Positions 1-64,000 of a DNA stretch of 64,000 nucleotides are shown piece by piece. The position numbers were made by a program, and so were the translations under genes. The notes under the pieces are model-generated. The model was given only the letters and a program-made list of their open reading frames with translations. It did not search any database and was not told where the DNA came from. Source of the stretch: an uncultured Litoreibacter sp. Its GTDB lineage: Bacteria > Pseudomonadota > Alphaproteobacteria > Rhodobacterales > Rhodobacteraceae. Each line of letters begins with the position of its first letter. Positions within the stretch are counted from its first letter, which is position 1. Location of the stretch: the NCBI RefSeq assembly GCF_947487515.1, contig NZ_CANKWO010000003.1:62001-126000 (forward strand). Direction: 5' to 3'.

Positions 1-1676
1 ACTGCACGCGGTTGTGCCATGCCTCCTCGGTGGCGGCATTGATCGAAAACGTGGGGTCAGGGGCCGTGACCGCAACGTTCAACGAGATTGAGAACGCGGA
101 TGTGGCGATTGTCATTGGCGCGAACCCAACTGAAAACCACCCAGTCGCCGCAACGTTCTTCAAGCAGTTCGTCAAGCGCGGTGGCAAGTTGATTGTGATG
201 GACCCGCGCGGTCAGGCCTTGAAGCGCCATGCGTCTCACATGCTGCAATTCCGTCCGGGTGCGGATGTGTCGATGTTGAACGCGATCATGCATACCATCG
301 TCGAAGAAAAGCTGTACGACCAGCAGTATATCGACGCCTACACCGAAAACTGGGAAGCCGAGAAAGCCCATCTTGCGGGGTTCACTCCCGAGAAGATGAG
401 CGAGATTTGCGGCATAGACCCCGAAATGTTGCGCGATGTGGCGCGTACCTTTGCCGGTGCCAAATCCGCGATGATCTTCTGGGGGATGGGCGTGTCACAG
501 CACATCCATGGCACCGACAATTCGCGTTGCTTGATTAGTCTTGCCTTGATGACCGGCCAAGTCGGACGTCCAGGCGCGGGTCTGCACCCGCTGCGCGGCC
601 AGAACAATGTGCAAGGCGCATCTGATGCAGGCCTCATTCCGATGTTCCTTCCGGATTATCAAAGCGTGATGGATGACGGTGTGCGATCGGCGTTTACGGA
701 TGTTTGGGGATCAGGAGATTTCTCGAACGAGAAGGGGCTGACAGTCACCGAAATCTTAACGGCGGTTCATGAAGGGGACATCAAGTCGATGTATATCCTT
801 GGCGAGAACCCCGCCATGTCCGACCCCGATGTAGAACACGCACGGGATGCGCTGGCGAAGCTGGACCACTTGGTGGTGCAGGATATCTTTATCACGGAAA
901 CCGCGAATTTCGCTGACGTGATTCTACCGGCCTCTGCCTTCGCGGAGAAATCGGGGACGGTCACCAACACCAACCGCCAAGTTCAAATGGGCCGCCCTGC
1001 CGTGCCACCCCCGGGAGAGGCAAAGGAAGATTGGTGGATCGAGGTCGAACTTGCCAAGCGATTGGGGCTTGGTTGGGACTATCAAAGCCCTGCGGATGTC
1101 TTCGCTGAGATGAAGCAGAACATGAATTCGCTCGACAACATCACTTGGGATCGCCTGATGGGTGAAAACGTTGTGACCTACCCATCCCTATCCCCGACTG
1201 ACCCCGGTCAGGCGATTGTATTTGGCGATGGCTTCCCAAGGGACGGAGGCCGCGCGAAGTTCACACCAGCAAGCGTTATTGCGCCGGATGAAAGCCCTGA
1301 TGATGAATATCCGATGATTTTGACCACTGGGCGTCAATTGGAGCATTGGCATACAGGATCGATGACCCGCCGGTCTGCGGTGCTGGATGCCGTGGAGCCG
1401 GAAGCGAACTGCTCCTTGCACCCTTCGACATTGCGCAAGCTTGGGGTTGAGCCAGGTGGGCTGCTTCGCCTGACAACGCGGCGCGGCTCAGTCAATGTTA
1501 TGGCCAGATCAGACCGCGCAGTGGCCCCCGACATGGTCTTCCTGCCATTCGCATATGTAGAGGCCGCAGCAAATATTTTGACCAACTCGGCGGTTGATCC
1601 ATTCGGTAAAATTCCCGAATTCAAGTTCTCTGCTGTGCGCGTCGAAAAGGTGGAGTCCGTCGTCGCGGCGGAATAG
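1..1676 (+). CDS. fdhA: Formate dehydrogenase, alpha (catalytic) subunit, 5'-truncated by window
   Basis: This is the C-terminal part of the molybdopterin enzyme that oxidises formate to CO2. The open frame runs in from the window edge (in-frame C-T-R-L-C-H precedes any usable start), so the true start lies outside. About 558 residues are visible, against roughly 900-990 for the family. They cover the molybdopterin oxidoreductase core (GQNNVQGASDAG, ENPAMSDPD) and the C-terminal dinucleotide-binding domain (RQLEHWHTGSMTRRS). The N-terminal Fe-S domains and the metal-ligand Cys/Sec would be upstream. The gene ends 9 bp before the convergent regulator, so no fdsC/fdsD-type accessory genes follow it directly. 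Substrate assignment rests on overall resemblance to bacterial formate dehydrogenases. Confidence 0.88.
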   Translation, partial: CTRLCHASSVAALIENVGSGAVTATFNEIENADVAIVIGANPTENHPVAATFFKQFVKRGGKLIVMDPRGQALKRHASHMLQFRPGADVSMLNAIMHTIVEEKLYDQQYIDAYTENWEAEKAHLAGFTPEKMSEICGIDPEMLRDVARTFAGAKSAMIFWGMGVSQHIHGTDNSRCLISLALMTGQVGRPGAGLHPLRGQNNVQGASDAGLIPMFLPDYQSVMDDGVRSAFTDVWGSGDFSNEKGLTVTEILTAVHEGDIKSMYILGENPAMSDPDVEHARDALAKLDHLVVQDIFITETANFADVILPASAFAEKSGTVTNTNRQVQMGRPAVPPPGEAKEDWWIEVELAKRLGLGWDYQSPADVFAEMKQNMNSLDNITWDRLMGENVVTYPSLSPTDPGQAIVFGDGFPRDGGRAKFTPASVIAPDESPDDEYPMILTTGRQLEHWHTGSMTRRSAVLDAVEPEANCSLHPSTLRKLGVEPGGLLRLTTRRGSVNVMARSDRAVAPDMVFLPFAYVEAAANILTNSAVDPFGKIPEFKFSAVRVEKVESVVAAE

Positions 1677-1685
1677 CGTCCGGAT

Positions 1686-2921
1686 TTAGTCCAGCCATTC
1701 CACTTCGCCCACGAAAATATACCCTGCACCGTAAATGGTGCGGATTAACTTGGGCGACTTGGCGTCGTCGCCTAGTTTTTGGCGCAGTCTGGAGATCCGG
1801 ATATCCAACGCCCGCGCAGTGTTGAGCTGAACGCTTGGCGCATCAAAGATGTCTTGCCGCGTGAGCATTCGGTTGGGCATTGAGAGAAACAGCCTCAATA
1901 AGGTGGCTTCTGCCAAAGTAAGGGTAATGACCTTCTCGCTAGTGTTGGAATGCAGTTCGAACAGGTCAAAGCGAGCAATCCATGCCCCGAACTGCGCGGC
2001 GGAGCTTTGGGTCTCCTTTGCGGTGCTGGGGGTGTCTTGATGTGAATTGGTGATATCCATCGACAGCACGTATGCGCCGGTGACCGTATTTGTGTCGTTT
2101 GTATCTGGCGTGAAGGCAGACCGAATGTGCCGCCCGTCGTTGGGGGAGGTGAATTCCACCACCTTCGCTTTCCCCGCAAGCGCGGAATGCAATGCGGGCG
2201 CGATTTGCTGATACACCAACGCCCCCAATACATCCTGCGCAGTGTGGTCGATGATATCTGCGGCGCCATTGGAGGGCGGAAAGGGGAGGCGGTGATTCGA
2301 ATAAGTATAACGTTCTTGCAAATCGAGTCGGGCAATATGCGCAGGAGTCGTCTCTGCGGCCAAACGAACGCGGGCCTCCGCGGCTTCAAGATGTTGTTGA
2401 GTTTCGTGAAGGCGACTGATGGTGGCCTCAAGTGCGCGGTTGGTTCGGGCCAGTTCTTCGGAGCGGTCAAGAAGGCGATCAGAGAGCTCATCGGAACGTG
2501 TTCGCAGCATCTCTTCTTGGCGCTTGATGTCGGTAATATCTGTGTAGACCGTAACCCATCCGCCTTGCCGCAACGGCCCACCTTCGATGGAAACCCAGCG
2601 ACCATTAGAGCGTTGACGCTCCATGTAATGCTGCTTGAAGGTCAGTGCTTTTTCCACGCGTTCTTCAATAAAAGCGGGAATATCCTTCACATCACCATAT
2701 TCTCCCGCATTCGCAAGGAACTCGATTGTGTCGGAAAATTTGGCACCGGGTTCGGATAGGTGGGCGGGCAATCCAAACATCGCGCGGAACCTTTGATTGG
2801 ACACAGTCAGTGTAAGGTCATCGCTATAGATAGAGAGGGCCTGCTGAATGAGGTTCAGCCCCGATCTCAACAGTACCGAGGTGTCGCGTGATCTATGGTA
2901 GCTGTCGGCAGATTGAAGCAT
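1686..2921 (-). CDS. PAS-domain sensor with OmpR-type winged-helix output
   Basis: The 411-residue protein has a PAS-like N-terminal region (about 20-130, ending WVTVYTDITDIKRQEE), a heptad-rich coiled coil (about 135-185), a second divergent PAS-like region (about 190-290) and a C-terminal winged helix of OmpR/PhoB type (about 315-411, RISRLRQKLGDD and IRTIYGAGYIF). There is no receiver domain, no membrane segment and no kinase domain. It would be a one-component cytoplasmic regulator that senses a ligand or redox state through PAS and binds DNA directly. It is transcribed away from the ligase/ABC-importer operon at 3070 across a 148-bp gap, so that operon is its likely target. Ligand unknown. 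Confidence 0.8.
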   Translation of the reverse strand: MLQSADSYHRSRDTSVLLRSGLNLIQQALSIYSDDLTLTVSNQRFRAMFGLPAHLSEPGAKFSDTIEFLANAGEYGDVKDIPAFIEERVEKALTFKQHYMERQRSNGRWVSIEGGPLRQGGWVTVYTDITDIKRQEEMLRTRSDELSDRLLDRSEELARTNRALEATISRLHETQQHLEAAEARVRLAAETTPAHIARLDLQERYTYSNHRLPFPPSNGAADIIDHTAQDVLGALVYQQIAPALHSALAGKAKVVEFTSPNDGRHIRSAFTPDTNDTNTVTGAYVLSMDITNSHQDTPSTAKETQSSAAQFGAWIARFDLFELHSNTSEKVITLTLAEATLLRLFLSMPNRMLTRQDIFDAPSVQLNTARALDIRISRLRQKLGDDAKSPKLIRTIYGAGYIFVGEVEWLD

Positions 2922-2976
2922 GACTTCCTCGCATTTAGAAAGAATTCGTTACATTTACTTTACTATTACGAAAGAT

Positions 2977-3011
2977 TTGACACGTCTAGTGCTACCCTTG
3001 ATTTTGATCAT
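2977..3011 (+). promoter_or_regulatory. Promoter-like region with FNR/CRP-type box upstream of the ligase/ABC operon
   Basis: A TTGACA hexamer lies at 2977-2982. About 17 bp downstream it is followed by a weak -10 (GATTTT, 3000-3005). TTGAT-TTTG-ATCAT at 2998-3011 matches the FNR/FnrL consensus TTGAT-N4-ATCAA except at the last base, and overlaps the -10. If real, binding there would repress. It lies about 60 bp upstream of the GTG at 3070, in the gap shared with the divergent regulator. Confidence 0.4.
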
Positions 3012-3069
3012 GCGGGAATCACGTAACCCGCAAAACCATGCCTGAAAAGGCGACTAGGGAGGACACTAC

Positions 3070-5031
3070 GTGACAGCCAATTCGGCCCGTACAGCAGGGG
3101 TGCAATCCATTCCAGAGCTGCTTGCTCGCAATGTCGCTGCGTTTGGCGATAAGGCGGCTTATCGTGAAAAAGAATTCGGTATCTGGCAAAGCTGGACCTG
3201 GAGCGAAGTCTCGGATGAGATAGAGGCCTTGGCCTTAGGCTTCTTGACGCTTGGCGTAAATGAAGGCGATCACATCGCGATCATTGGTCGCAACCGTCCT
3301 TATCTTTACTGGAGCTTTGTTGCAGCACAAATGGTCGGCGCAGTTCCTGTGCCATTGTACCAAGATGCCGCCGCTGAAGAACTTGCCTATGTGCTTGATC
3401 ACTGCGATGCGCGCTTTGTGATCGCACAAGACCAAGAGCAGATCGACAAAGTGCATGAGGTTCAAGACCAACTGCCAGGCATTGAGCATATGGTCTATCT
3501 CGACCCTCGCGGGATGCGCAAATACGATCACTCTGCGCTTACGCAGTATCAGACCTTGCAAGAGCAGGGCCGTGCAAAAGGTGACCGCGCCGAGCTGAAC
3601 AGCCGCCGCGAAAAGCCAAACTACGACAACACATGCGTGATGCTTTATACCTCTGGTACGACAGGCAAGCCCAAGGGCGTGATCTTGTCCAACCGGAACA
3701 TCATCGAGACTGCAAAAGCATCGTCTGAGTTCGATCATCTGAACAAGAATGAAGAAATTCTGGCCTATCTGCCGATGGCATGGGTGGGTGACTTTATCTT
3801 CTCGATCGGGCAGGCGTTCTGGACTGGGTTCTGTGTGAACTGTCCTGAAAGCCCGACAACAATGCACAGTGATCTGCGCGAAATCGGGCCGACATACTAC
3901 TTCGCGCCTCCACGTGTGTTTGAGACGCAATTGACTGACGTCATGATCCGGATGGAAGACGCCGGTAAGTTTAAGAAATGGTTGTTCCACCACTTCATGG
4001 CGCATGCCAAGAAGGTTGGCCCAGATTTGCTTGACGGGAAATCTGTAGGGGCTGGCGACAAGTTGAAATACATGTTGGGCGAAGCGCTTGTTTACGGCCC
4101 GCTGAAAAACACACTTGGGTTTTCGCGCGTGCGCGTCGGCTATACGGCCGGTGAAGCGATTGGTCCGGAGATCTTTGATTTCTACCGCTCGCTGGGAATT
4201 AACCTGAAGCAGCTATACGGTCAGACGGAAGCATCGGTGTTCATCACCCAGCAGCCGGACGGTCAGGTGCGTTCCGATACGGTGGGTGTTCCAAGCCCAG
4301 GCGTAGAGCTGAAGATCGCGGAAAATGGCGAAGTGTTTTACCGCTCTCCTGGGGTGTTCGTACGTTACTTCAAGAATGATGAAAGCACGGCCTCGACGAA
4401 GGACGAAGACGGTTGGGTTGCCACTGGCGACGCGGGCTTCATTGAGGAAGGCAGCGGGCATTTGCGGATCATTGATCGCGCCAAAGACGTTGGCAAAATG
4501 GCTGACGGCTCCTTGTTCGCGCCCAAATACGTTGAGAACAAACTGAAGTTCTTCCCGAATGTGTTGGAGGCTGTGGTCTTTGGCGGCGGCAAGGATTACT
4601 GCACGGCCTTCTTGAACATCGATTTGACGGCGGTAGGCAACTGGGCAGAGCGCAACAACATTGCGTACTCCAGCTACCAAGAGCTTGCGGGTCACCCCGA
4701 AGTGCTGGCGACCATGCAATCGCATGTGGAAGAAGTGAACGCGAGCGTGGCCCAAGATCCGATGTTGTCGGGGTGCCAAGTACACCGGTTTGTCGTGCTG
4801 CATAAACAACTGGATGCGGATGACGGCGAGCTAACGCGGACGTTGAAAGTGCGTCGACGGATCATTGAAGACAAATTCGCAGATATTTTGGGGGCTCTGT
4901 ATGACGGTTCCTCGGAAATCTCGACGGAAACTGAAGTGACTTATGAGGACGGGCGCAAAGGCTCGATCAAGGCCACATTGGCTGTGCGTGACGCAGCGGT
5001 TTCCGCCAATCAGAAGGTAGCGGCAGAATGA
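3070..5031 (+). CDS. Long-chain acyl-CoA synthetase / AMP-binding ligase
   Basis: This 653-residue adenylate-forming enzyme activates a carboxylic acid with ATP and CoA. The P-loop YTSGTTGKPKG, the A5-like YGQTEAS and the A7-like GWVATGDAG motifs are intact. The length and the large internal insertions are like long-chain (FadD15/FAA-type) rather than short-chain synthetases. The GTG start is supported by AGGGAGGA about 9 bp upstream. It is the first gene of a seven-gene operon with a Liv-type ABC importer, with 55 bp to the next gene, so it probably activates the imported acid. Fatty or aryl acids are both possible substrates. Confidence 0.88.
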   Translation: MTANSARTAGVQSIPELLARNVAAFGDKAAYREKEFGIWQSWTWSEVSDEIEALALGFLTLGVNEGDHIAIIGRNRPYLYWSFVAAQMVGAVPVPLYQDAAAEELAYVLDHCDARFVIAQDQEQIDKVHEVQDQLPGIEHMVYLDPRGMRKYDHSALTQYQTLQEQGRAKGDRAELNSRREKPNYDNTCVMLYTSGTTGKPKGVILSNRNIIETAKASSEFDHLNKNEEILAYLPMAWVGDFIFSIGQAFWTGFCVNCPESPTTMHSDLREIGPTYYFAPPRVFETQLTDVMIRMEDAGKFKKWLFHHFMAHAKKVGPDLLDGKSVGAGDKLKYMLGEALVYGPLKNTLGFSRVRVGYTAGEAIGPEIFDFYRSLGINLKQLYGQTEASVFITQQPDGQVRSDTVGVPSPGVELKIAENGEVFYRSPGVFVRYFKNDESTASTKDEDGWVATGDAGFIEEGSGHLRIIDRAKDVGKMADGSLFAPKYVENKLKFFPNVLEAVVFGGGKDYCTAFLNIDLTAVGNWAERNNIAYSSYQELAGHPEVLATMQSHVEEVNASVAQDPMLSGCQVHRFVVLHKQLDADDGELTRTLKVRRRIIEDKFADILGALYDGSSEISTETEVTYEDGRKGSIKATLAVRDAAVSANQKVAAE

Positions 5032-5086
5032 CGGGACGACGCTCGATTTCATCTTCGCCCCGCCCGCCATCCCGTGAGGTAGCACA

Positions 5087-5908
5087 ATGAACGATTTGAC
5101 TGGTGGTAACTATACGACTGAGGACGGCCGTAAGATCGGCAATACGATGATGGAAATGAAGAATATCACACTGCGTTTTGGCGGTGTGGTGGCCATCAAG
5201 GATATTTCCTTCGACATCAACGAAGGCGAAATTCGTGCCATTATCGGGCCAAACGGGGCTGGTAAATCGTCGATGCTGAACGTGATCTCCGGCTTCTACA
5301 ACCCGCAAGAAGGCGAGGTGTGGTTTCACGGCAAGAAGCGCGCTCCGATGCGGCCATATCAAGTTGCCCGTCAGGGGATTGCGCGGACGTTCCAAAACAT
5401 CGCTTTGTTTGAAGGCATGAGCGTTTTGGACAACGTCATGACCGGTCGTTTGACGCAAATGAAATCCGGAATGCTGAGCCAGATGATCTGGAAAGGCAAA
5501 GCCGAAAAAGAAGAGACAGAAAACCGCGAGGTCGTGGAAAAAATCATCGACTTCTTGGAAATTCAAGCTATCCGCAAGACGCCTGTTGGACGCTTGCCTT
5601 ACGGCTTGAAGAAACGCGTAGAGCTGGCACGCGCCATGGCCGCAGAGCCAAAGTTGCTGCTGCTTGACGAGCCAATGGCCGGCATGAACGTTGAGGAAAA
5701 AGAGGACATGAGCCGCTTTATCCTGAGCATGAATGACGAGTTCGGCACAACCATTGCCCTGATCGAGCATGACATGGGCGTTGTTATGGATCTGTCCGAC
5801 CGTGTTGTCGTAATGGATTACGGCAAGAAAATCGGTGACGGAACACCTGACGATGTGCGCAACAATCAAGAGGTGATCGACGCCTATCTGGGTGTGGCAC
5901 ATGACTAA
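5087..5908 (+). CDS. Branched-chain-amino-acid-type ABC transporter ATPase (LivG family)
   Basis: This is a 273-residue cytoplasmic ATPase with Walker A GPNGAGKSS, the LivG-type signature LPYGLKKRVELARAMA, Walker B LLLLDEP and the H-loop IEHDM. It has an N-terminal extension of about 20 residues before the first strand (MEMKNITLRFGG). It would form a heterodimer with the LivF-type ATPase encoded at 9948 and power the two permeases at 6431 and 7466. The last 8 bp overlap the start of the next gene. The ligase genes beside it suggest an organic acid rather than an amino acid as cargo. Confidence 0.92.
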   Translation: MNDLTGGNYTTEDGRKIGNTMMEMKNITLRFGGVVAIKDISFDINEGEIRAIIGPNGAGKSSMLNVISGFYNPQEGEVWFHGKKRAPMRPYQVARQGIARTFQNIALFEGMSVLDNVMTGRLTQMKSGMLSQMIWKGKAEKEETENREVVEKIIDFLEIQAIRKTPVGRLPYGLKKRVELARAMAAEPKLLLLDEPMAGMNVEEKEDMSRFILSMNDEFGTTIALIEHDMGVVMDLSDRVVVMDYGKKIGDGTPDDVRNNQEVIDAYLGVAHD

Positions 5909-6407
5909 TTCGGGCGTCAGCATAACGCCTGCAAAACGTCGGCTGGGCGTCAGTGCGCTGGGTGCTGTGCTTTTGGCTGCGACTGGTGCGCAAGCTGAAG
6001 TTTGGGACCAGTTTGAGCAGCATTGCCTGACCCCTCTGGAGAACGTGTCGCTAAGTCAGCCGGAAACGCTGAAAGCACATGAAAGCTTCAAAAACGGCGA
6101 CGATACTTATTCCACCTACACCATCGGACGCGCAAAACTTGCGGTTTCAGATGGCGGAGCGGACTTCGCTCAGTGGTGTTGGGTCAAAGTCGACCACACA
6201 CAGGCTGCGGACTTTTCCAAGCAAGCACTGACTTGGGGCGAAACTGCGCAGACGGACAGTAGGTACGAGCTGATAGAGGAACGCGTTCTGGGATATCTGC
6301 TACGCAGCACAACCTGGCGCGAACCAAAGCTTGAGGTGTCGCTGACAATGAATGGCAAGGGAAGTTCGTTCCTGATGCGCGTGCAGGAGACAGACCTTGA
6401 ATCGTGA
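5901..6407 (+). CDS. Small secreted protein of unknown function inside the ABC operon
   Basis: This 168-residue protein starts at the ATG overlapping the previous stop (ATGACTAA at 5901-5908), which implies translational coupling. An in-frame GTG at 5892 is less likely. Residues 1-34 form a signal peptide (charged PAKRR, hydrophobic VSALGAVLLAATG, cleavage near AQA). The mature part has two cysteines (EQHC, QWCW) that could pair in the periplasm. I do not recognise the family. Its place between ATPase and permease genes suggests a periplasmic accessory to the importer. Function unknown. Confidence 0.7.
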   Translation: MTNSGVSITPAKRRLGVSALGAVLLAATGAQAEVWDQFEQHCLTPLENVSLSQPETLKAHESFKNGDDTYSTYTIGRAKLAVSDGGADFAQWCWVKVDHTQAADFSKQALTWGETAQTDSRYELIEERVLGYLLRSTTWREPKLEVSLTMNGKGSSFLMRVQETDLES

Positions 6408-6430
6408 ACTTATGAATAATGGAGGCCCTG

Positions 6431-7417
6431 ATGCCTGAGCAGTTACTCTTTGCGATGGAAGTCACCCTGAACGGGTTAATGGCAGGCGTTCTATATGCGC
6501 TGGTGGCCTTGGGCTTCGTGTTGATCTTTAAGGCCTCGGGTATCTTTAACTATGCCCAAGGTGTCATGGCGCTATTCGCGGCGTTGACCCTCGTCGGGAT
6601 CATGGAGGGGCAAATACCGTTTGCTCATATCATCAACGCCATTTTCGGGACGGAATTACACCACTTTGGATGGCATGTGCCGGCACTGTTGGCGATTATC
6701 CTGACGGCTGGGGTTATGGTACTCTTTGCGTGGCTTGTGCAGCGCTATATCTTCCAGCATTTGGTCAACCAAGAGCCGATCATCTTGTTCATGGCGACCA
6801 TTGGGCTTGCTTACTTCCTTGAAGGTGTGGGCGATCTTATGTGGGGCTCCGACATCAAGAAATTGGATGTTGGCCTGCCGCAAGGCATCAACGACTGGAT
6901 CGACGTCACCACGCTTGAGGCGCTGGGCTACGGGTTCTTTATCGATAACCTCGATATTTCGGCTACTGTTGTGGCGGTGTTCCTTGTCGCGGCTCTGATC
7001 ATCTTTTCACAATACACCAAGCAAGGACGTGCCTTGCGGGCTGTGGCGGATGACCACCAAGCGGCCCTGTCGGTTGGCATCTCGCTCAACTTTATCTGGG
7101 TACTTGTCTGGTCGATCGCTGGCTTCGTGGCCTTGGTCGCAGGGATTATGTGGGGCGCCAAATCGGGCGTGCAATTCTCACTGTCTTTGATTGCCTTGAA
7201 GGCGCTGCCGGTTCTGATGTTGGGCGGGTTCACATCGATCCCAGGAGCGATCGTGGGCGGCTTGATCATCGGTGTGGGTGAGAAACTGTTTGAATTCGCG
7301 ATCGGACCGCTGGTCGGCGGGGCAACCGAAAACTGGTTCGCTTATGTGCTGGCGCTGTTGTTCCTCGTGTTCCGTCCGCAAGGGCTGTTTGGGGAGAAGA
7401 TCATTGAACGGGTTTAA
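6431..7417 (+). CDS. Branched-chain-amino-acid-type ABC permease (LivH family)
   Basis: This is a 328-residue inner-membrane permease with about eight hydrophobic segments. Family motifs are NGLMAGVLYALVALGFVL near the N terminus, FNYAQGVMAL, and the EAA-like QGRALRAVADD. I chose the ATG at 6431 because GGAGG lies 5 bp upstream; the earlier in-frame ATG at 6419 has no site. It pairs with the LivM-type protein downstream to form the channel. Confidence 0.92.
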   Translation: MPEQLLFAMEVTLNGLMAGVLYALVALGFVLIFKASGIFNYAQGVMALFAALTLVGIMEGQIPFAHIINAIFGTELHHFGWHVPALLAIILTAGVMVLFAWLVQRYIFQHLVNQEPIILFMATIGLAYFLEGVGDLMWGSDIKKLDVGLPQGINDWIDVTTLEALGYGFFIDNLDISATVVAVFLVAALIIFSQYTKQGRALRAVADDHQAALSVGISLNFIWVLVWSIAGFVALVAGIMWGAKSGVQFSLSLIALKALPVLMLGGFTSIPGAIVGGLIIGVGEKLFEFAIGPLVGGATENWFAYVLALLFLVFRPQGLFGEKIIERV

Positions 7418-7465
7418 TATGTTGGACGCAATCGACACGCCTGAAACTACCGGAGGAGCGATCTA

Positions 7466-8542
7466 ATGTTTTACCGTGAAGCAGGGGATTTCAACACCAG
7501 CTATCCCGAAGATAGCCAAACGTTTCCGATCAAATTTGATCGCTACCGTTACTATGTGGTGCTCGCAGTGGCCTTCTTGGTCATCCCGTTCATCATCAAC
7601 GACTACTGGGCGAACGCTGTGTTCGTACCCTTCCTGATCTACGCGATTGCGGCCATCGGGTTGAACATTCTAACCGGCTATTGTGGTCAGGTGTCGCTTG
7701 GTACTGGGGGCTTCATGGCTGTAGGGGCTTATGCCGTCTACAAGCTGATGACCTCCTTCCCTGAAGTGTCGATGTTAATCCATGTGCCACTGGCAGGGTT
7801 GATCACGGCGGGGGTTGTAACGGTCTTCGGACTGCCGAGTTTGCGGATCAAAGGGTTCTATCTCGCGGTGGCAACGCTGGCGGCGCAGTTCTTCCTCGTC
7901 TGGTTGTTCAACAAGGTTCCGTGGTTCTACAACTACTCCGCCTCAGGTCAGATCTCCTCTCCGGAGCGTGACGTGTTTGGCATCATCATCACTGGACCGA
8001 ACACCGAGGCATGGGCGAAATACGTGATCTGCCTGATCTTTGTAACCTTGGCGGCCGTTATTGCACGCAACCTGACACGTGGCTCGGTAGGGCGTAAGTG
8101 GATGGCGATCCGTGACATGGATATTGCCGCAGAAATCATTGGTGTGAATCCGATGATGGCAAAGCTCACAGCCTTTGCGGTCTCCGGCTTCTTCATCGGC
8201 ATTGCAGGTGCGTTGTTCTTCAGCGTCTACCTTGGGGCCGCGGAAGTTGGCGAAAGCTTCGGCATCGACAAGTCATTCCTTGTCTTGTTCATGGTGATCA
8301 TCGGAGGCTTGGGGTCGATATTTGGATCCTTTGCAGGGGCCGCTTTCATGGTGCTGTTGCCCGTCTTGTTGAAGAACGTTTTCGTAGGTTTCTTGGGCTG
8401 GCCCACCGACTTGGCTGCCCACCTACAGTTCATCGTTGCAGGCGGCCTGATCATTGTGTTCCTGATCATGGAACCACATGGGCTGGCACAACTCTGGCGC
8501 CTGGCGAAAGAAAAACTACGGCTCTGGCCGTTCCCGCATTAA
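7466..8542 (+). CDS. Branched-chain-amino-acid-type ABC permease (LivM family)
   Basis: This 358-residue inner-membrane permease begins with a soluble segment of about 30 residues and then has several membrane spans. The LivM features LNILTGYCGQVSLG, LPSLRIKGFYLAVATLA and GRKWMAIRDMDIAAEIIG are visible. Start ATG 7466 has GGAGG (7451-7455) upstream. It works with the LivH-type partner. A GC hairpin follows in the gap before the binding-protein gene. Confidence 0.92.
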   Translation: MFYREAGDFNTSYPEDSQTFPIKFDRYRYYVVLAVAFLVIPFIINDYWANAVFVPFLIYAIAAIGLNILTGYCGQVSLGTGGFMAVGAYAVYKLMTSFPEVSMLIHVPLAGLITAGVVTVFGLPSLRIKGFYLAVATLAAQFFLVWLFNKVPWFYNYSASGQISSPERDVFGIIITGPNTEAWAKYVICLIFVTLAAVIARNLTRGSVGRKWMAIRDMDIAAEIIGVNPMMAKLTAFAVSGFFIGIAGALFFSVYLGAAEVGESFGIDKSFLVLFMVIIGGLGSIFGSFAGAAFMVLLPVLLKNVFVGFLGWPTDLAAHLQFIVAGGLIIVFLIMEPHGLAQLWRLAKEKLRLWPFPH

Positions 8543-8551
8543 CAAAACTGA

Positions 8552-8568
8552 GGCGGGGTAAACCCGCC
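8552..8568 (+). other. Intercistronic GC hairpin before the binding-protein gene
   Basis: GGCGGG and CCCGCC face each other across a loop of about 5 nt, 10 bp after the permease stop and 43 bp before the binding-protein start. There is no U-tract, so it is more likely an mRNA stabiliser or processing element than a terminator. Such a site could raise the level of the binding-protein message relative to the membrane genes. Confidence 0.5.
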
Positions 8569-8611
8569 CACCCAACAGAAATTATCAAACCATCCTTGGG
8601 AGGAAAAACTG

Positions 8612-9883
8612 ATGAAATTTACAACCCTAGCAGTAGCGGCCATTATGGCAGCTAGCCCAGTTATGGCGGACCTTGTGTTCCCATCGCTGTCTTACCGGAC
8701 CGGCCCATACGCCGCGAATGGTATCCCGTTTGCAGACGGCTACGAAGACTACTTCACCTTGCTCAACGAGCGTGATGGCGGTATCGGCGGCGTTCCTACG
8801 AAGGTTATCGAATGCGAAACTGGCTATAACACCGAAAAGGGTGTTGAGTGCTACGAGGCAACCAAAGCCGAAGGCGCGCTGGTGTATCAACCGCTGTCGA
8901 CTGGCATCACCTACCAGCTGATCCCGAAAGTGACTGCTGACGGTATTCCGCTTCACACAATGGGCTACGGCCGGACGTCTGCGAAGAACGGTAAAGTGTT
9001 CTCCAACGTGTTCAACTACCCAGCCAACTACTGGGATGGCGCGTCGCATGCTGTGAACCACATCATGAGCCAAGGCGACATCAAGGGCAAAAAGATCGCG
9101 CTTGTGTATCACAACTCTGCCTACGGCAAAGAGCCTATCCGCACCTTGGAAGAGCTGTCCAAGAAGCACGGCTTCGAGCTGACGTTGATCCCTGTTGATC
9201 ACCCGGGCCAAGAGCAAAAGTCGCAGTGGCTGCAAATTCGCCGCGAAAAGCCTGACAATGTCATCATGTATGGCTGGGGCGTTATGAACCAAGTGGCGAT
9301 CCAAGAAGCTGCAAACATCCGCTTCCCAATGGAGAACTTCATTGGCATCTGGTGGTCCGGTTCGGAAAACGACGTTCTGCCAGCTGGCGACAAAGCCAAC
9401 GGCTACAAAGCGTTGACGTTCCACAACTTGGGCGACGACTACCCACTGTACGACGATCTGCGTAAATACGTGGTTGACGCGGGCAAAGCTGCCGGCGCTG
9501 GCGACCAGTTGGGCACCGCCTTGTACAACCGCGGTATGTACGCCGCGATGCTTGCAGCAGAAGCCGCAAAAACGGCACAAGAGCTGTCCGGTCAGAAAGA
9601 ACTGACACCAGCCCTGATGCGTGACGGCATGGAAGCACTGGAGATCACCGAAGAGAAGATGGCCGCAATTGGTCTTCCGAACTTTGGCCCGACCTTCAAA
9701 GTATCGTGCGAAAACCACGGTGGTGACGGTCTTGGCGCGGTTGCGCAGTGGGACGCAACTGCCGGCGAGTGGAGCTTGATCACAGGCTATGAAGGCTCTG
9801 ATCAGGACGTAATCCAAGGCTTGGTAGATGAGGACTCGGCAGCGTTCGCCGCTGAATCCAACATCGACGAAGGCTGTAAATAA
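8612..9883 (+). CDS. Periplasmic substrate-binding protein of the Liv-type importer
   Basis: The 423-residue type I periplasmic-binding-fold protein has a signal peptide (MKFTTLAVAAIMAASPVMA). The mature part carries SLSYRTGPYAANGIPFADGY and a central GKKIALVYHNSAYGKEP typical of the family. The strong site TGGGAGGAAAAACTG precedes the ATG. Hairpins flank the gene on both sides. It would capture the imported compound in the periplasm; the paired ligases suggest an aliphatic or aromatic acid rather than a branched-chain amino acid. Confidence 0.9.
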   Translation: MKFTTLAVAAIMAASPVMADLVFPSLSYRTGPYAANGIPFADGYEDYFTLLNERDGGIGGVPTKVIECETGYNTEKGVECYEATKAEGALVYQPLSTGITYQLIPKVTADGIPLHTMGYGRTSAKNGKVFSNVFNYPANYWDGASHAVNHIMSQGDIKGKKIALVYHNSAYGKEPIRTLEELSKKHGFELTLIPVDHPGQEQKSQWLQIRREKPDNVIMYGWGVMNQVAIQEAANIRFPMENFIGIWWSGSENDVLPAGDKANGYKALTFHNLGDDYPLYDDLRKYVVDAGKAAGAGDQLGTALYNRGMYAAMLAAEAAKTAQELSGQKELTPALMRDGMEALEITEEKMAAIGLPNFGPTFKVSCENHGGDGLGAVAQWDATAGEWSLITGYEGSDQDVIQGLVDEDSAAFAAESNIDEGCK

Positions 9884-9894
9884 GTAACTTTTTT

Positions 9895-9921
9895 CCTCGG
9901 CCAGCGCGGTGTTGGCCGAGG
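9895..9921 (+). terminator. Strong hairpin after the binding-protein gene (attenuator-like)
   Basis: CCTCGGCCA pairs perfectly with TGGCCGAGG around a 9-nt loop, 11 bp after the stop codon. The T-run lies 5' of the stem and none follows on the + strand, so full termination is doubtful. It fits a 3'-stabilising or partial attenuator hairpin that lets some transcripts continue into the ATPase gene at 9948. Confidence 0.55.
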
Positions 9922-9947
9922 ATCACTAACGTAGATGGGATGTTGAA

Positions 9948-10769
9948 ATGCTGGATGGTTCCAAAACCGAGACCCTCTTGGAGGTCAACAACATCGAGGT
10001 GATTTATAATCACGTCATATTGGTGCTGAAGGGTGTCTCTTTGAAAGTGTCAAAGGGTGGAATTACGGCCTTGCTGGGTGGCAATGGCGCAGGTAAATCC
10101 ACGACGCTTAAGGCCGTATCGAACTTGCTGCACTCTGAGCGCGGTGAGGTCACCAAAGGCTCGATTGTGTATCGGAACAAATCAATCGCTGGGCTCGATC
10201 CTGCCGATATGGTGAAACAGGGCGTCATTCAGGTGATGGAAGGCCGTCACTGTTTTGAGCACCTGACCGTTGAAGAAAACCTGATGACCGGCGCCTATAC
10301 GCGCTCTGACGGGCGCGGTGCGGTGTCTGCTGATCTGGAAAAGGTCTATGCCTATTTCCCACGCCTCAAAGAACGGCGCACTTCTCAGGCGGGATATACC
10401 TCCGGTGGTGAGCAACAGATGGTGGCGATTGGTCGCGCAATGATGGCCAAGCCAGAGACGATTTTGCTGGATGAACCGTCGATGGGTCTGGCCCCGCAAT
10501 TAGTGGAAGAAATTTTCGGCATCGTGAAAGAATTGAACGAACAAGAGGGCGTGTCCTTCCTGTTGGCCGAGCAAAACACCAACGTCGCACTGCGCTTCGC
10601 GCATTATGGCTACATCCTTGAGAGTGGCCGTGTGGTGATGGACGGACCTGCAGCAGAGCTGCGGGAAAACCCTGACGTCAAGGAATTCTACCTTGGGATG
10701 TCGGACGACGGGCGCAAGTCATTCCGTGACGTGCGCAGCTACCGCCGCCGTAAACGTTGGTTGTCCTAA
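9948..10769 (+). CDS. Branched-chain-amino-acid-type ABC transporter ATPase (LivF family)
   Basis: This is a 273-residue cytoplasmic ATPase with Walker A GGNGAGKST, signature SGGEQQMVAIGRAMMAKP, Walker B LLDEPSMGLAP and LLAEQN, as in LivF. The C-terminal tail RDVRSYRRRKRW is unusually basic. It partners the LivG-type ATPase at 5087. It sits after the binding-protein gene and 34 bp before the ligase-family gene. Confidence 0.92.
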   Translation: MLDGSKTETLLEVNNIEVIYNHVILVLKGVSLKVSKGGITALLGGNGAGKSTTLKAVSNLLHSERGEVTKGSIVYRNKSIAGLDPADMVKQGVIQVMEGRHCFEHLTVEENLMTGAYTRSDGRGAVSADLEKVYAYFPRLKERRTSQAGYTSGGEQQMVAIGRAMMAKPETILLDEPSMGLAPQLVEEIFGIVKELNEQEGVSFLLAEQNTNVALRFAHYGYILESGRVVMDGPAAELRENPDVKEFYLGMSDDGRKSFRDVRSYRRRKRWLS

Positions 10770-10803
10770 ATTTTGAGTATTTTAAACCAAATGGAGATGT
10801 GTC

Positions 10804-11958
10804 GTGGGATTCTTCGATGACCTTGAGACCCGCAGCGCGGATGCGCGGGAAGCGGCTCATCTTGCCGCATTACAAGCGGTAGGCGTTAAATTAACCAATT
10901 TGGCTGAATTGTCCAAGCTACCTGTGCTGCGCAAGTCGGACTTGAGTGCAAAGCAAAAGGAGCAGCCGCCGTTCGGTGGCATGCAGGTGGGGAATGTTAC
11001 CCATGTGTTTCAATCTCCGGGCCCGATCTACGAGCCGGGTGGGGTATCGCATGACTGGTGGCGGTTTGGCCGGTTTTTGAACGCCTGCGGGATTGGCAAG
11101 TCTGACATCGTGCAGAATTGCTTTGGGTATCATCTGACACCTGCTGGGATGATGTTTGAAAATGGCGCAAGGGCGGTGGGTGCGCGGGTTTTGCCTGCGG
11201 GCACCGGCCAGACCGAGCTGCAAGTGCGCGCTGCGAAAGATGTCGGCGCCACGGCCTATGCTGGCACGCCGGACTATCTGAATGTGATTTTGCAGAAGGC
11301 TGACGAGATGGGCGAAGCCTTGGGCTTTACCAAAGCGGCGGTATCGGGTGGAGCATTGTTCCCGTCACTGCGTCAATCCTATGCGGATCGCGGGATCACT
11401 TGTTTGCAAAGCTACGGCACCGCCGACTTGGGCCACATCGCCTTTGAGACAGACGCGATGGAAGGCATGATTGTAGACGAAGGCGTGATCGTCGAGATTG
11501 TTACGCCTGGCACGGGTGAACCGGTGAAAGACGGCCAAGTGGGTGAGATCGTTGTGACCTCCTTGAACCCTGATTATCCGCTGATCCGATTTGGCACAGG
11601 TGACATGAGCGCCATTATGCCCGGCAGCTCGTCTTGTGGGCGTACCAATATGCGCATCAAAGGCTGGATGGGACGCGCGGATCAAACCACCAAGATCAAG
11701 GGTATGTTTGTGCGCCCCGAGCAGGTCGCCGACTTTGTCGCGAAACACGAAGAGGTTTCACGTGCGCGAGTTGTTGCCGCCCGCGAAGGCGAGATGGACA
11801 CGATGCGTGTTTTGATCGAAGCTAGTGGCGGAGACGCGACGACTTATGCGACATCGGTTGCGAGCGTCTTGAAGCTAAAGGGTGCCGTGGAAGTGGTGCC
11901 TGTTGGGAGCTTGCCCAATGATGGGCTCGTGATCGAGGACCAACGCAGCTACGACTGA
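10804..11958 (+). CDS. Phenylacetate-CoA ligase family protein with degenerate P-loop
   Basis: This 384-residue protein resembles PaaK-type aryl-CoA ligases in its later motifs: LQSYGTADLGHIAFE (A5-like), PLIRFGTGDMSAI (A7-like) and a C-terminal subdomain with TKIKGMFVRPEQV. Where PaaK has a Ser/Thr/Gly-rich P-loop (SSGTTGKP), this protein reads QSPGPIYEPGG, so ATP binding may be altered. It is also about 50 residues shorter than PaaK (about 430). GTG start at 10804 after GGAGATGT. Last gene of the ABC operon or followed by the pseudo-caspase gene 13 bp on. Catalysis, substrate carriage or a regulatory role are all possible. Confidence 0.75.
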   Translation: MGFFDDLETRSADAREAAHLAALQAVGVKLTNLAELSKLPVLRKSDLSAKQKEQPPFGGMQVGNVTHVFQSPGPIYEPGGVSHDWWRFGRFLNACGIGKSDIVQNCFGYHLTPAGMMFENGARAVGARVLPAGTGQTELQVRAAKDVGATAYAGTPDYLNVILQKADEMGEALGFTKAAVSGGALFPSLRQSYADRGITCLQSYGTADLGHIAFETDAMEGMIVDEGVIVEIVTPGTGEPVKDGQVGEIVVTSLNPDYPLIRFGTGDMSAIMPGSSSCGRTNMRIKGWMGRADQTTKIKGMFVRPEQVADFVAKHEEVSRARVVAAREGEMDTMRVLIEASGGDATTYATSVASVLKLKGAVEVVPVGSLPNDGLVIEDQRSYD

Positions 11959-11971
11959 CAAAGGATATGCC

Positions 11972-13615
11972 ATGACCCGCCAAAGCCTTGCCGCCTTTTT
12001 GTTAATGTCGGCACCGGCTTGGGCAGGGGACTTGGCCTTGGTTGTGGGCAACGACCGCTATTCCAACGGCCCCGAGATAGTTGACGAAAGCGGAATGCTG
12101 GATGCAGTCAAGCCGTTAGAAAGCGCAGGGTTCGACGTGCTGAGTGGCGCGAATATGCCCGTGGCTGAACTTGTCGATTTGGTATCACAGCTGAACGCCA
12201 AAGCCGATGGAACCGGGCGCGTCATAATCGCTGTCACGGGGCATTTTGCCCATAGCGCAACGGGCAATTGGCTTTTGGGATCGGATGCCCAAGAGCCTGA
12301 TTTGGCGACGATCCATTCCCAATCGATCCCGATAAGTACATTGCTTGAAATTGCAGGCCGCGCCACTGGTGGGGCTGTTGTGGCCTTGGGAGTTCAAGCA
12401 GAGACATTTCCTTTGGGGGCAGGTGTGACAGCCAGCTTGGGCCGCTATGACATTCCTCAAGGCGTAGCCGTTGTGACTGGCCCGACCGTTGACGTTTCAA
12501 AATTTGTGGCTGGGTCGTTGACCGTGAGGGGGCATTCGGTCGCTGCAATGCTGGAGGGGGCTCCAAATCTGACGGGTTCGGGATTCATGGCCCCCTTGGT
12601 GGCCTTCCTTCCCAGTGATGGCACCCCGTCGCCAGTTGTTCCAAAGCTTGACCCAGATGCGAAGCAGAAAGCATTTTGGAGTGTGACACAGGAGATTGGG
12701 TCGCAAGACAGCTATGAGGCCTATTTAGAGCGCTTTCCCGAGGGGATATTTGCAGATCAGGCCAATACACAGATAGAGCGGATTTTGGCGGAACCGTTGC
12801 TTTTGGCACAGGCGGGGGAAGCGGCGCTGAAGCTGGATCGGGACAAGCGCCGTGAAATTCAACGAGGGCTGTCATTGTTGGAATATGACCCCAAAGGGAT
12901 CGACGGAATTCTGGGGAAGGGCTCACGAGCCGCGATTGCCAAATGGCAAGAGGCGAACAATGAGGCCGCCACCAGCTATCTGACCCTTGCGCAGATAGAG
13001 CGGCTGCAAGCCCAAGCAGACAGACGGTCGCGGGAATTGGAAGAAGAAGCCCGCATTCGCCAAGAAGAGTTGGAGCGCAAAGATCGCGCCTACTGGCGTG
13101 CCAGCGGGAAAAGTGGCGATGAACCGGGTTTGCGGACGTATCTGGAGAAATACCCCGACGGGGTGTTCGCAGAAATCGCCCTCGCACGTTTGCAGCCCTT
13201 TGAGGAGGCCCGTCGCTCTGCTGCCGCAGCACAGGATCGCGCCGATTGGGATGCTGCGGTTTCTGTTGGGTCGCTGGCCGCCTATGAAGGATACCTTCAG
13301 GCCAACCCACAGGGGGCCTTTGCGGTGCAAGCCCGCACCCAGATTGCCGAACAAGAATTTGAGGCGAAGAATGCCAATGCCCTTCGTGCAGCGGCGCGGA
13401 ATGAACAGCGCTTGGGTCTAAGTTCCGGCACGCAGCGGCTGGTCGAAGATCGCCTTCGGGCGCTTGGGTTAAAACCCGGGGCTGTGGATGGTGTGTTTGA
13501 CGAGGACACGCGCCGTGCAGTTAGGCGGTATCAAGAGGCGCGACAATTGCCGCGCACCGGATATCTAGATCAGAAAACGCTGGTGCGGCTGCTTGCCGAT
13601 TCAGTCCTGCGTTAG
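11972..13615 (+). CDS. Secreted caspase-like pseudoenzyme with two peptidoglycan-binding modules
   Basis: The 547-residue protein has a signal peptide (1-18, ending APAWA). A caspase/peptidase-C14-like fold (about 19-215) follows: [10 protein letters not shown], then TGH at 89-91 in the position of the catalytic His. The usual DxC loop is replaced by VALGVQAE (about 137-144), and I see no cysteine in this domain, so it should be proteolytically dead. Two PG_binding_1-like modules follow (about 290-345 with [16 protein letters not shown]; about 485-545 with [16 protein letters not shown]), separated by Glu/Arg-rich helices and two [12 protein letters not shown] repeats. A cell-wall scaffold role is inferred. 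AAAGGA lies upstream of the ATG. Confidence 0.72.
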
Positions 13616-14208
13616 ATCGATTTTCGGGCCTTAAGGGCAGCCGAGATTGTGCCGTCATCGAGATAATCCAATTCGCCACCAATGGGCACACCTTGCGCCA
13701 AAGAGGTGACCATGACGCCGCGAACTTCCAATTCACCTGCGATGTAATGGGCGGTGGTTTGCCCGTCGATCGTGGCATTCAGGGCGAGGATAACCTCGCG
13801 GATGTTTTCGCCCTGCACGCGGTCCATCAATTTGGGGATGCGCAGCTCGTCGGGGCCGATGGCGTCCAATGCCGACAGGGTGCCGCCAAGGACGTGGTAG
13901 CGGCCTTTGAAGACGCCGGACCGCTCCATAGCCCAAAGGTCGGCCACATCCTCAACGACGCAAATTTCCCCGGTCGCACGTTTGGCGGCTGAGCAGATGT
14001 CACATGTGTCGGAGGTGCCAATGTTGCCGCAGTTGACGCATTCACGCGCGGTGGCCGAGACATTTTGCAAACTGTCCGCCAAGGGCACCATCAAAAGGGC
14101 GCGTTTCTTGATCATGTGAAGCACTGCACGACGGGCCGAGCGGGGGCCAAGCCCTGGAAGCTTTGCCATCATCTCGATCAATGTGTCGATGTCTTTTGTG
14201 CTACTCAA
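13612..14208 (-). CDS. recR: Recombination mediator RecR
   Basis: RecR (198 residues) works with RecF/RecO to load RecA at gaps. Visible are the N-terminal helix-hairpin-helix region ([16 protein letters not shown]), the C4 zinc finger ([16 protein letters not shown]) and the Toprim domain ([22 protein letters not shown]). The length is normal. It is downstream of ebfC and dnaX on the same strand, the common bacterial arrangement. Its 3' end overlaps the convergent pseudo-caspase gene by 4 bp. Confidence 0.97.
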
Positions 14209-14269
14209 CTGGGCGCGCCCTTTGTTTCGGTCGAAGCCTCCGGCGGAGGTATTTAGGAAGCAATGATGT

Positions 14270-14614
14270 CTAGAAAGGAAGCTTCATTCCGGCAGGAATG
14301 CCCATTTCTTCGGTGATCTTGCTCATCTCTGCAGCGGCCTTGTCGGCGGCTTTGGATTGCGCGTCCTTGATGGCCGCGAGGATCAGATCCTCGACGACTT
14401 CTTTCTCGTCAGGGTGAAAAATAGACGGATCGATGTCGAGGGCGGTGAGGATGCCTTTGGCTGTCGCAGTTGCCTTGACGAGGCCCGCGCCACTTTCACC
14501 TTGGACTTCGATGTTTTGCAGATCGTCCTGCATTTGGGTCATCTTGTCCTGCATCTCTTTGGCTTTTTTCATCATTCCGGCCATATCGCCGAGATTGCCT
14601 AGTCCTTTGAGCAT
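14270..14614 (-). CDS. ebfC: Nucleoid-associated protein YbaB/EbfC
   Basis: This 114-residue small DNA-binding protein begins [20 protein letters not shown] and has the family core [20 protein letters not shown] set the start at 14614 because a GGAGA site lies 8 bp upstream; an in-frame extension to 14668 lacks one. It forms dimers that coat DNA. The gene sits between dnaX and recR, as in most bacteria. Confidence 0.95.
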
Positions 14615-14692
14615 CTGAGTGTCTCCTGCTTGGGAATTCGTATTTGAGAGCGTTATGACAGAGGCCACATAGAGCGCACAAGCCGATGTGGG

Positions 14693-16435
14693 TTAGTCTT
14701 CCTCGAAAGGATCCCATTCGTCTTCGACCTCTGGCAACGCCTCGACGGCGGCTTCTTGCAACAGGTCGGCGGCGGTGCGGATGTCGATTATCTTGGCGCC
14801 TGGAAAAGCCTGCAAAGTGGCTTGCATTAGCGGGTGTTCGGTGGCTTCCGCCTTCAGCGCATTGGCCTCTGCATCACGCTCAGCCGCTATGGTTTCACCG
14901 CCGCCCTCGTTAACAACAGTGACGGCCCAGCGTTGGCCTGTCCATTGCTGCAAGCGTGCCCCCAAACGAGAGGCCAGATCACGCGGGGCGTCGTCTGTTG
15001 GCACGAACTCAATACGGCCCGGCGCGTAGTTGGCCAGCTGCACATAGCCTTCGACCTCGACCAGCAGCTTCATGTCGCGGTTGCTACGGATCAGCCCGAC
15101 GACCTGCTTGAATGTGGGATACTGCGCGAGGGCGGTTTCTGCGGAAACATCAAGGGCCGCGGAGGTGCCGCCCCCCATGGAGACGGTCTGCTGTGTTTGC
15201 GCGCGCGCGGTGGTCATGCCGCCTTGAGGGGGATGACCCCCACCGCCCGTCGGGGCAGCGGGGGGCGGCGGAGTGTCTTGCAGCTTGCGCACCAGTTCTT
15301 CCGGCGAGGGCAGATCGGCCATATGTGTGAGGCGAATGATTGCCATTTCGGCGGCCATCATGGCGTTGGGCGCGGCGGCGACTTCCTCGAGTGCCTTAAG
15401 AAGCAATTGCCACATGCGTGACATGGCCCGCATGGGCAGGGCTTCCGCCATTGTGGCCCCTCGGGTGCGCTCGTCGGGGCCGACAGTTGGATCGTCAGCG
15501 GCCTCCGGTGTGATCTTGATGACGCTGACCCAATGGGTGATCTCTGCCAGATCGCGCAGAACTGCCATCGGATCGGCCCCATCGGCATATTGCGACGACA
15601 GCTCTTGCAGCGCGCTGGCGGCGTCGCCCTTCATGATCAGGTCAAACAAATCCAGCACGCGGCCACGATCCGCAAGCCCCAACATCGCCCGCACCTGAGG
15701 CGCGGTTGTCTCGCCTGCGCCGTGAGAAATTGCCTGATCCATGAGGCTCATGGCGTCGCGCACGGAGCCTTCGGCGGCACGGGTGATCAGTGCCAAGGCG
15801 TCTTCGGCGATCTGGGCGTTTTCCTTCCCGGCAACCGATTGCAAATGGGCAATCATGACCTCTGGTTCTATGCGCCGCAGATCAAAGCGTTGGCACCGCG
15901 ACAGTACAGTAACAGGCACCTTTCGGATTTCCGTGGTGGCAAAGATGAATTTGACGTGCTCGGGCGGCTCCTCCAGCGTCTTCAACAAGGCGTTGAAGGC
16001 GGAAGTAGACAGCATGTGCACCTCATCGATGATGTAGATTTTGTAGCGTGCGGAGGCGGCACGGTAATGTACGGAATCAATGATTTCGCGGATGTCGCCT
16101 ACCCCTGTGCGCGACGCAGCATCCATTTCCATCACGTCAACATGGCGACCTTCGGCAATTGCGGTGCAATTGTCGCAGATCCCGCAAGGATCGGTCGTTG
16201 GGCCACCGGTGCCATCCGCGCCCACGCAGTTCATCCCCTTGGCGATGATCCGAGCCGTGGTGGTTTTTCCGGTGCCGCGAATACCCGTCATGATGAAGGC
16301 CTGCGCGATGCGGCCGGCGTCAAAGGCATTTTTGAGCGTCCGCACCATAGCGTCTTGACCGATCAGATCGGCAAATGTGGCAGGGCGGTACTTCCGCGCC
16401 AGAACCTGATAGCCGCCGTCTGTAGTGTCAGTCAT
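14693..16435 (-). CDS. dnaX: DNA polymerase III subunit gamma/tau
   Basis: DnaX (580 residues) is the ATPase of the clamp loader. Residues 30-60 hold Walker A (GIRGTGKTTTARIIAKGMNC), followed by a zinc module (CGICDNC), Walker B (IIDEVHML) and sensor SRCQRFDL. The C-terminal third, rich in Pro/Gly near PPPPAAPTGGGGHPPQGG, links to the tau region that contacts the polymerase. I did not find a clear A-rich slippery heptamer, so separate gamma production by frameshift is not supported. Upstream of ebfC and recR. Confidence 0.97.
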   Translation of the reverse strand: MTDTTDGGYQVLARKYRPATFADLIGQDAMVRTLKNAFDAGRIAQAFIMTGIRGTGKTTTARIIAKGMNCVGADGTGGPTTDPCGICDNCTAIAEGRHVDVMEMDAASRTGVGDIREIIDSVHYRAASARYKIYIIDEVHMLSTSAFNALLKTLEEPPEHVKFIFATTEIRKVPVTVLSRCQRFDLRRIEPEVMIAHLQSVAGKENAQIAEDALALITRAAEGSVRDAMSLMDQAISHGAGETTAPQVRAMLGLADRGRVLDLFDLIMKGDAASALQELSSQYADGADPMAVLRDLAEITHWVSVIKITPEAADDPTVGPDERTRGATMAEALPMRAMSRMWQLLLKALEEVAAAPNAMMAAEMAIIRLTHMADLPSPEELVRKLQDTPPPPAAPTGGGGHPPQGGMTTARAQTQQTVSMGGGTSAALDVSAETALAQYPTFKQVVGLIRSNRDMKLLVEVEGYVQLANYAPGRIEFVPTDDAPRDLASRLGARLQQWTGQRWAVTVVNEGGGETIAAERDAEANALKAEATEHPLMQATLQAFPGAKIIDIRTAADLLQEAAVEALPEVEDEWDPFEED

Positions 16436-16518
16436 AGAATTTCCTCGGATTCGGATGCGTCACGAGCCTAATTCGCTGGGGGGGTGACGTCCACCAAAGA
16501 CTATCCAACTGTTGGCCC

Positions 16519-17076
16519 TCAGCTGCCAAAAATCAGCATCGGAACCTGTTTGATCGGGTCAGACGTGCCACGTACGCGGGACATGGTCCAAGCGCCTTGA
16601 AGCGTCATCCATAGGGCATTTGCCATGGCGTCTGCGTTTTCGGGTTCTGCGCCTTTGGCAATGGCGTGGGCTTTGGTCGCCTCATGCCATTCTTGGAATA
16701 TCTCGCGGGTGTTAAGTCGAAATTCTTGGTTGCTGGGGCTCTCGAACAGGGTTGAGCTGATCGGGCATCCGCTCCAATTATCATGCAATGTAAACAGCTT
16801 GGCTAACTTGTAGCAAAATGTGGTGATGCCATCGCGTGCGGTGTTGGCGTCCTCAAAGGACGCGTCCAATATCCGCAGGGTTTCTTGCGCTGCAAAATGC
16901 GCCGCAGCGAGGGCGAGATCGGATTTTCCATTGGGAAAGTGGTGATAGAGCGAGCCTTTAGGAGCCTCCGACGCTTCCAGAATTTCTGCGACGCCTACGC
17001 CGTGATACCCCTTGCGTTGAAACAGCAGGGCCGCAGCGGCGACCAGTCGGTCACGGGTTGGAGGCAGGTTAGACAC
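16519..17076 (-). CDS. TetR-family repressor (LmrA/YxaF-like)
   Basis: The 185-residue protein has an N-terminal helix-turn-helix (RDRLVAAAALLFQRKGYHGV, then EILEASEAPKGSLYHHFPNG) and a C-terminal ligand domain with GCPISSTLFES, as in the LmrA/YxaF group. It faces the hydrolase gene at 17155 across 78 bp holding two palindromes of the type this group binds (TAGACC...GGTCTA). It likely represses itself and the hydrolase. Inducer unknown. Confidence 0.85.
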   Translation of the reverse strand: MSNLPPTRDRLVAAAALLFQRKGYHGVGVAEILEASEAPKGSLYHHFPNGKSDLALAAAHFAAQETLRILDASFEDANTARDGITTFCYKLAKLFTLHDNWSGCPISSTLFESPSNQEFRLNTREIFQEWHEATKAHAIAKGAEPENADAMANALWMTLQGAWTMSRVRGTSDPIKQVPMLIFGS

Positions 17077-17093
17077 ACCCCATTAAAACATAT

Positions 17094-17139
17094 CTAGACC
17101 GAATGGTCTAGTCGTGATATTGAACCGATCAGTCTAGTT
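17094..17139. promoter_or_regulatory. Two LmrA/YxaF-type operator palindromes
   Basis: Site 1 (17094-17111) is CTAGACC-GAAT-GGTCTAG, a perfect inverted repeat. Site 2 (17121-17139) contains ACCGATCAGTCTAG, which keeps the right half and most of the left half of the same consensus. They lie between the divergent TetR gene and hydrolase gene, 16-60 bp upstream of the hydrolase start, well placed for repression of both. Confidence 0.7.
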
Positions 17140-17154
17140 TGCTCGGAGTGCCCC

Positions 17155-18030
17155 ATGACCATGATCAGCCCTGTCGAAGCCGCCGAAATCGAGGTGCAGG
17201 AGGTTTCCATTCTATCGGGGGCCCGAAAGCTTGCGGGGCATGTGTTTATGCCAAGTGAAAACCCAAGAGCCGCCGTCGTTCTGAACGCGGCCACGGGTGT
17301 TCCCATGCGCTATTACCGGCCATTTGCCGAGTGGTTGGCACAAGAACACGACTTGACATGTTTGCTATATGACTACCGCGACTTTGGCGCATCTGCGCGT
17401 CAGCATGTGCGAAGCTCAAACGCGAATATGACCGATTGGGGGGTGCATGATCAGCAAGCCGCCCGCGACTTTATGCGCGCCCATTTTCCCGACGTGCCAT
17501 TGTGGGTGATCGGGCATTCACTTGGCGGATTGCTTGTGCCGTTTCAAAAGGACTTGCATGAGATAGACCGCCTGATCACTGTTGGCAGCGGGCCGGTGCA
17601 TGTCTCCGAGCATCCTTGGCCTTATCAAGCCATGGCGCGGTTCTTCTGGTTTGGTGCTGGCCCAGTGGCGACATTGGCATTGGGGTATCTACCGGCCAAA
17701 CGCTTGAGGTTTGGCCCTGACCTTCCTGCTGGCGTTTATTGGCAATGGCGCAACCTGTGCACGCGCCGCGACTACGTCATGCGCGACATCGGAAAGAAGA
17801 TGCCTTTCCCCGACTGGACGAGCCTAAGTGGTCGCGTGAAATTTGTAGCAATTGAAGACGACTATATGGTTCCCCCAAGCGTGGTGTGGCGATCGATGGA
17901 GTTTTTCCAACAGGCAACTAAGACCCAAGCCTTGCTCAAGCCCAAGACCTACGGCCTGGAGAAAATTGGTCACATTGGGGTGTTTGATCCTAAGAACGCC
18001 GCCTGCTGGGCCGATCTAATCGCCGAATGA
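17155..18030 (+). CDS. Alpha/beta-hydrolase
   Basis: The 291-residue enzyme has the nucleophile elbow GHSLGG (about residues 121-126), an acid in the C-terminal region and a late His (GHIGVFD). PRAAVVLNAATGVPMRYYRP near the N terminus resembles the YheT/serine-aminopeptidase-type hydrolases. It is probably cytoplasmic and acts on an ester or amide. GGAG at 17145-17148 supports the ATG at 17155. It is paired with a TetR repressor, so it is likely inducible by a small molecule. Confidence 0.82.
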   Translation: MTMISPVEAAEIEVQEVSILSGARKLAGHVFMPSENPRAAVVLNAATGVPMRYYRPFAEWLAQEHDLTCLLYDYRDFGASARQHVRSSNANMTDWGVHDQQAARDFMRAHFPDVPLWVIGHSLGGLLVPFQKDLHEIDRLITVGSGPVHVSEHPWPYQAMARFFWFGAGPVATLALGYLPAKRLRFGPDLPAGVYWQWRNLCTRRDYVMRDIGKKMPFPDWTSLSGRVKFVAIEDDYMVPPSVVWRSMEFFQQATKTQALLKPKTYGLEKIGHIGVFDPKNAACWADLIAE

Positions 18031-18036
18031 GGCGTA

Positions 18037-18136
18037 GGTGAGAGGTTGGACATCGACCCAAGTGGGGCTCGTTGTGGCTGCTTCCTTCCGGATCTGACCA
18101 GGTTGGCGAGGCACTTGCCCGCGCCAACCCCTCACC
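18037..18136 (-). ncRNA. ffs: Signal recognition particle RNA, small bacterial (4.5S) type
   Basis: The minus strand carries the conserved SRP apical core, GGTCAGATCCGGAAGGAAGC, with the GGAA tetraloop and the symmetric/asymmetric bulges that bind Ffh. The 5' end GGTGAGGGGTTGG pairs with the 3' end CCAACCTCTCACC to close a hairpin of about 100 nt, as in other alphaproteobacteria. It lies between the hydrolase and nudC genes and targets nascent membrane proteins with Ffh. Confidence 0.93.
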
Positions 18137-18224
18137 GCCGATATAGGCACAGATTCTTTATAACGCAAGGTTTGCCAATGGAGAGCTGTCGTGAAACAAG
18201 CGAAGGACACAATTTAGGGGCGGC

Positions 18225-19193
18225 GTGGTGAAACTTGCTGAGACAGTTACCTTTGGTGGATCAGGTCTGGAACGCGCAGCACATTTGCGCGGTGATGAGC
18301 AGGCCCTAGCCGATATGTTGGCGAAGACCGACACGGGTGTTTTGCCGATATGGCGTGGTAAGCCCTTGATCGCAGGAGAGGACCGCGACCGCCCAGCGTG
18401 GCAATCGGCTAACCACCCGATATTTGAACACGCGGACGAAGCCCCGATCTTTTTGGGGTTGGACGATGGAGTCGCACGATTTTCACAGGATGTTTCGGGC
18501 TGGGAGCCTGACGAAAACTTGGACACGCTAAATCAGTTTCTTGACCCCTCCGAGCAGCATTTTCCCGGACTTCCACAAGACGAGCGGTTCTCGGAGCTGC
18601 GCGGGATCATGACACATCTCAACGCGCGCGACGCAGAATTGATCGCAACCGCCAAAGCCGTCGGTAGCTGGCATGAAACCCACGGGTTTTGCGCGAAATG
18701 CGGTAGCAAGTCTTCGATCTCCATGGCCGGATGGCAGCGCGACTGCGCGGCTTGTGGGGCTCATCATTTTCCGCGCACGGATCCGGTAGTGATCATGTTG
18801 GTGACACATGGAAATTCGGTGCTGATGGGGCGGTCTTCGGGATGGCCTGAGGGGATGTATTCTTGTCTGGCTGGGTTTGTAGAACCCGGAGAAACCATAG
18901 AAGCCGCTGTGCGACGGGAAACCTTTGAGGAAGCGGGCGTAAAAGTTGGTGCGGTCGAGTATTTGTCCAGCCAGCCTTGGCCGTTCCCAGCGTCTTTGAT
19001 GTTCGGATGCCGTGGGCATGCCCAAACAACTGAGATCACCATCGATCCCGTAGAAATCGAAGATGCCCTGTGGGTGACCCGCGAAGAGATGATGGAGACG
19101 TTTGCGGGCAACAATCCGAAAATGAAACCGGCGCGAAAGGGCGCAATTGCGCATTTCCTGTTGCTTAACTGGCTTCAGGATACATTAGACTAA
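18225..19193 (+). CDS. nudC: NAD(+)/NADH pyrophosphatase NudC
   Basis: The 322-residue enzyme has a zinc ribbon (CAKCGSK ... CAACGAHHFPR), the Nudix box GFVEPGETIEAAVRRETFEE (within about 220-245) and the NudC-specific SQPWPFP motif. It hydrolyses NADH to NMNH and AMP and can remove NAD caps from RNA. Two GTG codons at 18225 and 18228 can serve as start; TTAGGGG upstream is the likely ribosome site. It is followed 26 bp on by an SRPBCC gene. Confidence 0.95.
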   Translation: MVKLAETVTFGGSGLERAAHLRGDEQALADMLAKTDTGVLPIWRGKPLIAGEDRDRPAWQSANHPIFEHADEAPIFLGLDDGVARFSQDVSGWEPDENLDTLNQFLDPSEQHFPGLPQDERFSELRGIMTHLNARDAELIATAKAVGSWHETHGFCAKCGSKSSISMAGWQRDCAACGAHHFPRTDPVVIMLVTHGNSVLMGRSSGWPEGMYSCLAGFVEPGETIEAAVRRETFEEAGVKVGAVEYLSSQPWPFPASLMFGCRGHAQTTEITIDPVEIEDALWVTREEMMETFAGNNPKMKPARKGAIAHFLLLNWLQDTLD

Positions 19194-19219
19194 GTAAAGA
19201 AAAATAAAAGCGGGCCGAC

Positions 19220-19702
19220 ATGAAGTTCTCCACCAAGGAAGATCTAGAAATACCGATCGACGACGTGTTCACGATGTTGTCGGATTTCGACAGCTATGAA
19301 CGCGCGGTGTTGCGCCATGGGGCGGATGTTTCGCGGACTGATAACATTGATGGCGAAGGCATTGGTATGTCGTGGAAGGCCCGCGCCACGGTGCGGGGAA
19401 AGAAGCGCGAATTTGACGTGAAGCTTGTGGACTTCGATCGCCCGAATCAAATGCTTTTTGATGTGAAAACAAACAACATGTCGGCAACATTCCTGATAGA
19501 GTTGGTTGCCATGTCACGTATGCGCACCAGAATGCGGCTGGAGCTGGACGTGCGCCCGCAAACCCTTTCGGCGCGTTTGTTGATGCAGTCAGCCAAGCTG
19601 GCACGCAACACTTTGAACCGCCGTTACAAAACGCGGATCGCGCATTTTGCCAGCGATTTGGAAGAGCGCTACAAAAAAGGGCTGCGCACCGCTGGCGTTT
19701 AA
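19220..19702 (+). CDS. SRPBCC-fold (polyketide cyclase/START-like) protein
   Basis: This is a 160-residue single-domain protein that starts MKFSTKEDLEIPIDDVFTML, the typical first strand and helix of SRPBCC proteins, and ends with a long basic helix (RRYKTRIAHFASDLEERYKK). No signal peptide. The fold binds a hydrophobic ligand, but none can be named. Likely co-transcribed with nudC. Confidence 0.7.
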   Translation: MKFSTKEDLEIPIDDVFTMLSDFDSYERAVLRHGADVSRTDNIDGEGIGMSWKARATVRGKKREFDVKLVDFDRPNQMLFDVKTNNMSATFLIELVAMSRMRTRMRLELDVRPQTLSARLLMQSAKLARNTLNRRYKTRIAHFASDLEERYKKGLRTAGV

Positions 19703-19718
19703 GACGGCGCGACAGGCC

Positions 19719-20141
19719 TCACATTTGTACCGCGAGGTTCAGCACGGCCGCCACATTGTCCGACAGGGGGCGATCTCCCGACAAAACCGCGCTCACCGGC
19801 ACCCAAGCCGCGTCCATCGCATCGTCATCTGCAACGGGATCGCCACTGACATAGCTGCAAAGAACCGCCGCCAGTAGGTAGTGATAGGTCACCACGCCAT
19901 GACGGTCACGGCCAATCACATCGACATTGGTTAGATAGGACGTTGGGGTCGCAATGACGCCGGTTTCTTCGTGCAGTTCACGCGCAGCGGCTTCTAGGGC
20001 CGTTTCGCCCCTTTCGACATGCCCCCCTGGAAACCCCCATTCGCCTTCATTTGGAGGATTACGGCGTTGGACAAGCAAAGCTTGGCCATCATGCACGACA
20101 ACCGCGATTGCCCCGAGTTTGGGGCGCAAGCCCTCAGTCAC
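19719..20141 (-). CDS. Nudix hydrolase
   Basis: The 140-residue protein has a full Nudix box (GHVERGETALEAAARELHEE within residues 43-65, followed by TGV) after VQRRNPPNEGEWGFPG. It hydrolyses a nucleoside diphosphate linked to another group; the exact substrate is not readable. Its start overlaps the pheA 3' end by 8 bp, so the two are probably translated from one message. Confidence 0.88.
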   Translation of the reverse strand: MTEGLRPKLGAIAVVVHDGQALLVQRRNPPNEGEWGFPGGHVERGETALEAAARELHEETGVIATPTSYLTNVDVIGRDRHGVVTYHYLLAAVLCSYVSGDPVADDDAMDAAWVPVSAVLSGDRPLSDNVAAVLNLAVQM

Positions 20142-20967
20142 GGGCGAAGGCGGCAGGATAGGTCCCTAGAACTTTGATTTCGGAGGTGAAGAAGCCCAAT
20201 TCCTCCATCGCGTGTTGAACATTGGTGTCCTCGGGGTGGCCGGCGATATCCGCATAAAACTGGGTGGCCGTGAATTCGCCATCGACCATGTAGCTTTCCA
20301 ACTTGGTCATGTTGATGCCGTTGGTGGCAAAGCCGCCCATGGCTTTATACAGCGCGGCAGGAAGGTTGCGGACCCGAAACACGAAAGACGTGATCATATG
20401 GGTGTCTCCGCGTCGCGACAGATCCGCCTGCGGGGACATGATCAAGAAGCGGGTGGTATTGGTGTCATTGTCTTCTATCCCACGCACCAAAACATCCAGC
20501 CCGTGGGTCTTTGCTGCCATCTCGGAGGCAAGCACTCCCACGCCTGGCTCGGGAGACGCCGCTAGCTCAGCGGCCGCACCGGCGCTATCCACCGCAGATT
20601 CGCCGCGAATGTTGTTGGTGGCCAGATAGGTGTGGCATTGCGGCAAAAGCACGGGATGCGCGCGCACGATCTTGATGTCGTCTAGGGCTGTACCCTTTGG
20701 GGCCATCAGGCAAATCCGCACCCGCACGAAGGCTTCATCGATGATATGCAGGCCAGAGCCAGGCAACAGGCGGTGAATATCCGCCACCCGTCCGTAGGTT
20801 GTGTTCTCGACCGGAAGCATCGCCAATGACGCAGCACCGGAGCGCACGGCTTCAATAACCTCTTCGAAGGATTTGCAGGGAAGGGGGTCCATATCAGGGC
20901 GGGCCCGAACGCAGGCTTCGTGGGAGTAGGCGCCGAGCTCCCCTTGGAACGCAATTTTAACTGTCAT
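20134..20967 (-). CDS. pheA: Prephenate dehydratase
   Basis: The 277-residue enzyme converts prephenate to phenylpyruvate in phenylalanine synthesis. It has the PDT catalytic core (IAFQGELGAYSHEA; DTNTTRFLIMS with the TRF motif) and a C-terminal ACT domain (SFVFRVRNLPAALYKAMGGF; NMTKLESYMVDGEFTATQF) for feedback control by Phe. No chorismate mutase domain is fused. I place the start at MTVKIAFQG (20967); the frame extends to 20991 without better support. Confidence 0.95.
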   Translation of the reverse strand: MTVKIAFQGELGAYSHEACVRARPDMDPLPCKSFEEVIEAVRSGAASLAMLPVENTTYGRVADIHRLLPGSGLHIIDEAFVRVRICLMAPKGTALDDIKIVRAHPVLLPQCHTYLATNNIRGESAVDSAGAAAELAASPEPGVGVLASEMAAKTHGLDVLVRGIEDNDTNTTRFLIMSPQADLSRRGDTHMITSFVFRVRNLPAALYKAMGGFATNGINMTKLESYMVDGEFTATQFYADIAGHPEDTNVQHAMEELGFFTSEIKVLGTYPAAFARD

Positions 20968-21073
20968 GGTGCATTTTCCACAAAAAGGCATTTAGTCGCG
21001 GTGTCTAGCCCTTGCGGAAGGGTATGGGAAGAAGATAGATAGCGGCGAAACGCCAAACGGGTGAGAGACAGAC

Positions 21074-21601
21074 ATGTTTGACACGATGACTATGACCAAA
21101 GTTCTGGGTGCGGTTTGCGGATCGCTTCTGGTTTTTCTGCTGGGCAGCTGGGTTGCTGACACAATTTACCACACCGGCGAAGCTGGGCATGGTGGTGAGG
21201 ATCACGCGCAAGGCTATGTTGTGGAAGTTGCAACAGCTGACACAGGCACAGAGGAAGTTGTTGAGGAAATCGACTTCGCGTCCTTGATGGCCGAAGCGAA
21301 CGCTGAAAAAGGCGCAAAGGTCTTCTCCAAGTGCAAAGCTTGCCACAAAGTCGAAGAGGGCAAGCATGGAACAGGCCCATCTTTGTTCGGGATCGTAGAC
21401 AAGGATATCGCCGCAGCAGATGGCTACGGATACTCCGATGTGCTGATCGGCATGGACGGAACTTGGACAGTTGACGCGCTGAGCGGGTTTATCGAGAACC
21501 CCAAAGCCTATGCGCCTGGCACGAAAATGGGCTTCAAGGGCATCTCCAAGCCAACTGATCGTGCGAACCTGATCGCCTACCTAGAGACGCTCGGCGGCTA
21601 G
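21074..21601 (+). CDS. Membrane-anchored cytochrome c (CycM/c552-like)
   Basis: The 175-residue protein has an N-terminal membrane anchor (about 10-30, VLGAVCGSLLVFLLGSWVAD), an acidic linker, then a class I cytochrome domain with haem motif CKACH (about residue 87) and Met ligand region GTKMGFKG. It would sit in the periplasm and pass electrons from the bc1 complex to a terminal oxidase. Divergent from pheA. A strong terminator follows. Confidence 0.92.
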   Translation: MFDTMTMTKVLGAVCGSLLVFLLGSWVADTIYHTGEAGHGGEDHAQGYVVEVATADTGTEEVVEEIDFASLMAEANAEKGAKVFSKCKACHKVEEGKHGTGPSLFGIVDKDIAAADGYGYSDVLIGMDGTWTVDALSGFIENPKAYAPGTKMGFKGISKPTDRANLIAYLETLGG

Positions 21602-21624
21602 GTTGATCGGAAGCTATTGTATTG

Positions 21625-21655
21625 AAAGACCGTCCTTTGTGGGCGGTCTTTTGCA
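21625..21655 (+). terminator. Rho-independent terminator after the cytochrome c gene
   Basis: AAAGACCG and CGGTCTTT form an 8-bp stem around an 11-nt loop (TCCTTTGTGGG), ending in TTTT. It lies 23 bp after the stop codon and isolates the gene from the yej operon. Confidence 0.88.
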
Positions 21656-21772
21656 TTTAAGTCCTCTCTTAAGCTCACAATCGCGCAATCGGCCTTGATT
21701 GTTGAGGAAAACCAACTTCTTTTATCTTATCAAATACGCGACACGCCCGAGATCGATCTGAGGAGGATCAAT

Positions 21773-23674
21773 ATGACGAACCGCAATTCGCAAGCCCTTG
21801 CCAAAACCCGATCCAAGCCGAATGGCGTGATGAAGTGGATGGGCGCTGGGCTGGTTCTGATTGCGGCGACATTTACCTCGGCGACGATTGCGCGCAGCGA
21901 GACAATCATCAAAGCCCACGGGTTTTCGGATTTCGGAGAACTGAAGTACCCCGAAGGCTTCCCGCATCTCGACTATGTGAACCCCGATGCGCCCAAAGGC
22001 GGCGAAATCTCGGTTGCCGCGCGTGGAACATTCGACAGCATGAACCCCTACAGCCGCAAGGGCCGCGCAGGGGCTCTGTCCAACACCCCCTACGAGCGCC
22101 TGATGGCGGCCGTGGATGACGACCCCTATGGCGCGTATTGCGTACTTTGTGAGAGCTTGGAGTACCCAGAAAGCCAAGACTGGGTGATTTTCAACCTACA
22201 CCCAGAAGCCAAATTTTCGGACGGAACCCCAGTCACAGCGCATGACGTTGTGTTCACGGTTAAAACTTTTCTGACTGATGGTCTGCCGTCCTTCGCGCAA
22301 GCAGTCTCGAAGTTCTACAAAAGCTATGAAGCCCTGGATGACCACCGGATCAAGTTCACCTTTAACGAGGGGATTCCGCGCAAAGGTTTGATCAGCCAAG
22401 CGGGGGCGTCGATTGCGTTCTCGAAGAAATGGTTCGAGGCGAACGACGCCAACATCAAAGAACCACGTCTGGAATCGGCCATCGGATCCGGCCCATACAT
22501 CCCCGTTGAGGTCGAAGCGCCGCGGCGAATTGTGTACAAGCGCAATCCCGATTACTGGGGGGCAAATTTGCCGATCAACAAGGGGCGCTGGAATTTCGAC
22601 CGCATCCGCGTTGAATACTTCGCGGACCCCACTGCATCGATGGAAGCCTTCAAAAGCGGGGTGTATAACTTCCGGCGCGAAACAAGCTCGCTGTCTTGGG
22701 CAACCGCATATGATTTCCCTGGTATTCGCGACGGGTTCATCGCCAAGAAAGAATTGGCCAACGGAGATCTGCCTCCTTCCTATGGAATGGTGTTCAACCT
22801 GCGCCGTGACAAGTTTGCAGACCCGCGTGTGCGCGAGGCGCTGCAACTGATGTACAACTTCACATGGACCAACGAGACGCTGCAATTTGGCCTGTTTGCG
22901 CAGCGCAATTCGTTCTGGGAGAACACCGATTTACAGGCAAAAGGTGTCGCAGAAGGGTTGGAGCTGGAGTACCTCAAGTCTGTTGAGGAATTGCTGGAAG
23001 ACAAATCCGTGCTCACGGAACCGGTTATCTCTGCCCATGAAAGCAGCAACCGTCAGCTGGATCGCAAGAACCTACGCAAAGCCAACAAACTGTTGTCCGA
23101 AGCCGGTTGGGAAGCCGACGCCGCAGGTGTGTTGAAAAAGGACGGCAAGCCGCTGGAGATAGAGTTCCTGTCTTCACAACCGGCATATGACCGTTTGATT
23201 CAGCCCTACATTGAAAATTTGAAGCGCCTTGGCATTCAAGCCAACTACAACCGTGTGGACCCTGCCCAATACACCAACCGTGAGCGTGGGTTCGACTGGG
23301 ATATGATCTACGACGGTTACGTCAACGGGTTCGAGGAAGGCAACGGCATTTCGCAACGGTTCGGATCCGAAGATGCGGAGTATTCGTTGTTCAACCCGTC
23401 GGGCTATAGCTCACCGGCGGTCGATGCGTTGATCAAGAAGATGCTTGATGCGAAAACTCTGGATGAGATGCAAGCCGCCGTGCGGGCCACAGACCGCATT
23501 TTGCGGGCAGCGCGCATCATGATCCCTGCGTGGTATAATGACACCTTCTGGGTCGCCTATTACGATATGTTCGAGCACCCAGACAAATTGCCGCCACTGG
23601 CCTTGGGTCATCTGGATTTTTGGTGGTATAACGCTGAAAAGGCTGCGGCCTTGAAGGCAAAAGGCGCCCTCTAG
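21773..23674 (+). CDS. yejA: Peptide ABC transporter, periplasmic binding protein (YejA-like)
   Basis: The 633-residue SBP_bac_5 family protein starts at the ATG after GAGGAGGATCAAT; the frame runs to 21695 but without a site. Residues about 18-41 form a long signal peptide (WMGAGLVLIAATFTSATIAR). The mature part begins with KAHGFSDFGELKYPEGFPH, typical of YejA. It binds oligopeptides; in enterobacteria YejABEF also takes up microcin C and supports resistance to host peptides. First gene of yejABEF. Confidence 0.92.
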   Translation: MTNRNSQALAKTRSKPNGVMKWMGAGLVLIAATFTSATIARSETIIKAHGFSDFGELKYPEGFPHLDYVNPDAPKGGEISVAARGTFDSMNPYSRKGRAGALSNTPYERLMAAVDDDPYGAYCVLCESLEYPESQDWVIFNLHPEAKFSDGTPVTAHDVVFTVKTFLTDGLPSFAQAVSKFYKSYEALDDHRIKFTFNEGIPRKGLISQAGASIAFSKKWFEANDANIKEPRLESAIGSGPYIPVEVEAPRRIVYKRNPDYWGANLPINKGRWNFDRIRVEYFADPTASMEAFKSGVYNFRRETSSLSWATAYDFPGIRDGFIAKKELANGDLPPSYGMVFNLRRDKFADPRVREALQLMYNFTWTNETLQFGLFAQRNSFWENTDLQAKGVAEGLELEYLKSVEELLEDKSVLTEPVISAHESSNRQLDRKNLRKANKLLSEAGWEADAAGVLKKDGKPLEIEFLSSQPAYDRLIQPYIENLKRLGIQANYNRVDPAQYTNRERGFDWDMIYDGYVNGFEEGNGISQRFGSEDAEYSLFNPSGYSSPAVDALIKKMLDAKTLDEMQAAVRATDRILRAARIMIPAWYNDTFWVAYYDMFEHPDKLPPLALGHLDFWWYNAEKAAALKAKGAL

Positions 23675-23707
23675 GGCGGTTACAAGAACAGGCGGTAAGA
23701 CCCGAAC

Positions 23708-24793
23708 ATGGGCGCATATATTCTCAGACGGCTGTTGCTGGTGATTCCGACTTTGATTGGGATCATGATCGTGAATTTCACCCTGACGCAATTCGTGCCA
23801 GGCGGCCCCATTGAGCAGGTTATCGCGAACCTTGAAGGCTCTGGCGATGTGTTTGAAGGAATTTCGGGCGGCACCAACGACAGCCAGTTCGACAACCTGA
23901 GCACCGACAGCAAATATGAAGGCGCGCGCGGGTTGCCGCCCGAATTTATTGCCGAGCTTGAGAGAGAATTCGGCTTCGACAAGCCGCCGCTACAACGCTT
24001 TTTGAATATGATGTGGAACTATCTGCGGTTCGACTTCGGCGAAAGCTACTTCCATTCCAAGAACGTGCTAGAGATGGTGCTGGAGACGATGCCAGTGTCG
24101 ATCACGCTGGGGCTTTGGTCCACTTTGATTGCCTATATGATTTCGATCCCCTTGGGCATTCGCAAGGCGGTCACCGATGGGTCACGGTTTGATTCATGGA
24201 CCTCGGGCGTCATCATCTTTGCCTACTCCATTCCGGGATTTCTTTTCGCGATCTTGCTGCTCGTGTTCTTTGCGGGGGGATCGTATTTCCAATGGTTCCC
24301 GCTGCGCGGGCTGACGTCGGAAAACTTTGACCAGCTTACCCTGTTTGGCAAAGTGGTGGACTACCTATGGCATATCATTTTGCCGGTGACTGCCGCGTCC
24401 ATTTCGGCCTTTGCGACGCTGACCTTGCTGACGAAGAACTCCTTCTTGGATGAAATCAAAAAGCAATATGTCATCACGGCCAAAGCCAAGGGCCTGTCGG
24501 AGGGCAAGGTGCTCTACGGGCATGTATTCCGCAACGCGATGCTGATCGTGATCGCGGGCTTCCCGAGTTTGTTTATGGGGATTTTCCTCACGGGGTCGCT
24601 GATCATCGAATTGATATTCTCCCTCGACGGATTGGGCCGGTTGGCCTTTGAGGCCGCAGTTGCCCGCGATTATCCGGTGGTGTTTGGGACGCTCTACTTC
24701 TTTGGGTTGTTGGGGCTTGTTGTGAACATCCTATCTGACCTGATGTATATCGTCGTGGATCCGCGCATCGACTTTGAAAGCCGCGAAACATGA
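23708..24793 (+). CDS. yejB: Peptide ABC transporter permease YejB
   Basis: The 361-residue inner-membrane permease begins [20 protein letters not shown] as in DppB/YejB proteins and has the long periplasmic loop after the first span that marks YejB. The EAA loop ([20 protein letters not shown]) contacts the ATPase. Its stop overlaps the yejE start by 4 bp (ATGA). Confidence 0.94.
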
Positions 24794-25896
24794 AGCTATC
24801 CCCCCTCAACCAACGTCGCTGGGCCAACTTCAAACGCAATCGTCGCGCGTTCTGGTCGTTGTGGATTTTCGCCGTTCTTTTTGGCCTGTCCCTGTTTGCT
24901 GAATTGCTTGCCAACGACAAGCCGATCTTGATCAAATACCGCGGCGAGCTCTTCACGCCGGTCACCAGCTTCTACCCTGAAACCGCCTTTGGCGGCGACC
25001 TGCGCACCGAAGCGGTTTACCGTGACATTGAAATACAATGCCTGATCAAAACCGGTGGCATTGAGGACTGCTGGGACGACCCCGAAGGCGTGATGGAAGA
25101 GGCCGCAACAGGTACATTCGCCGGCGAGCCGGTAGAGGCAGGGTGGATCATTTCCCCGATCATCCCCTACCATTACACCACGATCGTGGACCGCCCGGGC
25201 ACAGCGCCTGCGGCACCGGACGCGACGAATTGGCTGGGCACGGACAACACATCGCGCGACGTGACGGCGCGGGTGATTTACGGCTTCAGATTGTCAATTA
25301 TCTTCACGTTGGTCGTGACCATCGTGTCATCGATCATCGGGATCGCGGCGGGTGCCGTTCAAGGGTTCTTCGGTGGCCGCGTCGATTTGATTTTCCAACG
25401 GGTGTTGGAGATTTGGGGCGCAACGCCCAGTCTCTATGTGATCATCATCATGTTTGCCATTTTGGGGCGTAGCTTCTGGCTGCTGGTGTTCTTGTCGATC
25501 CTGTTCGGCTGGCCTGCCTTGGTGGGGGTCGTGCGGGCCGAGTTCCTGCGGGCACGAAACTTCGAGTATGTCCGCGCAGCGCGGGCGCTTGGGGTCTCTA
25601 ACACCACGATCATGTTCCGCCATATACTGCCCAACGCTATGGTTGCGACATTGACCTTTTTGCCGTTTATCGTAACCGGCACCATTGGCACGCTGGCAGC
25701 ACTTGATTTTCTGGGTTTCGGCCTGCCGGCCTCCGCCCCTTCGTTGGGCGAACTGATTTTGCAAGCCAAGCAAAATTTGCAAGCCACATGGCTGGCTCTT
25801 ACGGCTTTTACAACATTCGCGGTGATGCTGTCGTTGCTGGTGTTTATCTTTGAAGGCGTGCGTGACGCGTTCGACCCTAGAAAGACTTTCCAATGA
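24790..25896 (+). CDS. yejE: Peptide ABC transporter permease YejE
   Basis: The 368-residue permease starts [19 protein letters not shown], has a first span ([20 protein letters not shown]) and a roughly 120-residue periplasmic segment before the [11 protein letters not shown] motif and the transport domain. The EAA loop is [20 protein letters not shown]. Overlaps yejB and yejF by 4 bp each. Confidence 0.94.
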
Positions 25897-27488
25897 CTGT
25901 GCTACTAGACGTCAAAGACTTGCGGGTAAGCTTCCGACAAGACGGCGAAACCACCGAAGCGGTCAAGGGCGTGACCTTCCATGTGGACCGTGGCGAGACG
26001 GTGGCATTGGTGGGGGAATCCGGCTCGGGGAAATCGGTGTCGGCTCTGTCGACAGTGCAATTGCTGCCTGACAGTGCTTCGGTCGAAGGTCAGATCACCT
26101 ATGATGGCCGTGATTTGGCCAGCGCCAGCGAGCAAGAATTGCGCCAAGTGCGAGGCAACGACATCAGCTTCATTTTCCAAGAGCCGATGACCTCGCTCAA
26201 TCCGCTGCACACATTGGAGCGGCAGATCACCGAAAGTTTGAGCCTGCATCAAAACCTGCACGGGGACGCCGCGAAGGCGCGCGTGATTGAATTGTTGGAC
26301 AAAGTTGGCATTCGTGACGCCGAAAAACGCCTGACCAGCTACCCGCATCAGCTATCGGGGGGGCAACGCCAACGGGTGATGATCGCCATGGCGCTGGCCA
26401 ACGGGCCGGAACTATTGATCGCGGACGAGCCAACAACCGCGCTGGATGTGACCATCCAGTCGCAAATTCTGGACCTGCTGGCAGAGTTGAAAATCCGCGA
26501 GAAAATGTCGTTGTTGTTTATCACCCATGATCTTGGCGTTGTGCGCAAAATTGCTGACCGTGTTTGTGTCATGCAGCATGGTGAGATCGTGGAAACCGGC
26601 CCTACGGCGGAAATTTTCAACAACCCGCAGCATCCCTACACCAAGTTGCTGCTAGACGCCGAAGCCACTGGCCTTCCAGACCCTGTTCCAGCGGGGGCCA
26701 GTGAAATGGTGTCCACAGATGCGCTGCGTATCTGGTTTCCGATCCAAACCGGCCTGCTGAAACGGACCACCGGACATGTCAAAGCCGTCAATGAGGCCAG
26801 CATCTCCGTAAGGGCAGGGGAGACATTGGGCATCGTCGGCGAATCCGGCTCTGGCAAAACCACCTTGGCCCTGGCCATTATGCGCCTGATCTCCAGCAAG
26901 GGCGCGATCCAGTTTGAAGGTCGTGACATTCAAGGCTTGGCCTCTAACGAACTGCGCCCTTTGCGTGCTGATATGCAAATTGTGTTCCAAGACCCTTACG
27001 GCTCTCTTAGCCCACGCATGACGGTGGAGCAGATTATCGCCGAAGGGTTGGGGGTTCACGGAACTGATGCTGGACGCACTCCAAGGGAACTGGTCGCGGA
27101 GATCATGAGCGAGGTGGGGCTAGATCCCGAGATGATGCACCGCTATCCGCATGAGTTTTCAGGCGGGCAGCGTCAACGTATCGCCATCGCCCGTGCCATG
27201 ATATTGCGGCCCAAACTGGTTGTTCTGGACGAGCCGACATCGGCATTGGATATGACCGTTCAGGTGCAGATAGTAGAGCTTCTGCGCGATTTGCAAAAGA
27301 AATACGGGCTGGCCTATCTCTTTATCAGCCACGATCTGAAAGTCGTGCGTGCCATGTCGCATAAAGTGATGGTGATGAAGCAAGGAAACGTGGTGGAAGA
27401 GGGTATCAGCGAAGAGCTGTTTTCCAACCCAAAGGTACCCTATACGCAGCAACTTCTGGCTGCTGCGCTGGATTTTAAGGCAAGCTAA
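25893..27488 (+). CDS. yejF: Peptide ABC transporter, fused double ATPase YejF
   Basis: The 531-residue protein has two ATPase halves. The first (1-265) has [23 protein letters not shown] and [12 protein letters not shown]. The second (280-531) has [24 protein letters not shown] and [12 protein letters not shown]. Each half ends with an oligopeptide-ATPase tail ([26 protein letters not shown]). It powers YejBE. The 3' end lies 3 bp from the convergent carboxypeptidase gene. Confidence 0.95.
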
Positions 27489-27491
27489 AGC

Positions 27492-28904
27492 CTAGGCTCC
27501 CGGCCCGCGAACTTCACAGTCATGACCGCGCGCATTTAGGCGCTGACAGGCCAATGTGGCCTTGCTTTGGGACAAGCCGACAAAATTGGCTTCCCAACCG
27601 CGTGGACGGTTGACCACTTTGCGCAGGGCATCGTCCAGCGTGCCAATTTCTTGCAAGGCGGTTTTGAGCAGCAAGCGCTCTGCGCGGTTGCGGGTTGTGT
27701 AGCGCCCCAGCGAGATGGACCAATGACGGCCCCCTGATGTCGACGCGCGTGTTACGATCCGGCGCGCGGCAGGTTTGCGGCGTGGCTCTGCGGTGTCGAT
27801 GGCGGCTTGCACCAGGTTTTGTGGCCTGCGCACGGGCGTGACGGTGGCCCCCGCCAATGTCTCGTTCTGAGCGGCGCGCGTGGCGACGTCATTTCGGGCG
27901 TTGATCACGTTGTTATCGACGCTTTCGACGATGGCGAGCAACATATCCTCGGATGGCGCACGATCTGGGCGCTGCAAGGGGCGCGGGCTTTTGCTGCGCG
28001 CGGTAATGGTCGGCGCGACCTTGATGACTTTTGGCTCTTGCGCAGGAATGGTGCCAAGAACTGGGCGTCTAGGTTTGCTTAACTTGGCACGGGAGGGCGC
28101 GCGTTTGAAGCCCAAGTCCAGCAACTCGGCAACACGTGCATTTCTAGCTGCAGAAGATGTGCCCCCGAACACAGTTGCAATCACGCGCTCGTTGCCGCGC
28201 TCTGCGGAGGCAACAAGGTTGAACCCAGCGGCCCGCGTGTAGCCGGTTTTGATGCCATCAGCGCCTTTGTAGTTTTGCAAAAGGCGGCGGTTGGTGTTGG
28301 AGACCTGCTTGACCCCCGCGTGCGTGGTTTGGCGGGAGAATAAGTTATAATACTGTGGGTAGTCATAGATCAGGTGACGGCCCAAAGTTGTCATGTCACG
28401 TGCTGTGGACATGTGGCCGTTTTCAGTCAGGCCGTGGGCATTCTTGAAGGTGGTATTCGTCATGCCCAATGCCTTGGCCATGGCGTTCATTCGACGGGCG
28501 AATGCGGCTTCGGACCCTGATATTGCCTCACCAAGAGCAGTGGCTGCATCATTGGCAGATTTCACGGACGCCCCACGGATCAAGTAGCGCAACGCAATGC
28601 GTTGACCGGCCTTCAGGCCCAGTTTGGACGGTTGCTCCGCTGCCGCTTTGCGCGAAATCTTGACCTTCGTTTCAAGGGTGATTTCGCCACGACGGATCGC
28701 GTCGAAGACAACATATAGTGTCATCATTTTCGTCAATGACGCTGGATGAAGTCGCGTATCCGCATTGCGGGAGTGAAGCACCTCACCGGTGCGCGCATCA
28801 AGCACCATCGCGGCGTAAGGTGCAGCGTTAGATGCCCCTGCCCATGCGGATGCCACAAGAAGAACCAGCCCTATGCGGACTGCGTTTAAAAGACGTAAAA
28901 CCAC
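27492..28904 (-). CDS. D-alanyl-D-alanine carboxypeptidase with C-terminal SPOR domain
   Basis: This 470-residue penicillin-binding protein has a signal peptide (about 1-27, ending ASNA), the S56-L-T-K59 active site, S116-A-N118 and K219-T-G221. It trims pentapeptide stems in the periplasm. Residues about 240-385 are a Pro/Arg-rich linker. The C-terminal 75 residues (HWSISLGRYTTRNRAERLLL ...) look like a SPOR domain, which binds denuded septal glycan and would place the enzyme at the division site. Ends almost touching yejF. Confidence 0.92.
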   Translation of the reverse strand: MVLRLLNAVRIGLVLLVASAWAGASNAAPYAAMVLDARTGEVLHSRNADTRLHPASLTKMMTLYVVFDAIRRGEITLETKVKISRKAAAEQPSKLGLKAGQRIALRYLIRGASVKSANDAATALGEAISGSEAAFARRMNAMAKALGMTNTTFKNAHGLTENGHMSTARDMTTLGRHLIYDYPQYYNLFSRQTTHAGVKQVSNTNRRLLQNYKGADGIKTGYTRAAGFNLVASAERGNERVIATVFGGTSSAARNARVAELLDLGFKRAPSRAKLSKPRRPVLGTIPAQEPKVIKVAPTITARSKSPRPLQRPDRAPSEDMLLAIVESVDNNVINARNDVATRAAQNETLAGATVTPVRRPQNLVQAAIDTAEPRRKPAARRIVTRASTSGGRHWSISLGRYTTRNRAERLLLKTALQEIGTLDDALRKVVNRPRGWEANFVGLSQSKATLACQRLNARGHDCEVRGPGA

Positions 28905-29107
28905 GACGTCTGCCCATTTTGCCTCGGAAATGACGTTGCATTCCCATTTATATTTATCAGCCGATTATCGACCTTTGAATTACCCGTAGCACAAAGGCTG
29001 TAATCCGAAAACACCTTAGTTTCAGCTGGTTTAGAGGTGTCGTTCAAGTGTCTCAGCCACATCTTGTGGCTTGGGGTGCATATGCTACTAGATGGGCGAT
29101 ATTGGGG

Positions 29108-29497
29108 CTAGACGGCCGCTGGATATTCCAGTTCACAACGTTGTTGGTTGAGCAAACTGTTGCGCTTAAGCTCAATTTCCTTGGCCTTAAGGGAGCGAAG
29201 TTTACGTTTTTCTTGATCCAGATCCACTGCCACGGGCCGTTTGGTTGTATAGGGCTGCGGGTAATTGCAAAAACTGAACTGCCCGTTGCTGCCAACACCG
29301 GTTCCCACACAGAAATTCGTATAGATGACAGTACGGGTTTCAGTCTGAATTGCATAACCGCGATCAAGGGTGGCCTGAGTATCCGCGATCAATGCCTGCA
29401 CCACACGTAGATCCTTCAGCGCATCCTGCTTGCAAGCTTCAAGAGGATTGGCGCAGGCCGCAAGAAACACCAACGGGGTGATCAAAAGTAATCTCAT
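29108..29497 (-). CDS. Putative lipoprotein of unknown function
   Basis: The 129-residue protein has a lipoprotein signal (MRLLLITPLVFLAAC, lipobox LAAC with Cys15) and four further cysteines (EACKQD, FCVG, FCNY, RCELEY). The C-terminal half is a charged helix. I do not recognise the family. It is divergent from hemF, 92 bp away. The complementary + frame is open for about 120 codons but has no signal or start site, so I take this strand as coding. Confidence 0.65.
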   Translation of the reverse strand: MRLLLITPLVFLAACANPLEACKQDALKDLRVVQALIADTQATLDRGYAIQTETRTVIYTNFCVGTGVGSNGQFSFCNYPQPYTTKRPVAVDLDQEKRKLRSLKAKEIELKRNSLLNQQRCELEYPAAV

Positions 29498-29589
29498 TGG
29501 GTAATATTACTCCAGTTGCGACGCCAAGGGAACGTGACACTTGTCGCTCACAAATGTTAGCACGAGGTGAAGTAAATAGGACAAGCCCA

Positions 29590-30480
29590 GTGACCGACGA
29601 TTTCGACAGTAAGAAAGCCCAAGCTTCTGCATGGTTCCGCACTTTGCGCGACGACATCGTCGCCGCCTTTGAGGGGTTGGAGAACAGCCAAACGGAAGGG
29701 CCATTCGCTGATCTTCCGGCGGGTCAGTTCGAGGTGTCGGAGACAAAACGCGGCACGGACGACGGGTCGGACGCAGGTGGCGGCTTGATGAGCGTCATGC
29801 GCGGGGGGCGCGTGTTTGAGAAGGTCGGTGTAAATATCTCGACTGTTTACGGCACTTTGGGGGATCGCGCACAAAAGGCGATGGCCGCGCGCGGGGTTCC
29901 CGGAATGGAAAGCGATCCGCGCTTCTGGGCGTCTGGCATTAGCCTTGTGGCCCATATGCAGAACCCGCAAACTCCGGCAGTTCATATGAACACACGCATG
30001 TTCTGGACACCAAACGCTTGGTGGTTTGGAGGTGGCTCTGACTTGAACCCCTGCCTTGAGCGCGAAGAGGACACCGCCTTCTTCCACGGAGTTCTCAAAG
30101 AATATTGCGACAAACATGATGCCGAATACTACCCCCGCTTCAAAAACTGGGCGGACGAATATTTCTATGTTCCGCATCGCAACCGCGCACGCGGCGTGGG
30201 GGGCATCTTCTATGATGATCTAAACACCGGTGACTGGGACGCGGATTTCGCGTTCACTCAGGACGTGGGCCGTTCGTTTCTTCCGGCCTTTGTCGGGGTC
30301 ACCGAAAAATGGCGCAACACGCCGTGGACAGACGCCGACAAAGAGGCACAGCTGGTGCACCGTGGCCTCTATGCCGAATACAATCTTGTGTATGATCGCG
30401 GGACCAAATTCGGGTTGGAAACCGGCCATGACGCCAATGCGGTTCTCATGAGCCTGCCGCCTGTGGCCAAATGGACCTAG
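29590..30480 (+). CDS. hemF: Oxygen-dependent coproporphyrinogen III oxidase
   Basis: The 296-residue enzyme decarboxylates coproporphyrinogen III to protoporphyrinogen IX in haem synthesis. Conserved stretches include GGGLMSVMRGGRVFEKVGVN, PQTPAVHMNTRMF and WWFGGGSDLNPC, and the C terminus RGTKFGLETGHDANAVLMSL. I chose the GTG at 29590 (AGGA 8 bp upstream, length near the usual 300); the frame extends back to 29497. The 3' end overlaps phhB by 4 bp. hemC and hemE lie 4 kb downstream. Confidence 0.95.
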   Translation: MTDDFDSKKAQASAWFRTLRDDIVAAFEGLENSQTEGPFADLPAGQFEVSETKRGTDDGSDAGGGLMSVMRGGRVFEKVGVNISTVYGTLGDRAQKAMAARGVPGMESDPRFWASGISLVAHMQNPQTPAVHMNTRMFWTPNAWWFGGGSDLNPCLEREEDTAFFHGVLKEYCDKHDAEYYPRFKNWADEYFYVPHRNRARGVGGIFYDDLNTGDWDADFAFTQDVGRSFLPAFVGVTEKWRNTPWTDADKEAQLVHRGLYAEYNLVYDRGTKFGLETGHDANAVLMSLPPVAKWT

Positions 30481-30821
30481 CCCACCAAGGCGTCGAACTT
30501 TGCCGCGCAGATGAAATCATTGGGGGATAGCCCGCCAAGTTCGTGGGATGTGAAGGTGATCTTGCAGTATCCCCAACCGAACTGAATGTCGGGGTGGTGC
30601 CCTTCCTTATCCCCCAAGAACGCAGCAAGATTGGCGTGGTAAACCGGCTTGGCGAAGCCCTTAAATGTCATTTCGCGGGTCAGTTTGGAAGTTTCGGCAT
30701 CCAGCATCCAGTCGCTGTGAAGCTGGGGCATTTTCTCATGCGCCTCTGCGCGCGTCATGACAACGCCCCCGCCTGCGCAAACATCGCAAGATTGCTGGTT
30801 TAGATCTGTTGTGTTGGTCAT
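30477..30821 (-). CDS. phhB: Pterin-4a-carbinolamine dehydratase
   Basis: This 114-residue protein recycles the pterin cofactor used by phenylalanine hydroxylase. The family core EGHHPDIQFGWGYCKITFTSHE is visible as EGHHPDIQ and YCKITFTSHELGGLS. An N-terminal 20 residues contain a CxxC (CDVC) not needed for catalysis. It follows phhA without a gap (stop of phhA and start of phhB adjoin), so the pair forms an operon. Confidence 0.93.
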   Translation of the reverse strand: MTNTTDLNQQSCDVCAGGGVVMTRAEAHEKMPQLHSDWMLDAETSKLTREMTFKGFAKPVYHANLAAFLGDKEGHHPDIQFGWGYCKITFTSHELGGLSPNDFICAAKFDALVG

Positions 30822-31619
30822 CTATCCTGCCTTCTGTTCATTTGGATATTCAGGGGCGAAGAGCCCTAGGTCTTGGGCCGCGTGAACATCTGCGATGAGG
30901 TCGCGTTCTGCGGCTTGAAAAAGTGTGTCTATGTTCTCTAGCACGAAATACACCGGCTGGTGGATGTCGATGCGATACGGCGTGCGAAGGATGTCCATCA
31001 CGTCGAATTCGCGACGGATAACATCAGGGGCCTCGATGCTGTGAGGCAGCTCGGTCGGGGACGACGCAAGGCCCGAGCCGAGCGCCTTGAAACCGTCATC
31101 GCTGCGGGTCAGACCAAATTCAATGGTGAACCAATAAAGGCGAATAAGCCACGCATGGTCCTTGGATTGGGCCGTTTGACCAGCCTTGCCGATGGCTTGC
31201 GAGAAATGGGCGAAACGTGCGTCCGTCAGCAACGGGGTATGCCCGAAGATTTCATGAAAGATGTCCGGCTCTTTGATGTAGTCGAAGTCGGCTCTGCTGC
31301 GAATGAAGGAAGCGGCGGGAAAGGTCTTATTGGCCAGCATCGTGAAGAACTGCCTGAATCCGATCAGTGCCGGAACGGGGTCCACCTGCCAGCCGGTCAG
31401 AGGACGAAGGCTGGCCGAGACCTCGGGGCATTGCGGGACACGATCGTGGGGCAAGCCAAGCCGGTCGAACCCGTCTAGGTATTCCTTGGCGCAGAGCCGC
31501 CGGATGTTGGGAAGCTGCTGGGCGAAAAGATCGCGCCAGACCGCGTCCTCCTCGCTGGTATAGCTGATTGTGCCATCCGCATTGACCTGCTTGGCTTGAT
31601 ACGCGCTGATCTTCGACAT
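30822..31619 (-). CDS. phhA: Phenylalanine 4-monooxygenase
   Basis: The 265-residue non-haem iron enzyme hydroxylates phenylalanine to tyrosine with tetrahydropterin and O2. Iron ligands are in HEIFGHTPLL (two His) and YWFTIEFGL (Glu). The length is that of the single-domain bacterial type, without an ACT domain. It lies divergent from an Lrp/AsnC-type gene, which is probably its regulator, as in other proteobacteria. RBS GGAGG precedes the ATG. Confidence 0.95.
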   Translation of the reverse strand: MSKISAYQAKQVNADGTISYTSEEDAVWRDLFAQQLPNIRRLCAKEYLDGFDRLGLPHDRVPQCPEVSASLRPLTGWQVDPVPALIGFRQFFTMLANKTFPAASFIRSRADFDYIKEPDIFHEIFGHTPLLTDARFAHFSQAIGKAGQTAQSKDHAWLIRLYWFTIEFGLTRSDDGFKALGSGLASSPTELPHSIEAPDVIRREFDVMDILRTPYRIDIHQPVYFVLENIDTLFQAAERDLIADVHAAQDLGLFAPEYPNEQKAG

Positions 31620-31744
31620 CTTGGGTCCTCCGATAAAGGTAGGATAGGACGTCGCGGGTGGAAAAAGGGTTCTACTTTGACTGTAAATGACGCCATCTGA
31701 GGCAAAAAATTTCTCGTTCGCGTCAAATTGGGTTATAGAACGGC

Positions 31745-32206
31745 ATGATTATTGATGACGTAGACAAAAAGCTGCTGTCCTTGCTGCAAAAGGACGCCCG
31801 CCTAAGCACCAAGGAATTGGCGGCGGCGGTGAACATGTCCATCTCGCCGTGTTGGCGCCGGATCAAACGGATGGAAGAAGCGGGGCTGATCAAAGACTAT
31901 GTGGCGGTGCTGGATCGCAAGCAGTTGGGGTTGCAGGCAATGGCCTATGTGCATGTGTCATTGATGGACCATACGGTTGCCTCAATGGAGGCTTTCAACC
32001 GTTTGGTGCAATCCGACGACGAAATCACCGAGTGCAGCGCCATTACCGGTGACAACGACTATGTATTAAAAATTGTCGCGACAGACCCCGAAGACTTGGA
32101 GCGCTATCTGATGCAGCGCATTCTTGGTTCCGGATTGGTGCGGTCGTCAAACACAAATTTTGTGCTGCGCAGCACTAAATCCGGCGCGGCGTTGCCCCTG
32201 AAGTAG
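31745..32206 (+). CDS. Lrp/AsnC-family transcriptional regulator
   Basis: The 153-residue protein begins MIIDDVDKKLLSLLQKDARL, has the AsnC-type helix-turn-helix (STKELAAAVNMSISPCWRRI) and a RAM ligand domain (ECSAITGDNDYVLKIVATD). It is divergent from phhA across 125 bp; the natural reading is amino-acid-responsive control of phhAB. Phe or Tyr as effector is inferred from context only. Confidence 0.9.
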   Translation: MIIDDVDKKLLSLLQKDARLSTKELAAAVNMSISPCWRRIKRMEEAGLIKDYVAVLDRKQLGLQAMAYVHVSLMDHTVASMEAFNRLVQSDDEITECSAITGDNDYVLKIVATDPEDLERYLMQRILGSGLVRSSNTNFVLRSTKSGAALPLK

Positions 32207-32209
32207 CGC

Positions 32210-33607
32210 CTAGCCCTTATCCGACAACAGATCGGTTTCACCGTCTTCCGCAATTGCGTCGGCGGCGATTTCGGCGATTTCGTCTTGTTCATTGCCAAGA
32301 TTGCCTTCGGCCTCGGAGGAGGCTTGGGCGGATTCGTCGATTGCTGCGGCCTCGCGCACGCTGTCCCCAATTTCTTGGTTGGCGATCTCTTGGGCGCGCG
32401 CTTCGGCCTTTCCGTCGAGTTGAAGCACAGGCACGCCTTGCGGGAAGATAACTTCGCGCGCGTCATCCGGCATGGAAATGCCTTCTTCAGTCAGGGCCTT
32501 TTTGACCAGACGCAGCAGCGCCGATTTCACCTTCAACATTGAGTACTCATGCGCGTTCACCCAGAAGTAGGCTTTGATATTCACAGTGGAACTTCCAAGG
32601 CTGTCGACCAAAATCATCGGGGCAGGCTCTGACAAGATGGCTTCATGGCCGCCGATGACCTCTAGGATAATGTCCTGCGCGCGGGCCACGGACACGTCGT
32701 AGCCGACCCCGACTTCCAAAGTATTCCGACGGTTCGCTGAGGCGGAGTAATTGACGATAGTGTTCTTGAAAATGGCCGCATTGGGGATTTGGATGTGGTT
32801 CCCTTCTGGGCTGAGCAACACGGTAGAGCGAGTATTCATCGACAACACGGTCCCGCCCATCCCTGTGACCTCGATATATTCCCCTGCGCGAAAAGGTCGG
32901 CGGATGGACAGCAACAGGGAGGCAAGGAAATTCTCGGCGATGTCGCGAAACGCAAAACCGACAACGATACCCAAAACACCGGCGCCGCCCACCACGGATA
33001 CCGCGATCTGGGTCAAGCCGGCCACCTGCAAAACCACGAACAGGCCCAAAAGGAATATCGGCAATGCGATGAACCGTGCCACGATGTCTCGCAGGAACGG
33101 CGACGCAATGCCCCCCAACAGCCAACGGCGCAGGCCCTTGGCGGCCAAAGAAGACAGCCACCATGTGAACGGCAAAATGACGATGGCCAAAAGGATCAGC
33201 GGCAAAGACGTGATGAGGCGGCTGCCCAAGCTTTTGATCTCGGCAATTGCGGGGGTGAAGGACCAGTTGGCCTCTTGCTCTACCTTGATGCGGTTCACGA
33301 CCGCCACCACGTCTTGTGTTTTTGACGCAAGATCACGCGCCCACGCTTTGTGGTCGGCGCTATTGGTGCGACCATCCAAAAAGACAATGCCATCTTTCAC
33401 TTCGACCCGAGAGAACTTGTACCATCCGGTCGAGCGCATGATTTCAACCACCCGTTGCGCGATTTCCTCGTCTCGGGCGACCGGCTCTACTGATACGGCC
33501 TGCGCGGGTGCGGTAACCTCATTTTCGACCTCTGTCGCCTCCTGAGAGATGGCGACGGAAGATAGGGCGAACACGGCGCAAAGCGCGAATAGGATACGAG
33601 TAAACAT
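32210..33607 (-). CDS. MscS-family mechanosensitive channel with N-terminal BON-like domain
   Basis: The 465-residue protein has a signal peptide (ending VAISQ), a periplasmic BON-like domain (about 45-110, VVEIMRSTGWYKFSRVEVKDG then VFLDGRTNSADHKAW), three to four membrane spans (about 130-240) and the MscS pore and beta domain (VVGGAGVLGIVVGFAFRDIAENFLASLLLS; GEYIEVTGMGGTVLSMNTRS). The tail after 400 is acidic and Ala-rich. It would open on hypo-osmotic shock. The BON domain may bind lipid. Confidence 0.88.
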   Translation of the reverse strand: MFTRILFALCAVFALSSVAISQEATEVENEVTAPAQAVSVEPVARDEEIAQRVVEIMRSTGWYKFSRVEVKDGIVFLDGRTNSADHKAWARDLASKTQDVVAVVNRIKVEQEANWSFTPAIAEIKSLGSRLITSLPLILLAIVILPFTWWLSSLAAKGLRRWLLGGIASPFLRDIVARFIALPIFLLGLFVVLQVAGLTQIAVSVVGGAGVLGIVVGFAFRDIAENFLASLLLSIRRPFRAGEYIEVTGMGGTVLSMNTRSTVLLSPEGNHIQIPNAAIFKNTIVNYSASANRRNTLEVGVGYDVSVARAQDIILEVIGGHEAILSEPAPMILVDSLGSSTVNIKAYFWVNAHEYSMLKVKSALLRLVKKALTEEGISMPDDAREVIFPQGVPVLQLDGKAEARAQEIANQEIGDSVREAAAIDESAQASSEAEGNLGNEQDEIAEIAADAIAEDGETDLLSDKG

Positions 33608-33660
33608 GCCCTGACACTATCGGGGCATGTGCCTTGGTTTCCAGTGAAAAGAAAGTGAAT

Positions 33661-34704
33661 TTACGCGGAAGTTGTTTCGCGGACGGTATCGATCATCAGC
33701 TGCACATTTTCGGGGTCGGCGTCGGGGGTGATGCCGTGACCCAGATTGAAAATATGTGGCCCGTTTGAAAGAGCTTTGACAATGGCCCGCGTCTCATCAA
33801 CCAGATCCTGCCCGCCGGTGACCATATGGCGCGAGGCAAGATTGCCTTGCACGCAGCCATCGACCTGCACATTGGTGGCGGCCCAATCCGCGGAGACGGA
33901 ATTGTCCAATGCGACACAATCAGCACCTGTGGCTTTGGCGAAGCCGATGTAATTGTCACCAGCCTCACGCGGGAAGGCGATAATCGGGGTGTTGGGGTGA
34001 CGCGCCTTGAGGGCCGTGATGATCTTCTTGGCGGGTTCCAAGGAGTACCTTTGGAAGGCGTCGCCCTTCAGCGACCCAGCCCAGCTGTCGAACAGTTTGA
34101 CGACCTCGGCACCGGCCTCGATTTGCATGGACAGATATTCGATGGTGGAGGCGGTGATCAGATCAATGAGCGCATCAAATGTGGCTGGGTCTTCCTCGCG
34201 CAGCCTGTGGGCGGGGGCCTGATCCGGCGTGCCTTGGCCAGCAATCATATAAGTGGCCACGGTCCATGGTGCGCCTGCAAAGCCGATCAAAGTGGTCTCG
34301 GAGGGCAGCGCACCCGCCAAATTGCGCACGGTTTGGTAAACAGGGGCCAAGTGATCGTGAACGTCAGATGCGCCTTTGAGTTTGGCGAAATCAGCAGGGG
34401 TTGTGACCGTCGACAGACGTGGGCCTTCACCGGTGACGAACCACAAATCGGCCCCCAAGGCCTGGGGCAGCAGCAAGATATCTGCAAATAGGATTGCCGC
34501 GTCAAAGCCATAGCGGCGGATGGGCTGCAAAGTGACCTCGGTGGCAAGCTCGGGGTTGTAGCATAGGGACAGGAAGTCACCGGCTTGCGCACGGGTGGCC
34601 TTGTATTCCGGCAAGTAGCGACCCGCTTGGCGCATCATCCAGATCGGGGGCGTGTCCAATGTTTCGCCCGCCAATGCACGCATGATTTTCTTTTGCTCGG
34701 CCAT
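33661..34704 (-). CDS. hemE: Uroporphyrinogen decarboxylase
   Basis: The 347-residue enzyme makes coproporphyrinogen III from uroporphyrinogen III. The signature [16 protein letters not shown] is near the N terminus, followed by [12 protein letters not shown] and [13 protein letters not shown]. The ATG at 34704 is chosen because AAGGAG lies 7 bp upstream; a GTG two codons earlier is in frame. It is divergent from hemC, with 100 bp between the two starts, so both haem genes can share control. Confidence 0.96.
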
Positions 34705-34804
34705 CGCCACACTCCTTATGTTGCGACCTCTTGTCCGCGCTCAGACATGCGAATGTCAAGGCGACAGCTTGTCAGTATTCTGTGACCCATTTATGCAGGT
34801 TGAT

Positions 34805-35752
34805 ATGGCATTGAACCTACCCACCCCGACCTCACCCTTGCGGATTGGCACCCGCGGATCACCGCTTGCTTTGGCGCAGGCCTATGAGACGCGCGCGCGA
34901 CTGATGGCGGCCTTCGATTTGCCAGAAGACGCCTTTGAGGTAGTGGTGATCAAGACAACCGGTGACGCGGTTCTGGACCGCCCGCTGAAAGAGATCGGCG
35001 GCAAGGGATTATTCACCCGCGAGATCGAGGATGATCTGCTGGCGGGCAAAATCGACATTGCCGTCCATTCGATGAAAGACATGCCAGTAGAGCAGCCACA
35101 GGGCTTGTTGCTGGACACCTATTTGCCGCGTGAAGACGTGCGCGATGCCTTCGTGTCATTGAAGGCAAAGGGCATAGCAGAATTGGCCGAAGGCGAGACC
35201 GTGGGGACATCCTCCTTGCGCCGCCGCGCGCAGATTTTGCACCGTCGCCCTGACCTGAATGTCGTCGAATTCCGTGGCAATGTGCAAACGCGCCTGAAGA
35301 AGCTGGATGCGGGGGTGGCGACTTGCACCTTCCTTGCGATGGCGGGTTTGAACCGGCTGGCCATGGACGATGTGCCTGCCACAGGGATCGAGACGTCGGA
35401 TATGCTGCCTGCCGTGGCGCAGGGCGCTATCGGGATTGAGCGCCGCGTCGATGACAGACGCGTGGCAGAGATGCTGTCGGCGATCCATCACACACCTACG
35501 GGTCAACGGCTGGCCTGCGAACGCGCCTATCTGGCGCAACTCGAAGGCTCTTGCGAGACACCGATTGCGGGCTTGGCAGAGCTTGAGGGCGGCACGGTAA
35601 AGTTCCGAGCCGAAATTTTGCGCCCCGACGGGTCTGAGGCATTGAGCGATGCGGAGACGTCTTCTATCGAAGATGCTGCCGAGATGGGCCGCGCTGTTGC
35701 CGACCGGCTAACCGCCCGCGCGCCTGAGAACTTCTTTGACTGGCGGAGCTGA
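34805..35752 (+). CDS. hemC: Hydroxymethylbilane synthase (porphobilinogen deaminase)
   Basis: This 315-residue enzyme joins four porphobilinogens into hydroxymethylbilane. Substrate-binding motifs RIGTRGSPLALAQA, SMKDMPVEQP, GTSSLRRRAQ and EFRGNVQTRL are present, and the dipyrromethane-cofactor cysteine sits in LEGSCETPIAG. ATG 34805 is used; upstream in-frame codons lack support. The last 75 codons, including the cofactor cysteine, are duplicated 14,662 bp downstream, after the phn cluster. The gene is intact, but its 3' end may derive from the inserted DNA. Confidence 0.96.
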   Translation: MALNLPTPTSPLRIGTRGSPLALAQAYETRARLMAAFDLPEDAFEVVVIKTTGDAVLDRPLKEIGGKGLFTREIEDDLLAGKIDIAVHSMKDMPVEQPQGLLLDTYLPREDVRDAFVSLKAKGIAELAEGETVGTSSLRRRAQILHRRPDLNVVEFRGNVQTRLKKLDAGVATCTFLAMAGLNRLAMDDVPATGIETSDMLPAVAQGAIGIERRVDDRRVAEMLSAIHHTPTGQRLACERAYLAQLEGSCETPIAGLAELEGGTVKFRAEILRPDGSEALSDAETSSIEDAAEMGRAVADRLTARAPENFFDWRS

Positions 35753-35778
35753 ACTGCGAGTGGTCTAGCTTAAATGTC
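35524..35778 (+). repeat. Left direct repeat (hemC 3' end) bounding the phn cluster
   Basis: This is the first copy of a segment of about 255 bp that recurs at 50186-50440 in the same orientation with a constant offset of 14,662 and no gaps. It covers the last 75 codons of hemC and 26 bp after the stop, ending at TTAAATGTC. I count 13 mismatches in all. The two flanks diverge fully outside it. Confidence 0.92.
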
Positions 35779-36085
35779 TGGGTCGAGCCCATAGAAGAAA
35801 TGTTGGAATCATGCTGCATGCGCACGCAGCCTTAGAGCTGCCGCACGTGCGCGGTTTATTGCGCTGAGTGGCGGCGGAGATAGCTGCTATTCGGCCTTGG
35901 TGCACAGAAACTTTGGTTGGCGAGGATCAAGTCGCGGGACGGAGATGCTATTCACTGCGGCTGCGCCGATTACCGCTTTGCAGCTAGGGCGCGCAAACAT
36001 CACTGACGAAAACTACGAACGGATCACGGCCCTCAGCCAAACACCTGCCCCTGCAACAGACCGCCTTGAGGAGACATAGCCGCGT
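35779..36085. other. Gene-poor stretch at the left edge of the phn cluster
   Basis: These 307 bp follow the hemC repeat. The only open frame is a 60-codon + frame at 35897-36079 (ending PAPATDRLEET), in which codon use looks plausible, but it lacks a convincing ribosome site and I recognise no family. It may be the tail of a gene cut by the insertion, or non-coding. Confidence 0.4.
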
Positions 36086-36379
36086 TTATGCTGGTGCGGG
36101 TGTCAACTCTTCCCAGTGTTCGCCCATTGCAATAATGCAGGACGTCCCGTTGGTGTAGGTCTGAACCAAGGTCCAATCCTGCGTTCGGGGGTCAATCCAG
36201 ACCTCAAGCACCGTCTCGGGCCCGCGCAGACCAAGGGCGCGGCGTTCGGATTGCATCACAGTGGTGAGCATCCGTTCCAAGCGCGCGCTGTCATCGCAAG
36301 TTACGTCCGCCGTTTGCGCCTGTGCCGCAACGGGCAAGGTCAAGAACGCCGCCAGAATTGTGAAAATATAGCGTGTCAT
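36086..36379 (-). CDS. Small secreted protein of unknown function
   Basis: The 97-residue protein has a clear signal peptide (MTRYIFTILAAFLTLPVAAQA, about 1-21). The mature part has two cysteines (VTCDD, SCIIAMGE) and a segment VLEVWIDPRTQDWTLVQTYT that looks like a small beta sheet. Similar short secreted proteins with a C-terminal CIIAxG motif are common in Rhodobacteraceae, without known function. It lies inside the repeat-bounded segment, divergent from phnC. Confidence 0.65.
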   Translation of the reverse strand: MTRYIFTILAAFLTLPVAAQAQTADVTCDDSARLERMLTTVMQSERRALGLRGPETVLEVWIDPRTQDWTLVQTYTNGTSCIIAMGEHWEELTPAPA

Positions 36380-36501
36380 GGGATCACATTAGCCGGAGGA
36401 GCTTTAATGTAACAAGTATATGACGAAATTGTCCCAGTGTGTGTTGCAACAGCGAATTTGTTGATCAATTTGAAGCCCTGCACTTTTCTGCGACGGGTTT
36501 A

Positions 36502-36552
36502 TCGTCATGTAACCGTTAAGAAATCATCAAGAACCTGATTCAAAACTGTCAC
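36502..36552 (+). promoter_or_regulatory. Array of five Pho-box-like 7-mers upstream of phnC
   Basis: Five 7-mers are spaced exactly 11 bp apart: TCGTCAT (36502), CCGTTAA (36513), TCATCAA (36524), CTGATTC (36535) and CTGTCAC (36546). The last two, separated by AAAA, fit the PhoB consensus CTGTCAT-N4-CTGTCAT best. The array ends 52 bp before the phnC ATG, so PhoB would recruit RNA polymerase to phnC under phosphate limitation. Confidence 0.65.
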
Positions 36553-36604
36553 CCAAGTGTTGAATTGCGGGCTTAATCACTCCGAGAACGCTTCGGGGGA
36601 TGAC

Positions 36605-37420
36605 ATGTTAAGCATTAGCGGACTAACCAAACGGTTTGGCGACAAGGTCGCCGTAGACGCAGCCAATATCCAGATTGATGCCCCCGCAATGATTGGCATC
36701 ATCGGGCGATCAGGTGCTGGCAAATCGACGCTGTTGCGGATGCTTAACCGGCTCAGCGATGTATCGAGCGGGCAAATCCTGTTTGAGGGCGAAGACGTGA
36801 CGGCGGTGCGCGGTGCCGCGCGGCGCCATTGGCAGTCGCGTTGCGCAATGATCTTCCAGCAATTCAACCTAGTGCCGCGGATGGATGTGGTGTCGAATGT
36901 GTTGCACGGCACGTTGAACCGCCGCTCAACGCTGGCGACGATGTTCAACCTTTATCCTCAGTCCGACATTCACAAAGCCATCGATATTCTGGACCGGCTT
37001 GGCATCGCAGAACAGGCGCCGAAACGCGCTGAAGCTTTGTCAGGTGGCCAACAACAGCGCGTCGCGATTGCACGCGCGCTGATGCAGGACCCCGCAATTA
37101 TTCTGGCGGATGAGCCAATTGCATCGCTTGATCCAATGAATGCGCAGGTCGTAATGCAATCCCTGCGCGACATTCACGAAGAAGATGGCCGCATGGTCAT
37201 CGCGAACCTGCACACCTTGGATACCGCAAGGCGTTACTGTGACCGCGTGATTGGTATGCGTGATGGACGCATCGTCTTCGACGGGGCGCCCGCACAGCTC
37301 ACAACCGGTGTTGCACGCGAAATATATGGGGCGGGCACGGATTTTTCCGAAGCTGCCACATCCACCGAAATCGAAACACTGGACAGAACCGAGCCCCCTA
37401 AAGTCGAGGCAGCCGCCTGA
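36605..37420 (+). CDS. phnC: Phosphonate ABC transporter ATPase
   Basis: The 271-residue ATPase has Walker [10 protein letters not shown], signature [15 protein letters not shown] and Walker [13 protein letters not shown]. PhnC-specific stretches include [21 protein letters not shown] 36605 is preceded by CGGGGGATGAC; an in-frame ATG at 36557 would fall close to the Pho array and is less likely. First gene of the phosphonate import operon phnCDE1E2. Confidence 0.95.
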
Positions 37421-37470
37421 GCCAGTTTACCTGCGCCAACAGGCGCTCAATTCCCTCCATGGAGACACTG

Positions 37471-38376
37471 ATGAAAAAGTTTATCGCTGCTACGTTGGCA
37501 ACTACGGCCCTTGCTGTTCCTGCCTTTGCGCAAGAAGTCACCGAATTTCGCATCGGCATTTTGGGCGGTGAAAACGCACAAGACCGCATGAACAACTATG
37601 CATGCATGCAAGAATATACGACTGAAGCGCTTGGTGTTGAAACAAAGCTGTTCGCGCCTGCCGATTATAATGGCGTTATCCAAGGCTTGCTGGGCGGCAC
37701 GATCGACATGGCATGGCTCGGCGCGTCCTCATATGCAGCGACATATCTGCAAAACCCAGAAGCTGTTGAGCCTGTGCTGGTCAAGCAGAACCTCGACGGC
37801 TCCATCGGTTACCATTCCATCGGGTTTGCCCGTGTGGACAGCGGCATCGAGAGCCTGGAAGGCGTTCAGGGCAAGGTCTTTGGCTTTGGTGATCCGAACT
37901 CTACATCCGGTTACCTGATCCCCTCTATCGAGATCCCGCAAACCACTGGCGCCACGATGGAATCTGGCGACTATTTCGGTGAAGTGAAATTCACTGGCGG
38001 CCATGAGCAAACGATCATTGCTGTGGCAAATGGTGACATCGACGCGGGCGTGACTTGGGCTGACGCTCAGGGCGAATGGGAAGATGGCTACAACTCCGGT
38101 GCGCTGCGCCGTGCGGTTGATGCGGGTCTGGTCGACATGAACGACCTTAAGCAGATCTGGATCTCCAACGTGATCCCTGAAGGTCCGGTTGTTCTGCGCG
38201 CCGACCTGCCAGCGGACGTCAAAGCGACAATGACCGAACTGGTCGACACACTTTATGAGCGCGATCAGGAATGTGCTTATGGCGTCGCTGCGGGTGATAC
38301 GCTTGGCTTTGTGCCGGTGACCCATAAAACATACGAAAGCATCGTTGCGGCCCGTCAGTCTGTGATTGGCAACTAA
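37471..38376 (+). CDS. phnD: Phosphonate ABC transporter, periplasmic binding protein
   Basis: The 301-residue protein has a signal peptide (MKKFIAATLATTALAVPAFA) and the PhnD core: FRIGILGGENAQDRMNNY, the loop with WLGASSYAATY, and the phosphonate-binding FGDPNSTSGYLIPS. GGAGACACTG precedes the ATG at 37471. It captures phosphonates such as 2-aminoethylphosphonate in the periplasm. A terminator-like hairpin follows, a usual way to make more binding protein than permease. Confidence 0.95.
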   Translation: MKKFIAATLATTALAVPAFAQEVTEFRIGILGGENAQDRMNNYACMQEYTTEALGVETKLFAPADYNGVIQGLLGGTIDMAWLGASSYAATYLQNPEAVEPVLVKQNLDGSIGYHSIGFARVDSGIESLEGVQGKVFGFGDPNSTSGYLIPSIEIPQTTGATMESGDYFGEVKFTGGHEQTIIAVANGDIDAGVTWADAQGEWEDGYNSGALRRAVDAGLVDMNDLKQIWISNVIPEGPVVLRADLPADVKATMTELVDTLYERDQECAYGVAAGDTLGFVPVTHKTYESIVAARQSVIGN

Positions 38377-38393
38377 GATAATTTCATGACAAC

Positions 38394-38429
38394 ACCGGTC
38401 GCTTCGGATGCGGGGCGGCCGGTATTTTT
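38394..38429 (+). terminator. Terminator-like attenuator between phnD and phnE
   Basis: ACCGGTCGC (38394-38402) pairs with GCGGCCGGT (38415-38423), 9 bp with one G-U, followed by ATTTTT. It sits 17 bp after the phnD stop and ends 13 bp before my phnE start. It would stop a share of transcripts after phnCD. Its presence argues against the earlier phnE start at 38386. Confidence 0.72.
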
Positions 38430-38442
38430 GTGCGGGGAAACC

Positions 38443-39315
38443 ATGACAGCAACAAACACGGGCCGCGCGCTAAACGTCGGTGACATTCGCGAAAGCTATC
38501 TCGCACAGGTCGGGCGGCGCAGGCTATACAGCGGCTTGGCGCTACTGATCTTCGTGGTCTTGATGGTGTCCGGCTTTAACGTGGCCGATGAGCGCAATGC
38601 TGGCGGGTTCTGGGAGGGGTTGCACCAAATCGGCGACTACCCCAGCGAAGTTCTTGCTGAAGCATGGGAAAAGCGCGCCGACCTGCCAAGCCTGATTGCC
38701 AAGTTTTTTCCGGCCCTTGTCGAGACGATCAATATCGCGGCGATGTCGACGATCATCGGCGCAGTTGCTGGCTTGATCCTGTCTCTATTGGGGACGCGGG
38801 GCCTTGCGAAATGGCCCCTCTTGATCCCGCTGTTTCGCCGGTTTTCTGACATTCTGCGCGCGATCCCCGAGATCGTGATCGCGCTGGTTCTGATCTTCGT
38901 TTTGGGCGGCGGCCCCGTGCCCGCGATGATCGCAATTGCACTGCACACCGCTGGTGCGCTGGCCAAAATGTTTTCCGAGGTTGCTGAAAACGCCGACCTC
39001 AAGCCTGTTGAAGGGCTGGCCTCAACGGGGGCCACATGGACACAGCGGATGTTGCTGGGCGTGTTGCCGCAGGTCGCGCCAAACTACGTCAGCTACACGC
39101 TGCTTCGGTTTGAAATCAACATTCGCGCCTCAGCGATCCTTGGCTTTGTCGGTGCGGGCGGCCTTGGCTACGAGCTGCGCAATGCGATGGCATGGGGGCC
39201 GGGTCGGTTCGATGAGGCCGCCGCGATATTTGTGCTGCTGTTCGGCACGATCGTGTTCTTTGACCAAGCCTCAAGCCGCTACCGCAATCGTTTGACTGAA
39301 GGACAGGCCCAATGA
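38443..39315 (+). CDS. phnE: Phosphonate ABC transporter permease 1
   Basis: The 290-residue inner-membrane permease has spans at about 30-50, 105-130, 145-175 and near the C terminus, and the EAA loop VEGLASTGATWTQRMLLG. The PhnE motif INIRASAILGFVGAGGLGYEL is intact. ATG 38443 has GGGGAAACC just upstream; the frame can start at 38386, but a hairpin lies there. It overlaps phnE2 by 4 bp (ATGA). Confidence 0.92.
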   Translation: MTATNTGRALNVGDIRESYLAQVGRRRLYSGLALLIFVVLMVSGFNVADERNAGGFWEGLHQIGDYPSEVLAEAWEKRADLPSLIAKFFPALVETINIAAMSTIIGAVAGLILSLLGTRGLAKWPLLIPLFRRFSDILRAIPEIVIALVLIFVLGGGPVPAMIAIALHTAGALAKMFSEVAENADLKPVEGLASTGATWTQRMLLGVLPQVAPNYVSYTLLRFEINIRASAILGFVGAGGLGYELRNAMAWGPGRFDEAAAIFVLLFGTIVFFDQASSRYRNRLTEGQAQ

Positions 39316-40628
39316 GCTCTGTAGATATTCAAGCCACTAAGACGCATGCGGAAGGTCTGTTTCGCCGTAAACGGCTGTTCGCCTTTGGTGTGCCTGCGGT
39401 GATCCTTGCCTATTTCACCTACATCTTCTTTGCGTTTGATTTGCCCAGCTTGCTCCAACGCGCCAACATGGAAAATGCGCGCACGCTGACCTCCGACATC
39501 TGGTCCCACAAGGTTCATGTTACCCGCGACAACCGGAACGGCGAAATCTCTTATGCTGTGGAGGGCGAGCGCAAGGGCGCATACCCCGTCGGCGCGCGCC
39601 CCGATTGGGTCAGCGGCACGGATGTGATCACGGTTGATCTGGGCGCAGACACGATTGTGCGTTTTTTGCCCGACAACCGAACAGAAGTGGATATCGCGGG
39701 TTTTGGACTGATCGCCGCACAGGCGGAGGGCCGGAAGGTTTCCACCAATCTGCCCGCTGATCTGCCTGACTGGATTAACGCCTCAGATCGCCGTGTCGCG
39801 ATCACCACGCCCGAGGGTCGGATCACGCTTACGGGGTCCAAGACCGAAGTCTTCAATTATTTCGCAGGGTGGGAGCTGTTTTGGTTCACGCTCGACAGCC
39901 CTTATCACGGGGTGGGTTTCAGTCAGGTGCTGTTTGGCGACCAGATTGATCCTGACCGTGGTAACATTAGCGGCGCGATGTCGGACTTTTGGAACAATAA
40001 AATGTGGCGGCACAAAGATGTTGCTTGGGCCATCGGTGAGACGATCCTGATGGCGTTCCTCGGGACTATGGGGGCTGCGATGATCGCGCTGCCACTGGCG
40101 TTCATGGCCGCAAAACGGTTCACCCCAATCGTGTTGTTGCGTGCTGCCACGCGTCGCCTGTTTGATTTCGTGCGCGGCGTGGATGCGCTGATCTGGACGG
40201 TGGTTCTTGCCCGTGCGTTTGGTCCAGGGCCTTTGACGGGTGCGTTGGCCATTTTAATCACCGACACGGGAACATTCGGTAAGACGTTCTCTGAGGCGCT
40301 TGAAAACGTCGAGGACAAACAGATCGAAGGCGTGACGTCGACGGGGGCAAAACCTCTGCAACGGTATCGGTTCGGGGTGATCCCGCAGGTTGTTCCGGTG
40401 CTGTTGGCGCAGGTCCTCTATTTCCTTGAATCCAATACCCGCTCCGCGACGATCATCGGCGCGATCACAGGCGGTGGCATCGGGTTAATGTTGACGCAAG
40501 CGATCCAAACCCAAAAAGACTGGGAAGAAGTCGCTTATTACATCATCCTGATTATTGTGATGGTCATGCTGATGGATTGGCTGTCGGGCTGGCTGCGCGG
40601 CAAGTTGATCGGAAACAAAGACGGATGA
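39312..40628 (+). CDS. phnE2: Phosphonate ABC transporter permease 2, with a long periplasmic insert
   Basis: The 438-residue permease carries the same PhnE core in its C-terminal half (EGVTSTGAKPLQRYRFG; SNTRSATIIGAITGGGIGLML). Between the first span (about 24-45) and the second (about 240) is an insert of about 180 residues with beta-strand character (ITVDLGADTIVRFLPDN, RVAITTPEGRITLTGS). It is probably periplasmic. It would pair with PhnE1 in a heterodimeric channel. Confidence 0.9.
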   Translation: MSSVDIQATKTHAEGLFRRKRLFAFGVPAVILAYFTYIFFAFDLPSLLQRANMENARTLTSDIWSHKVHVTRDNRNGEISYAVEGERKGAYPVGARPDWVSGTDVITVDLGADTIVRFLPDNRTEVDIAGFGLIAAQAEGRKVSTNLPADLPDWINASDRRVAITTPEGRITLTGSKTEVFNYFAGWELFWFTLDSPYHGVGFSQVLFGDQIDPDRGNISGAMSDFWNNKMWRHKDVAWAIGETILMAFLGTMGAAMIALPLAFMAAKRFTPIVLLRAATRRLFDFVRGVDALIWTVVLARAFGPGPLTGALAILITDTGTFGKTFSEALENVEDKQIEGVTSTGAKPLQRYRFGVIPQVVPVLLAQVLYFLESNTRSATIIGAITGGGIGLMLTQAIQTQKDWEEVAYYIILIIVMVMLMDWLSGWLRGKLIGNKDG

Positions 40629-41272
40629 CGACCTACCTGATTACAGGGGTGAACCGAGGCATCGGGGCGGCGCTGTTTGCCGAAGCCACCGCGCGCGGAC
40701 ATAGCGTCATTGGCACAACGCGCGATGGGCAGGACGGAACTGTGCCGCTTATCCTCGATGATCCGGCCAGTATTGCCGCGCAATTGGCAGATATCCCTCC
40801 GGTGGACGTGCTCATCAACAATGCAGGTGTCATTGGGCCAGAGGCGGAAAACCAAACGCCGTTGAACATGGATTGGGACGGCTTTGCCCATACCTTATCG
40901 GTCAACACAATGGCGCCTTTGGCAGTGGCCCAAGCGGTGCTGCAGCACATGCGCAAAAGTAGAGCGCCGAAGATACTGACCGTGTCGTCCCAGATGGCGT
41001 GGATGGGCTATCGCAAACCCACACAAATTGCCTACCGCGCCTCAAAATCCGCGCTGAACAAAGTAATGCAAGGCCTCGCCACTTCGCTGGAACCCGACGG
41101 GATCCCCGTTGTTCTTGTGGATCCGGGCTGGGTTCGCACGGACATGGGCGGGATGGACGCAGAAGAAGACCCAAAAGAGGTCGCGGCAGGCATCCTTGAT
41201 ATTTCCGCCGGACTGACCCTTGCCAAGACCGGCAAGTTCTTCCGATTTTCCGGCGAAGAAAGAGAGTTCTGA
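40625..41272 (+). CDS. Short-chain dehydrogenase/reductase in the phn operon
   Basis: The 215-residue enzyme starts [18 protein letters not shown] with the SDR nucleotide motif TGxxxGIG, then NNAG (INNAGVIG) and the catalytic Y-x3-K ([11 protein letters not shown]). The start ATG overlaps the phnE2 stop (ATGA). It oxidises or reduces a carbonyl or alcohol with NAD(P). Its substrate is unknown; position suggests a step before or after C-P cleavage. Confidence 0.85.
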
Positions 41273-41274
41273 TC

Positions 41275-41892
41275 ATGCCAAGACTAAATGCTGACGACCC
41301 TTTCATTCACCCCGATTGCGATGTCATCGACAGCACCTTTGGTGCCTATGTCGAAATCGGGCGGGGCAGCAGGCTGAACAACGTGACGTTCGGGGATTAC
41401 TCCTACTGCGACCGCTATGCCGACATCGCCAACGCTCGGGTTGGAAAATTCGCTAACATCGCCGCATTCAGCCGGATCGGTGCCACGGACCATCCGCTCG
41501 ACACTGCCGCTTGCCACCATTTCCTCTACCGCTCAGCCGATTACTGGGATGATACGACTCGCGATGAGGCGTTCTTTGCCCATCGCCAGTCCCGTATCGC
41601 CCACATTGGTCACGACACATGGATTGGTGCAGGTGCCATGATCAAGCCCGAAGTCACATTGGGGCACGGCGCAGTCGTGGCCGCAGGGGCCGTGGTCACA
41701 AAGGACGTCGATCCCTACACAATCGTCGCGGGCACGCCGGCCAAACCTCTGCGGCTGCGTCAGCCGCGTGCGATCGCGGATCGCCTGATAGCGCTGGCGT
41801 GGTGGGATTGGGATCATGAGACAATACGTGTGGCATTGGACGACTTTCGCGCAATGAAGGCCGATGCGTTCTTGGAAAAATACGAAGGCTAG
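41275..41892 (+). CDS. Phosphonate-operon transferase with hexapeptide repeats
   Basis: The 205-residue protein has the left-handed beta-helix repeats of acyltransferases ([16 protein letters not shown], then [20 protein letters not shown]), as in chloramphenicol/Vat-type acetyltransferases. Members of this family are frequent in alphaproteobacterial phn operons. It could acetylate aminoalkylphosphonates, like PhnO in enterobacteria but with an unrelated fold. Starts 2 bp after the SDR stop. Confidence 0.85.
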
Positions 41893-41920
41893 CCGCGTTG
41901 CCTCTTACCTTGGGGCCGTT

Positions 41921-42640
41921 TTAGTTTTCCAAGGTGAGTGTGATCCGATCCCCGACAAACCACGTGCGTCCGTATTCCACGGGATTGCCCGTCTGATCGA
42001 CATTCACCCCCGAGGAGCGTAGCAGCGGGTCACCCTCATTGACTTGCAAATGCAGGGCATGTGTCGCACCCGCGCGCACCGCCGTCAGCCGCGTAGACGC
42101 GCGCGTGTAATCTGCCACACCGACAGTGGCCAAAGCCTCCGTCACACTGCCCTGCGCGTCAAAGGCGGCTGATATTCCCGGGGTCCGCGCCAATGGAAAG
42201 ACGCTTTCGAACACCGCGATGGGCTGACCATCGGCCAAGGATAGCCCGTGGTAGGAACAGACCTGATCACCCGCGTTGATGGCGAGCGCCTGCGCTTCGC
42301 CGTCGGTTGCAAACCGGTCTTCGACCAACAGCACGCGTTTTTCGGGCAATCGCCCTGCCGCGATCAGATTGTCGTGGAACCTGACTTTGCGCCCGATGGG
42401 ATAGTCGGTCGGCGTCGAGGCCACAAAAGCTCCTGCGCCGCGCCGAGTGCGGATGAGCCCTTCTTCCACCAACGCAGAAATCCCATGGCGCACGGTGTGA
42501 CGGTTGACGCCAAACCGTTCAGCCAAAGCCGCCTCGGTCGGGAGCTTGTCGCCGGGGGCATAGCGGCCCTCGGCCAGATCACTGCGCACGGCTTGCGCGA
42601 TGGCCTGCCAGATCGGTGTCTTGGGGGAAGTGTCACGCAA
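41921..42640 (-). CDS. phnF: GntR/HutC-family regulator PhnF
   Basis: The 239-residue repressor has an N-terminal winged helix (GDKLPTEAALAERFGVNRHT, then VRHGISALVEEGLI) and a C-terminal UTRA domain (SYHGLSLADGQPIAVFESVF). It is divergent from phnG over 81 bp and convergent with the import genes. PhnF of mycobacteria and enterobacteria represses phosphonate or phosphate uptake genes; here it likely controls phnG onward. Confidence 0.9.
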   Translation of the reverse strand: MRDTSPKTPIWQAIAQAVRSDLAEGRYAPGDKLPTEAALAERFGVNRHTVRHGISALVEEGLIRTRRGAGAFVASTPTDYPIGRKVRFHDNLIAAGRLPEKRVLLVEDRFATDGEAQALAINAGDQVCSYHGLSLADGQPIAVFESVFPLARTPGISAAFDAQGSVTEALATVGVADYTRASTRLTAVRAGATHALHLQVNEGDPLLRSSGVNVDQTGNPVEYGRTWFVGDRITLTLEN

Positions 42641-42684
42641 AATTCACAAATCTCCGCTGGGGGAATCGAAGGGACATGTTATTA

Positions 42685-42703
42685 TGTGTCTAGTTGTATA
42701 GGA
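42685..42703. promoter_or_regulatory. Possible PhnF operator in the phnF-phnG gap
   Basis: TGTGTCTAGTTGTATAGGA contains GTCTAG, the core of HutC-type GntR sites (GTNTANAC), with an imperfect right half. It lies 19-37 bp upstream of phnG and 45-63 bp upstream of phnF, where one dimer could control both. No Pho box is seen in this gap. Confidence 0.35.
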
Positions 42704-42721
42704 TATCGAAAAGTTGTCGAG

Positions 42722-43177
42722 ATGAAAGATTTCAGCGAAGACCATGCACCGCGCCAACACTGGCTTGGCCTTATGGCCAAAGCCCCTATGGGACGCGTTG
42801 CCACCCTGCTGGACGAGACAGTGACGCGCCCTGCGTTCACATGGCTGCGTGCACCAGAAGTCGGCAGCACTATGGTGCGCGCCCGCGCCGGTGCCACAGG
42901 TAGCCCGTTCAATTTAGGCGAAGTCACTGTAACACGCTGTGCGCTGACCCTTGCCACGGGCGAGGTCGGCCACGCCTACGTGCAAGGGCGCAGCAAGGCC
43001 GATGCCGAAGCCGTGGCCATGGTGGACGCCCTGATGCAAACCACTGCGGCTACGACATTGCAGGTGCAAGTGTTGGACGTTCTCGACGCGGAACAGGCTG
43101 CCAAAAGGGACGCGCGTGCCGCCAAAGCCGCCGCCACAAAAGTTGATTTCTTTACAATGGTACGAGGGGAAGACTGA
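42722..43177 (+). CDS. phnG: C-P lyase core complex subunit PhnG
   Basis: The 151-residue subunit has the PhnG core (HWLGLMAKAPMGRVATLLDE; GSTMVRARAGATGSPFNLGE; TRCALTLATGEVGHAYVQGR). With PhnH, I and J it forms the complex that links phosphonate to ATP-derived ribose and breaks the C-P bond. The start at 42722 gives the usual length; only a weak GAG lies upstream. Overlaps phnH by 1 bp (TGATG). Confidence 0.95.
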   Translation: MKDFSEDHAPRQHWLGLMAKAPMGRVATLLDETVTRPAFTWLRAPEVGSTMVRARAGATGSPFNLGEVTVTRCALTLATGEVGHAYVQGRSKADAEAVAMVDALMQTTAATTLQVQVLDVLDAEQAAKRDARAAKAAATKVDFFTMVRGED

Positions 43178-43755
43178 TGCAGGCCCAAACTCTCAGCGGC
43201 GGCTTCGCGGACACCGCCACCGCCTCTGCGGTCGCGTTTCGTCAGGTGATGGAAGCAATGGCGCGGCCCGGTACGATCCACATGGTCACAGGTGCCGCCC
43301 CGCCAGCGCCTCTTTCCCCCGCGACGGGCGTTGTACTGCTCACCCTATGCGATCCAGACACCCCCGTGCATCTGTCAGGCGCGCTAGACTGCGATGCGGT
43401 GCGAACTTGGATCGCATTTCACACGGGCGCGCCGGTTGTTGGGCCGTCTCATTGCGTGTTTGCGGTGGGGGGCTGGGACGATCTGACGCCGCTCAGTGCA
43501 TATCAAATCGGTACACCCCAATACCCTGACCGCTCTGCCACGCTGATCGTTCAGGTTGATCAGTTGGAGCCGAATGGGGCCATTTTGTCCGGCCCGGGCA
43601 TCAAAGACACGCACAGCTTGTCGCTGCCTGAGACCCGCGCGTTTCAACTGAATGCTGGGCATTTTCCCTTTGGCCTTGATTTCATCTTCACGTGCGGCGA
43701 TCGCGTAGCGGCCCTACCGCGCACCACAGTCGTTATGCACAAAGGAGCGGTCTGA
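43177..43755 (+). CDS. phnH: C-P lyase core complex subunit PhnH
   Basis: The 192-residue subunit begins MQAQTLSGGFADTATASAVAFRQVMEAM, where PhnH has the FxxxFRxxMxAMARPG motif, here MEAMARPGTIH. LSLPETRAFQLNAGHFPFGLD near the end is also typical. It has a PLP-transferase-like fold without PLP and dimerises inside the core complex. One-base overlaps (TGATG) couple it to phnG and phnI. Confidence 0.95.
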   Translation: MQAQTLSGGFADTATASAVAFRQVMEAMARPGTIHMVTGAAPPAPLSPATGVVLLTLCDPDTPVHLSGALDCDAVRTWIAFHTGAPVVGPSHCVFAVGGWDDLTPLSAYQIGTPQYPDRSATLIVQVDQLEPNGAILSGPGIKDTHSLSLPETRAFQLNAGHFPFGLDFIFTCGDRVAALPRTTVVMHKGAV

Positions 43756-44843
43756 TGTATGTGGCCGTCAAAGGTGGAGAGCGGGCGATTGAGAACGCAC
43801 ACGCATGGCTTGCCGAAGAACGCCGCGGGGATACCTCCGTTGCCGAACTCGGGGTGGCACAAATCCGCGAACAGCTGGCATTGGCCGTTAATCGCGTCAT
43901 GGCCGAAGGGTCGCTTTATGACCCTGATCTTGCAGCACTTGCGATCAAACAGGCGCGCGGCGATCTGATTGAGGCGATTTTCCTGATCCGAGCCTACCGC
44001 ACCACGCTACCCCGTTTTGGTGCATCCTTGCCCGTCGATACGGGCAAAATGGCCTGCGACCGGCGCATCTCGGCCACGTTCAAAGACCTGCCCGGTGGAC
44101 AGGTTCTAGGGCCAACATTTGATTACACGCACCGTCTGCTTGATTTCAAACTGGCCGCCGACGGAGAGGCGCCAAAGGCCGCAACACGAGAGGCTGTGCA
44201 CGGCGACGTCCCCCATGTGACCGACTTCCTTAACCACGAAGGGTTGATCGAAGAGGCCGTTCACGATGACACGACACCACCAGACCTAACCCGCGAACCG
44301 CTGGAAATGCCCGCGGAGCGCGCGCTGCGCCTGCAGGCCCTCACCCGCGCGGACGAAGGGTTCACGCTTGGCATGGCCTATTCCACCCAGCGTGGCTATG
44401 CGCGCAACCACGCCTTTGTCGGCGAATTGCGCATTGGTGCCGTGCCTGTCGAAATGGACATCCCCGAGCTGGGGTTCAGCGTTGAGATTGGCGAGGTCAC
44501 CTTGACCGAATGCGAAACCGTCAATCAGTTCACCGGATCAAAGTCTGAACCGCCCCAGTTCACCCGTGGCTACGGGTTGGTCTTCGGCCAAACCGAACGC
44601 AAGGCGATTTCAATGGCACTGGTCGATCGGGCGCTACGTTGGGAAGAACTGGGTGAGGACAACGAAGGCGCCCCTGCGCAAGACGCTGAATTTGTGCTCT
44701 ATCATGCGGACAACATTCAGGCGACGGGGTTCCTAGAGCACATCAAATTGCCCCATTACGTTGATTTTCAAGCTGAATTGGAACTGGTGCGCAAACTGCG
44801 TGAAGAGGCAGGTGCAAACAGAGTGCCTGAGGCCGCAGAATGA
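43755..44843 (+). CDS. phnI: Alpha-D-ribose 1-methylphosphonate 5-triphosphate synthase subunit PhnI
   Basis: The 362-residue subunit starts MYVAVKGGERAIENAHAWLA and has the strongly conserved FLIRAYRTTLPRFG and YSTQRGYARNHAFVGELRIG. PhnI, with PhnG, H and L, displaces adenine from ATP to give ribose-phosphonate triphosphate. Start ATG overlaps the phnH stop by 1 bp. Unlike E. coli, a HAD gene is inserted between phnI and phnJ. Confidence 0.95.
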   Translation: MYVAVKGGERAIENAHAWLAEERRGDTSVAELGVAQIREQLALAVNRVMAEGSLYDPDLAALAIKQARGDLIEAIFLIRAYRTTLPRFGASLPVDTGKMACDRRISATFKDLPGGQVLGPTFDYTHRLLDFKLAADGEAPKAATREAVHGDVPHVTDFLNHEGLIEEAVHDDTTPPDLTREPLEMPAERALRLQALTRADEGFTLGMAYSTQRGYARNHAFVGELRIGAVPVEMDIPELGFSVEIGEVTLTECETVNQFTGSKSEPPQFTRGYGLVFGQTERKAISMALVDRALRWEELGEDNEGAPAQDAEFVLYHADNIQATGFLEHIKLPHYVDFQAELELVRKLREEAGANRVPEAAE

Positions 44844-45439
44844 CCCCCGATATTGTAGTTTTTGACATCGGCGGCGTGCTGATCGACTGGCAGCCGCATT
44901 TGGCTTGGGCCGATGAGATGGACGCGGCTGAAGCGCAGGCTTTCATGGATCGGATCGCCTTCGACAAGTTGAACCTTGCCTGTGATGCGGGGGCGACATT
45001 TGCGTTGGCTGCCTCCCTGATTTCGGACCCAAAAGATGCCGCGCGGCTCGGTCGATATGTTGAGCGGTATCAGCACACAGTTCCCGCCAAGATCACCGGC
45101 ACTTGGGATATTCTATATGCCTTGAAAGCCGCCGGAACACCTGTGCATGCAATCACCAACTGGTCGGCTGAAACATGGCCCGAAGGCTGCAAAGCGCATC
45201 CCGAGCTGTTGGAGGTCTTCGACACGACGGTGGTCTCGGGTGAGGTTGGCGTCATCAAGCCCTCAACCGAAATCTATGCCCTTTTGTGCCACCGCGCAGA
45301 TGTAGCACCCGAGCGGTGCGTGTTCATCGACGACGGGTTGCACAACTGCTTGGGCGCACGGGCGGCTGGCATGGACGCGATCCATTTCAAAGGTCCCGAC
45401 GCCTTGCGCAAAGACCTCTCAGCACGGAGCCTGTTATGA
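44840..45439 (+). CDS. HAD-superfamily phosphatase inside the phn operon
   Basis: The 199-residue HAD-IA type protein has motif I FDIGGVLIDW (nucleophile Asp; the usual second Asp is Gly, as in YihX-type sugar-phosphate phosphatases), motif II ITNWSAE, the Lys of motif III (GVIKPS) and motif IV FIDDGLHN. It overlaps phnI and phnJ by 4 bp each, so it is a true member of the operon. It may dephosphorylate a ribosyl intermediate; this is inference. Confidence 0.85.
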   Translation: MTPDIVVFDIGGVLIDWQPHLAWADEMDAAEAQAFMDRIAFDKLNLACDAGATFALAASLISDPKDAARLGRYVERYQHTVPAKITGTWDILYALKAAGTPVHAITNWSAETWPEGCKAHPELLEVFDTTVVSGEVGVIKPSTEIYALLCHRADVAPERCVFIDDGLHNCLGARAAGMDAIHFKGPDALRKDLSARSLL

Positions 45440-46299
45440 GCGACTATAACTTTGCCTATCTGGACGAACAAACCAAACGCATGATCCGCCGCGCGATCCT
45501 CAAAGGGCTCGCCATTCCCGGTTATCAGGTGCCGTTTGCCAGCCGTGAAATGCCAATGCCCTATGGTTGGGGCACGGGCGGGGTGCAGGTGTCAGCGGCG
45601 GTGATGACGCCGGATGACCGGTTCAAAGTGATCGACCAAGGGGCGGACGACACGACCAATGCCGTATCCATCCGCACGTTCTTTGAGCGCACGGCGGGCG
45701 TTGCCACGACGACAAAAACCTCCCAAGCAAGCGTCATTCAGACCCGCCACCGCATCCCCGAAGAACCGCTCAGCGAGGGCCAGATTCTTGTCTACCAAGT
45801 ACCGATCCCCGAGCCTTTGCGTTTTCTGGAACCCCGCGAAAGTGAAACCCGCAAGATGCACAGCCTTGAAGAATACGGTCTTATGCATGTGAAGCTCTAC
45901 GAAGACATCAGCCGCCACGGCCATATCGCGACGTCATATGCTTATCCGGTCAAGGTCGAAGGGCGTTATGTCATGGACCCATCCCCGATCCCGAAATTCG
46001 ACAACCCCAAGCTTGGGGATATGGCGGCGATCCAGTTGTTTGGGGCAGGCCGTGAACAACGCATTTATGCGCTGCCGCCCTACACTCAGGTGGTGTCGCT
46101 TGATTTCGAAGACCACCCTTTTGAGGCCTCTAAGCCGGACCACCCTTGTGCCATGTGCGGGGCGGAAAACAGCTACCTCGACGAGGTAATCACCAACGAT
46201 GCGGGCGGGCGAATGTTCGTGTGTTCAGACACAGATTTCTGCGAGGCAAGACAGGCCGCAGGCCACACCGGCACGATGAACGGAAAGGACGCGGCATGA
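45436..46299 (+). CDS. phnJ: C-P lyase radical SAM enzyme PhnJ
   Basis: PhnJ (287 residues) breaks the C-P bond to give alkane and ribose 1,2-cyclic phosphate 5-phosphate. Four cysteines, C238, C241, C263 and C269 (CAMCG, FVCSDTDFCEAR), have the same spacing as the E. coli set and would bind the Fe-S cluster and form the catalytic thiyl. Other conserved parts are IRRAILKGLAIPGYQVPF and MPMPYGWGTGG. Starts at the ATGA overlap with the HAD gene. Confidence 0.97.
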   Translation: MSDYNFAYLDEQTKRMIRRAILKGLAIPGYQVPFASREMPMPYGWGTGGVQVSAAVMTPDDRFKVIDQGADDTTNAVSIRTFFERTAGVATTTKTSQASVIQTRHRIPEEPLSEGQILVYQVPIPEPLRFLEPRESETRKMHSLEEYGLMHVKLYEDISRHGHIATSYAYPVKVEGRYVMDPSPIPKFDNPKLGDMAAIQLFGAGREQRIYALPPYTQVVSLDFEDHPFEASKPDHPCAMCGAENSYLDEVITNDAGGRMFVCSDTDFCEARQAAGHTGTMNGKDAA

Positions 46300-47066
46300 C
46301 ACCTTTGCTTTCGGTCCAAGGGATCACAAAGTTTTACGGCCAGCATATCGGCTGCAAGGATGTGGCATTTGATCTTTACCCCGGTGAGGTCATGGGGATT
46401 GTCGGGGAAAGCGGGTCGGGAAAGTCCACTTTGCTCAACTGTATGGCGGGACATTTGACGCCTGATGCGGGTGCGGTTGTGTTCGATACGCGAACAGATG
46501 GCCCGCGCGATACTGTCACGATGTCCGAACCCGAACGCCGCATGTTGTCGCGGACCGATTGGGCTTTTGTGCATCAACACGCCCGTGACGGTTTGCGGAT
46601 GGGTGTCAGTGCGGGCGGCAATGTGGGCGAACGCCTGATGGCTGTGGGCGACCGTCACTACGGCGATATTCGCGCCAAGGCCACCGATTGGCTCGGCCGC
46701 GTTGAAATTGACGCTAACCGCGTCGATGATCGCCCCACGACGTTCTCCGGCGGGATGCAACAACGCCTTCAAATTGCCCGCAATTTGGTGACCGGGCCAA
46801 GGTTGGTGTTCATGGATGAACCCACAGGCGGGCTTGATGTATCCGTTCAGGCGCGGCTGCTTGATCTGTTGCGCGGATTGGTCCGCGATATGGGGCTATC
46901 CGCGATCATCGTCACCCACGACCTCGCCGTGGTGCGCCTGTTGGCGGACCGATTGATGGTCATGAAAGACGGCCATGTGGTGGAGGCAGGTCTGACAGAT
47001 CAAGTGCTGGATGATCCCCAGCACGCCTATAGCCAACTCCTCGTCAGTTCTGTTTTGCAGGTGTGA
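46296..47066 (+). CDS. phnK: C-P lyase ATPase subunit PhnK
   Basis: The 256-residue ABC-type ATPase has Walker [10 protein letters not shown], the PhnK-type FSGGMQQRLQIARNL and Walker B LVFMDEPTGGLDVS. It lacks a permease partner and instead binds the PhnGHIJ core through PhnJ. ATG 46296 overlaps the phnJ stop by 4 bp. The central YGDIRAKATDWLGRVEID agrees with PhnK. Confidence 0.95.
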   Translation: MTPLLSVQGITKFYGQHIGCKDVAFDLYPGEVMGIVGESGSGKSTLLNCMAGHLTPDAGAVVFDTRTDGPRDTVTMSEPERRMLSRTDWAFVHQHARDGLRMGVSAGGNVGERLMAVGDRHYGDIRAKATDWLGRVEIDANRVDDRPTTFSGGMQQRLQIARNLVTGPRLVFMDEPTGGLDVSVQARLLDLLRGLVRDMGLSAIIVTHDLAVVRLLADRLMVMKDGHVVEAGLTDQVLDDPQHAYSQLLVSSVLQV

Positions 47067-47068
47067 AA

Positions 47069-47752
47069 ATGATTGAACTTAGAAACGTGTCGAAGACCTT
47101 TACGCTGCACAATCAAAGCAGTGCGGTGATTGAGGTCATCAACGATGTGTCATTGTCCGTGGCGGCAGGCGAATGCGTGGCGCTGACTGGCGCATCAGGT
47201 GCCGGAAAATCGACGCTGATGCGGATGATCTACGGCAACTACCTGACGCAAGCCGGGCAAATCCTGATCGACGGTGTTGATTTGGTGCAGGCGGAGCCGC
47301 GCGACGTGATCACCTTGCGCCGCGAGACCCTTGGGTATGTCAGCCAATTCCTGCGGGTCGTGCCGCGCGTGCCAACGCTTGATGTCGTCGCCGAACCGCT
47401 GCGCGCCGTTGGGGTCAGCGCGACCAATGCGCGGGCCCGTGCCGAAGAATTGCTCGCGAAACTTAATATCCCAAAGCGGCTTTGGTCCCTGTCTCCCACA
47501 ACCTTTTCGGGGGGGGAGCAACAGCGCGTGAACATCGCGCGCGGCTTTGCCCACCCTTATCCGGCGATGTTGTTGGATGAGCCAACGGCAAGCCTTGATG
47601 CAGCCAATCGCGAGGTCGTGTTGTCGCTGATCGAAGACGCCAAAGCCCGAGGCGCGGCTATCATCGGCATCTTTCACGACGAAGCCGCCCGCGTCCGCGT
47701 CTGTGACCGCGAAATTGACGTGAGCCAATACACGCCCGGAATTGCGGCATGA
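47069..47752 (+). CDS. phnL: C-P lyase ATPase subunit PhnL
   Basis: The 227-residue ABC-type ATPase starts MIELRNVSKTFTLHNQSSAV, with Walker A GASGAGKST, the PhnL stretch VSQFLRVVPRVPTLDVVAEP, signature FSGGEQQRVNIARGF and the end GAAIIGIFHDEAAR. A GTG at 47063 is an alternative start and overlaps the phnK stop (GTGA). It takes part in the nucleosidase step with PhnI. Confidence 0.95.
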   Translation: MIELRNVSKTFTLHNQSSAVIEVINDVSLSVAAGECVALTGASGAGKSTLMRMIYGNYLTQAGQILIDGVDLVQAEPRDVITLRRETLGYVSQFLRVVPRVPTLDVVAEPLRAVGVSATNARARAEELLAKLNIPKRLWSLSPTTFSGGEQQRVNIARGFAHPYPAMLLDEPTASLDAANREVVLSLIEDAKARGAAIIGIFHDEAARVRVCDREIDVSQYTPGIAA

Positions 47753-48294
47753 AAAACGGACGCCTCATCGCTGTGGTCGGCCCGTCGGGTGTGGGCAAGG
47801 ACAGCGTCATGGAAGGGCTCGCCGCAGCCGATCCGACGTTGCAACTGGTGCGCCGCACGATTACCCGCGCGCCGGAACTGGGGGGCGAGGACTACGATGC
47901 CGTCACTGTGGCAGAGTTCGAAGACATGGCGGCGCATGGGCATTTTGCCGTTCACTGGGGTGCCCATGACTTGCACTATGGCATCCCCGCGTCGATCCAA
48001 ATTGCACTAGCCAATGGGCAAGATTGCCTCGCTAATTTTTCACGTTCAGCGCTTGAGGCCGGGGACGCGACCTTTGCCCATTTTTGTGTCCTCAATATCA
48101 CCGCACGGCCCGATACGCTTGCGACGCGTCTAGCGGCACGCGGTCGCGAAACTGGGGCCCAGATTGCAAAACGTTTGGCCCAAGCGGGCAAACCTTTGCC
48201 AACGGGGATGAACGTGCTGACAGTGAGCAACGATGGTGCGCTTGAGGACACCGTCGCAAATGCCCTGTCGCTGCTTCAACCCGTGAGGGTGTAG
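47749..48294 (+). CDS. phnN: Ribose 1,5-bisphosphate phosphokinase PhnN
   Basis: The 181-residue P-loop kinase has Walker A GPSGVGKDSV and the guanylate-kinase-like VRRTITRAPELGGEDYDAVT. It converts ribose 1,5-bisphosphate to PRPP, the last step that returns the sugar to metabolism. It overlaps phnL by 4 bp. Its 3' end overlaps the convergent 2H gene by 19 bp. Confidence 0.95.
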   Translation: MKNGRLIAVVGPSGVGKDSVMEGLAAADPTLQLVRRTITRAPELGGEDYDAVTVAEFEDMAAHGHFAVHWGAHDLHYGIPASIQIALANGQDCLANFSRSALEAGDATFAHFCVLNITARPDTLATRLAARGRETGAQIAKRLAQAGKPLPTGMNVLTVSNDGALEDTVANALSLLQPVRV

Positions 48295-48947
48295 CGTTGG
48301 ATGAGTTCAAACCGCCCATCGGGGCGCTCACCGCACAAGGCGATGCTGCTGATTTCATAGCGGTCCGCCAAGGGCGGCAGGTGTTCACGCGCTGTGTTCA
48401 TCCACGCGGCGCGATCCGCCTGTGCCAAACGTCCGCTCAGCGTCAGGTGAAACCGGAATTCCTCCATCACATAGGGGTAGCCCCAACGCTGCAACAGCGC
48501 CTCCTGTCGCGTGCTCAGACCGACGCTGCGACGTCGTTCCAATTCGGCCTCGGTGGCAGGAGAACGAAAGGCGTCAAGCTCCGTCACGCAGGCGCTTGCA
48601 ACCCGTTCCACCCCGCTCAGGTCACCCGTCGGGGTCAACGCCAAAAACCCGCCCAATGTCGTCAGCTGCAAACCACCGCTGATGGCAGGCGCGCAACGCC
48701 CCGCCAAATCCGCAGCCGCGGTCTGCAATTCGTCGACAGACCGACCCTGTGCCAGCTTGAACGGCGGCTTCAACGTCCCGTGAAAGCCGTACTTTCGCGG
48801 TGTCATCGTAATGTCATCCAAATCAGGCACATCTGCTGGACGAGGGGCGCTGCCTGTCCGCACATCCCAGCCCAGCCAAGTCGCCCCAAAGCCTGCCAAA
48901 GCGTCATCGATTGGCGCGTCATAAATTGCGAAACGAGTGTATGTCAT
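48276..48947 (-). CDS. Phosphonate-operon 2H phosphoesterase-like protein (DUF1045)
   Basis: The 223-residue protein has two H-x-T/S signatures, H56-G-T58 (KYGFHGTLKPPF) and H167-L-T169 (FRFHLTLSGR), the mark of 2H phosphoesterases that open cyclic phosphates. The family is known from phn operons, but its role is not settled. No phnP is present in this operon, so this enzyme may open 5-phosphoribosyl 1,2-cyclic phosphate. It is the only gene of the enzyme block on the minus strand, overlapping phnN by 19 bp. Confidence 0.85.
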   Translation of the reverse strand: MTYTRFAIYDAPIDDALAGFGATWLGWDVRTGSAPRPADVPDLDDITMTPRKYGFHGTLKPPFKLAQGRSVDELQTAAADLAGRCAPAISGGLQLTTLGGFLALTPTGDLSGVERVASACVTELDAFRSPATEAELERRRSVGLSTRQEALLQRWGYPYVMEEFRFHLTLSGRLAQADRAAWMNTAREHLPPLADRYEISSIALCGERPDGRFELIQRYTLTG

Positions 48948-48972
48948 GAATTATCCTCTTAGGTCTGCTGAT

Positions 48973-50139
48973 ATGGACCACTCAGATGACATTTCTATGT
49001 CAGACGACCTTTGCCTCGCCAATGCGCGTTTGGTCTTGCCGGATCAAGTTCTGACAGGATCCATCATCATTGAGCAAGGCGTGATCACCGAAATTGTCGA
49101 AGGGGATCATAAGCCAAGCGGTAGCTTGGACTGCGCAGGCGATATCGTCATGCCCGGATTGGTTGAGTTGCACACCGACAACCTCGAACGCCATATGGAA
49201 CCGCGCCCAGAAGTTGACTGGCCGCATTTGCCTGCGCTCATCGCCCATGATGCGGAACTGGCATCGGTCGGGATCACGACCGTGTTTGACGCCTTACGCG
49301 CGGGATCCATTCACTCCGGCAAAGGGCGCTACATCGATTACGCCCGCGCGGTTGCTGACGAGCTTTTGGCCGCGCGCGCCCAAGGTGTGTTCAAGATCAG
49401 TCATTTCCTGCACCTGCGCGCAGAGGTTTGCTCTGAAACCTTACTCGAAGAACTAGCCCGCTTCACGCCCGATGACCGTGTCGGCATTGTCAGCCTTATG
49501 GATCACACCCCCGGCCAGCGCCAGTTCCGCGACCTGACCGCCTTGCGCACCTATGTCGCAAAGAAACGTGGCATGGATGACAACGATTTCGCTGAACATG
49601 TGGCGAACCTGAAAAGGTTGCAGGCCCAGTTTGGCGACAAGCACGAGAAGGGGGCCGTGTTGGAGGCCAAGCGGCTGGGTGCGGTTCTGGCAAGCCATGA
49701 TGATACTACCCGCGATCACGTTGTCACTTCGCAAGAAAACGGTGTCGGATTCGCTGAATTCCCAACCACCTTCGAGGCCGCGTTAGCCTGCCGCGATCAT
49801 GGTATCGCCGTCATGATGGGCGCGCCAAACGTCATCCGTGGCGGATCCCATTCCGGTAACGTCGCCGCAATGGAGCTAGCGCAGGCTGATTTGCTGGATA
49901 TCCTGTCGTCTGACTATGTGCCTGGTGGGTTGTTGATGGCGGCTTTCCGCGTCGCCGAACTCTGGAACGATCTGCCACGCGCGATTGCGACAGTGACCCG
50001 CACACCCGCAATGGCGGCACGGTTGCCGGATAGGGGTAGCCTGCAAACAGGTCTGCGGGGCGATGTCTTGAGAGTCAAAAACAGTCAAGGCACCCCAGTC
50101 CTGCGCGGTGTGTGGGCCAAAGGCGCGCGCATCGCCTGA
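48973..50139 (+). CDS. phnM: RPnTP diphosphohydrolase PhnM
   Basis: The amidohydrolase-fold enzyme (388 residues) removes diphosphate from ribose-phosphonate triphosphate before PhnJ acts. Metal-site region LVELHTDNLERHMEPRP and the conserved SLMDHTPGQRQFR, GVGFAEFPTTFEAA and GAPNVIRGGSHSGNVAA are present. The start is uncertain: ATG at 48937, 48946, 48973 or 48997 are in frame; 48973 and 48997 fit homologous lengths. It lies 25 bp from the divergent 2H gene and 48 bp before the right hemC repeat. Confidence 0.94.
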   Translation: MDHSDDISMSDDLCLANARLVLPDQVLTGSIIIEQGVITEIVEGDHKPSGSLDCAGDIVMPGLVELHTDNLERHMEPRPEVDWPHLPALIAHDAELASVGITTVFDALRAGSIHSGKGRYIDYARAVADELLAARAQGVFKISHFLHLRAEVCSETLLEELARFTPDDRVGIVSLMDHTPGQRQFRDLTALRTYVAKKRGMDDNDFAEHVANLKRLQAQFGDKHEKGAVLEAKRLGAVLASHDDTTRDHVVTSQENGVGFAEFPTTFEAALACRDHGIAVMMGAPNVIRGGSHSGNVAAMELAQADLLDILSSDYVPGGLLMAAFRVAELWNDLPRAIATVTRTPAMAARLPDRGSLQTGLRGDVLRVKNSQGTPVLRGVWAKGARIA

Positions 50140-50185
50140 CACAAGAACAAAGATCCATCGAGACGGTCATCACTCAGGCCGCTAT

Positions 50186-50440
50186 CGTCTATCTGGCGCA
50201 ACTCGAAGGCTCTTGCGAGACACCGATTGCGGGCTTGGCAGAGCTTGAGGGCGGCACGGTAAAGTTCCGCGCCGAAATTTTGCGCCCCGACGGGTCCGAG
50301 GCATTGAGCGATGCGGAGACGTCTTCTATCGAGGACGCCGCAGAGATGGGCCGCGCTGTTGCCGACCGGCTAACCGCCCGCGCGCCTGAGAATTTCTTTG
50401 ACTGGCAGAGCTGAAGCGCGAGAGGTCTAGGTTAAATGTC
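50186..50440 (+). pseudogene. hemC: Right direct repeat: orphan hemC 3' end
   Basis: This is a second copy of the last 75 codons of hemC plus flanks. The 225-bp coding part differs from 35528-35752 at 8 positions, 7 synonymous and one Arg to Gln (FFDWQS). The reading frame is open to a TGA at 50414 but has no start of its own. The dipyrromethane cysteine (LEGSCETPIAG) is retained. With the left copy it brackets exactly the phn cluster, marking it as an insertion or single-crossover product. Confidence 0.93.
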
Positions 50441-50511
50441 CGCGTTTGAGTTCTGGCCCGAGTGGATGTCAGAATGCAGATTGCAGGAAGAGCGGGTAAT
50501 CGTACGGGGAC

Positions 50512-51342
50512 CTAAACCTTGGTCGCGTTGATCAGGTTCGCAAGCGTGACAAGGTAAATTGAGTCCTGCCAGAGCAGTGCTGCCGTCTCTCCTCTGGTTG
50601 CAATGACCGGTCGTTCGACTGGCTTACCGTCGACTGTCAATTCGACCAACAGCCCTTTCCTCGATCTGAAATCAAAGAGGTAGACGCCATCGCCGTCATA
50701 GCTCCCGAAGAAGGCGATATGACTGCCACCAACCAAGATTGCCTTGGCGCCTTTGACGGGACACCTTTCAACCACGACCTCTACGGCGCCACTCGAAATT
50801 CGCGCAAGATAAAAGTCTGTATACGGATAAACCCAAATATCGCCCTCTAGGTCCAAATGCATCGCGTAGAGATCGAAAATGTCATGACCAGACGAATTGT
50901 TGAAATCATATAGGAGGTCGCCAGTGTCGGAGAACTCACGCAATCCCAATGGGTTCTCATCAAAGTAACCGACCCAAATTCCACCCTTTGTATCGACAAG
51001 AACTTGCTCGATCGCGTCGTCCAATCGGAATTCGCGAAGGAGTTCCATGTCTTGCGAGAAAACTCGGGCGTTGTTTTCGGCTTCTCTACAGCGCTTATCA
51101 GCTATTAGCCATCGCCCATCTGTAAACCTTTGGACGGTGGGAAACTGGAAACCTAGGTGTTTGAATTCCGAAGGCTCAAGATGGCTTCCGACACAATCGA
51201 CGAAGATTGACCCGCTTTTGTCCAACCATGACAAAAGCAGCTCTCCACGCGCATCAAAATTAAGGGAACGGTAGACCTCAGTGGGCAACGGCACGACGCC
51301 CGCTTGCTTCGTCAATTCCAGAGTTGATTTTTTCATGGTCAT
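50512..51342 (-). CDS. Predicted beta-propeller-like cytoplasmic protein, unknown function
   Basis: The 276-residue protein has no signal peptide or membrane span. It holds repeats of about 40 residues with aromatic-Asp patterns (GRWLIADKRC, GGIWVGYFDEN, GDIWVYPYTDFYLARI, HIAFFGSYDGDGVYLF), like blades of a propeller. I recognise no named family. Codon use is more A/T-rich than in the neighbours. It sits between the right hemC repeat and rpmJ. Start 51342 or 51336 (two nearby ATGs after AGGAACGG). Confidence 0.65.
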   Translation of the reverse strand: MTMKKSTLELTKQAGVVPLPTEVYRSLNFDARGELLLSWLDKSGSIFVDCVGSHLEPSEFKHLGFQFPTVQRFTDGRWLIADKRCREAENNARVFSQDMELLREFRLDDAIEQVLVDTKGGIWVGYFDENPLGLREFSDTGDLLYDFNNSSGHDIFDLYAMHLDLEGDIWVYPYTDFYLARISSGAVEVVVERCPVKGAKAILVGGSHIAFFGSYDGDGVYLFDFRSRKGLLVELTVDGKPVERPVIATRGETAALLWQDSIYLVTLANLINATKV

Positions 51343-51455
51343 CCGTTCCTAGTCGTGCACCAGTCCACACCTAAATCATCTATGAAGGATACGTTAGCCT
51401 GTTGATTCCGAATGGACTAAAGCAGCCGTTGGAATACAAATGCCGAATTTCAGCT

Positions 51456-51474
51456 ATGTCCGCACAGCGGACAT
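51456..51474. repeat. Perfect short palindrome
   Basis: ATGTCCGC-ACA-GCGGACAT is a perfect 8-bp inverted repeat with a 3-nt spacer, between the propeller-like gene and the rpmJ terminator. It may be an operator for the divergent-looking gap or a dispersed repeat. A related word, AAATGTCCGC, also ends the right hemC repeat (50433-50442). Confidence 0.45.
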
Positions 51475-51510
51475 TGGGCCTCGATACCTTCATGTCGCCG
51501 CCCCAAATGA

Positions 51511-51540
51511 AAAAGCCGCCCCCGAAGGAGCGGCTTTTGA
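51511..51540 (-). terminator. Rho-independent terminator of rpmJ
   Basis: On the minus strand AAAAGCCGC pairs with GCGGCTTTT around a short loop containing CCTTCGGGG, ending in TTTTT. It lies about 43 bp after the rpmJ stop. The opposite strand also has some T's, so it may work both ways. Confidence 0.82.
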
Positions 51541-51582
51541 ATTTTAGCAAAACACCGAAGCGCTCTAGCTTAGCCCAAAGGA

Positions 51583-51708
51583 TTAACCTTGGCGGGCTTT
51601 AAAGCGAGGCTGGGTTTTGTTGATCACGTAAACGCGGCCCTTGCGGCGCACGATCCGGCAATCCCGGTGGCGCGACTTCAGGGAGCGAAGTGAGTTCTTA
51701 ACCTTCAT
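51583..51708 (-). CDS. rpmJ: 50S ribosomal protein bL36
   Basis: The 41-residue protein reads [20 protein letters not shown] at its start and ends [11 protein letters not shown]. This is the C-minus, 41-residue form of bL36 usual in alphaproteobacteria: only one Cys remains, so the zinc site of the 37-residue form is lost. GGAG lies upstream of the ATG (AGGAGAAGAGAC). It is flanked by a terminator downstream and tRNA-Val upstream. Confidence 0.95.
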
Positions 51709-51764
51709 GTCTCTTCTCCTATTCGTCCAGCGCGGTGGGGCGCCTTCAATTAAAACCGTTCAGA

Positions 51765-51839
51765 TGGTGCGCACTACTGGGATCGAACCAGTGACCACTT
51801 CGATGTCAACGAAGTGCTCTACCGCTGAGCTAAGCGCGC
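51765..51839 (-). tRNA. tRNA-Val (anticodon GAC)
   Basis: The minus strand folds into a full cloverleaf of 75 nt: acceptor GCGCGCT/AGTGCGC, D arm with TTAGCTCAGCGGTAGAGC, anticodon stem CTTCG/CGAAG around TTGACAT (anticodon GAC), T arm ACTGG/CCAGT around TTCGATC. The CCA end is encoded. It reads GUC and GUU valine codons. Confidence 0.96.
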
Positions 51840-51988
51840 ATCTGACCTACAATTTCGACCGTTTCTCACAGTTAAGGAGCCGCAGCCGAAGCACGTTGGT
51901 CCGCGCTCTATAGAAGGAGTCGGAAAGCGGTTCAAGGGCTTTTGAAGTGACAAGTTTTCGCCCTATACTCTTTGCAACAGGAGCAGGC

Positions 51989-52849
51989 ATGACGAATGAC
52001 GCCTATACATTGACGCAACCGCAGGTGCAGACCAGCTGTATGGTTTTCGCCAGCCCCCATAGTGGCCGCCACTATTCGCGTGAATTCTTGCGACGCAGCA
52101 TCTTGGATGACGTGCAGATTCGGTCCTCGGAGGACGCGTTTGTTGATAAATTAGTGGATTCTGCCCCACAGTTCGGGGCCCCTTTTTTGGCGGCACGCAT
52201 GCCACGGGCCTATCTGGACCTGAACCGCGCCAACGACGAATTGGACCCCGCTGTGGTGAGCGGCATTCGGCGCCCCGCTCATAACCCGCGCATTACATCC
52301 GGCTTGGGGGTGATTCCCCGTGTTGTGGCGCATGGTCGGGCGATTTATTCGGGGAAGATGTCGCTGGCCGAGGCAAACATGCGCATAGAGAAATATTGGA
52401 ATCCCTATCACCAGCAACTCGCCGCGCTTATGGAAAGCACGAAGCGCCGGTTTGGCCGCGCTGTTTTGGTGGATTTTCATTCCATGCCTCATGAGGCGGT
52501 TCGCTCGGTCGGGCGGTCCGGAAACATGCGGCCGGATGTGGTGCTTGGGGACAGATTTGGTGCAGCGGCCGCAGGCGACATCGTTGAGCGCATCGAGACG
52601 GTGTTTCTTGAGGCCGGGTTGCGCGTCAGCCGGAACTCGCCCTTTGCGGGGGCGTATATAACGCAAGCCTACGGGCGCCCGTCGCGCGGGCAGCACGCGC
52701 TGCAAATCGAAATTGACCGCGCGCTATATATGAACGAGCAACATATCCGCCCAAACGGCAACTTCGACAATTTTCGCAAGCTCATGACGCAAGTCGTGGC
52801 CGCAATTGCGGACGTGGGGCGAGACAACGTCAGGTTGGCTGCTGAATAA
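51989..52849 (+). CDS. N-formylglutamate amidohydrolase family protein
   Basis: The 286-residue enzyme carries the family metal-site pattern: VFASPHSGRHY, EDAFVDKL, ARMPRAYLDLNRANDELDP and the VLVDFHSMP stretch. It hydrolyses N-formyl-L-glutamate or a related N-acyl compound. ATG 51989 is chosen because AGGAG lies 6 bp upstream. No hut genes are nearby, so a role in histidine breakdown is not shown. Its stop abuts the dinB stop. Confidence 0.88.
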   Translation: MTNDAYTLTQPQVQTSCMVFASPHSGRHYSREFLRRSILDDVQIRSSEDAFVDKLVDSAPQFGAPFLAARMPRAYLDLNRANDELDPAVVSGIRRPAHNPRITSGLGVIPRVVAHGRAIYSGKMSLAEANMRIEKYWNPYHQQLAALMESTKRRFGRAVLVDFHSMPHEAVRSVGRSGNMRPDVVLGDRFGAAAAGDIVERIETVFLEAGLRVSRNSPFAGAYITQAYGRPSRGQHALQIEIDRALYMNEQHIRPNGNFDNFRKLMTQVVAAIADVGRDNVRLAAE

Positions 52850-54100
52850 CTAGCGCAAGGCACGACCCTTTTTGATCGCGTCACTGCCGAACTTCTCGCG
52901 GATTTTGTCGGTGGCGCGTTCTGCACTTGTGCGTTTGGCGGCGTCGGGGTCCAGCAAGTCCGGTGTGCGATCTGCATCGGCTTCGGGTGTGAGATCGGAA
53001 ATGCCAACCCCCAGCAATCGGTAGGGCCCTTCGTTCACATTGGCCATCATGTCGCGCGCAGTTCGGTAGATGCGATCTGCCAGTTGCGTCGAATCGCGCA
53101 AGGACTGGCGTCGGGTGACCAACTTGAATTTCGCGGTTTTCAACTTCAACGTCACCACGCGCCCTGCAATCTGTTTGGCCTTGGCGCGGTCCGCGACTTT
53201 CTCCGCCATGCGCCACAAGTGGCCGTCCAGCAAATCGGCATCTGCGGTGTCGACGTTGAAGGTGGTCTCATTCGAGATGCCTTTGACCGGCTCATGGGCA
53301 GAGACGCGGCGGTGATCTTGCCCGCGTGCGAGGTGCCAAAGCCGTTCACCCAGAGTGCCAAAGCGGGCGTGCAGGTCTTGGCGGTCCCACCGCAGCAGGT
53401 CCTTGAACGTGCGAATGCCGGCTGTTTCCAAAGTTTCGCGCCCCACCGCGCCAACCCCCCAAATCATCGACACCGGTCGGTCGCGTAGGAAATCGTCGGT
53501 CTCTGCCTTGCCGATCACGGAAAACCCGCGGGGCTTGTCCAGATCAGATGCAACCTTGGCCAGAAACTTGTTGTGGCTTAGCCCGATGGAGCCGCTGATG
53601 CCGATCTCGCTTTCCATCCGGTTCACTAGTCGCGCCAACATGACCGCAGGTGGGGCGTGATGCAGTTTTGTGGTGCCTGTCAAATCAAGGAAGGCCTCGT
53701 CCAATGACAGGGGCTCAATGGCAGGGGTTAGTTCTTGCATAAGGGCGCGAATTTGGCGCGAAACGTCAACGTAGACATCCATGCGCCCGCGCACCACTTC
53801 GGCCTCTGGGCACAGCTTCAACGCCTGAAACATCGGCATGGCTGAACGCACGCCCTTTATGCGCGCGATGTAGCAGGCCGTCGACACAACGCCACGCCGC
53901 CCACCCCCAATGATCACCGGCTTATCGCGGAGCTCTGGGTTGTCGCGCTTTTCCACAGAAGCATAAAACGCGTCACAATCCATATGCGCGATGCTGAGAT
54001 CGAATAGTTCCGGGTGTGACATCACGCGGGGTGAGCCGCAGTCAGGGCAGCGGGCTCCCTGATCGTATTGGTGGAAACATGTGCGGCACAGTGATGGCAT
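52850..54100 (-). CDS. dinB: DNA polymerase IV (DinB) with N-terminal zinc-ribbon
   Basis: The 416-residue Y-family polymerase does translesion synthesis. Catalytic motifs are IAHMDCDAFYASVE and PLSLDEAFLDLTG; the helix-hairpin-helix region is MIWGVGAVGRETLETAGI; the little finger follows. Ahead of the polymerase is a 30-residue CRTC...CPDC pair, which looks like a zinc ribbon and is seen in many Rhodobacterales DinB proteins. No C-terminal beta-clamp motif is obvious. Convergent with the amidohydrolase gene. Confidence 0.94.
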   Translation of the reverse strand: MPSLCRTCFHQYDQGARCPDCGSPRVMSHPELFDLSIAHMDCDAFYASVEKRDNPELRDKPVIIGGGRRGVVSTACYIARIKGVRSAMPMFQALKLCPEAEVVRGRMDVYVDVSRQIRALMQELTPAIEPLSLDEAFLDLTGTTKLHHAPPAVMLARLVNRMESEIGISGSIGLSHNKFLAKVASDLDKPRGFSVIGKAETDDFLRDRPVSMIWGVGAVGRETLETAGIRTFKDLLRWDRQDLHARFGTLGERLWHLARGQDHRRVSAHEPVKGISNETTFNVDTADADLLDGHLWRMAEKVADRAKAKQIAGRVVTLKLKTAKFKLVTRRQSLRDSTQLADRIYRTARDMMANVNEGPYRLLGVGISDLTPEADADRTPDLLDPDAAKRTSAERATDKIREKFGSDAIKKGRALR

Positions 54101-54155
54101 AGGGGAAGTGATACGTTACCCCGCAGGTTGCGGCAATAATGTGCTAAGGAGAAGT

Positions 54156-54602
54156 ATGGAATTTCACGGCGCAAAAGTTGCGATATTTATCGGGGATCAG
54201 TTGTTGGTCCTTCTGCGCGACGACTTCGATCATATCCCCTTTCCCGCATGTTGGGACTTCGCGGGCGGCGGTCGAGAGGCGGGAGAAACGCCCGAGCAAT
54301 GCGCCCTTCGCGAGGTGAAGGAAGAATTCGGCCTCACGCTGGCCGCCTATCAGTTGGTTGGCAAAGTCGCATATGAGACGACCAACCCCAAAGGGCTCGC
54401 CGCCTTCTTTGCAGCGCATCTTCCCTTAGGGACCGAGGAGGGCATTTCCTTCGGAGAAGAAGGTCAGCGATGGGAGTTAATGTCGCCCGATGACTACCTG
54501 ACACGCAACGATGCGATAGCGCATTTGCAGGGGTGTTTGCGGGTGTATCTGGAAAGACTCTCACAGCACGGATTGGCGGGATTTCGCGGTTTATCTCTTT
54601 AA
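54156..54602 (+). CDS. Nudix hydrolase
   Basis: The 148-residue protein has a Nudix box (GGGREAGETPEQCALREVKE followed by EFG). ATG 54156 has AAGGAG 5 bp upstream. The substrate is not readable from sequence. It is divergent from dinB, which could suggest nucleotide-pool cleaning, but the link is weak. Confidence 0.88.
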   Translation: MEFHGAKVAIFIGDQLLVLLRDDFDHIPFPACWDFAGGGREAGETPEQCALREVKEEFGLTLAAYQLVGKVAYETTNPKGLAAFFAAHLPLGTEEGISFGEEGQRWELMSPDDYLTRNDAIAHLQGCLRVYLERLSQHGLAGFRGLSL

Positions 54603-54655
54603 AAATGGTTACTTGATCCCCATATAACCATCAGGACAGTAAAAGGAATTTGTTT

Positions 54656-55543
54656 ATGGAAGACATAGTTTTAGGATTTTTAGGGAACAACGCGATCTTC
54701 TTGGTGTTGTTTGTCTTTCTGGTTGTTGTCGTCTTTGCAGGCGTGCGGATTGTGCCGCAAAGTGAAAAACATGTGGTCGAACGGTTTGGCCGCCTACGCT
54801 CGGTGCTTGGGCCAGGGATCAACTTCATTGTTCCGTTTTTGGACCGTGTTGCACATAGAATCTCCATTCTGGAGCGCCAGCTGCCAACCAACCGTCAAGA
54901 CGCCATTACCTCTGACAACGTGTTGGTGCAGGTTGAAAGCAGCGTGTTCTACCGGATTACAGAACCGGAAAAGACGGTCTACCGTATTCGGGACATCGAT
55001 GCCGCTATTACGACAACTGTTGTGGGTATTGTGCGGTCCGAGTTGGGAACGTTGGAGCTGGACCAAGTTCAATCCAATCGCGGCCAACTGATCGAGCGTA
55101 TTCAGCAGTCACTTGAGAAAGTCGTGGATGACTGGGGCATCGAAGTAACCCGCGCAGAGATTTTGGACGTGAACCTTGATGACGCAACGCGCGCAGCAAT
55201 GATGCAGCAGCTAAATGCGGAACGCGCACGTCGTGCGCAGGTCACGGAGGCCGAAGGGTCCAAACGGGCCGTAGAGCTGAACGCCGACGCGGAGCTCTAC
55301 GCCGCCGAGCAATCCGCCAAAGCCCGCCGCATCGAAGCCGAAGCGGAAGCATATGCCACCGAAGTGGTCGCCGTTGCGATCAAAGAGAACGGTGTTGAGG
55401 CTGCACAATACCAAGTGGCGCTAAAGCAGGTCGAAGCCTTATCCGAAGTGGCAAAAGGATCCGGCAAGCAAACCGTTTTGCTTCCCTCTGCCGCGCTTGA
55501 TGCCTTTGGTGACGCGTTTAAACTTCTTAAAGGGAGGACTTAA
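54656..55543 (+). CDS. qmcA: SPFH/Band 7 (stomatin-like) membrane protein, QmcA family
   Basis: The 295-residue protein has one N-terminal membrane segment (about 10-30, AIFLVLFVFLVVVVFAGV), the SPFH domain beginning RIVPQSEKHVVERFGR, and a long C-terminal helix rich in Glu/Ala/Arg (AERARRAQVTEAEGSKRAVE). It forms large oligomers that organise membrane microdomains. It overlaps the nfeD gene by 1 bp, the classic SPFH-NfeD pair. Confidence 0.92.
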   Translation: MEDIVLGFLGNNAIFLVLFVFLVVVVFAGVRIVPQSEKHVVERFGRLRSVLGPGINFIVPFLDRVAHRISILERQLPTNRQDAITSDNVLVQVESSVFYRITEPEKTVYRIRDIDAAITTTVVGIVRSELGTLELDQVQSNRGQLIERIQQSLEKVVDDWGIEVTRAEILDVNLDDATRAAMMQQLNAERARRAQVTEAEGSKRAVELNADAELYAAEQSAKARRIEAEAEAYATEVVAVAIKENGVEAAQYQVALKQVEALSEVAKGSGKQTVLLPSAALDAFGDAFKLLKGRT

Positions 55544-55842
55544 TGGAGAGCTATATTCTATGGAACCAATATTGGGTTTGGTTCACCTTCGCGCTTGTTC
55601 TTGGGGTGCTTGAGGTCTTGATGCCCGGATACATCCTGCTGGGCTTTGCCCTTGGGGCCGCTGCCATCGGTGTGGTTTTTGCCTCGGGTGTTTGGCCCGC
55701 GGAGGCCATGATGCAGTCCTTGCCGGTCACCTTGGCAGTCTTTGGTGCGGCGTCCTTGCTGGTTTGGTTAGGGTTGCGCCAATTCTTTGGCCGCCGCAAC
55801 GGGCAGGTGAAAGTTTGGGATAAGGACATCAACGAAAACTGA
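55543..55842 (+). CDS. NfeD-like membrane protein
   Basis: The 99-residue protein has two to three membrane segments (WFTFALVLGVLEVLMPGYIL; AAAIGVVFASGVWPA; VTLAVFGAASLLVWLGLR). It lacks the C-terminal OB-fold of long NfeD proteins, so it is the short form. GGGAGGA upstream overlaps the end of the SPFH gene. The pair probably acts together in the inner membrane. Confidence 0.85.
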   Translation: MESYILWNQYWVWFTFALVLGVLEVLMPGYILLGFALGAAAIGVVFASGVWPAEAMMQSLPVTLAVFGAASLLVWLGLRQFFGRRNGQVKVWDKDINEN

Positions 55843-55868
55843 CCCCTTCAAAAATGTTGAGTTGAACG

Positions 55869-55901
55869 AATCCCCGCATCGCAATGATGTGGGGATTTTT
55901 C
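55869..55901 (+). terminator. Rho-independent terminator after the SPFH/NfeD pair
   Basis: AATCCCCGCATC pairs with GATGTGGGGATT (12 bp, one G-U) around GCAAT, followed by TTTT. It lies 26 bp after the stop of the NfeD gene. Confidence 0.87.
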
Positions 55902-56118
55902 GTTTCAGATGGAAATATTACAAAAACCAATTGCGCAAAGGCCCGTTCTCACGTGGCCGTGATGTGTAGGGCTATGGTGAAGGTCTTGTGTGCGTAATCG
56001 CACCAAATTTAGGTAATTTTGCGATATGTGAGCATTGAGGCGCAGATCAGTTGCCGTCATATTAGGTTCATCAACGGCAACACGCCGAACACAACATACA
56101 TCTTACGGAGTACTAGAA

Positions 56119-56406
56119 ATGAAAGCTGTAATCGCAACTTTGATCGCCCTGTCCGCAACCGCACCTGCATTTGCTGACGTATCTGACGCTCAGGCCTTCT
56201 TCGCATTGGGCAACGACTCTGCCGCCGAGCGCGTGGTTGGCGAAACATCCACAGGCGACGCAAATGCTGCACTGTGGTCCGGCGTTTCCGCAAACGAAAG
56301 CGCAGCCGAGCAGAACATCACCCTGCGGGGCAATGACGTTTCCCGCAACATTCACGCCTTCTTCGCACTGGGCAACGACTCCGCCGCTGAGCGTATCGTT
56401 AAGTAA
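56119..56406 (+). CDS. Small secreted protein with a duplicated 16-residue motif
   Basis: The 95-residue protein has a signal peptide (MKAVIATLIALSATAPAFA). The mature part holds two near-identical copies of AFFALGNDSAAERVV, one at the start and one at the very end (AFFALGNDSAAERIV). Between them is an Asn/Ser/Ala-rich segment. The region upstream (55902-56118) has no other gene. GGAG lies 10 bp upstream. I recognise no family with a known role; small proteins with this FALGNDSAAER repeat appear typical of Rhodobacteraceae. Confidence 0.75.
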   Translation: MKAVIATLIALSATAPAFADVSDAQAFFALGNDSAAERVVGETSTGDANAALWSGVSANESAAEQNITLRGNDVSRNIHAFFALGNDSAAERIVK

Positions 56407-56440
56407 AACACACAGGCTCTAACCTTTGCAGAGCTTAACG

Positions 56441-56471
56441 CGGGCCCTTCTGAAAAGAGGGGCCCGTTTTT
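56441..56471 (+). terminator. Rho-independent terminator between the small secreted protein gene and pyrF
   Basis: CGGGCCCTTC pairs with GAGGGGCCCG (one G-U) around TGAAAA, followed by TTTTT. It ends at the pyrF stop, so it may also end pyrF transcription from the other side. Confidence 0.88.
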
Positions 56472-57159
56472 ATGGCAGCTCGTCCAAAATGGCCTGTGCA
56501 GCTTCCCGCGGGTTTGCGGCCTGCCAGATGGGGCGCCCAACAACGATGTGATCCGCCCCGTCCTCAATAGCGCGCGCAGGTGTTGCGACACGCTTTTGGT
56601 CGCCAAGTTCTGCTCCGGCAGGGCGCACGCCAGGGGTTACGATCAACCGGCCCGCCGCTTCGGGCAAGGCACGGATCATCGCGGCTTCTTGCGGCGACGC
56701 AATCACACCATCCGCACCGGCTTCAAGCGCTTTGGCCGCGCGTTCCAATGTGATGTCATGAATGTCACCGGCCTTGATGCAACCTGCATCCAAATCGGCG
56801 CGATCGAGGGACGTCAAAACCGTTACCCCAAGGATTTTCATGTCGGAACCCGAGGCTCCTTCCTTGGCAGCGCGTACAATATGCGGATCGCCGTGAACCG
56901 TCAAAAAGTCGTGCCCAAACTGCGCAAGCCCGCGCACGGCGGCTTCGACCGTCGCCCCAATGTCGAAAAGCTTCATGTCCAAAAAGATGCGCTTGCCATG
57001 CTCGTCTTTGAGTTCATTCGCCAAGGCCAGACCGCCTCCGGTCAACATCCCAAGGCCAATTTTATAGAACCCGACACTATCTCCTAGGTTTTGGGATAGC
57101 TGTAGCCCGCCAAGGGCATTCGGCAGGTCAATTGCAACGATCAGACGGTCATCAGACAT
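56470..57159 (-). CDS. pyrF: Orotidine 5'-phosphate decarboxylase
   Basis: The 229-residue enzyme makes UMP in pyrimidine synthesis. The catalytic motif FLDMKLFDIGATVEAAV (Asp-x-Lys-x2-Asp) and the phosphate loop VTPGVRPAG, then VVGRPIWQA, are intact. The length is usual for the bacterial class. Convergent with the small secreted protein gene. Confidence 0.96.
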   Translation of the reverse strand: MSDDRLIVAIDLPNALGGLQLSQNLGDSVGFYKIGLGMLTGGGLALANELKDEHGKRIFLDMKLFDIGATVEAAVRGLAQFGHDFLTVHGDPHIVRAAKEGASGSDMKILGVTVLTSLDRADLDAGCIKAGDIHDITLERAAKALEAGADGVIASPQEAAMIRALPEAAGRLIVTPGVRPAGAELGDQKRVATPARAIEDGADHIVVGRPIWQAANPREAAQAILDELP

Positions 57160-57216
57160 GGGTTTAGGCCTTTGCAGCTAGAATTTGGCCTTAGCTGCCC
57201 GTCTGATGTGCTGCCG

Positions 57217-57531
57217 TCAAGCGGCGGAGTGGATATCTCCGAGGCCCATCGTGGTTTTGAACTCACGGATCATGTCGTTCAGGTGGACCAATTTGCCGGC
57301 TTTTTGCGCTGATGAACGCGCCATCAATAGCGCGCGCCCTTTGGCACGATGGGCCTTGGCACGAGCAACCAAAGTGGTTGAAACATCCTTAAAGTCGGCC
57401 GTGATCGGCAGCGGGGCAGAGATAGGGACTTTCCGCGTTTCACGACCCTCGTGAAACACCACCAAAGCTTGAAAGCTGCGGGTTGCGGCATTGTAGTTCA
57501 AATTTTGCACTTCTGTTCGATAACTGCTCAT
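57217..57531 (-). CDS. Conserved small protein of unknown function
   Basis: The 104-residue protein starts MSSYRTEVQNLNYNAATRSF, after a very strong ribosome site (AAAGGAGGTAACG). It has a beta-rich first half (FQALVVFHEGRETRKVPIS) and a basic helical second half (VARAKAHRAKGRALLMARS). No signal peptide. The strong site suggests high expression. It is divergent from clpB. Function unknown. Confidence 0.75.
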   Translation of the reverse strand: MSSYRTEVQNLNYNAATRSFQALVVFHEGRETRKVPISAPLPITADFKDVSTTLVARAKAHRAKGRALLMARSSAQKAGKLVHLNDMIREFKTTMGLGDIHSAA

Positions 57532-57643
57532 CGTTACCTCCTTTACGTTAACAATAACGTAGGGAGGCATGTGGTCCGTTGCCACTCAGGCTTTTTCACA
57601 AAGGGGTGAATCGCTGTAACCTGCGATTTTTACGGCGGCATGC

Positions 57644-57672
57644 CTTGAGGGAAGCACGCAGCCACCCCATTT
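57644..57672 (+). promoter_or_regulatory. Sigma-32 (RpoH) heat-shock promoter of clpB
   Basis: CTTGAG (57644-57649) and CCCCATTT (57665-57672) are separated by 15 bp and match the RpoH consensus CTTGAA-N13-15-CCCCATNT with one mismatch in the -35. Transcription would start near 57680, about 70 bp before the clpB ATG. Confidence 0.82.
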
Positions 57673-57750
57673 AGGATTTGAGGTTTGTCAAAGTATGGTG
57701 CTGCCTAGCGGGCCATAATCAGGCAAAGGCTTTAGGAAAGGAACGTGACT

Positions 57751-60366
57751 ATGGATTTGGAAAAATTCACCGAGCGCGCCCGCGGATTCATCCAGGCTGC
57801 GCAAACAATCGCAATGCGTGAGGACCACCAGCGCCTTGCACCAGAGCATCTTCTCAAAGCGATTATGGACGATGAGCAAGGGCTCGCGACCAATCTGATA
57901 TCCGCCGCCGGTGGTGCACCCGCACGGGTCAAGGAGGCCGTTGAACTGGCCGTAGGGAAAATCCCCAAAGTCACAGGCTCTGGCGGGCAGGTCTATTTGG
58001 AATCGCAAACCGGAAAAGTTCTGGCCGAGGCGGAAAAGCTGGCGAAGAAAGCGGGCGACAGCTTTGTACCCGTGGAGCGTTTGCTCTGTGCCTTGGCGCT
58101 GGTCAAAAGCCCCGCAAAGGATGCACTGGATGCGGGCGCGGTCTCTGCCCAAAAACTGAACTCCGCGATCAATGACGTACGCAAGGGGCGCACCGCAGAC
58201 AGCGCCAATGCCGAAGACGGCTATGACGCATTAAAGAAATACGCCCAAGACCTGACCGAAGCGGCCCGCGAGGGCAAGATTGACCCGATCATCGGCCGCG
58301 ACGAGGAAATTCGCCGGACGATGCAGGTTTTGTCGCGCCGTACCAAAAACAACCCCGTTTTGATTGGGGAACCAGGTGTTGGTAAAACTGCGATTGCCGA
58401 GGGCCTCGCGCTGCGCATTGTGAACGGCGATGTGCCGGAATCGCTGCGGAATAAGCAACTGATGTCGTTGGACATGGGCGCGTTGATCGCGGGGGCCAAA
58501 TATCGTGGCGAGTTCGAAGAACGGCTGAAAGCCATCTTATCCGAGGTCACCACCGCCGCCGGCGAGATCATCTTATTCATTGACGAGATGCACACATTGG
58601 TCGGCGCAGGTGCCAGCGAAGGATCGATGGATGCCTCCAACTTGCTGAAGCCCGCCTTGGCGCGGGGTGAATTGCACTGCGTCGGGGCCACAACCTTGGA
58701 CGAGTACCGCAAACATGTCGAAAAAGACGCGGCTCTGGCGCGGCGCTTTCAGCCCGTGGTGGTGGCGGAACCCACCGTGGAAGACACGGTTTCCATTCTG
58801 CGCGGCATTAAAGAGAAATACGAACTGCACCACGGCGTGCGGATATCCGACAGCGCATTGGTAACGGCAGCAGAGCTGTCGCACCGCTACATCACCGACC
58901 GTTTCTTGCCCGACAAAGCCATCGACCTTGTGGATGAGGCCGCATCGCGGCTGCGGATGGAGGTCGATAGTAAGCCAGAAGAACTGGATGCACTGGATCG
59001 TCAGATTTTGCAGCTGCAGATTGAAGCCGTCGCCTTGGAAAAAGAGGATGACGCTGCCTCGGTAGATCGATTGGACAGCCTGCAAAAGGAGCTGTCTGAC
59101 CTGCAAGAACGGTCACGCGAAATGACGACCACATGGCAGGCGGAACGTGACAAGTTGGAAGGGGCGCGTGACCTCAAAGAAAAGCTGGATCGCGCACGGG
59201 CTGAATTGGACATCGCCAAACGGGATGGCAACTTGGCCAAGGCGGGGGAGTTGTCCTACGGCGTGATCCCAGAGTTGCAAAAGGCCTTGGGCGAGGCGGA
59301 AAACCGCGAAGAAACCCAAATGGTAGAGGAAGCCGTGCGCCCAGAACAAATCGCCAGTGTGGTAGAGCGTTGGACCGGAATCCCGACCTCCAAAATGCTG
59401 GAAGGTGAGCGCGACAAGCTCCTGCGGATGGAAGATGAGTTGGGCAAACGGGTAATCGGCCAACGAAACGCTGTGCGCGCATTGTCCAACGCGGTGCGCC
59501 GCGCGCGTGCAGGCCTGAACGACGAGAACCGCCCGCTTGGCTCTTTCCTGTTTCTGGGTCCTACCGGCGTGGGCAAAACAGAGCTGACAAAAGCAGTGGC
59601 CGAGTTTTTGTTCGACGACGACGGCGCCATGGTGCGCATCGACATGTCGGAGTTCATGGAGAAACACGCGGTCGCACGTTTGATCGGTGCCCCTCCGGGG
59701 TATGTCGGATATGATGAGGGCGGGGTTCTCACCGAAGCCGTCAGGCGCAAGCCCTATCAGGTTGTGTTGTTCGACGAAGTTGAGAAGGCCCACCCAGATG
59801 TGTTCAACGTGCTGTTGCAGGTCCTAGATGACGGCGTGTTGACCGATGGGCAGGGGCGCACGGTGGACTTCAAGCAAACGCTGATTATCCTGACCTCGAA
59901 CCTTGGGGCTCAGGCGCTTAGCCAACTGCCCGATGGTGCCGATGCGGCAAATGCCAAACGCGATGTGATGGACGCGGTGCGTGCGCATTTCCGCCCTGAG
60001 TTCCTGAACCGTCTGGACGAAACCGTGATCTTTGACCGCCTTGCCCGAGAGGACATGGACGCGATTGTGGATATTCAGCTTGCCCGTTTGGAAAAGCGCC
60101 TTATCGGCCGGAAAATTGCGCTGAAGCTGGACGACGATGCCAAGCAGTGGCTGGCGGATGAAGGCTATGATCCGGTCTTCGGGGCACGCCCTTTGAAGCG
60201 CGCGATCCAACGGGCGTTGCAAGACCCGCTGGCCGAGATGATCTTGGCTGGCGAAGTACTGGATGGCACATCTGTAGACGTGAGCGCGGGGCCGGACGGG
60301 CTATTGGTCGGCGGGCGTGTGAGCGCTTCGAACAGGCCTACACCTGATGATGCCGTCGTGCACTGA
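57751..60366 (+). CDS. clpB: ATP-dependent disaggregase ClpB
   Basis: The 871-residue Hsp100 chaperone pulls proteins out of aggregates with DnaK. It has the N-terminal domain ([20 protein letters not shown]), two AAA+ modules with Walker A GEPGVGKT (about 205) and GPTGVGKT (about 610), the coiled-coil M domain (about 400-530) and pore loops KYRGEF and [12 protein letters not shown] 57751 is used; a GTG two codons earlier is too near the AGGAA. Expressed from an RpoH promoter. Confidence 0.97.
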
Positions 60367-60371
60367 CACCG

Positions 60372-60397
60372 AAAAGGGCGCTCACGGGCGCCCTTTT
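60372..60397 (+). terminator. Rho-independent terminator of clpB
   Basis: AAAAGGGCGC and GCGCCCTTTT form a 10-bp perfect stem around TCACGG, 5 bp after the clpB stop. Being symmetrical, it can also end the convergent gene at 60408. Confidence 0.88.
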
Positions 60398-60407
60398 GTA
60401 TGACGCT

Positions 60408-60785
60408 TCAGGCGCTGCGCAGGCACAGCTTGTAATGCCCCACAAAGATCGCGGCAGTGGCGATGTTGATGATGATCCACAGCAGCTTGAACAGATGGAC
60501 GGGGATCAGCGGGTTGAACAATAACGCGATGAACCCAAAGGCCCAGACATAAGAGTTTGGGGCATTGTCGTTCAGCGTATATTCCTTCCACGCCAGAAAG
60601 GCCGCCGCCGCCGCTACGATCCATCGCATACCGATGTAGTAGACATAAGGAAGCGGAAGGATGGCAACCAAAAGGACCGCTGCGGGAAGAAACCATACCC
60701 ACTTCGAAATATCGGTCTCCGGCCGCAAGCCTTCAGGGGTGATGCGCGGTGCGTTGGTCATATCATTATCCAGATTGTGCATCAC
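60408..60785 (-). CDS. Small membrane protein, DUF6804-like
   Basis: The 125-residue protein has four hydrophobic segments (WVWFLPAAVLLVAILPLPYV; WIVAAAAAFLAW; YVWAFGFIALLFNPLIPVHL; LLWIIINIATAAIFVGHY). LFNPLIPVHLFKxLW is typical of a widespread small membrane family with no known role. Start at 60785 or 60761. Convergent with clpB. Confidence 0.75.
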   Translation of the reverse strand: MMHNLDNDMTNAPRITPEGLRPETDISKWVWFLPAAVLLVAILPLPYVYYIGMRWIVAAAAAFLAWKEYTLNDNAPNSYVWAFGFIALLFNPLIPVHLFKLLWIIINIATAAIFVGHYKLCLRSA

Positions 60786-60903
60786 ATTGATATCAGCGCA
60801 AGGTTGGAGTGGGCAAGGCGCAAACAGATACTCACGGGGCTGTCACTTGCACCTTCACGGCCTACAGATGATTGTGGGGAAATAACAAACAGAGGGAACG
60901 GAT

Positions 60904-62388
60904 ATGTGGATGTTTGACTGGGCTGGATGGGTGATCGAAGTCATGGCACTTGCGTTTATTGGTGTCATTGGCGTGGTCGCGCTTTTGGTGGTTGTCATGT
61001 TCGTCGTTGATCGCTCTCAAACCGGTGACGCGATCCGGCGGAACTATCCGGTCATCGGACGGTTCCGGCATATCTTCACCGAGCTCGGCGAGTTCTTCCG
61101 CCAATATTTCTTCGCGATGGACCGCGAGGAGCTGCCGTTCAACCGTGCGCAGCGTGACTGGGTAAAGCGCGCGATCAGTGGCAAGGGAAACACGGTGGCC
61201 TTTGGCTCTACGCGCAATGTCGCGGTGGTGGGAACGCCCCTTTTTGTGAATGCCGCCTTTCCTCCGTTGGATGACCAATTCGCGAAGTCCGAACCGATGG
61301 TGATCGGTGCCGCCGCGCGCCACCCCTATGAAGCGCAATCCTTCTTTAACTTGTCGGGAATGTCATATGGGGCAATTTCAAAACCGGCCGTGACGGCGTT
61401 ATCACGTGGGGCCAAAGAAGCAGGTATCTGGATGAACACCGGCGAGGGCGGGGTGAGCCCGTATCACTTGGAGGGTGGCGCCGACATCGTGTTCCAGATT
61501 GGCACAGCCAAATACGGGGTTCGCAACAAAGACGGCTCGTTGAACGACGACAAGCTGCGCGAAGTCGCGGCGCATCCACAGGTGAAGATGTTCGAGCTAA
61601 AACTCGCGCAAGGGGCCAAGCCGGGCAAAGGGGGGATACTTCCGGGTGCCAAGGTGACCGCAGAGATCGCAGCCATTCGCGGGATTGACGAGGGCGAGGA
61701 CAGCATTTCCCCAAATCGGCACATAGAGGTGTCCAACTTTGACGAGCTGCTGGATCTGGTCGCCCATATCCGCGAAGTCACTGGCAAGCCTACGGGCATC
61801 AAGACGGTCTATGGCTCCGACGCGCCATTTCGCGAATTGTTCACCCTGATCTTGCAGCGTGACGAAGCCCCCGACTTTATTACCCTTGATGGCGGTGAAG
61901 GCGGGACGGGGGCGGCACCGCTACCGTTGATGGATTTGATGGGGGTTACGATCAAAGAAGCCCTTCCCGAAGTGGCGAACCTGTTGCGCGAATACGGGTT
62001 GAAACAGCGCATCCGCCTGATCGCGTCGGGCAAGCTGATGGTGCCAGGTGACGTGGCATGGGCGCTGGCTGCGGGGGCGGACTTTGTGACATCTGCGCGG
62101 GGCTTCATGTTTAGCCTTGGCTGCATTCAGGCGCTGAAATGCAACAAGAACACCTGCCCCACAGGGATCACCACACATAACCCTAGGTTCCAAAAAGGCT
62201 TGGTACCGGAGGACAAATACAAAAAGGTCGCGCGCTACGCCAAGGACATTGTCAAGGAGGTGGAACTCATTGCCCATTCCGTAGGCGTGCCCGAACCGCG
62301 CCAGTTGCGGCGTGAACATGTGCGATTGGTTCAAGACAGCGGCAAGTCGGTGCCGATGGATGTGCTGTATCCGCTGAGGGAGACGTAG
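60904..62388 (+). CDS. Membrane-anchored FMN-binding glutamate-synthase-like protein
   Basis: The 494-residue protein has one or two N-terminal membrane segments (about 5-35, WVIEVMALAFIGVIGVVALL) and the GltB-type FMN/Fe-S barrel: NLSGMSYGAISKPAVTALSR, GEGGVSPYHLEGG, DFITLDGGEGGTGAAPLPLM and the cysteine motif CNKNTCPTGITTHNP. There is no amidotransferase domain. Such stand-alone, anchored proteins are common in proteobacteria, and their reaction is not proven. GGAACGGAT precedes the ATG. Convergent with a VOC gene 6 bp on. Confidence 0.85.
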   Translation: MWMFDWAGWVIEVMALAFIGVIGVVALLVVVMFVVDRSQTGDAIRRNYPVIGRFRHIFTELGEFFRQYFFAMDREELPFNRAQRDWVKRAISGKGNTVAFGSTRNVAVVGTPLFVNAAFPPLDDQFAKSEPMVIGAAARHPYEAQSFFNLSGMSYGAISKPAVTALSRGAKEAGIWMNTGEGGVSPYHLEGGADIVFQIGTAKYGVRNKDGSLNDDKLREVAAHPQVKMFELKLAQGAKPGKGGILPGAKVTAEIAAIRGIDEGEDSISPNRHIEVSNFDELLDLVAHIREVTGKPTGIKTVYGSDAPFRELFTLILQRDEAPDFITLDGGEGGTGAAPLPLMDLMGVTIKEALPEVANLLREYGLKQRIRLIASGKLMVPGDVAWALAAGADFVTSARGFMFSLGCIQALKCNKNTCPTGITTHNPRFQKGLVPEDKYKKVARYAKDIVKEVELIAHSVGVPEPRQLRREHVRLVQDSGKSVPMDVLYPLRET

Positions 62389-62394
62389 AAAGCG

Positions 62395-62772
62395 CTATTG
62401 CTCAATGCGCCATGGCGGGAAGCGGCGCTCTGGGCCTGCGTGGTACAAGCACAACTTGTTTCCCGTAGGGTCTGACAGCCGTGCCTCGCGCCATCTCCAG
62501 TTTTGGTCGGTCGGGGGGCTGTCAAACTTTATGCCGCTTTCGCATAGTAAGTGGTGCCGCTGATCCACGTCATCTACTTCGAAATACACCACGGTGTTTC
62601 CGGGACACGGCGATTGGGCGACATGTAGGGAAAGCGTGCTCGCGCCAGAGCCCAATTCAAATCGTGCATATTCGTCTCTGGCCGATACGATAAGTTTCAG
62701 GCCAAGCTTGGTGTAGAACACCACGCCTTCATGGAAATCGCGCACTTCTAGTGTCACTTGGTTCATATCCAC
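62395..62772 (-). CDS. VOC-fold (glyoxalase/dioxygenase-like) protein
   Basis: The 125-residue protein has the paired beta-alpha-beta units of the VOC fold (QVTLEVRDFHEGVVFYTKLG; TVVYFEVDDVDQRHHLL) and ends with a typical SDPTGNKLCLYHAG. Metal ligands are not certain. GTG at 62772 is chosen since AAGGAAGGGA lies 6 bp upstream; ATG 62766 is also in frame. Substrate unknown. Confidence 0.78.
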   Translation of the reverse strand: MDMNQVTLEVRDFHEGVVFYTKLGLKLIVSARDEYARFELGSGASTLSLHVAQSPCPGNTVVYFEVDDVDQRHHLLCESGIKFDSPPTDQNWRWREARLSDPTGNKLCLYHAGPERRFPPWRIEQ

Positions 62773-62914
62773 GGGCTGTCCCTTCCTTGGCTGGGCTGTT
62801 GGTTCACGATGTGATGACATTCACCCAACAGTTTCGTGAGGAGGCCTCATTTGGTTTTGAGCATAGTCGCAGGTAGGTCATAAGGGAAACACGCAAAGGC
62901 GAGGACACTATACT

Positions 62915-63826
62915 ATGGCCAACCGGTTCAAATCTGATCTGACATGGGGCGACGTGACGCCTGAAAACATTTTCCTGAACCGGCGGGCCTTTATGGCAGG
63001 TGCCTCGGCTATGGCGGCGACCGGCATTGCGGGGCCCGCGTTGGCCGCGAAATATTCCACCGACGAAGAGCCGAACGCGTGGGAAGAAATCACCCAGTAC
63101 AACAACTTTTATGAATTTGGCACGGGCAAATCCGACCCTGCGGAATATGCCTCCGAGATGACCACCGACCCTTGGGAAGTGGAGATTGGCGGCTTGGTCG
63201 ACAAGCCAGGAACATATTCCTTCAAAGACATCATGGCCGCGATGACCGTAGAAGAGCGGATTTACCGCTTCCGCTGCGTGGAGGCTTGGTCGATGGTTAT
63301 CCCGTGGAATGGCTTCGAGCTGGCGGATTTGCTGAATATGGCGGGCATTCAGTCCGGTGCGAAATATGTGGCGTTCGAGACGTTGCACCGCCCCGAAGAG
63401 ATGTGGGGTCAAAAGCGCAATTTTGTCCCATGGCCTTACCGCGAGGGGCTGCGCTTGGATGAAGCGATGCACCCGCTGACCTTTATGGCGACAGGGATTT
63501 ACGGAAAAACCATTCCGAACCAGAACGGCGCGCCGATGCGCTTGGTGGTTCCGTGGAAGTATGGCTTCAAGTCGATCAAGTCGATTGTGAAGATTACGCT
63601 GACTGATACTCAGCCCCCCACCAGCTGGAACATGATCAACGCACCTGAATATGGCTTCTATAGTAATGTGAACCCGCAGGTGGATCACCCGCGCTGGTCG
63701 CAGGCCTCCGAGCGCCGCGTGGGCGGCGGGCTTTTGGCCAAACGTATTCCGACACTGATGTTCAACGGATACGAGAAAGAGGTCGCAAGTCTTTATGAGG
63801 GCATGGACCTCAAGAAGAACTTTTAA
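62915..63826 (+). CDS. msrP: Protein-methionine-sulfoxide reductase, molybdenum subunit
   Basis: The 303-residue periplasmic enzyme (YedY) repairs oxidised methionines in exported proteins. A twin-arginine signal ([14 protein letters not shown], cleaved near GPALA) sends it folded through Tat. The Mo-ligand Cys is in [15 protein letters not shown]. The region [20 protein letters not shown] is typical of the sulfite-oxidase fold. It is followed 12 bp on by msrQ, its haem-membrane partner. Confidence 0.94.
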
Positions 63827-63838
63827 TACCACTTAGAC

Positions 63839-64000
63839 ATGTCTCACCCAATAACGCCTTCGGAGCGGATCAATGCCGTGCTTCGCCCCATACCCACTTG
63901 GTTGGTGTATTTGCTCGGCGCGCTTCCGGGGGTGTATATCGTTCTTGGGATTACGCTGGCGTTGACGGGCACCTATGACCTGTTTGGCCATAGCCTAGGT
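63839..64000 (+). CDS. msrQ: MsrQ haem membrane subunit, 3'-truncated by window
   Basis: The first 54 codons are visible: MSHPITPSERINAVLRPIPT, then a membrane span (WLVYLLGALPGVYIVLGITL) and GTYDLFGHSLG. This matches the start of YedZ/MsrQ, which passes quinol electrons to MsrP through haem b. The gene continues past the window. Confidence 0.85.
   Translation, partial: MSHPITPSERINAVLRPIPTWLVYLLGALPGVYIVLGITLALTGTYDLFGHSLG

What the first reader, a model, noticed from the sequence alone, without database searches (positions are those of the whole stretch)
35524..50440. A 14.4-kb phosphonate cluster bracketed by duplicated hemC 3' ends
The last 75 codons of hemC and 26 bp beyond recur, gap-free and in the same orientation, exactly 14,662 bp later. 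Everything between is the phn cluster plus one small secreted gene and a gene-poor edge. In the 225 coding bases 8 differ and 7 of those are synonymous, so both copies evolved inside working hemC genes before meeting. That fits insertion of a circular or homologous segment carrying a donor hemC end, which keeps hemC intact. No integrase is seen in the window. hemC as a landing site for a metabolic island seems little noted.
Basis: partly seen in the sequence, partly recalled or inferred. Interest (0 to 1): 0.85.

Follow-up and report, generated by a model that had tools for sequence, protein, structure and literature searches.

The report
Borrowed phosphonate genes beside doubled hemC end
A marine bacterium picked up a ready-made set of phosphonate-using genes from a distant relative, and the genes sit between two slightly different copies of the end of an essential gene, most likely a scar of ordinary DNA recombination and not of a dedicated mobile element.

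Summary
The repeat is real: window 35524-35783 and 50186-50445, 94% identical, 14,662 bp apart. The genome belongs to the Litoreibacter group. The seven genus-mates nearest by HemC have one hemC and no PhnJ; six of them show the empty site, hemC followed after 0.5-1.9 kb by the rpmJ/tRNA-Val flank. The island body (36010-50139) matches genomes of two other genera at 82-88% DNA and 97% PhnJ, whose HemC is only 67-73% identical, so it was acquired. The two hemC ends are nearest to each other (3.6%, against at least 15% to seven genus-mates) but differ almost only synonymously (dS 0.14, dN 0.006). A copy free to decay should carry more replacements, so both ends probably diverged mostly inside working hemC genes. 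No tyrosine integrase lies in the window; among 394 family genomes no other orphan hemC end was recognised. Best reading: recombination inside hemC, plus an illegitimate or circle junction, joined a phn-carrying segment to a second hemC allele. Which side was the newcomer is unresolved. A clean but ordinary transfer scar; hemC is not shown to be a recurrent landing site.

The parts
34802..35752 (+). hemC, intact (porphobilinogen deaminase / hydroxymethylbilane synthase); its last 75 codons are copy A
   Evidence: one match in each of the 19 genus-mates that have it
35524..35783 (+). copy A of the direct repeat: hemC 3' end plus 31 bp
35784..36009 (.). left edge of the insert, origin unresolved: no better than shuffles against hemC-downstream DNA of 7 genus-mates; one 81-bp stretch (35813-35893) is 78% like an intergenic stretch of G010
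36010..50139 (+). island body, foreign: 84-88% DNA identity to G352 (L087) over its length except for about 40629-41227 (SDR gene)
   Evidence: gene by gene
36086..36379 (-). 97-aa secreted-type protein, no Pfam family; 90% identical in G352, 52% in G010
36605..37420 (+). phnC, ABC transporter ATPase (start chosen by eye; name recalled)
37459..38376 (+). phnD, phosphonate-binding protein
38386..40628 (+). two phnE permease genes (38386-39315, 39312-40628)
40577..41272 (+). short-chain dehydrogenase, no match in the G352 cluster and only a 35-aa match in G206
41275..41892 (+). hexapeptide acyltransferase (DapH-like) of the phn cluster
41921..42640 (-). phnF, GntR/UTRA regulator (gene name recalled)
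42722..44843 (+). phnG, phnH, phnI (C-P lyase core)
   Evidence: the names G and H are recalled from gene order
44840..45439 (+). HAD-type hydrolase
45439..46299 (+). phnJ, C-P lyase
46296..48294 (+). phnK, phnL, phnN
48276..48947 (-). DUF1045 protein
48937..50139 (+). phnM; similarity to the foreign clusters stops at its stop codon (50139 in G352, 50142 in G206)
50140..50185 (.). 46-bp stretch at the right junction, not similar to hemC beyond chance
50186..50445 (+). copy B: orphan hemC 3' end (75 codons, includes the SCETP stretch) plus 31 bp
   Evidence: (PF03900, E 4e-12)
50512..51342 (-). 276-aa protein, no Pfam family, not found in 60 other genomes searched
51765..51839 (-). tRNA-Val(gac), with rpmJ (name recalled) beside it: right flank shared with the six nearest genus-mates

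Best explanation
A complete phn (C-P lyase) block was acquired from outside the Litoreibacter group. It reached this genome on DNA that also carried a hemC 3' end from a closely related but distinct lineage. RecA-type homologous recombination inside hemC joined that end to the resident 5' part, so hemC stayed whole. The other end closed by an illegitimate junction, or the segment was a circle, which pushed the resident hemC 3' end 14.66 kb downstream, where it remains as a relic behind phnM. Shown: foreign body, empty site in relatives, two hemC alleles, no tyrosine integrase in the window. Inferred: the RecA route, the donor side, and linear versus circular form.
For: Empty site in G001-G006, no PhnJ in G001-G007. 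Island body 82-88% to two other genera, 97% PhnJ there but HemC 67-73%. In all 17 island genes that have a G352 match, G352 is closer than any of the six genus-mates that carry phn; in those six, phnJ and hemC lie on different draft contigs. A-B divergence: dS 0.141, dN 0.006, intergenic 6 of 31. If copy B had been free to decay over half of the divergence, 11-20 replacements are expected and at most 1 is seen (P about 2e-4 or less; with only 0.05 on the B branch P 0.002-0.027). First 81 bases identical: chance 0.004 if 14 differences fall uniformly, 0.035 if 8 coding differences fall on sites variable in relatives; expected if the exchange point lies to their right. A ComEC-type gene is present, weak evidence, since the same family also hit 10 of 14 control genomes, E. 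coli included. No PF00589 integrase in the window.
Against: No genome with phn directly behind hemC was found (by eye on the cut listings). Published homology-facilitated illegitimate recombination inserts and deletes about 1 kb on average (PMC3240628, introduction), whereas here about 14 kb was added and a stretch doubled. A single crossover of a circle gives doubling naturally but predicts differences in the left 81 bases too. No microhomology could be defined at the right junction. The 81-base argument was made after seeing the data. Gene conversion between the copies was not excluded.
Confidence: 0.5

Rival explanations
1. Mirror event: the phn block already sat downstream of this lineage's hemC (copy A), and the newcomer was phn-free DNA from a sister lineage, recombining homologously on the right (rpmJ side) and illegitimately behind phnM, bringing copy B and the 276-aa gene.
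For: Gives the same final order with the same number of steps; the 276-aa gene right of copy B is found in none of the other 60 genomes searched; copy B carries the longer branch (0.029 against 0.008) and the only replacement.
Against: Leaves the identical first 81 bases to chance or gene conversion and still needs an earlier entry of phn behind hemC.
Confidence: 0.2
2. Site-specific island: an integrase-bearing element used the hemC 3' end as attB and carried its own replacement end, as known for elements in other protein genes; the integrase was later lost.
For: Identity is strongest at the junction side of the repeat, where an att core would lie; the replacement end keeps hemC intact; a mostly synonymous difference is what a functional replacement end would show.
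Against: No tyrosine integrase in the window (serine recombinases not searched); similarity to foreign phn clusters fills the insert to within 46 bp on the right and 226 bp on the left, leaving little room for a lost module; no other orphan hemC end recognised in 394 family genomes; none confirmed in viral contigs by a search for close relatives; six phage-collection hits, all under 60% identity, four of them annotated as porphobilinogen deaminase and two without annotation.
Confidence: 0.15
3. Plain duplication of the hemC end in this lineage together with insertion of phn, both copies then diverging in place.
For: The two ends are nearest to each other.
Against: Copy B should then have lost constraint: 5.5-20 replacements expected, at most 1 seen; no stop or indel in 75 codons. 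Gene conversion between the copies could hide part of this.
Confidence: 0.1
4. phn is ancestral here and was lost in the relatives.
For: 6 other genomes of 21 in the genus have PhnJ.
Against: In those six phnJ lies on another draft contig than hemC, and for 17 of 18 island genes the closest of eight compared genomes is G352 or G206, of other genera; the 18th, the SDR gene, has only a 35-aa match, in G206.
Confidence: 0.03

Closest known systems
Homology-facilitated illegitimate recombination (HFIR) in transformable bacteria (PMC3240628, abstract and introduction read; the original papers it cites not read)
   Same: one homologous end anchors, the other end joins illegitimately; no recombinase needed
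   Different: known cases average 1 kb insertions with 1 kb deletions; here about 14 kb is added and a hemC end is doubled
Displaced effector/immunity gene ends in Vibrio T6SS clusters and rhs loci (PMC5361080, passages read)
   Same: incoming module anchored by homology pushes the old gene end downstream as an orphan; HFIR proposed by the authors
   Different: there a repeated process leaving arrays of immunity genes; here a single case with an apparently inert orphan
Integrase islands in protein genes, e.g. RME in Vibrio recA (PMC4405046, passages read); SGI1 at trmE (PMC8409611, abstract start in a listing)
   Same: target function kept although an island sits in or at the gene; RME brings a divergent copy of its target
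   Different: RME has an integrase, 9-bp inverted repeats, a complete extra recA and excises as a circle; here no integrase was found and only a gene end is doubled
Transformation-made merodiploids in pneumococcus (PMC3784515, abstract and model section read)
   Same: partly homologous donor DNA bridging sister chromatids can double recipient sequence
   Different: duplications of about 100-900 kb between resident repeats
Horizontally spread phn/C-P lyase clusters of marine Rhodobacteraceae (PMC6852614, passages read)
   Same: same pathway, reported to be acquired largely by horizontal transfer
   Different: insertion point and hemC scar not described in the passages seen

Membership tests
Horizontally acquired C-P lyase (phn) cluster | complete phn core with transporter, intact frames | tested here: met
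   (some gene names recalled)
Horizontally acquired C-P lyase (phn) cluster | absent from nearest relatives, nearest match outside the genus | tested here: met
Site-specific integrative island | integrase gene at one end | tested here: not met
   no PF00589 hit in the window; serine recombinases not searched, none seen by eye
Site-specific integrative island | same attachment site used in other genomes | tested here: not met
   no other orphan hemC end recognised
Site-specific integrative island | excision as a circle with an intact empty site | not testable with these tools
   no reads or strains
Homology-facilitated illegitimate recombination | homologous anchor at one end | tested here: met
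   hemC end, 96% in coding bases
Homology-facilitated illegitimate recombination | illegitimate junction with 3-10 bp microhomology at the other end | tested here: inconclusive
   donor sequence beyond phnM not known
Homology-facilitated illegitimate recombination | deletion of recipient DNA | tested here: inconclusive
   spacing to the rpmJ flank varies 0.5-1.9 kb between species, so a deletion cannot be judged

The most novel reading that the evidence does not exclude
The hemC end acts as a carrier homology arm: an integrase-free metabolic island that travels between Litoreibacter-group strains by looping out and re-entering through its own hemC end, always leaving hemC intact.
Probability: 0.06. 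Interest if true: 0.6.

Novelty: new member of a known kind. Interest (0 to 1): 0.3.

Why it matters
It is a readable scar of how a whole nutrient pathway can enter a chromosome apparently without a mobile-element recombinase: foreign body, empty site in relatives and two alleles of an essential gene's end are all present. It also predicts that the 14.66 kb can be lost again by recombination between the two ends, leaving a working hemC. As a mechanism it adds a clear example to known recombination routes, not a new one.

Tried and rejected
Tried without gain: similarity of the left edge 35753-36009 to hemC-downstream DNA of seven genus-mates (in each case at least 22 of 200 shuffles scored as high) and to the genus by DNA (one 81-bp match at 78% in G010 and short patches of about 80% elsewhere); hemC ends in viral contigs (none confirmed), phages (six weak hits) and plasmids (33 records, 21 of the 30 rows listed annotated hemC, gene lengths not checked); terminators and promoters at both hemC ends (none above chance). 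phnJ within 20 kb of hemC in G272 and G168 (found by eye on the listed places): there phnJ lies on the 5' side of hemC, 12 and 17 kb away, so not the same layout; rejected. Genomes with two PF03900 hits besides G000 (G102, G143, G259): both places lie in open frames of 313-407 aa, so I read them as full paralogues. Against a neat picture: the DNA search also gave two matches in nine other genomes (G085, G090, G143, G151, G172, G173, G190, G196, G309); their second places were not listed, and PF03900 finds only one place in eight of them, so short or decayed ends there are not excluded. Assembly artefact rejected: the copies differ at 15 sites and lie inside one 792-kb contig. The listings were cut by the tool. 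In one search some of the 80 loci hold less than 10 kb downstream, and the lengths printed there are only rough.

Papers: two searches were aimed at hemC as an island or attachment site; each returned one paper, unrelated by the passages read. The other searches were on mechanism, phn or Litoreibacter; one search found nothing, and the papers were seen in the listing only. Most subscription journals are not in that library.
Full report
What is there. The direct repeat exists as described: 35524-35783 and 50186-50445, 94% identical, 14,662 bp apart, and it is the only long repeat in the window. Copy A is the end of an intact hemC; copy B is an orphan of 75 codons plus 31 bp, recognised as the porphobilinogen deaminase C-terminal domain (E 4e-12 for the frame 50112-50414). 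The block of identity begins at 35527 with 81 identical bases; the other differences lie to the right.

Where it is. The window lies in G000, contig C3, 62001-126000. Three genus-mates share contig lengths with Litoreibacter halocynthiae, L. albidus and L. arenae records, so I call it the Litoreibacter group; the window's own record carries no name here.

Is it an insertion? Of 21 genus genomes 20 have hemC, and only G000 has a second match. PhnJ is in 7 of 21, including G000, and in none of the seven nearest by HemC identity, G001-G007. Of 19 fetched hemC loci, seven (G001-G006 and G008) show hemC followed by DNA matching the window from about 51.45-51.6 kb on, 0.5-1.9 kb after the stop; twelve, G007 among them, show no such match in the DNA held. 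What lies in that gap differs between species: a LysR gene in G001, a SnoaL-type gene in G006, a CreA gene in G005, a 113-aa gene without a family in G004. In G000 a 276-aa gene with no Pfam family sits there, found in none of the other 60 genomes searched. The interval is thus a place of gene turnover in the group.

Where the island comes from. PhnJ was found in 203 of 394 family genomes. The best matches, G352 and G206 (97%), belong to other genera. DNA similarity to G352 covers 36010-40628, 41228-41893 and 41912-50139 at 84-88%; to G206 36504-50142 with gaps at 82-85%. The 97-aa gene and the HAD gene are shared with G352 (90% each); the short-chain dehydrogenase at 40577-41272 is in neither, apart from a 35-aa match in G206. 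HemC of G352 and G206 is only 67% and 73% identical to ours, and their phn genes lie far from hemC, so the phn block moved between genera. With about 12% DNA difference G352 is not the direct source. None of the six genus-mates with phn reaches G352 in any of the 17 genes that G352 shares; the nearest approach is phnK of G010 (94% against 97%). No plasmid record covers most of the insert in a near (megablast) search (21 records, best 16%).

What the two hemC ends say. They differ at 3.6% of 222 coding bases; each is at least 15% from all seven genus-mates. By the Nei-Gojobori count dS is 0.141 and dN 0.006; right of the 81 identical bases dS is 0.235; after the stop 6 of 31 bases differ. If copy B had been free to decay during half of that divergence, 11-20 replacements would be expected against at most one seen (P about 2e-4 or less); with only 0.05 of divergence on the B branch the P values are 0.002-0.027. 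These calculations assume equal mutation at silent and replacement sites and no gene conversion between the copies. So the ends most likely diverged as parts of two working genes in two lineages, and copy B became an orphan recently. The tree puts most of the change on copy B (0.029 against 0.008); its branch supports are low (48-67 except one of 96), including 67 for the branch that sets the two copies apart from the relatives, so the grouping rests on the distances.

How it got there. Any account needs one exchange in hemC or its flank and one non-homologous closure. The identical first 81 bases would follow if both copies there descend from the same allele and the exchange lay further right; chance gives this at 0.004 (uniform) or 0.035 (variable sites only), tested after the fact. 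I prefer entry of a segment carrying hemC end A and phn (0.5), but the mirror event, in which copy B and its right flank are the newcomers, fits nearly as well (0.2). A site-specific element keeps 0.15: the pattern of identity is right for an att core, but there is no tyrosine integrase in the window, little room for a lost one, and no second case recognised. A ComEC-type gene is present, which allows but does not show DNA uptake; the family also hits 10 of 14 control genomes, E. coli among them.

Is hemC a landing site? PF03900 was found in 383 of 394 family genomes; four have two matches. Three of these (G102, G143, G259) have both in open frames of at least 313 aa, that is, probable complete paralogues; only G000 has an orphan end. 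A looser DNA search gave two matches in nine other genomes, whose second places were not listed; PF03900 finds a single place in eight of them. Among 80 named hemC loci none has a second end or PhnJ within the held flanks. So the idea of hemC as a landing site rests on one event.

Against what is known. Recombinase-free capture with a displaced gene end is described for T6SS and rhs loci, with homology-facilitated illegitimate recombination as the proposed route (PMC5361080, passages). That process inserts and deletes about 1 kb on average (PMC3240628, introduction). An integrase island with a divergent copy of its target gene is known in recA (PMC4405046, passages). Spread of C-P lyase by horizontal transfer is reported (PMC6852614, passages). 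I therefore rate this a new member of a known kind, well documented but not surprising.

Noticed in passing
window 50414-51510 and the same interval in L032-L037: The hemC to rpmJ/tRNA-Val interval carries different genes in different species of the group (LysR, SnoaL-type, CreA, unassigned), a small spot of gene turnover.
   Followed up: partly
window 50112-50414: Copy B is in frame with upstream codons, giving a 100-aa open frame that overlaps the end of phnM in another frame and holds the SCETP stretch (cofactor cysteine, recalled); probably chance, but it could be co-transcribed with phn.
   Followed up: no
window 40577-41272: Short-chain dehydrogenase gene inside the phn cluster that the G352 cluster lacks and G206 matches over 35 aa only.
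   Followed up: partly
L087 12190-13404 and 18911-19864: The G352 cluster has an extra 404-aa gene, by eye a glycerophosphodiester phosphodiesterase (recalled, not searched), between the DapH-type gene and phnF, and an ArsJ-like transporter (recalled, not searched) beside the cluster.
   Followed up: no
L211 (G352 hemC): The hemC match of G352 is reported with one in-frame TAG; may be an edge effect or a sequence error.
   Followed up: no
window 36024-36077 and 35813-35893: Short intergenic stretches with 78-83% matches elsewhere in the group (own C3:571222, G014, G005; G010), perhaps dispersed intergenic elements.
   Followed up: partly
window 56190-56231 and 56352-56393: A 42-bp direct repeat at 90% identity.
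   Followed up: no
G008 C3 and C12: G008 has two PhnJ matches, the second only 48% identical to ours.
   Followed up: no
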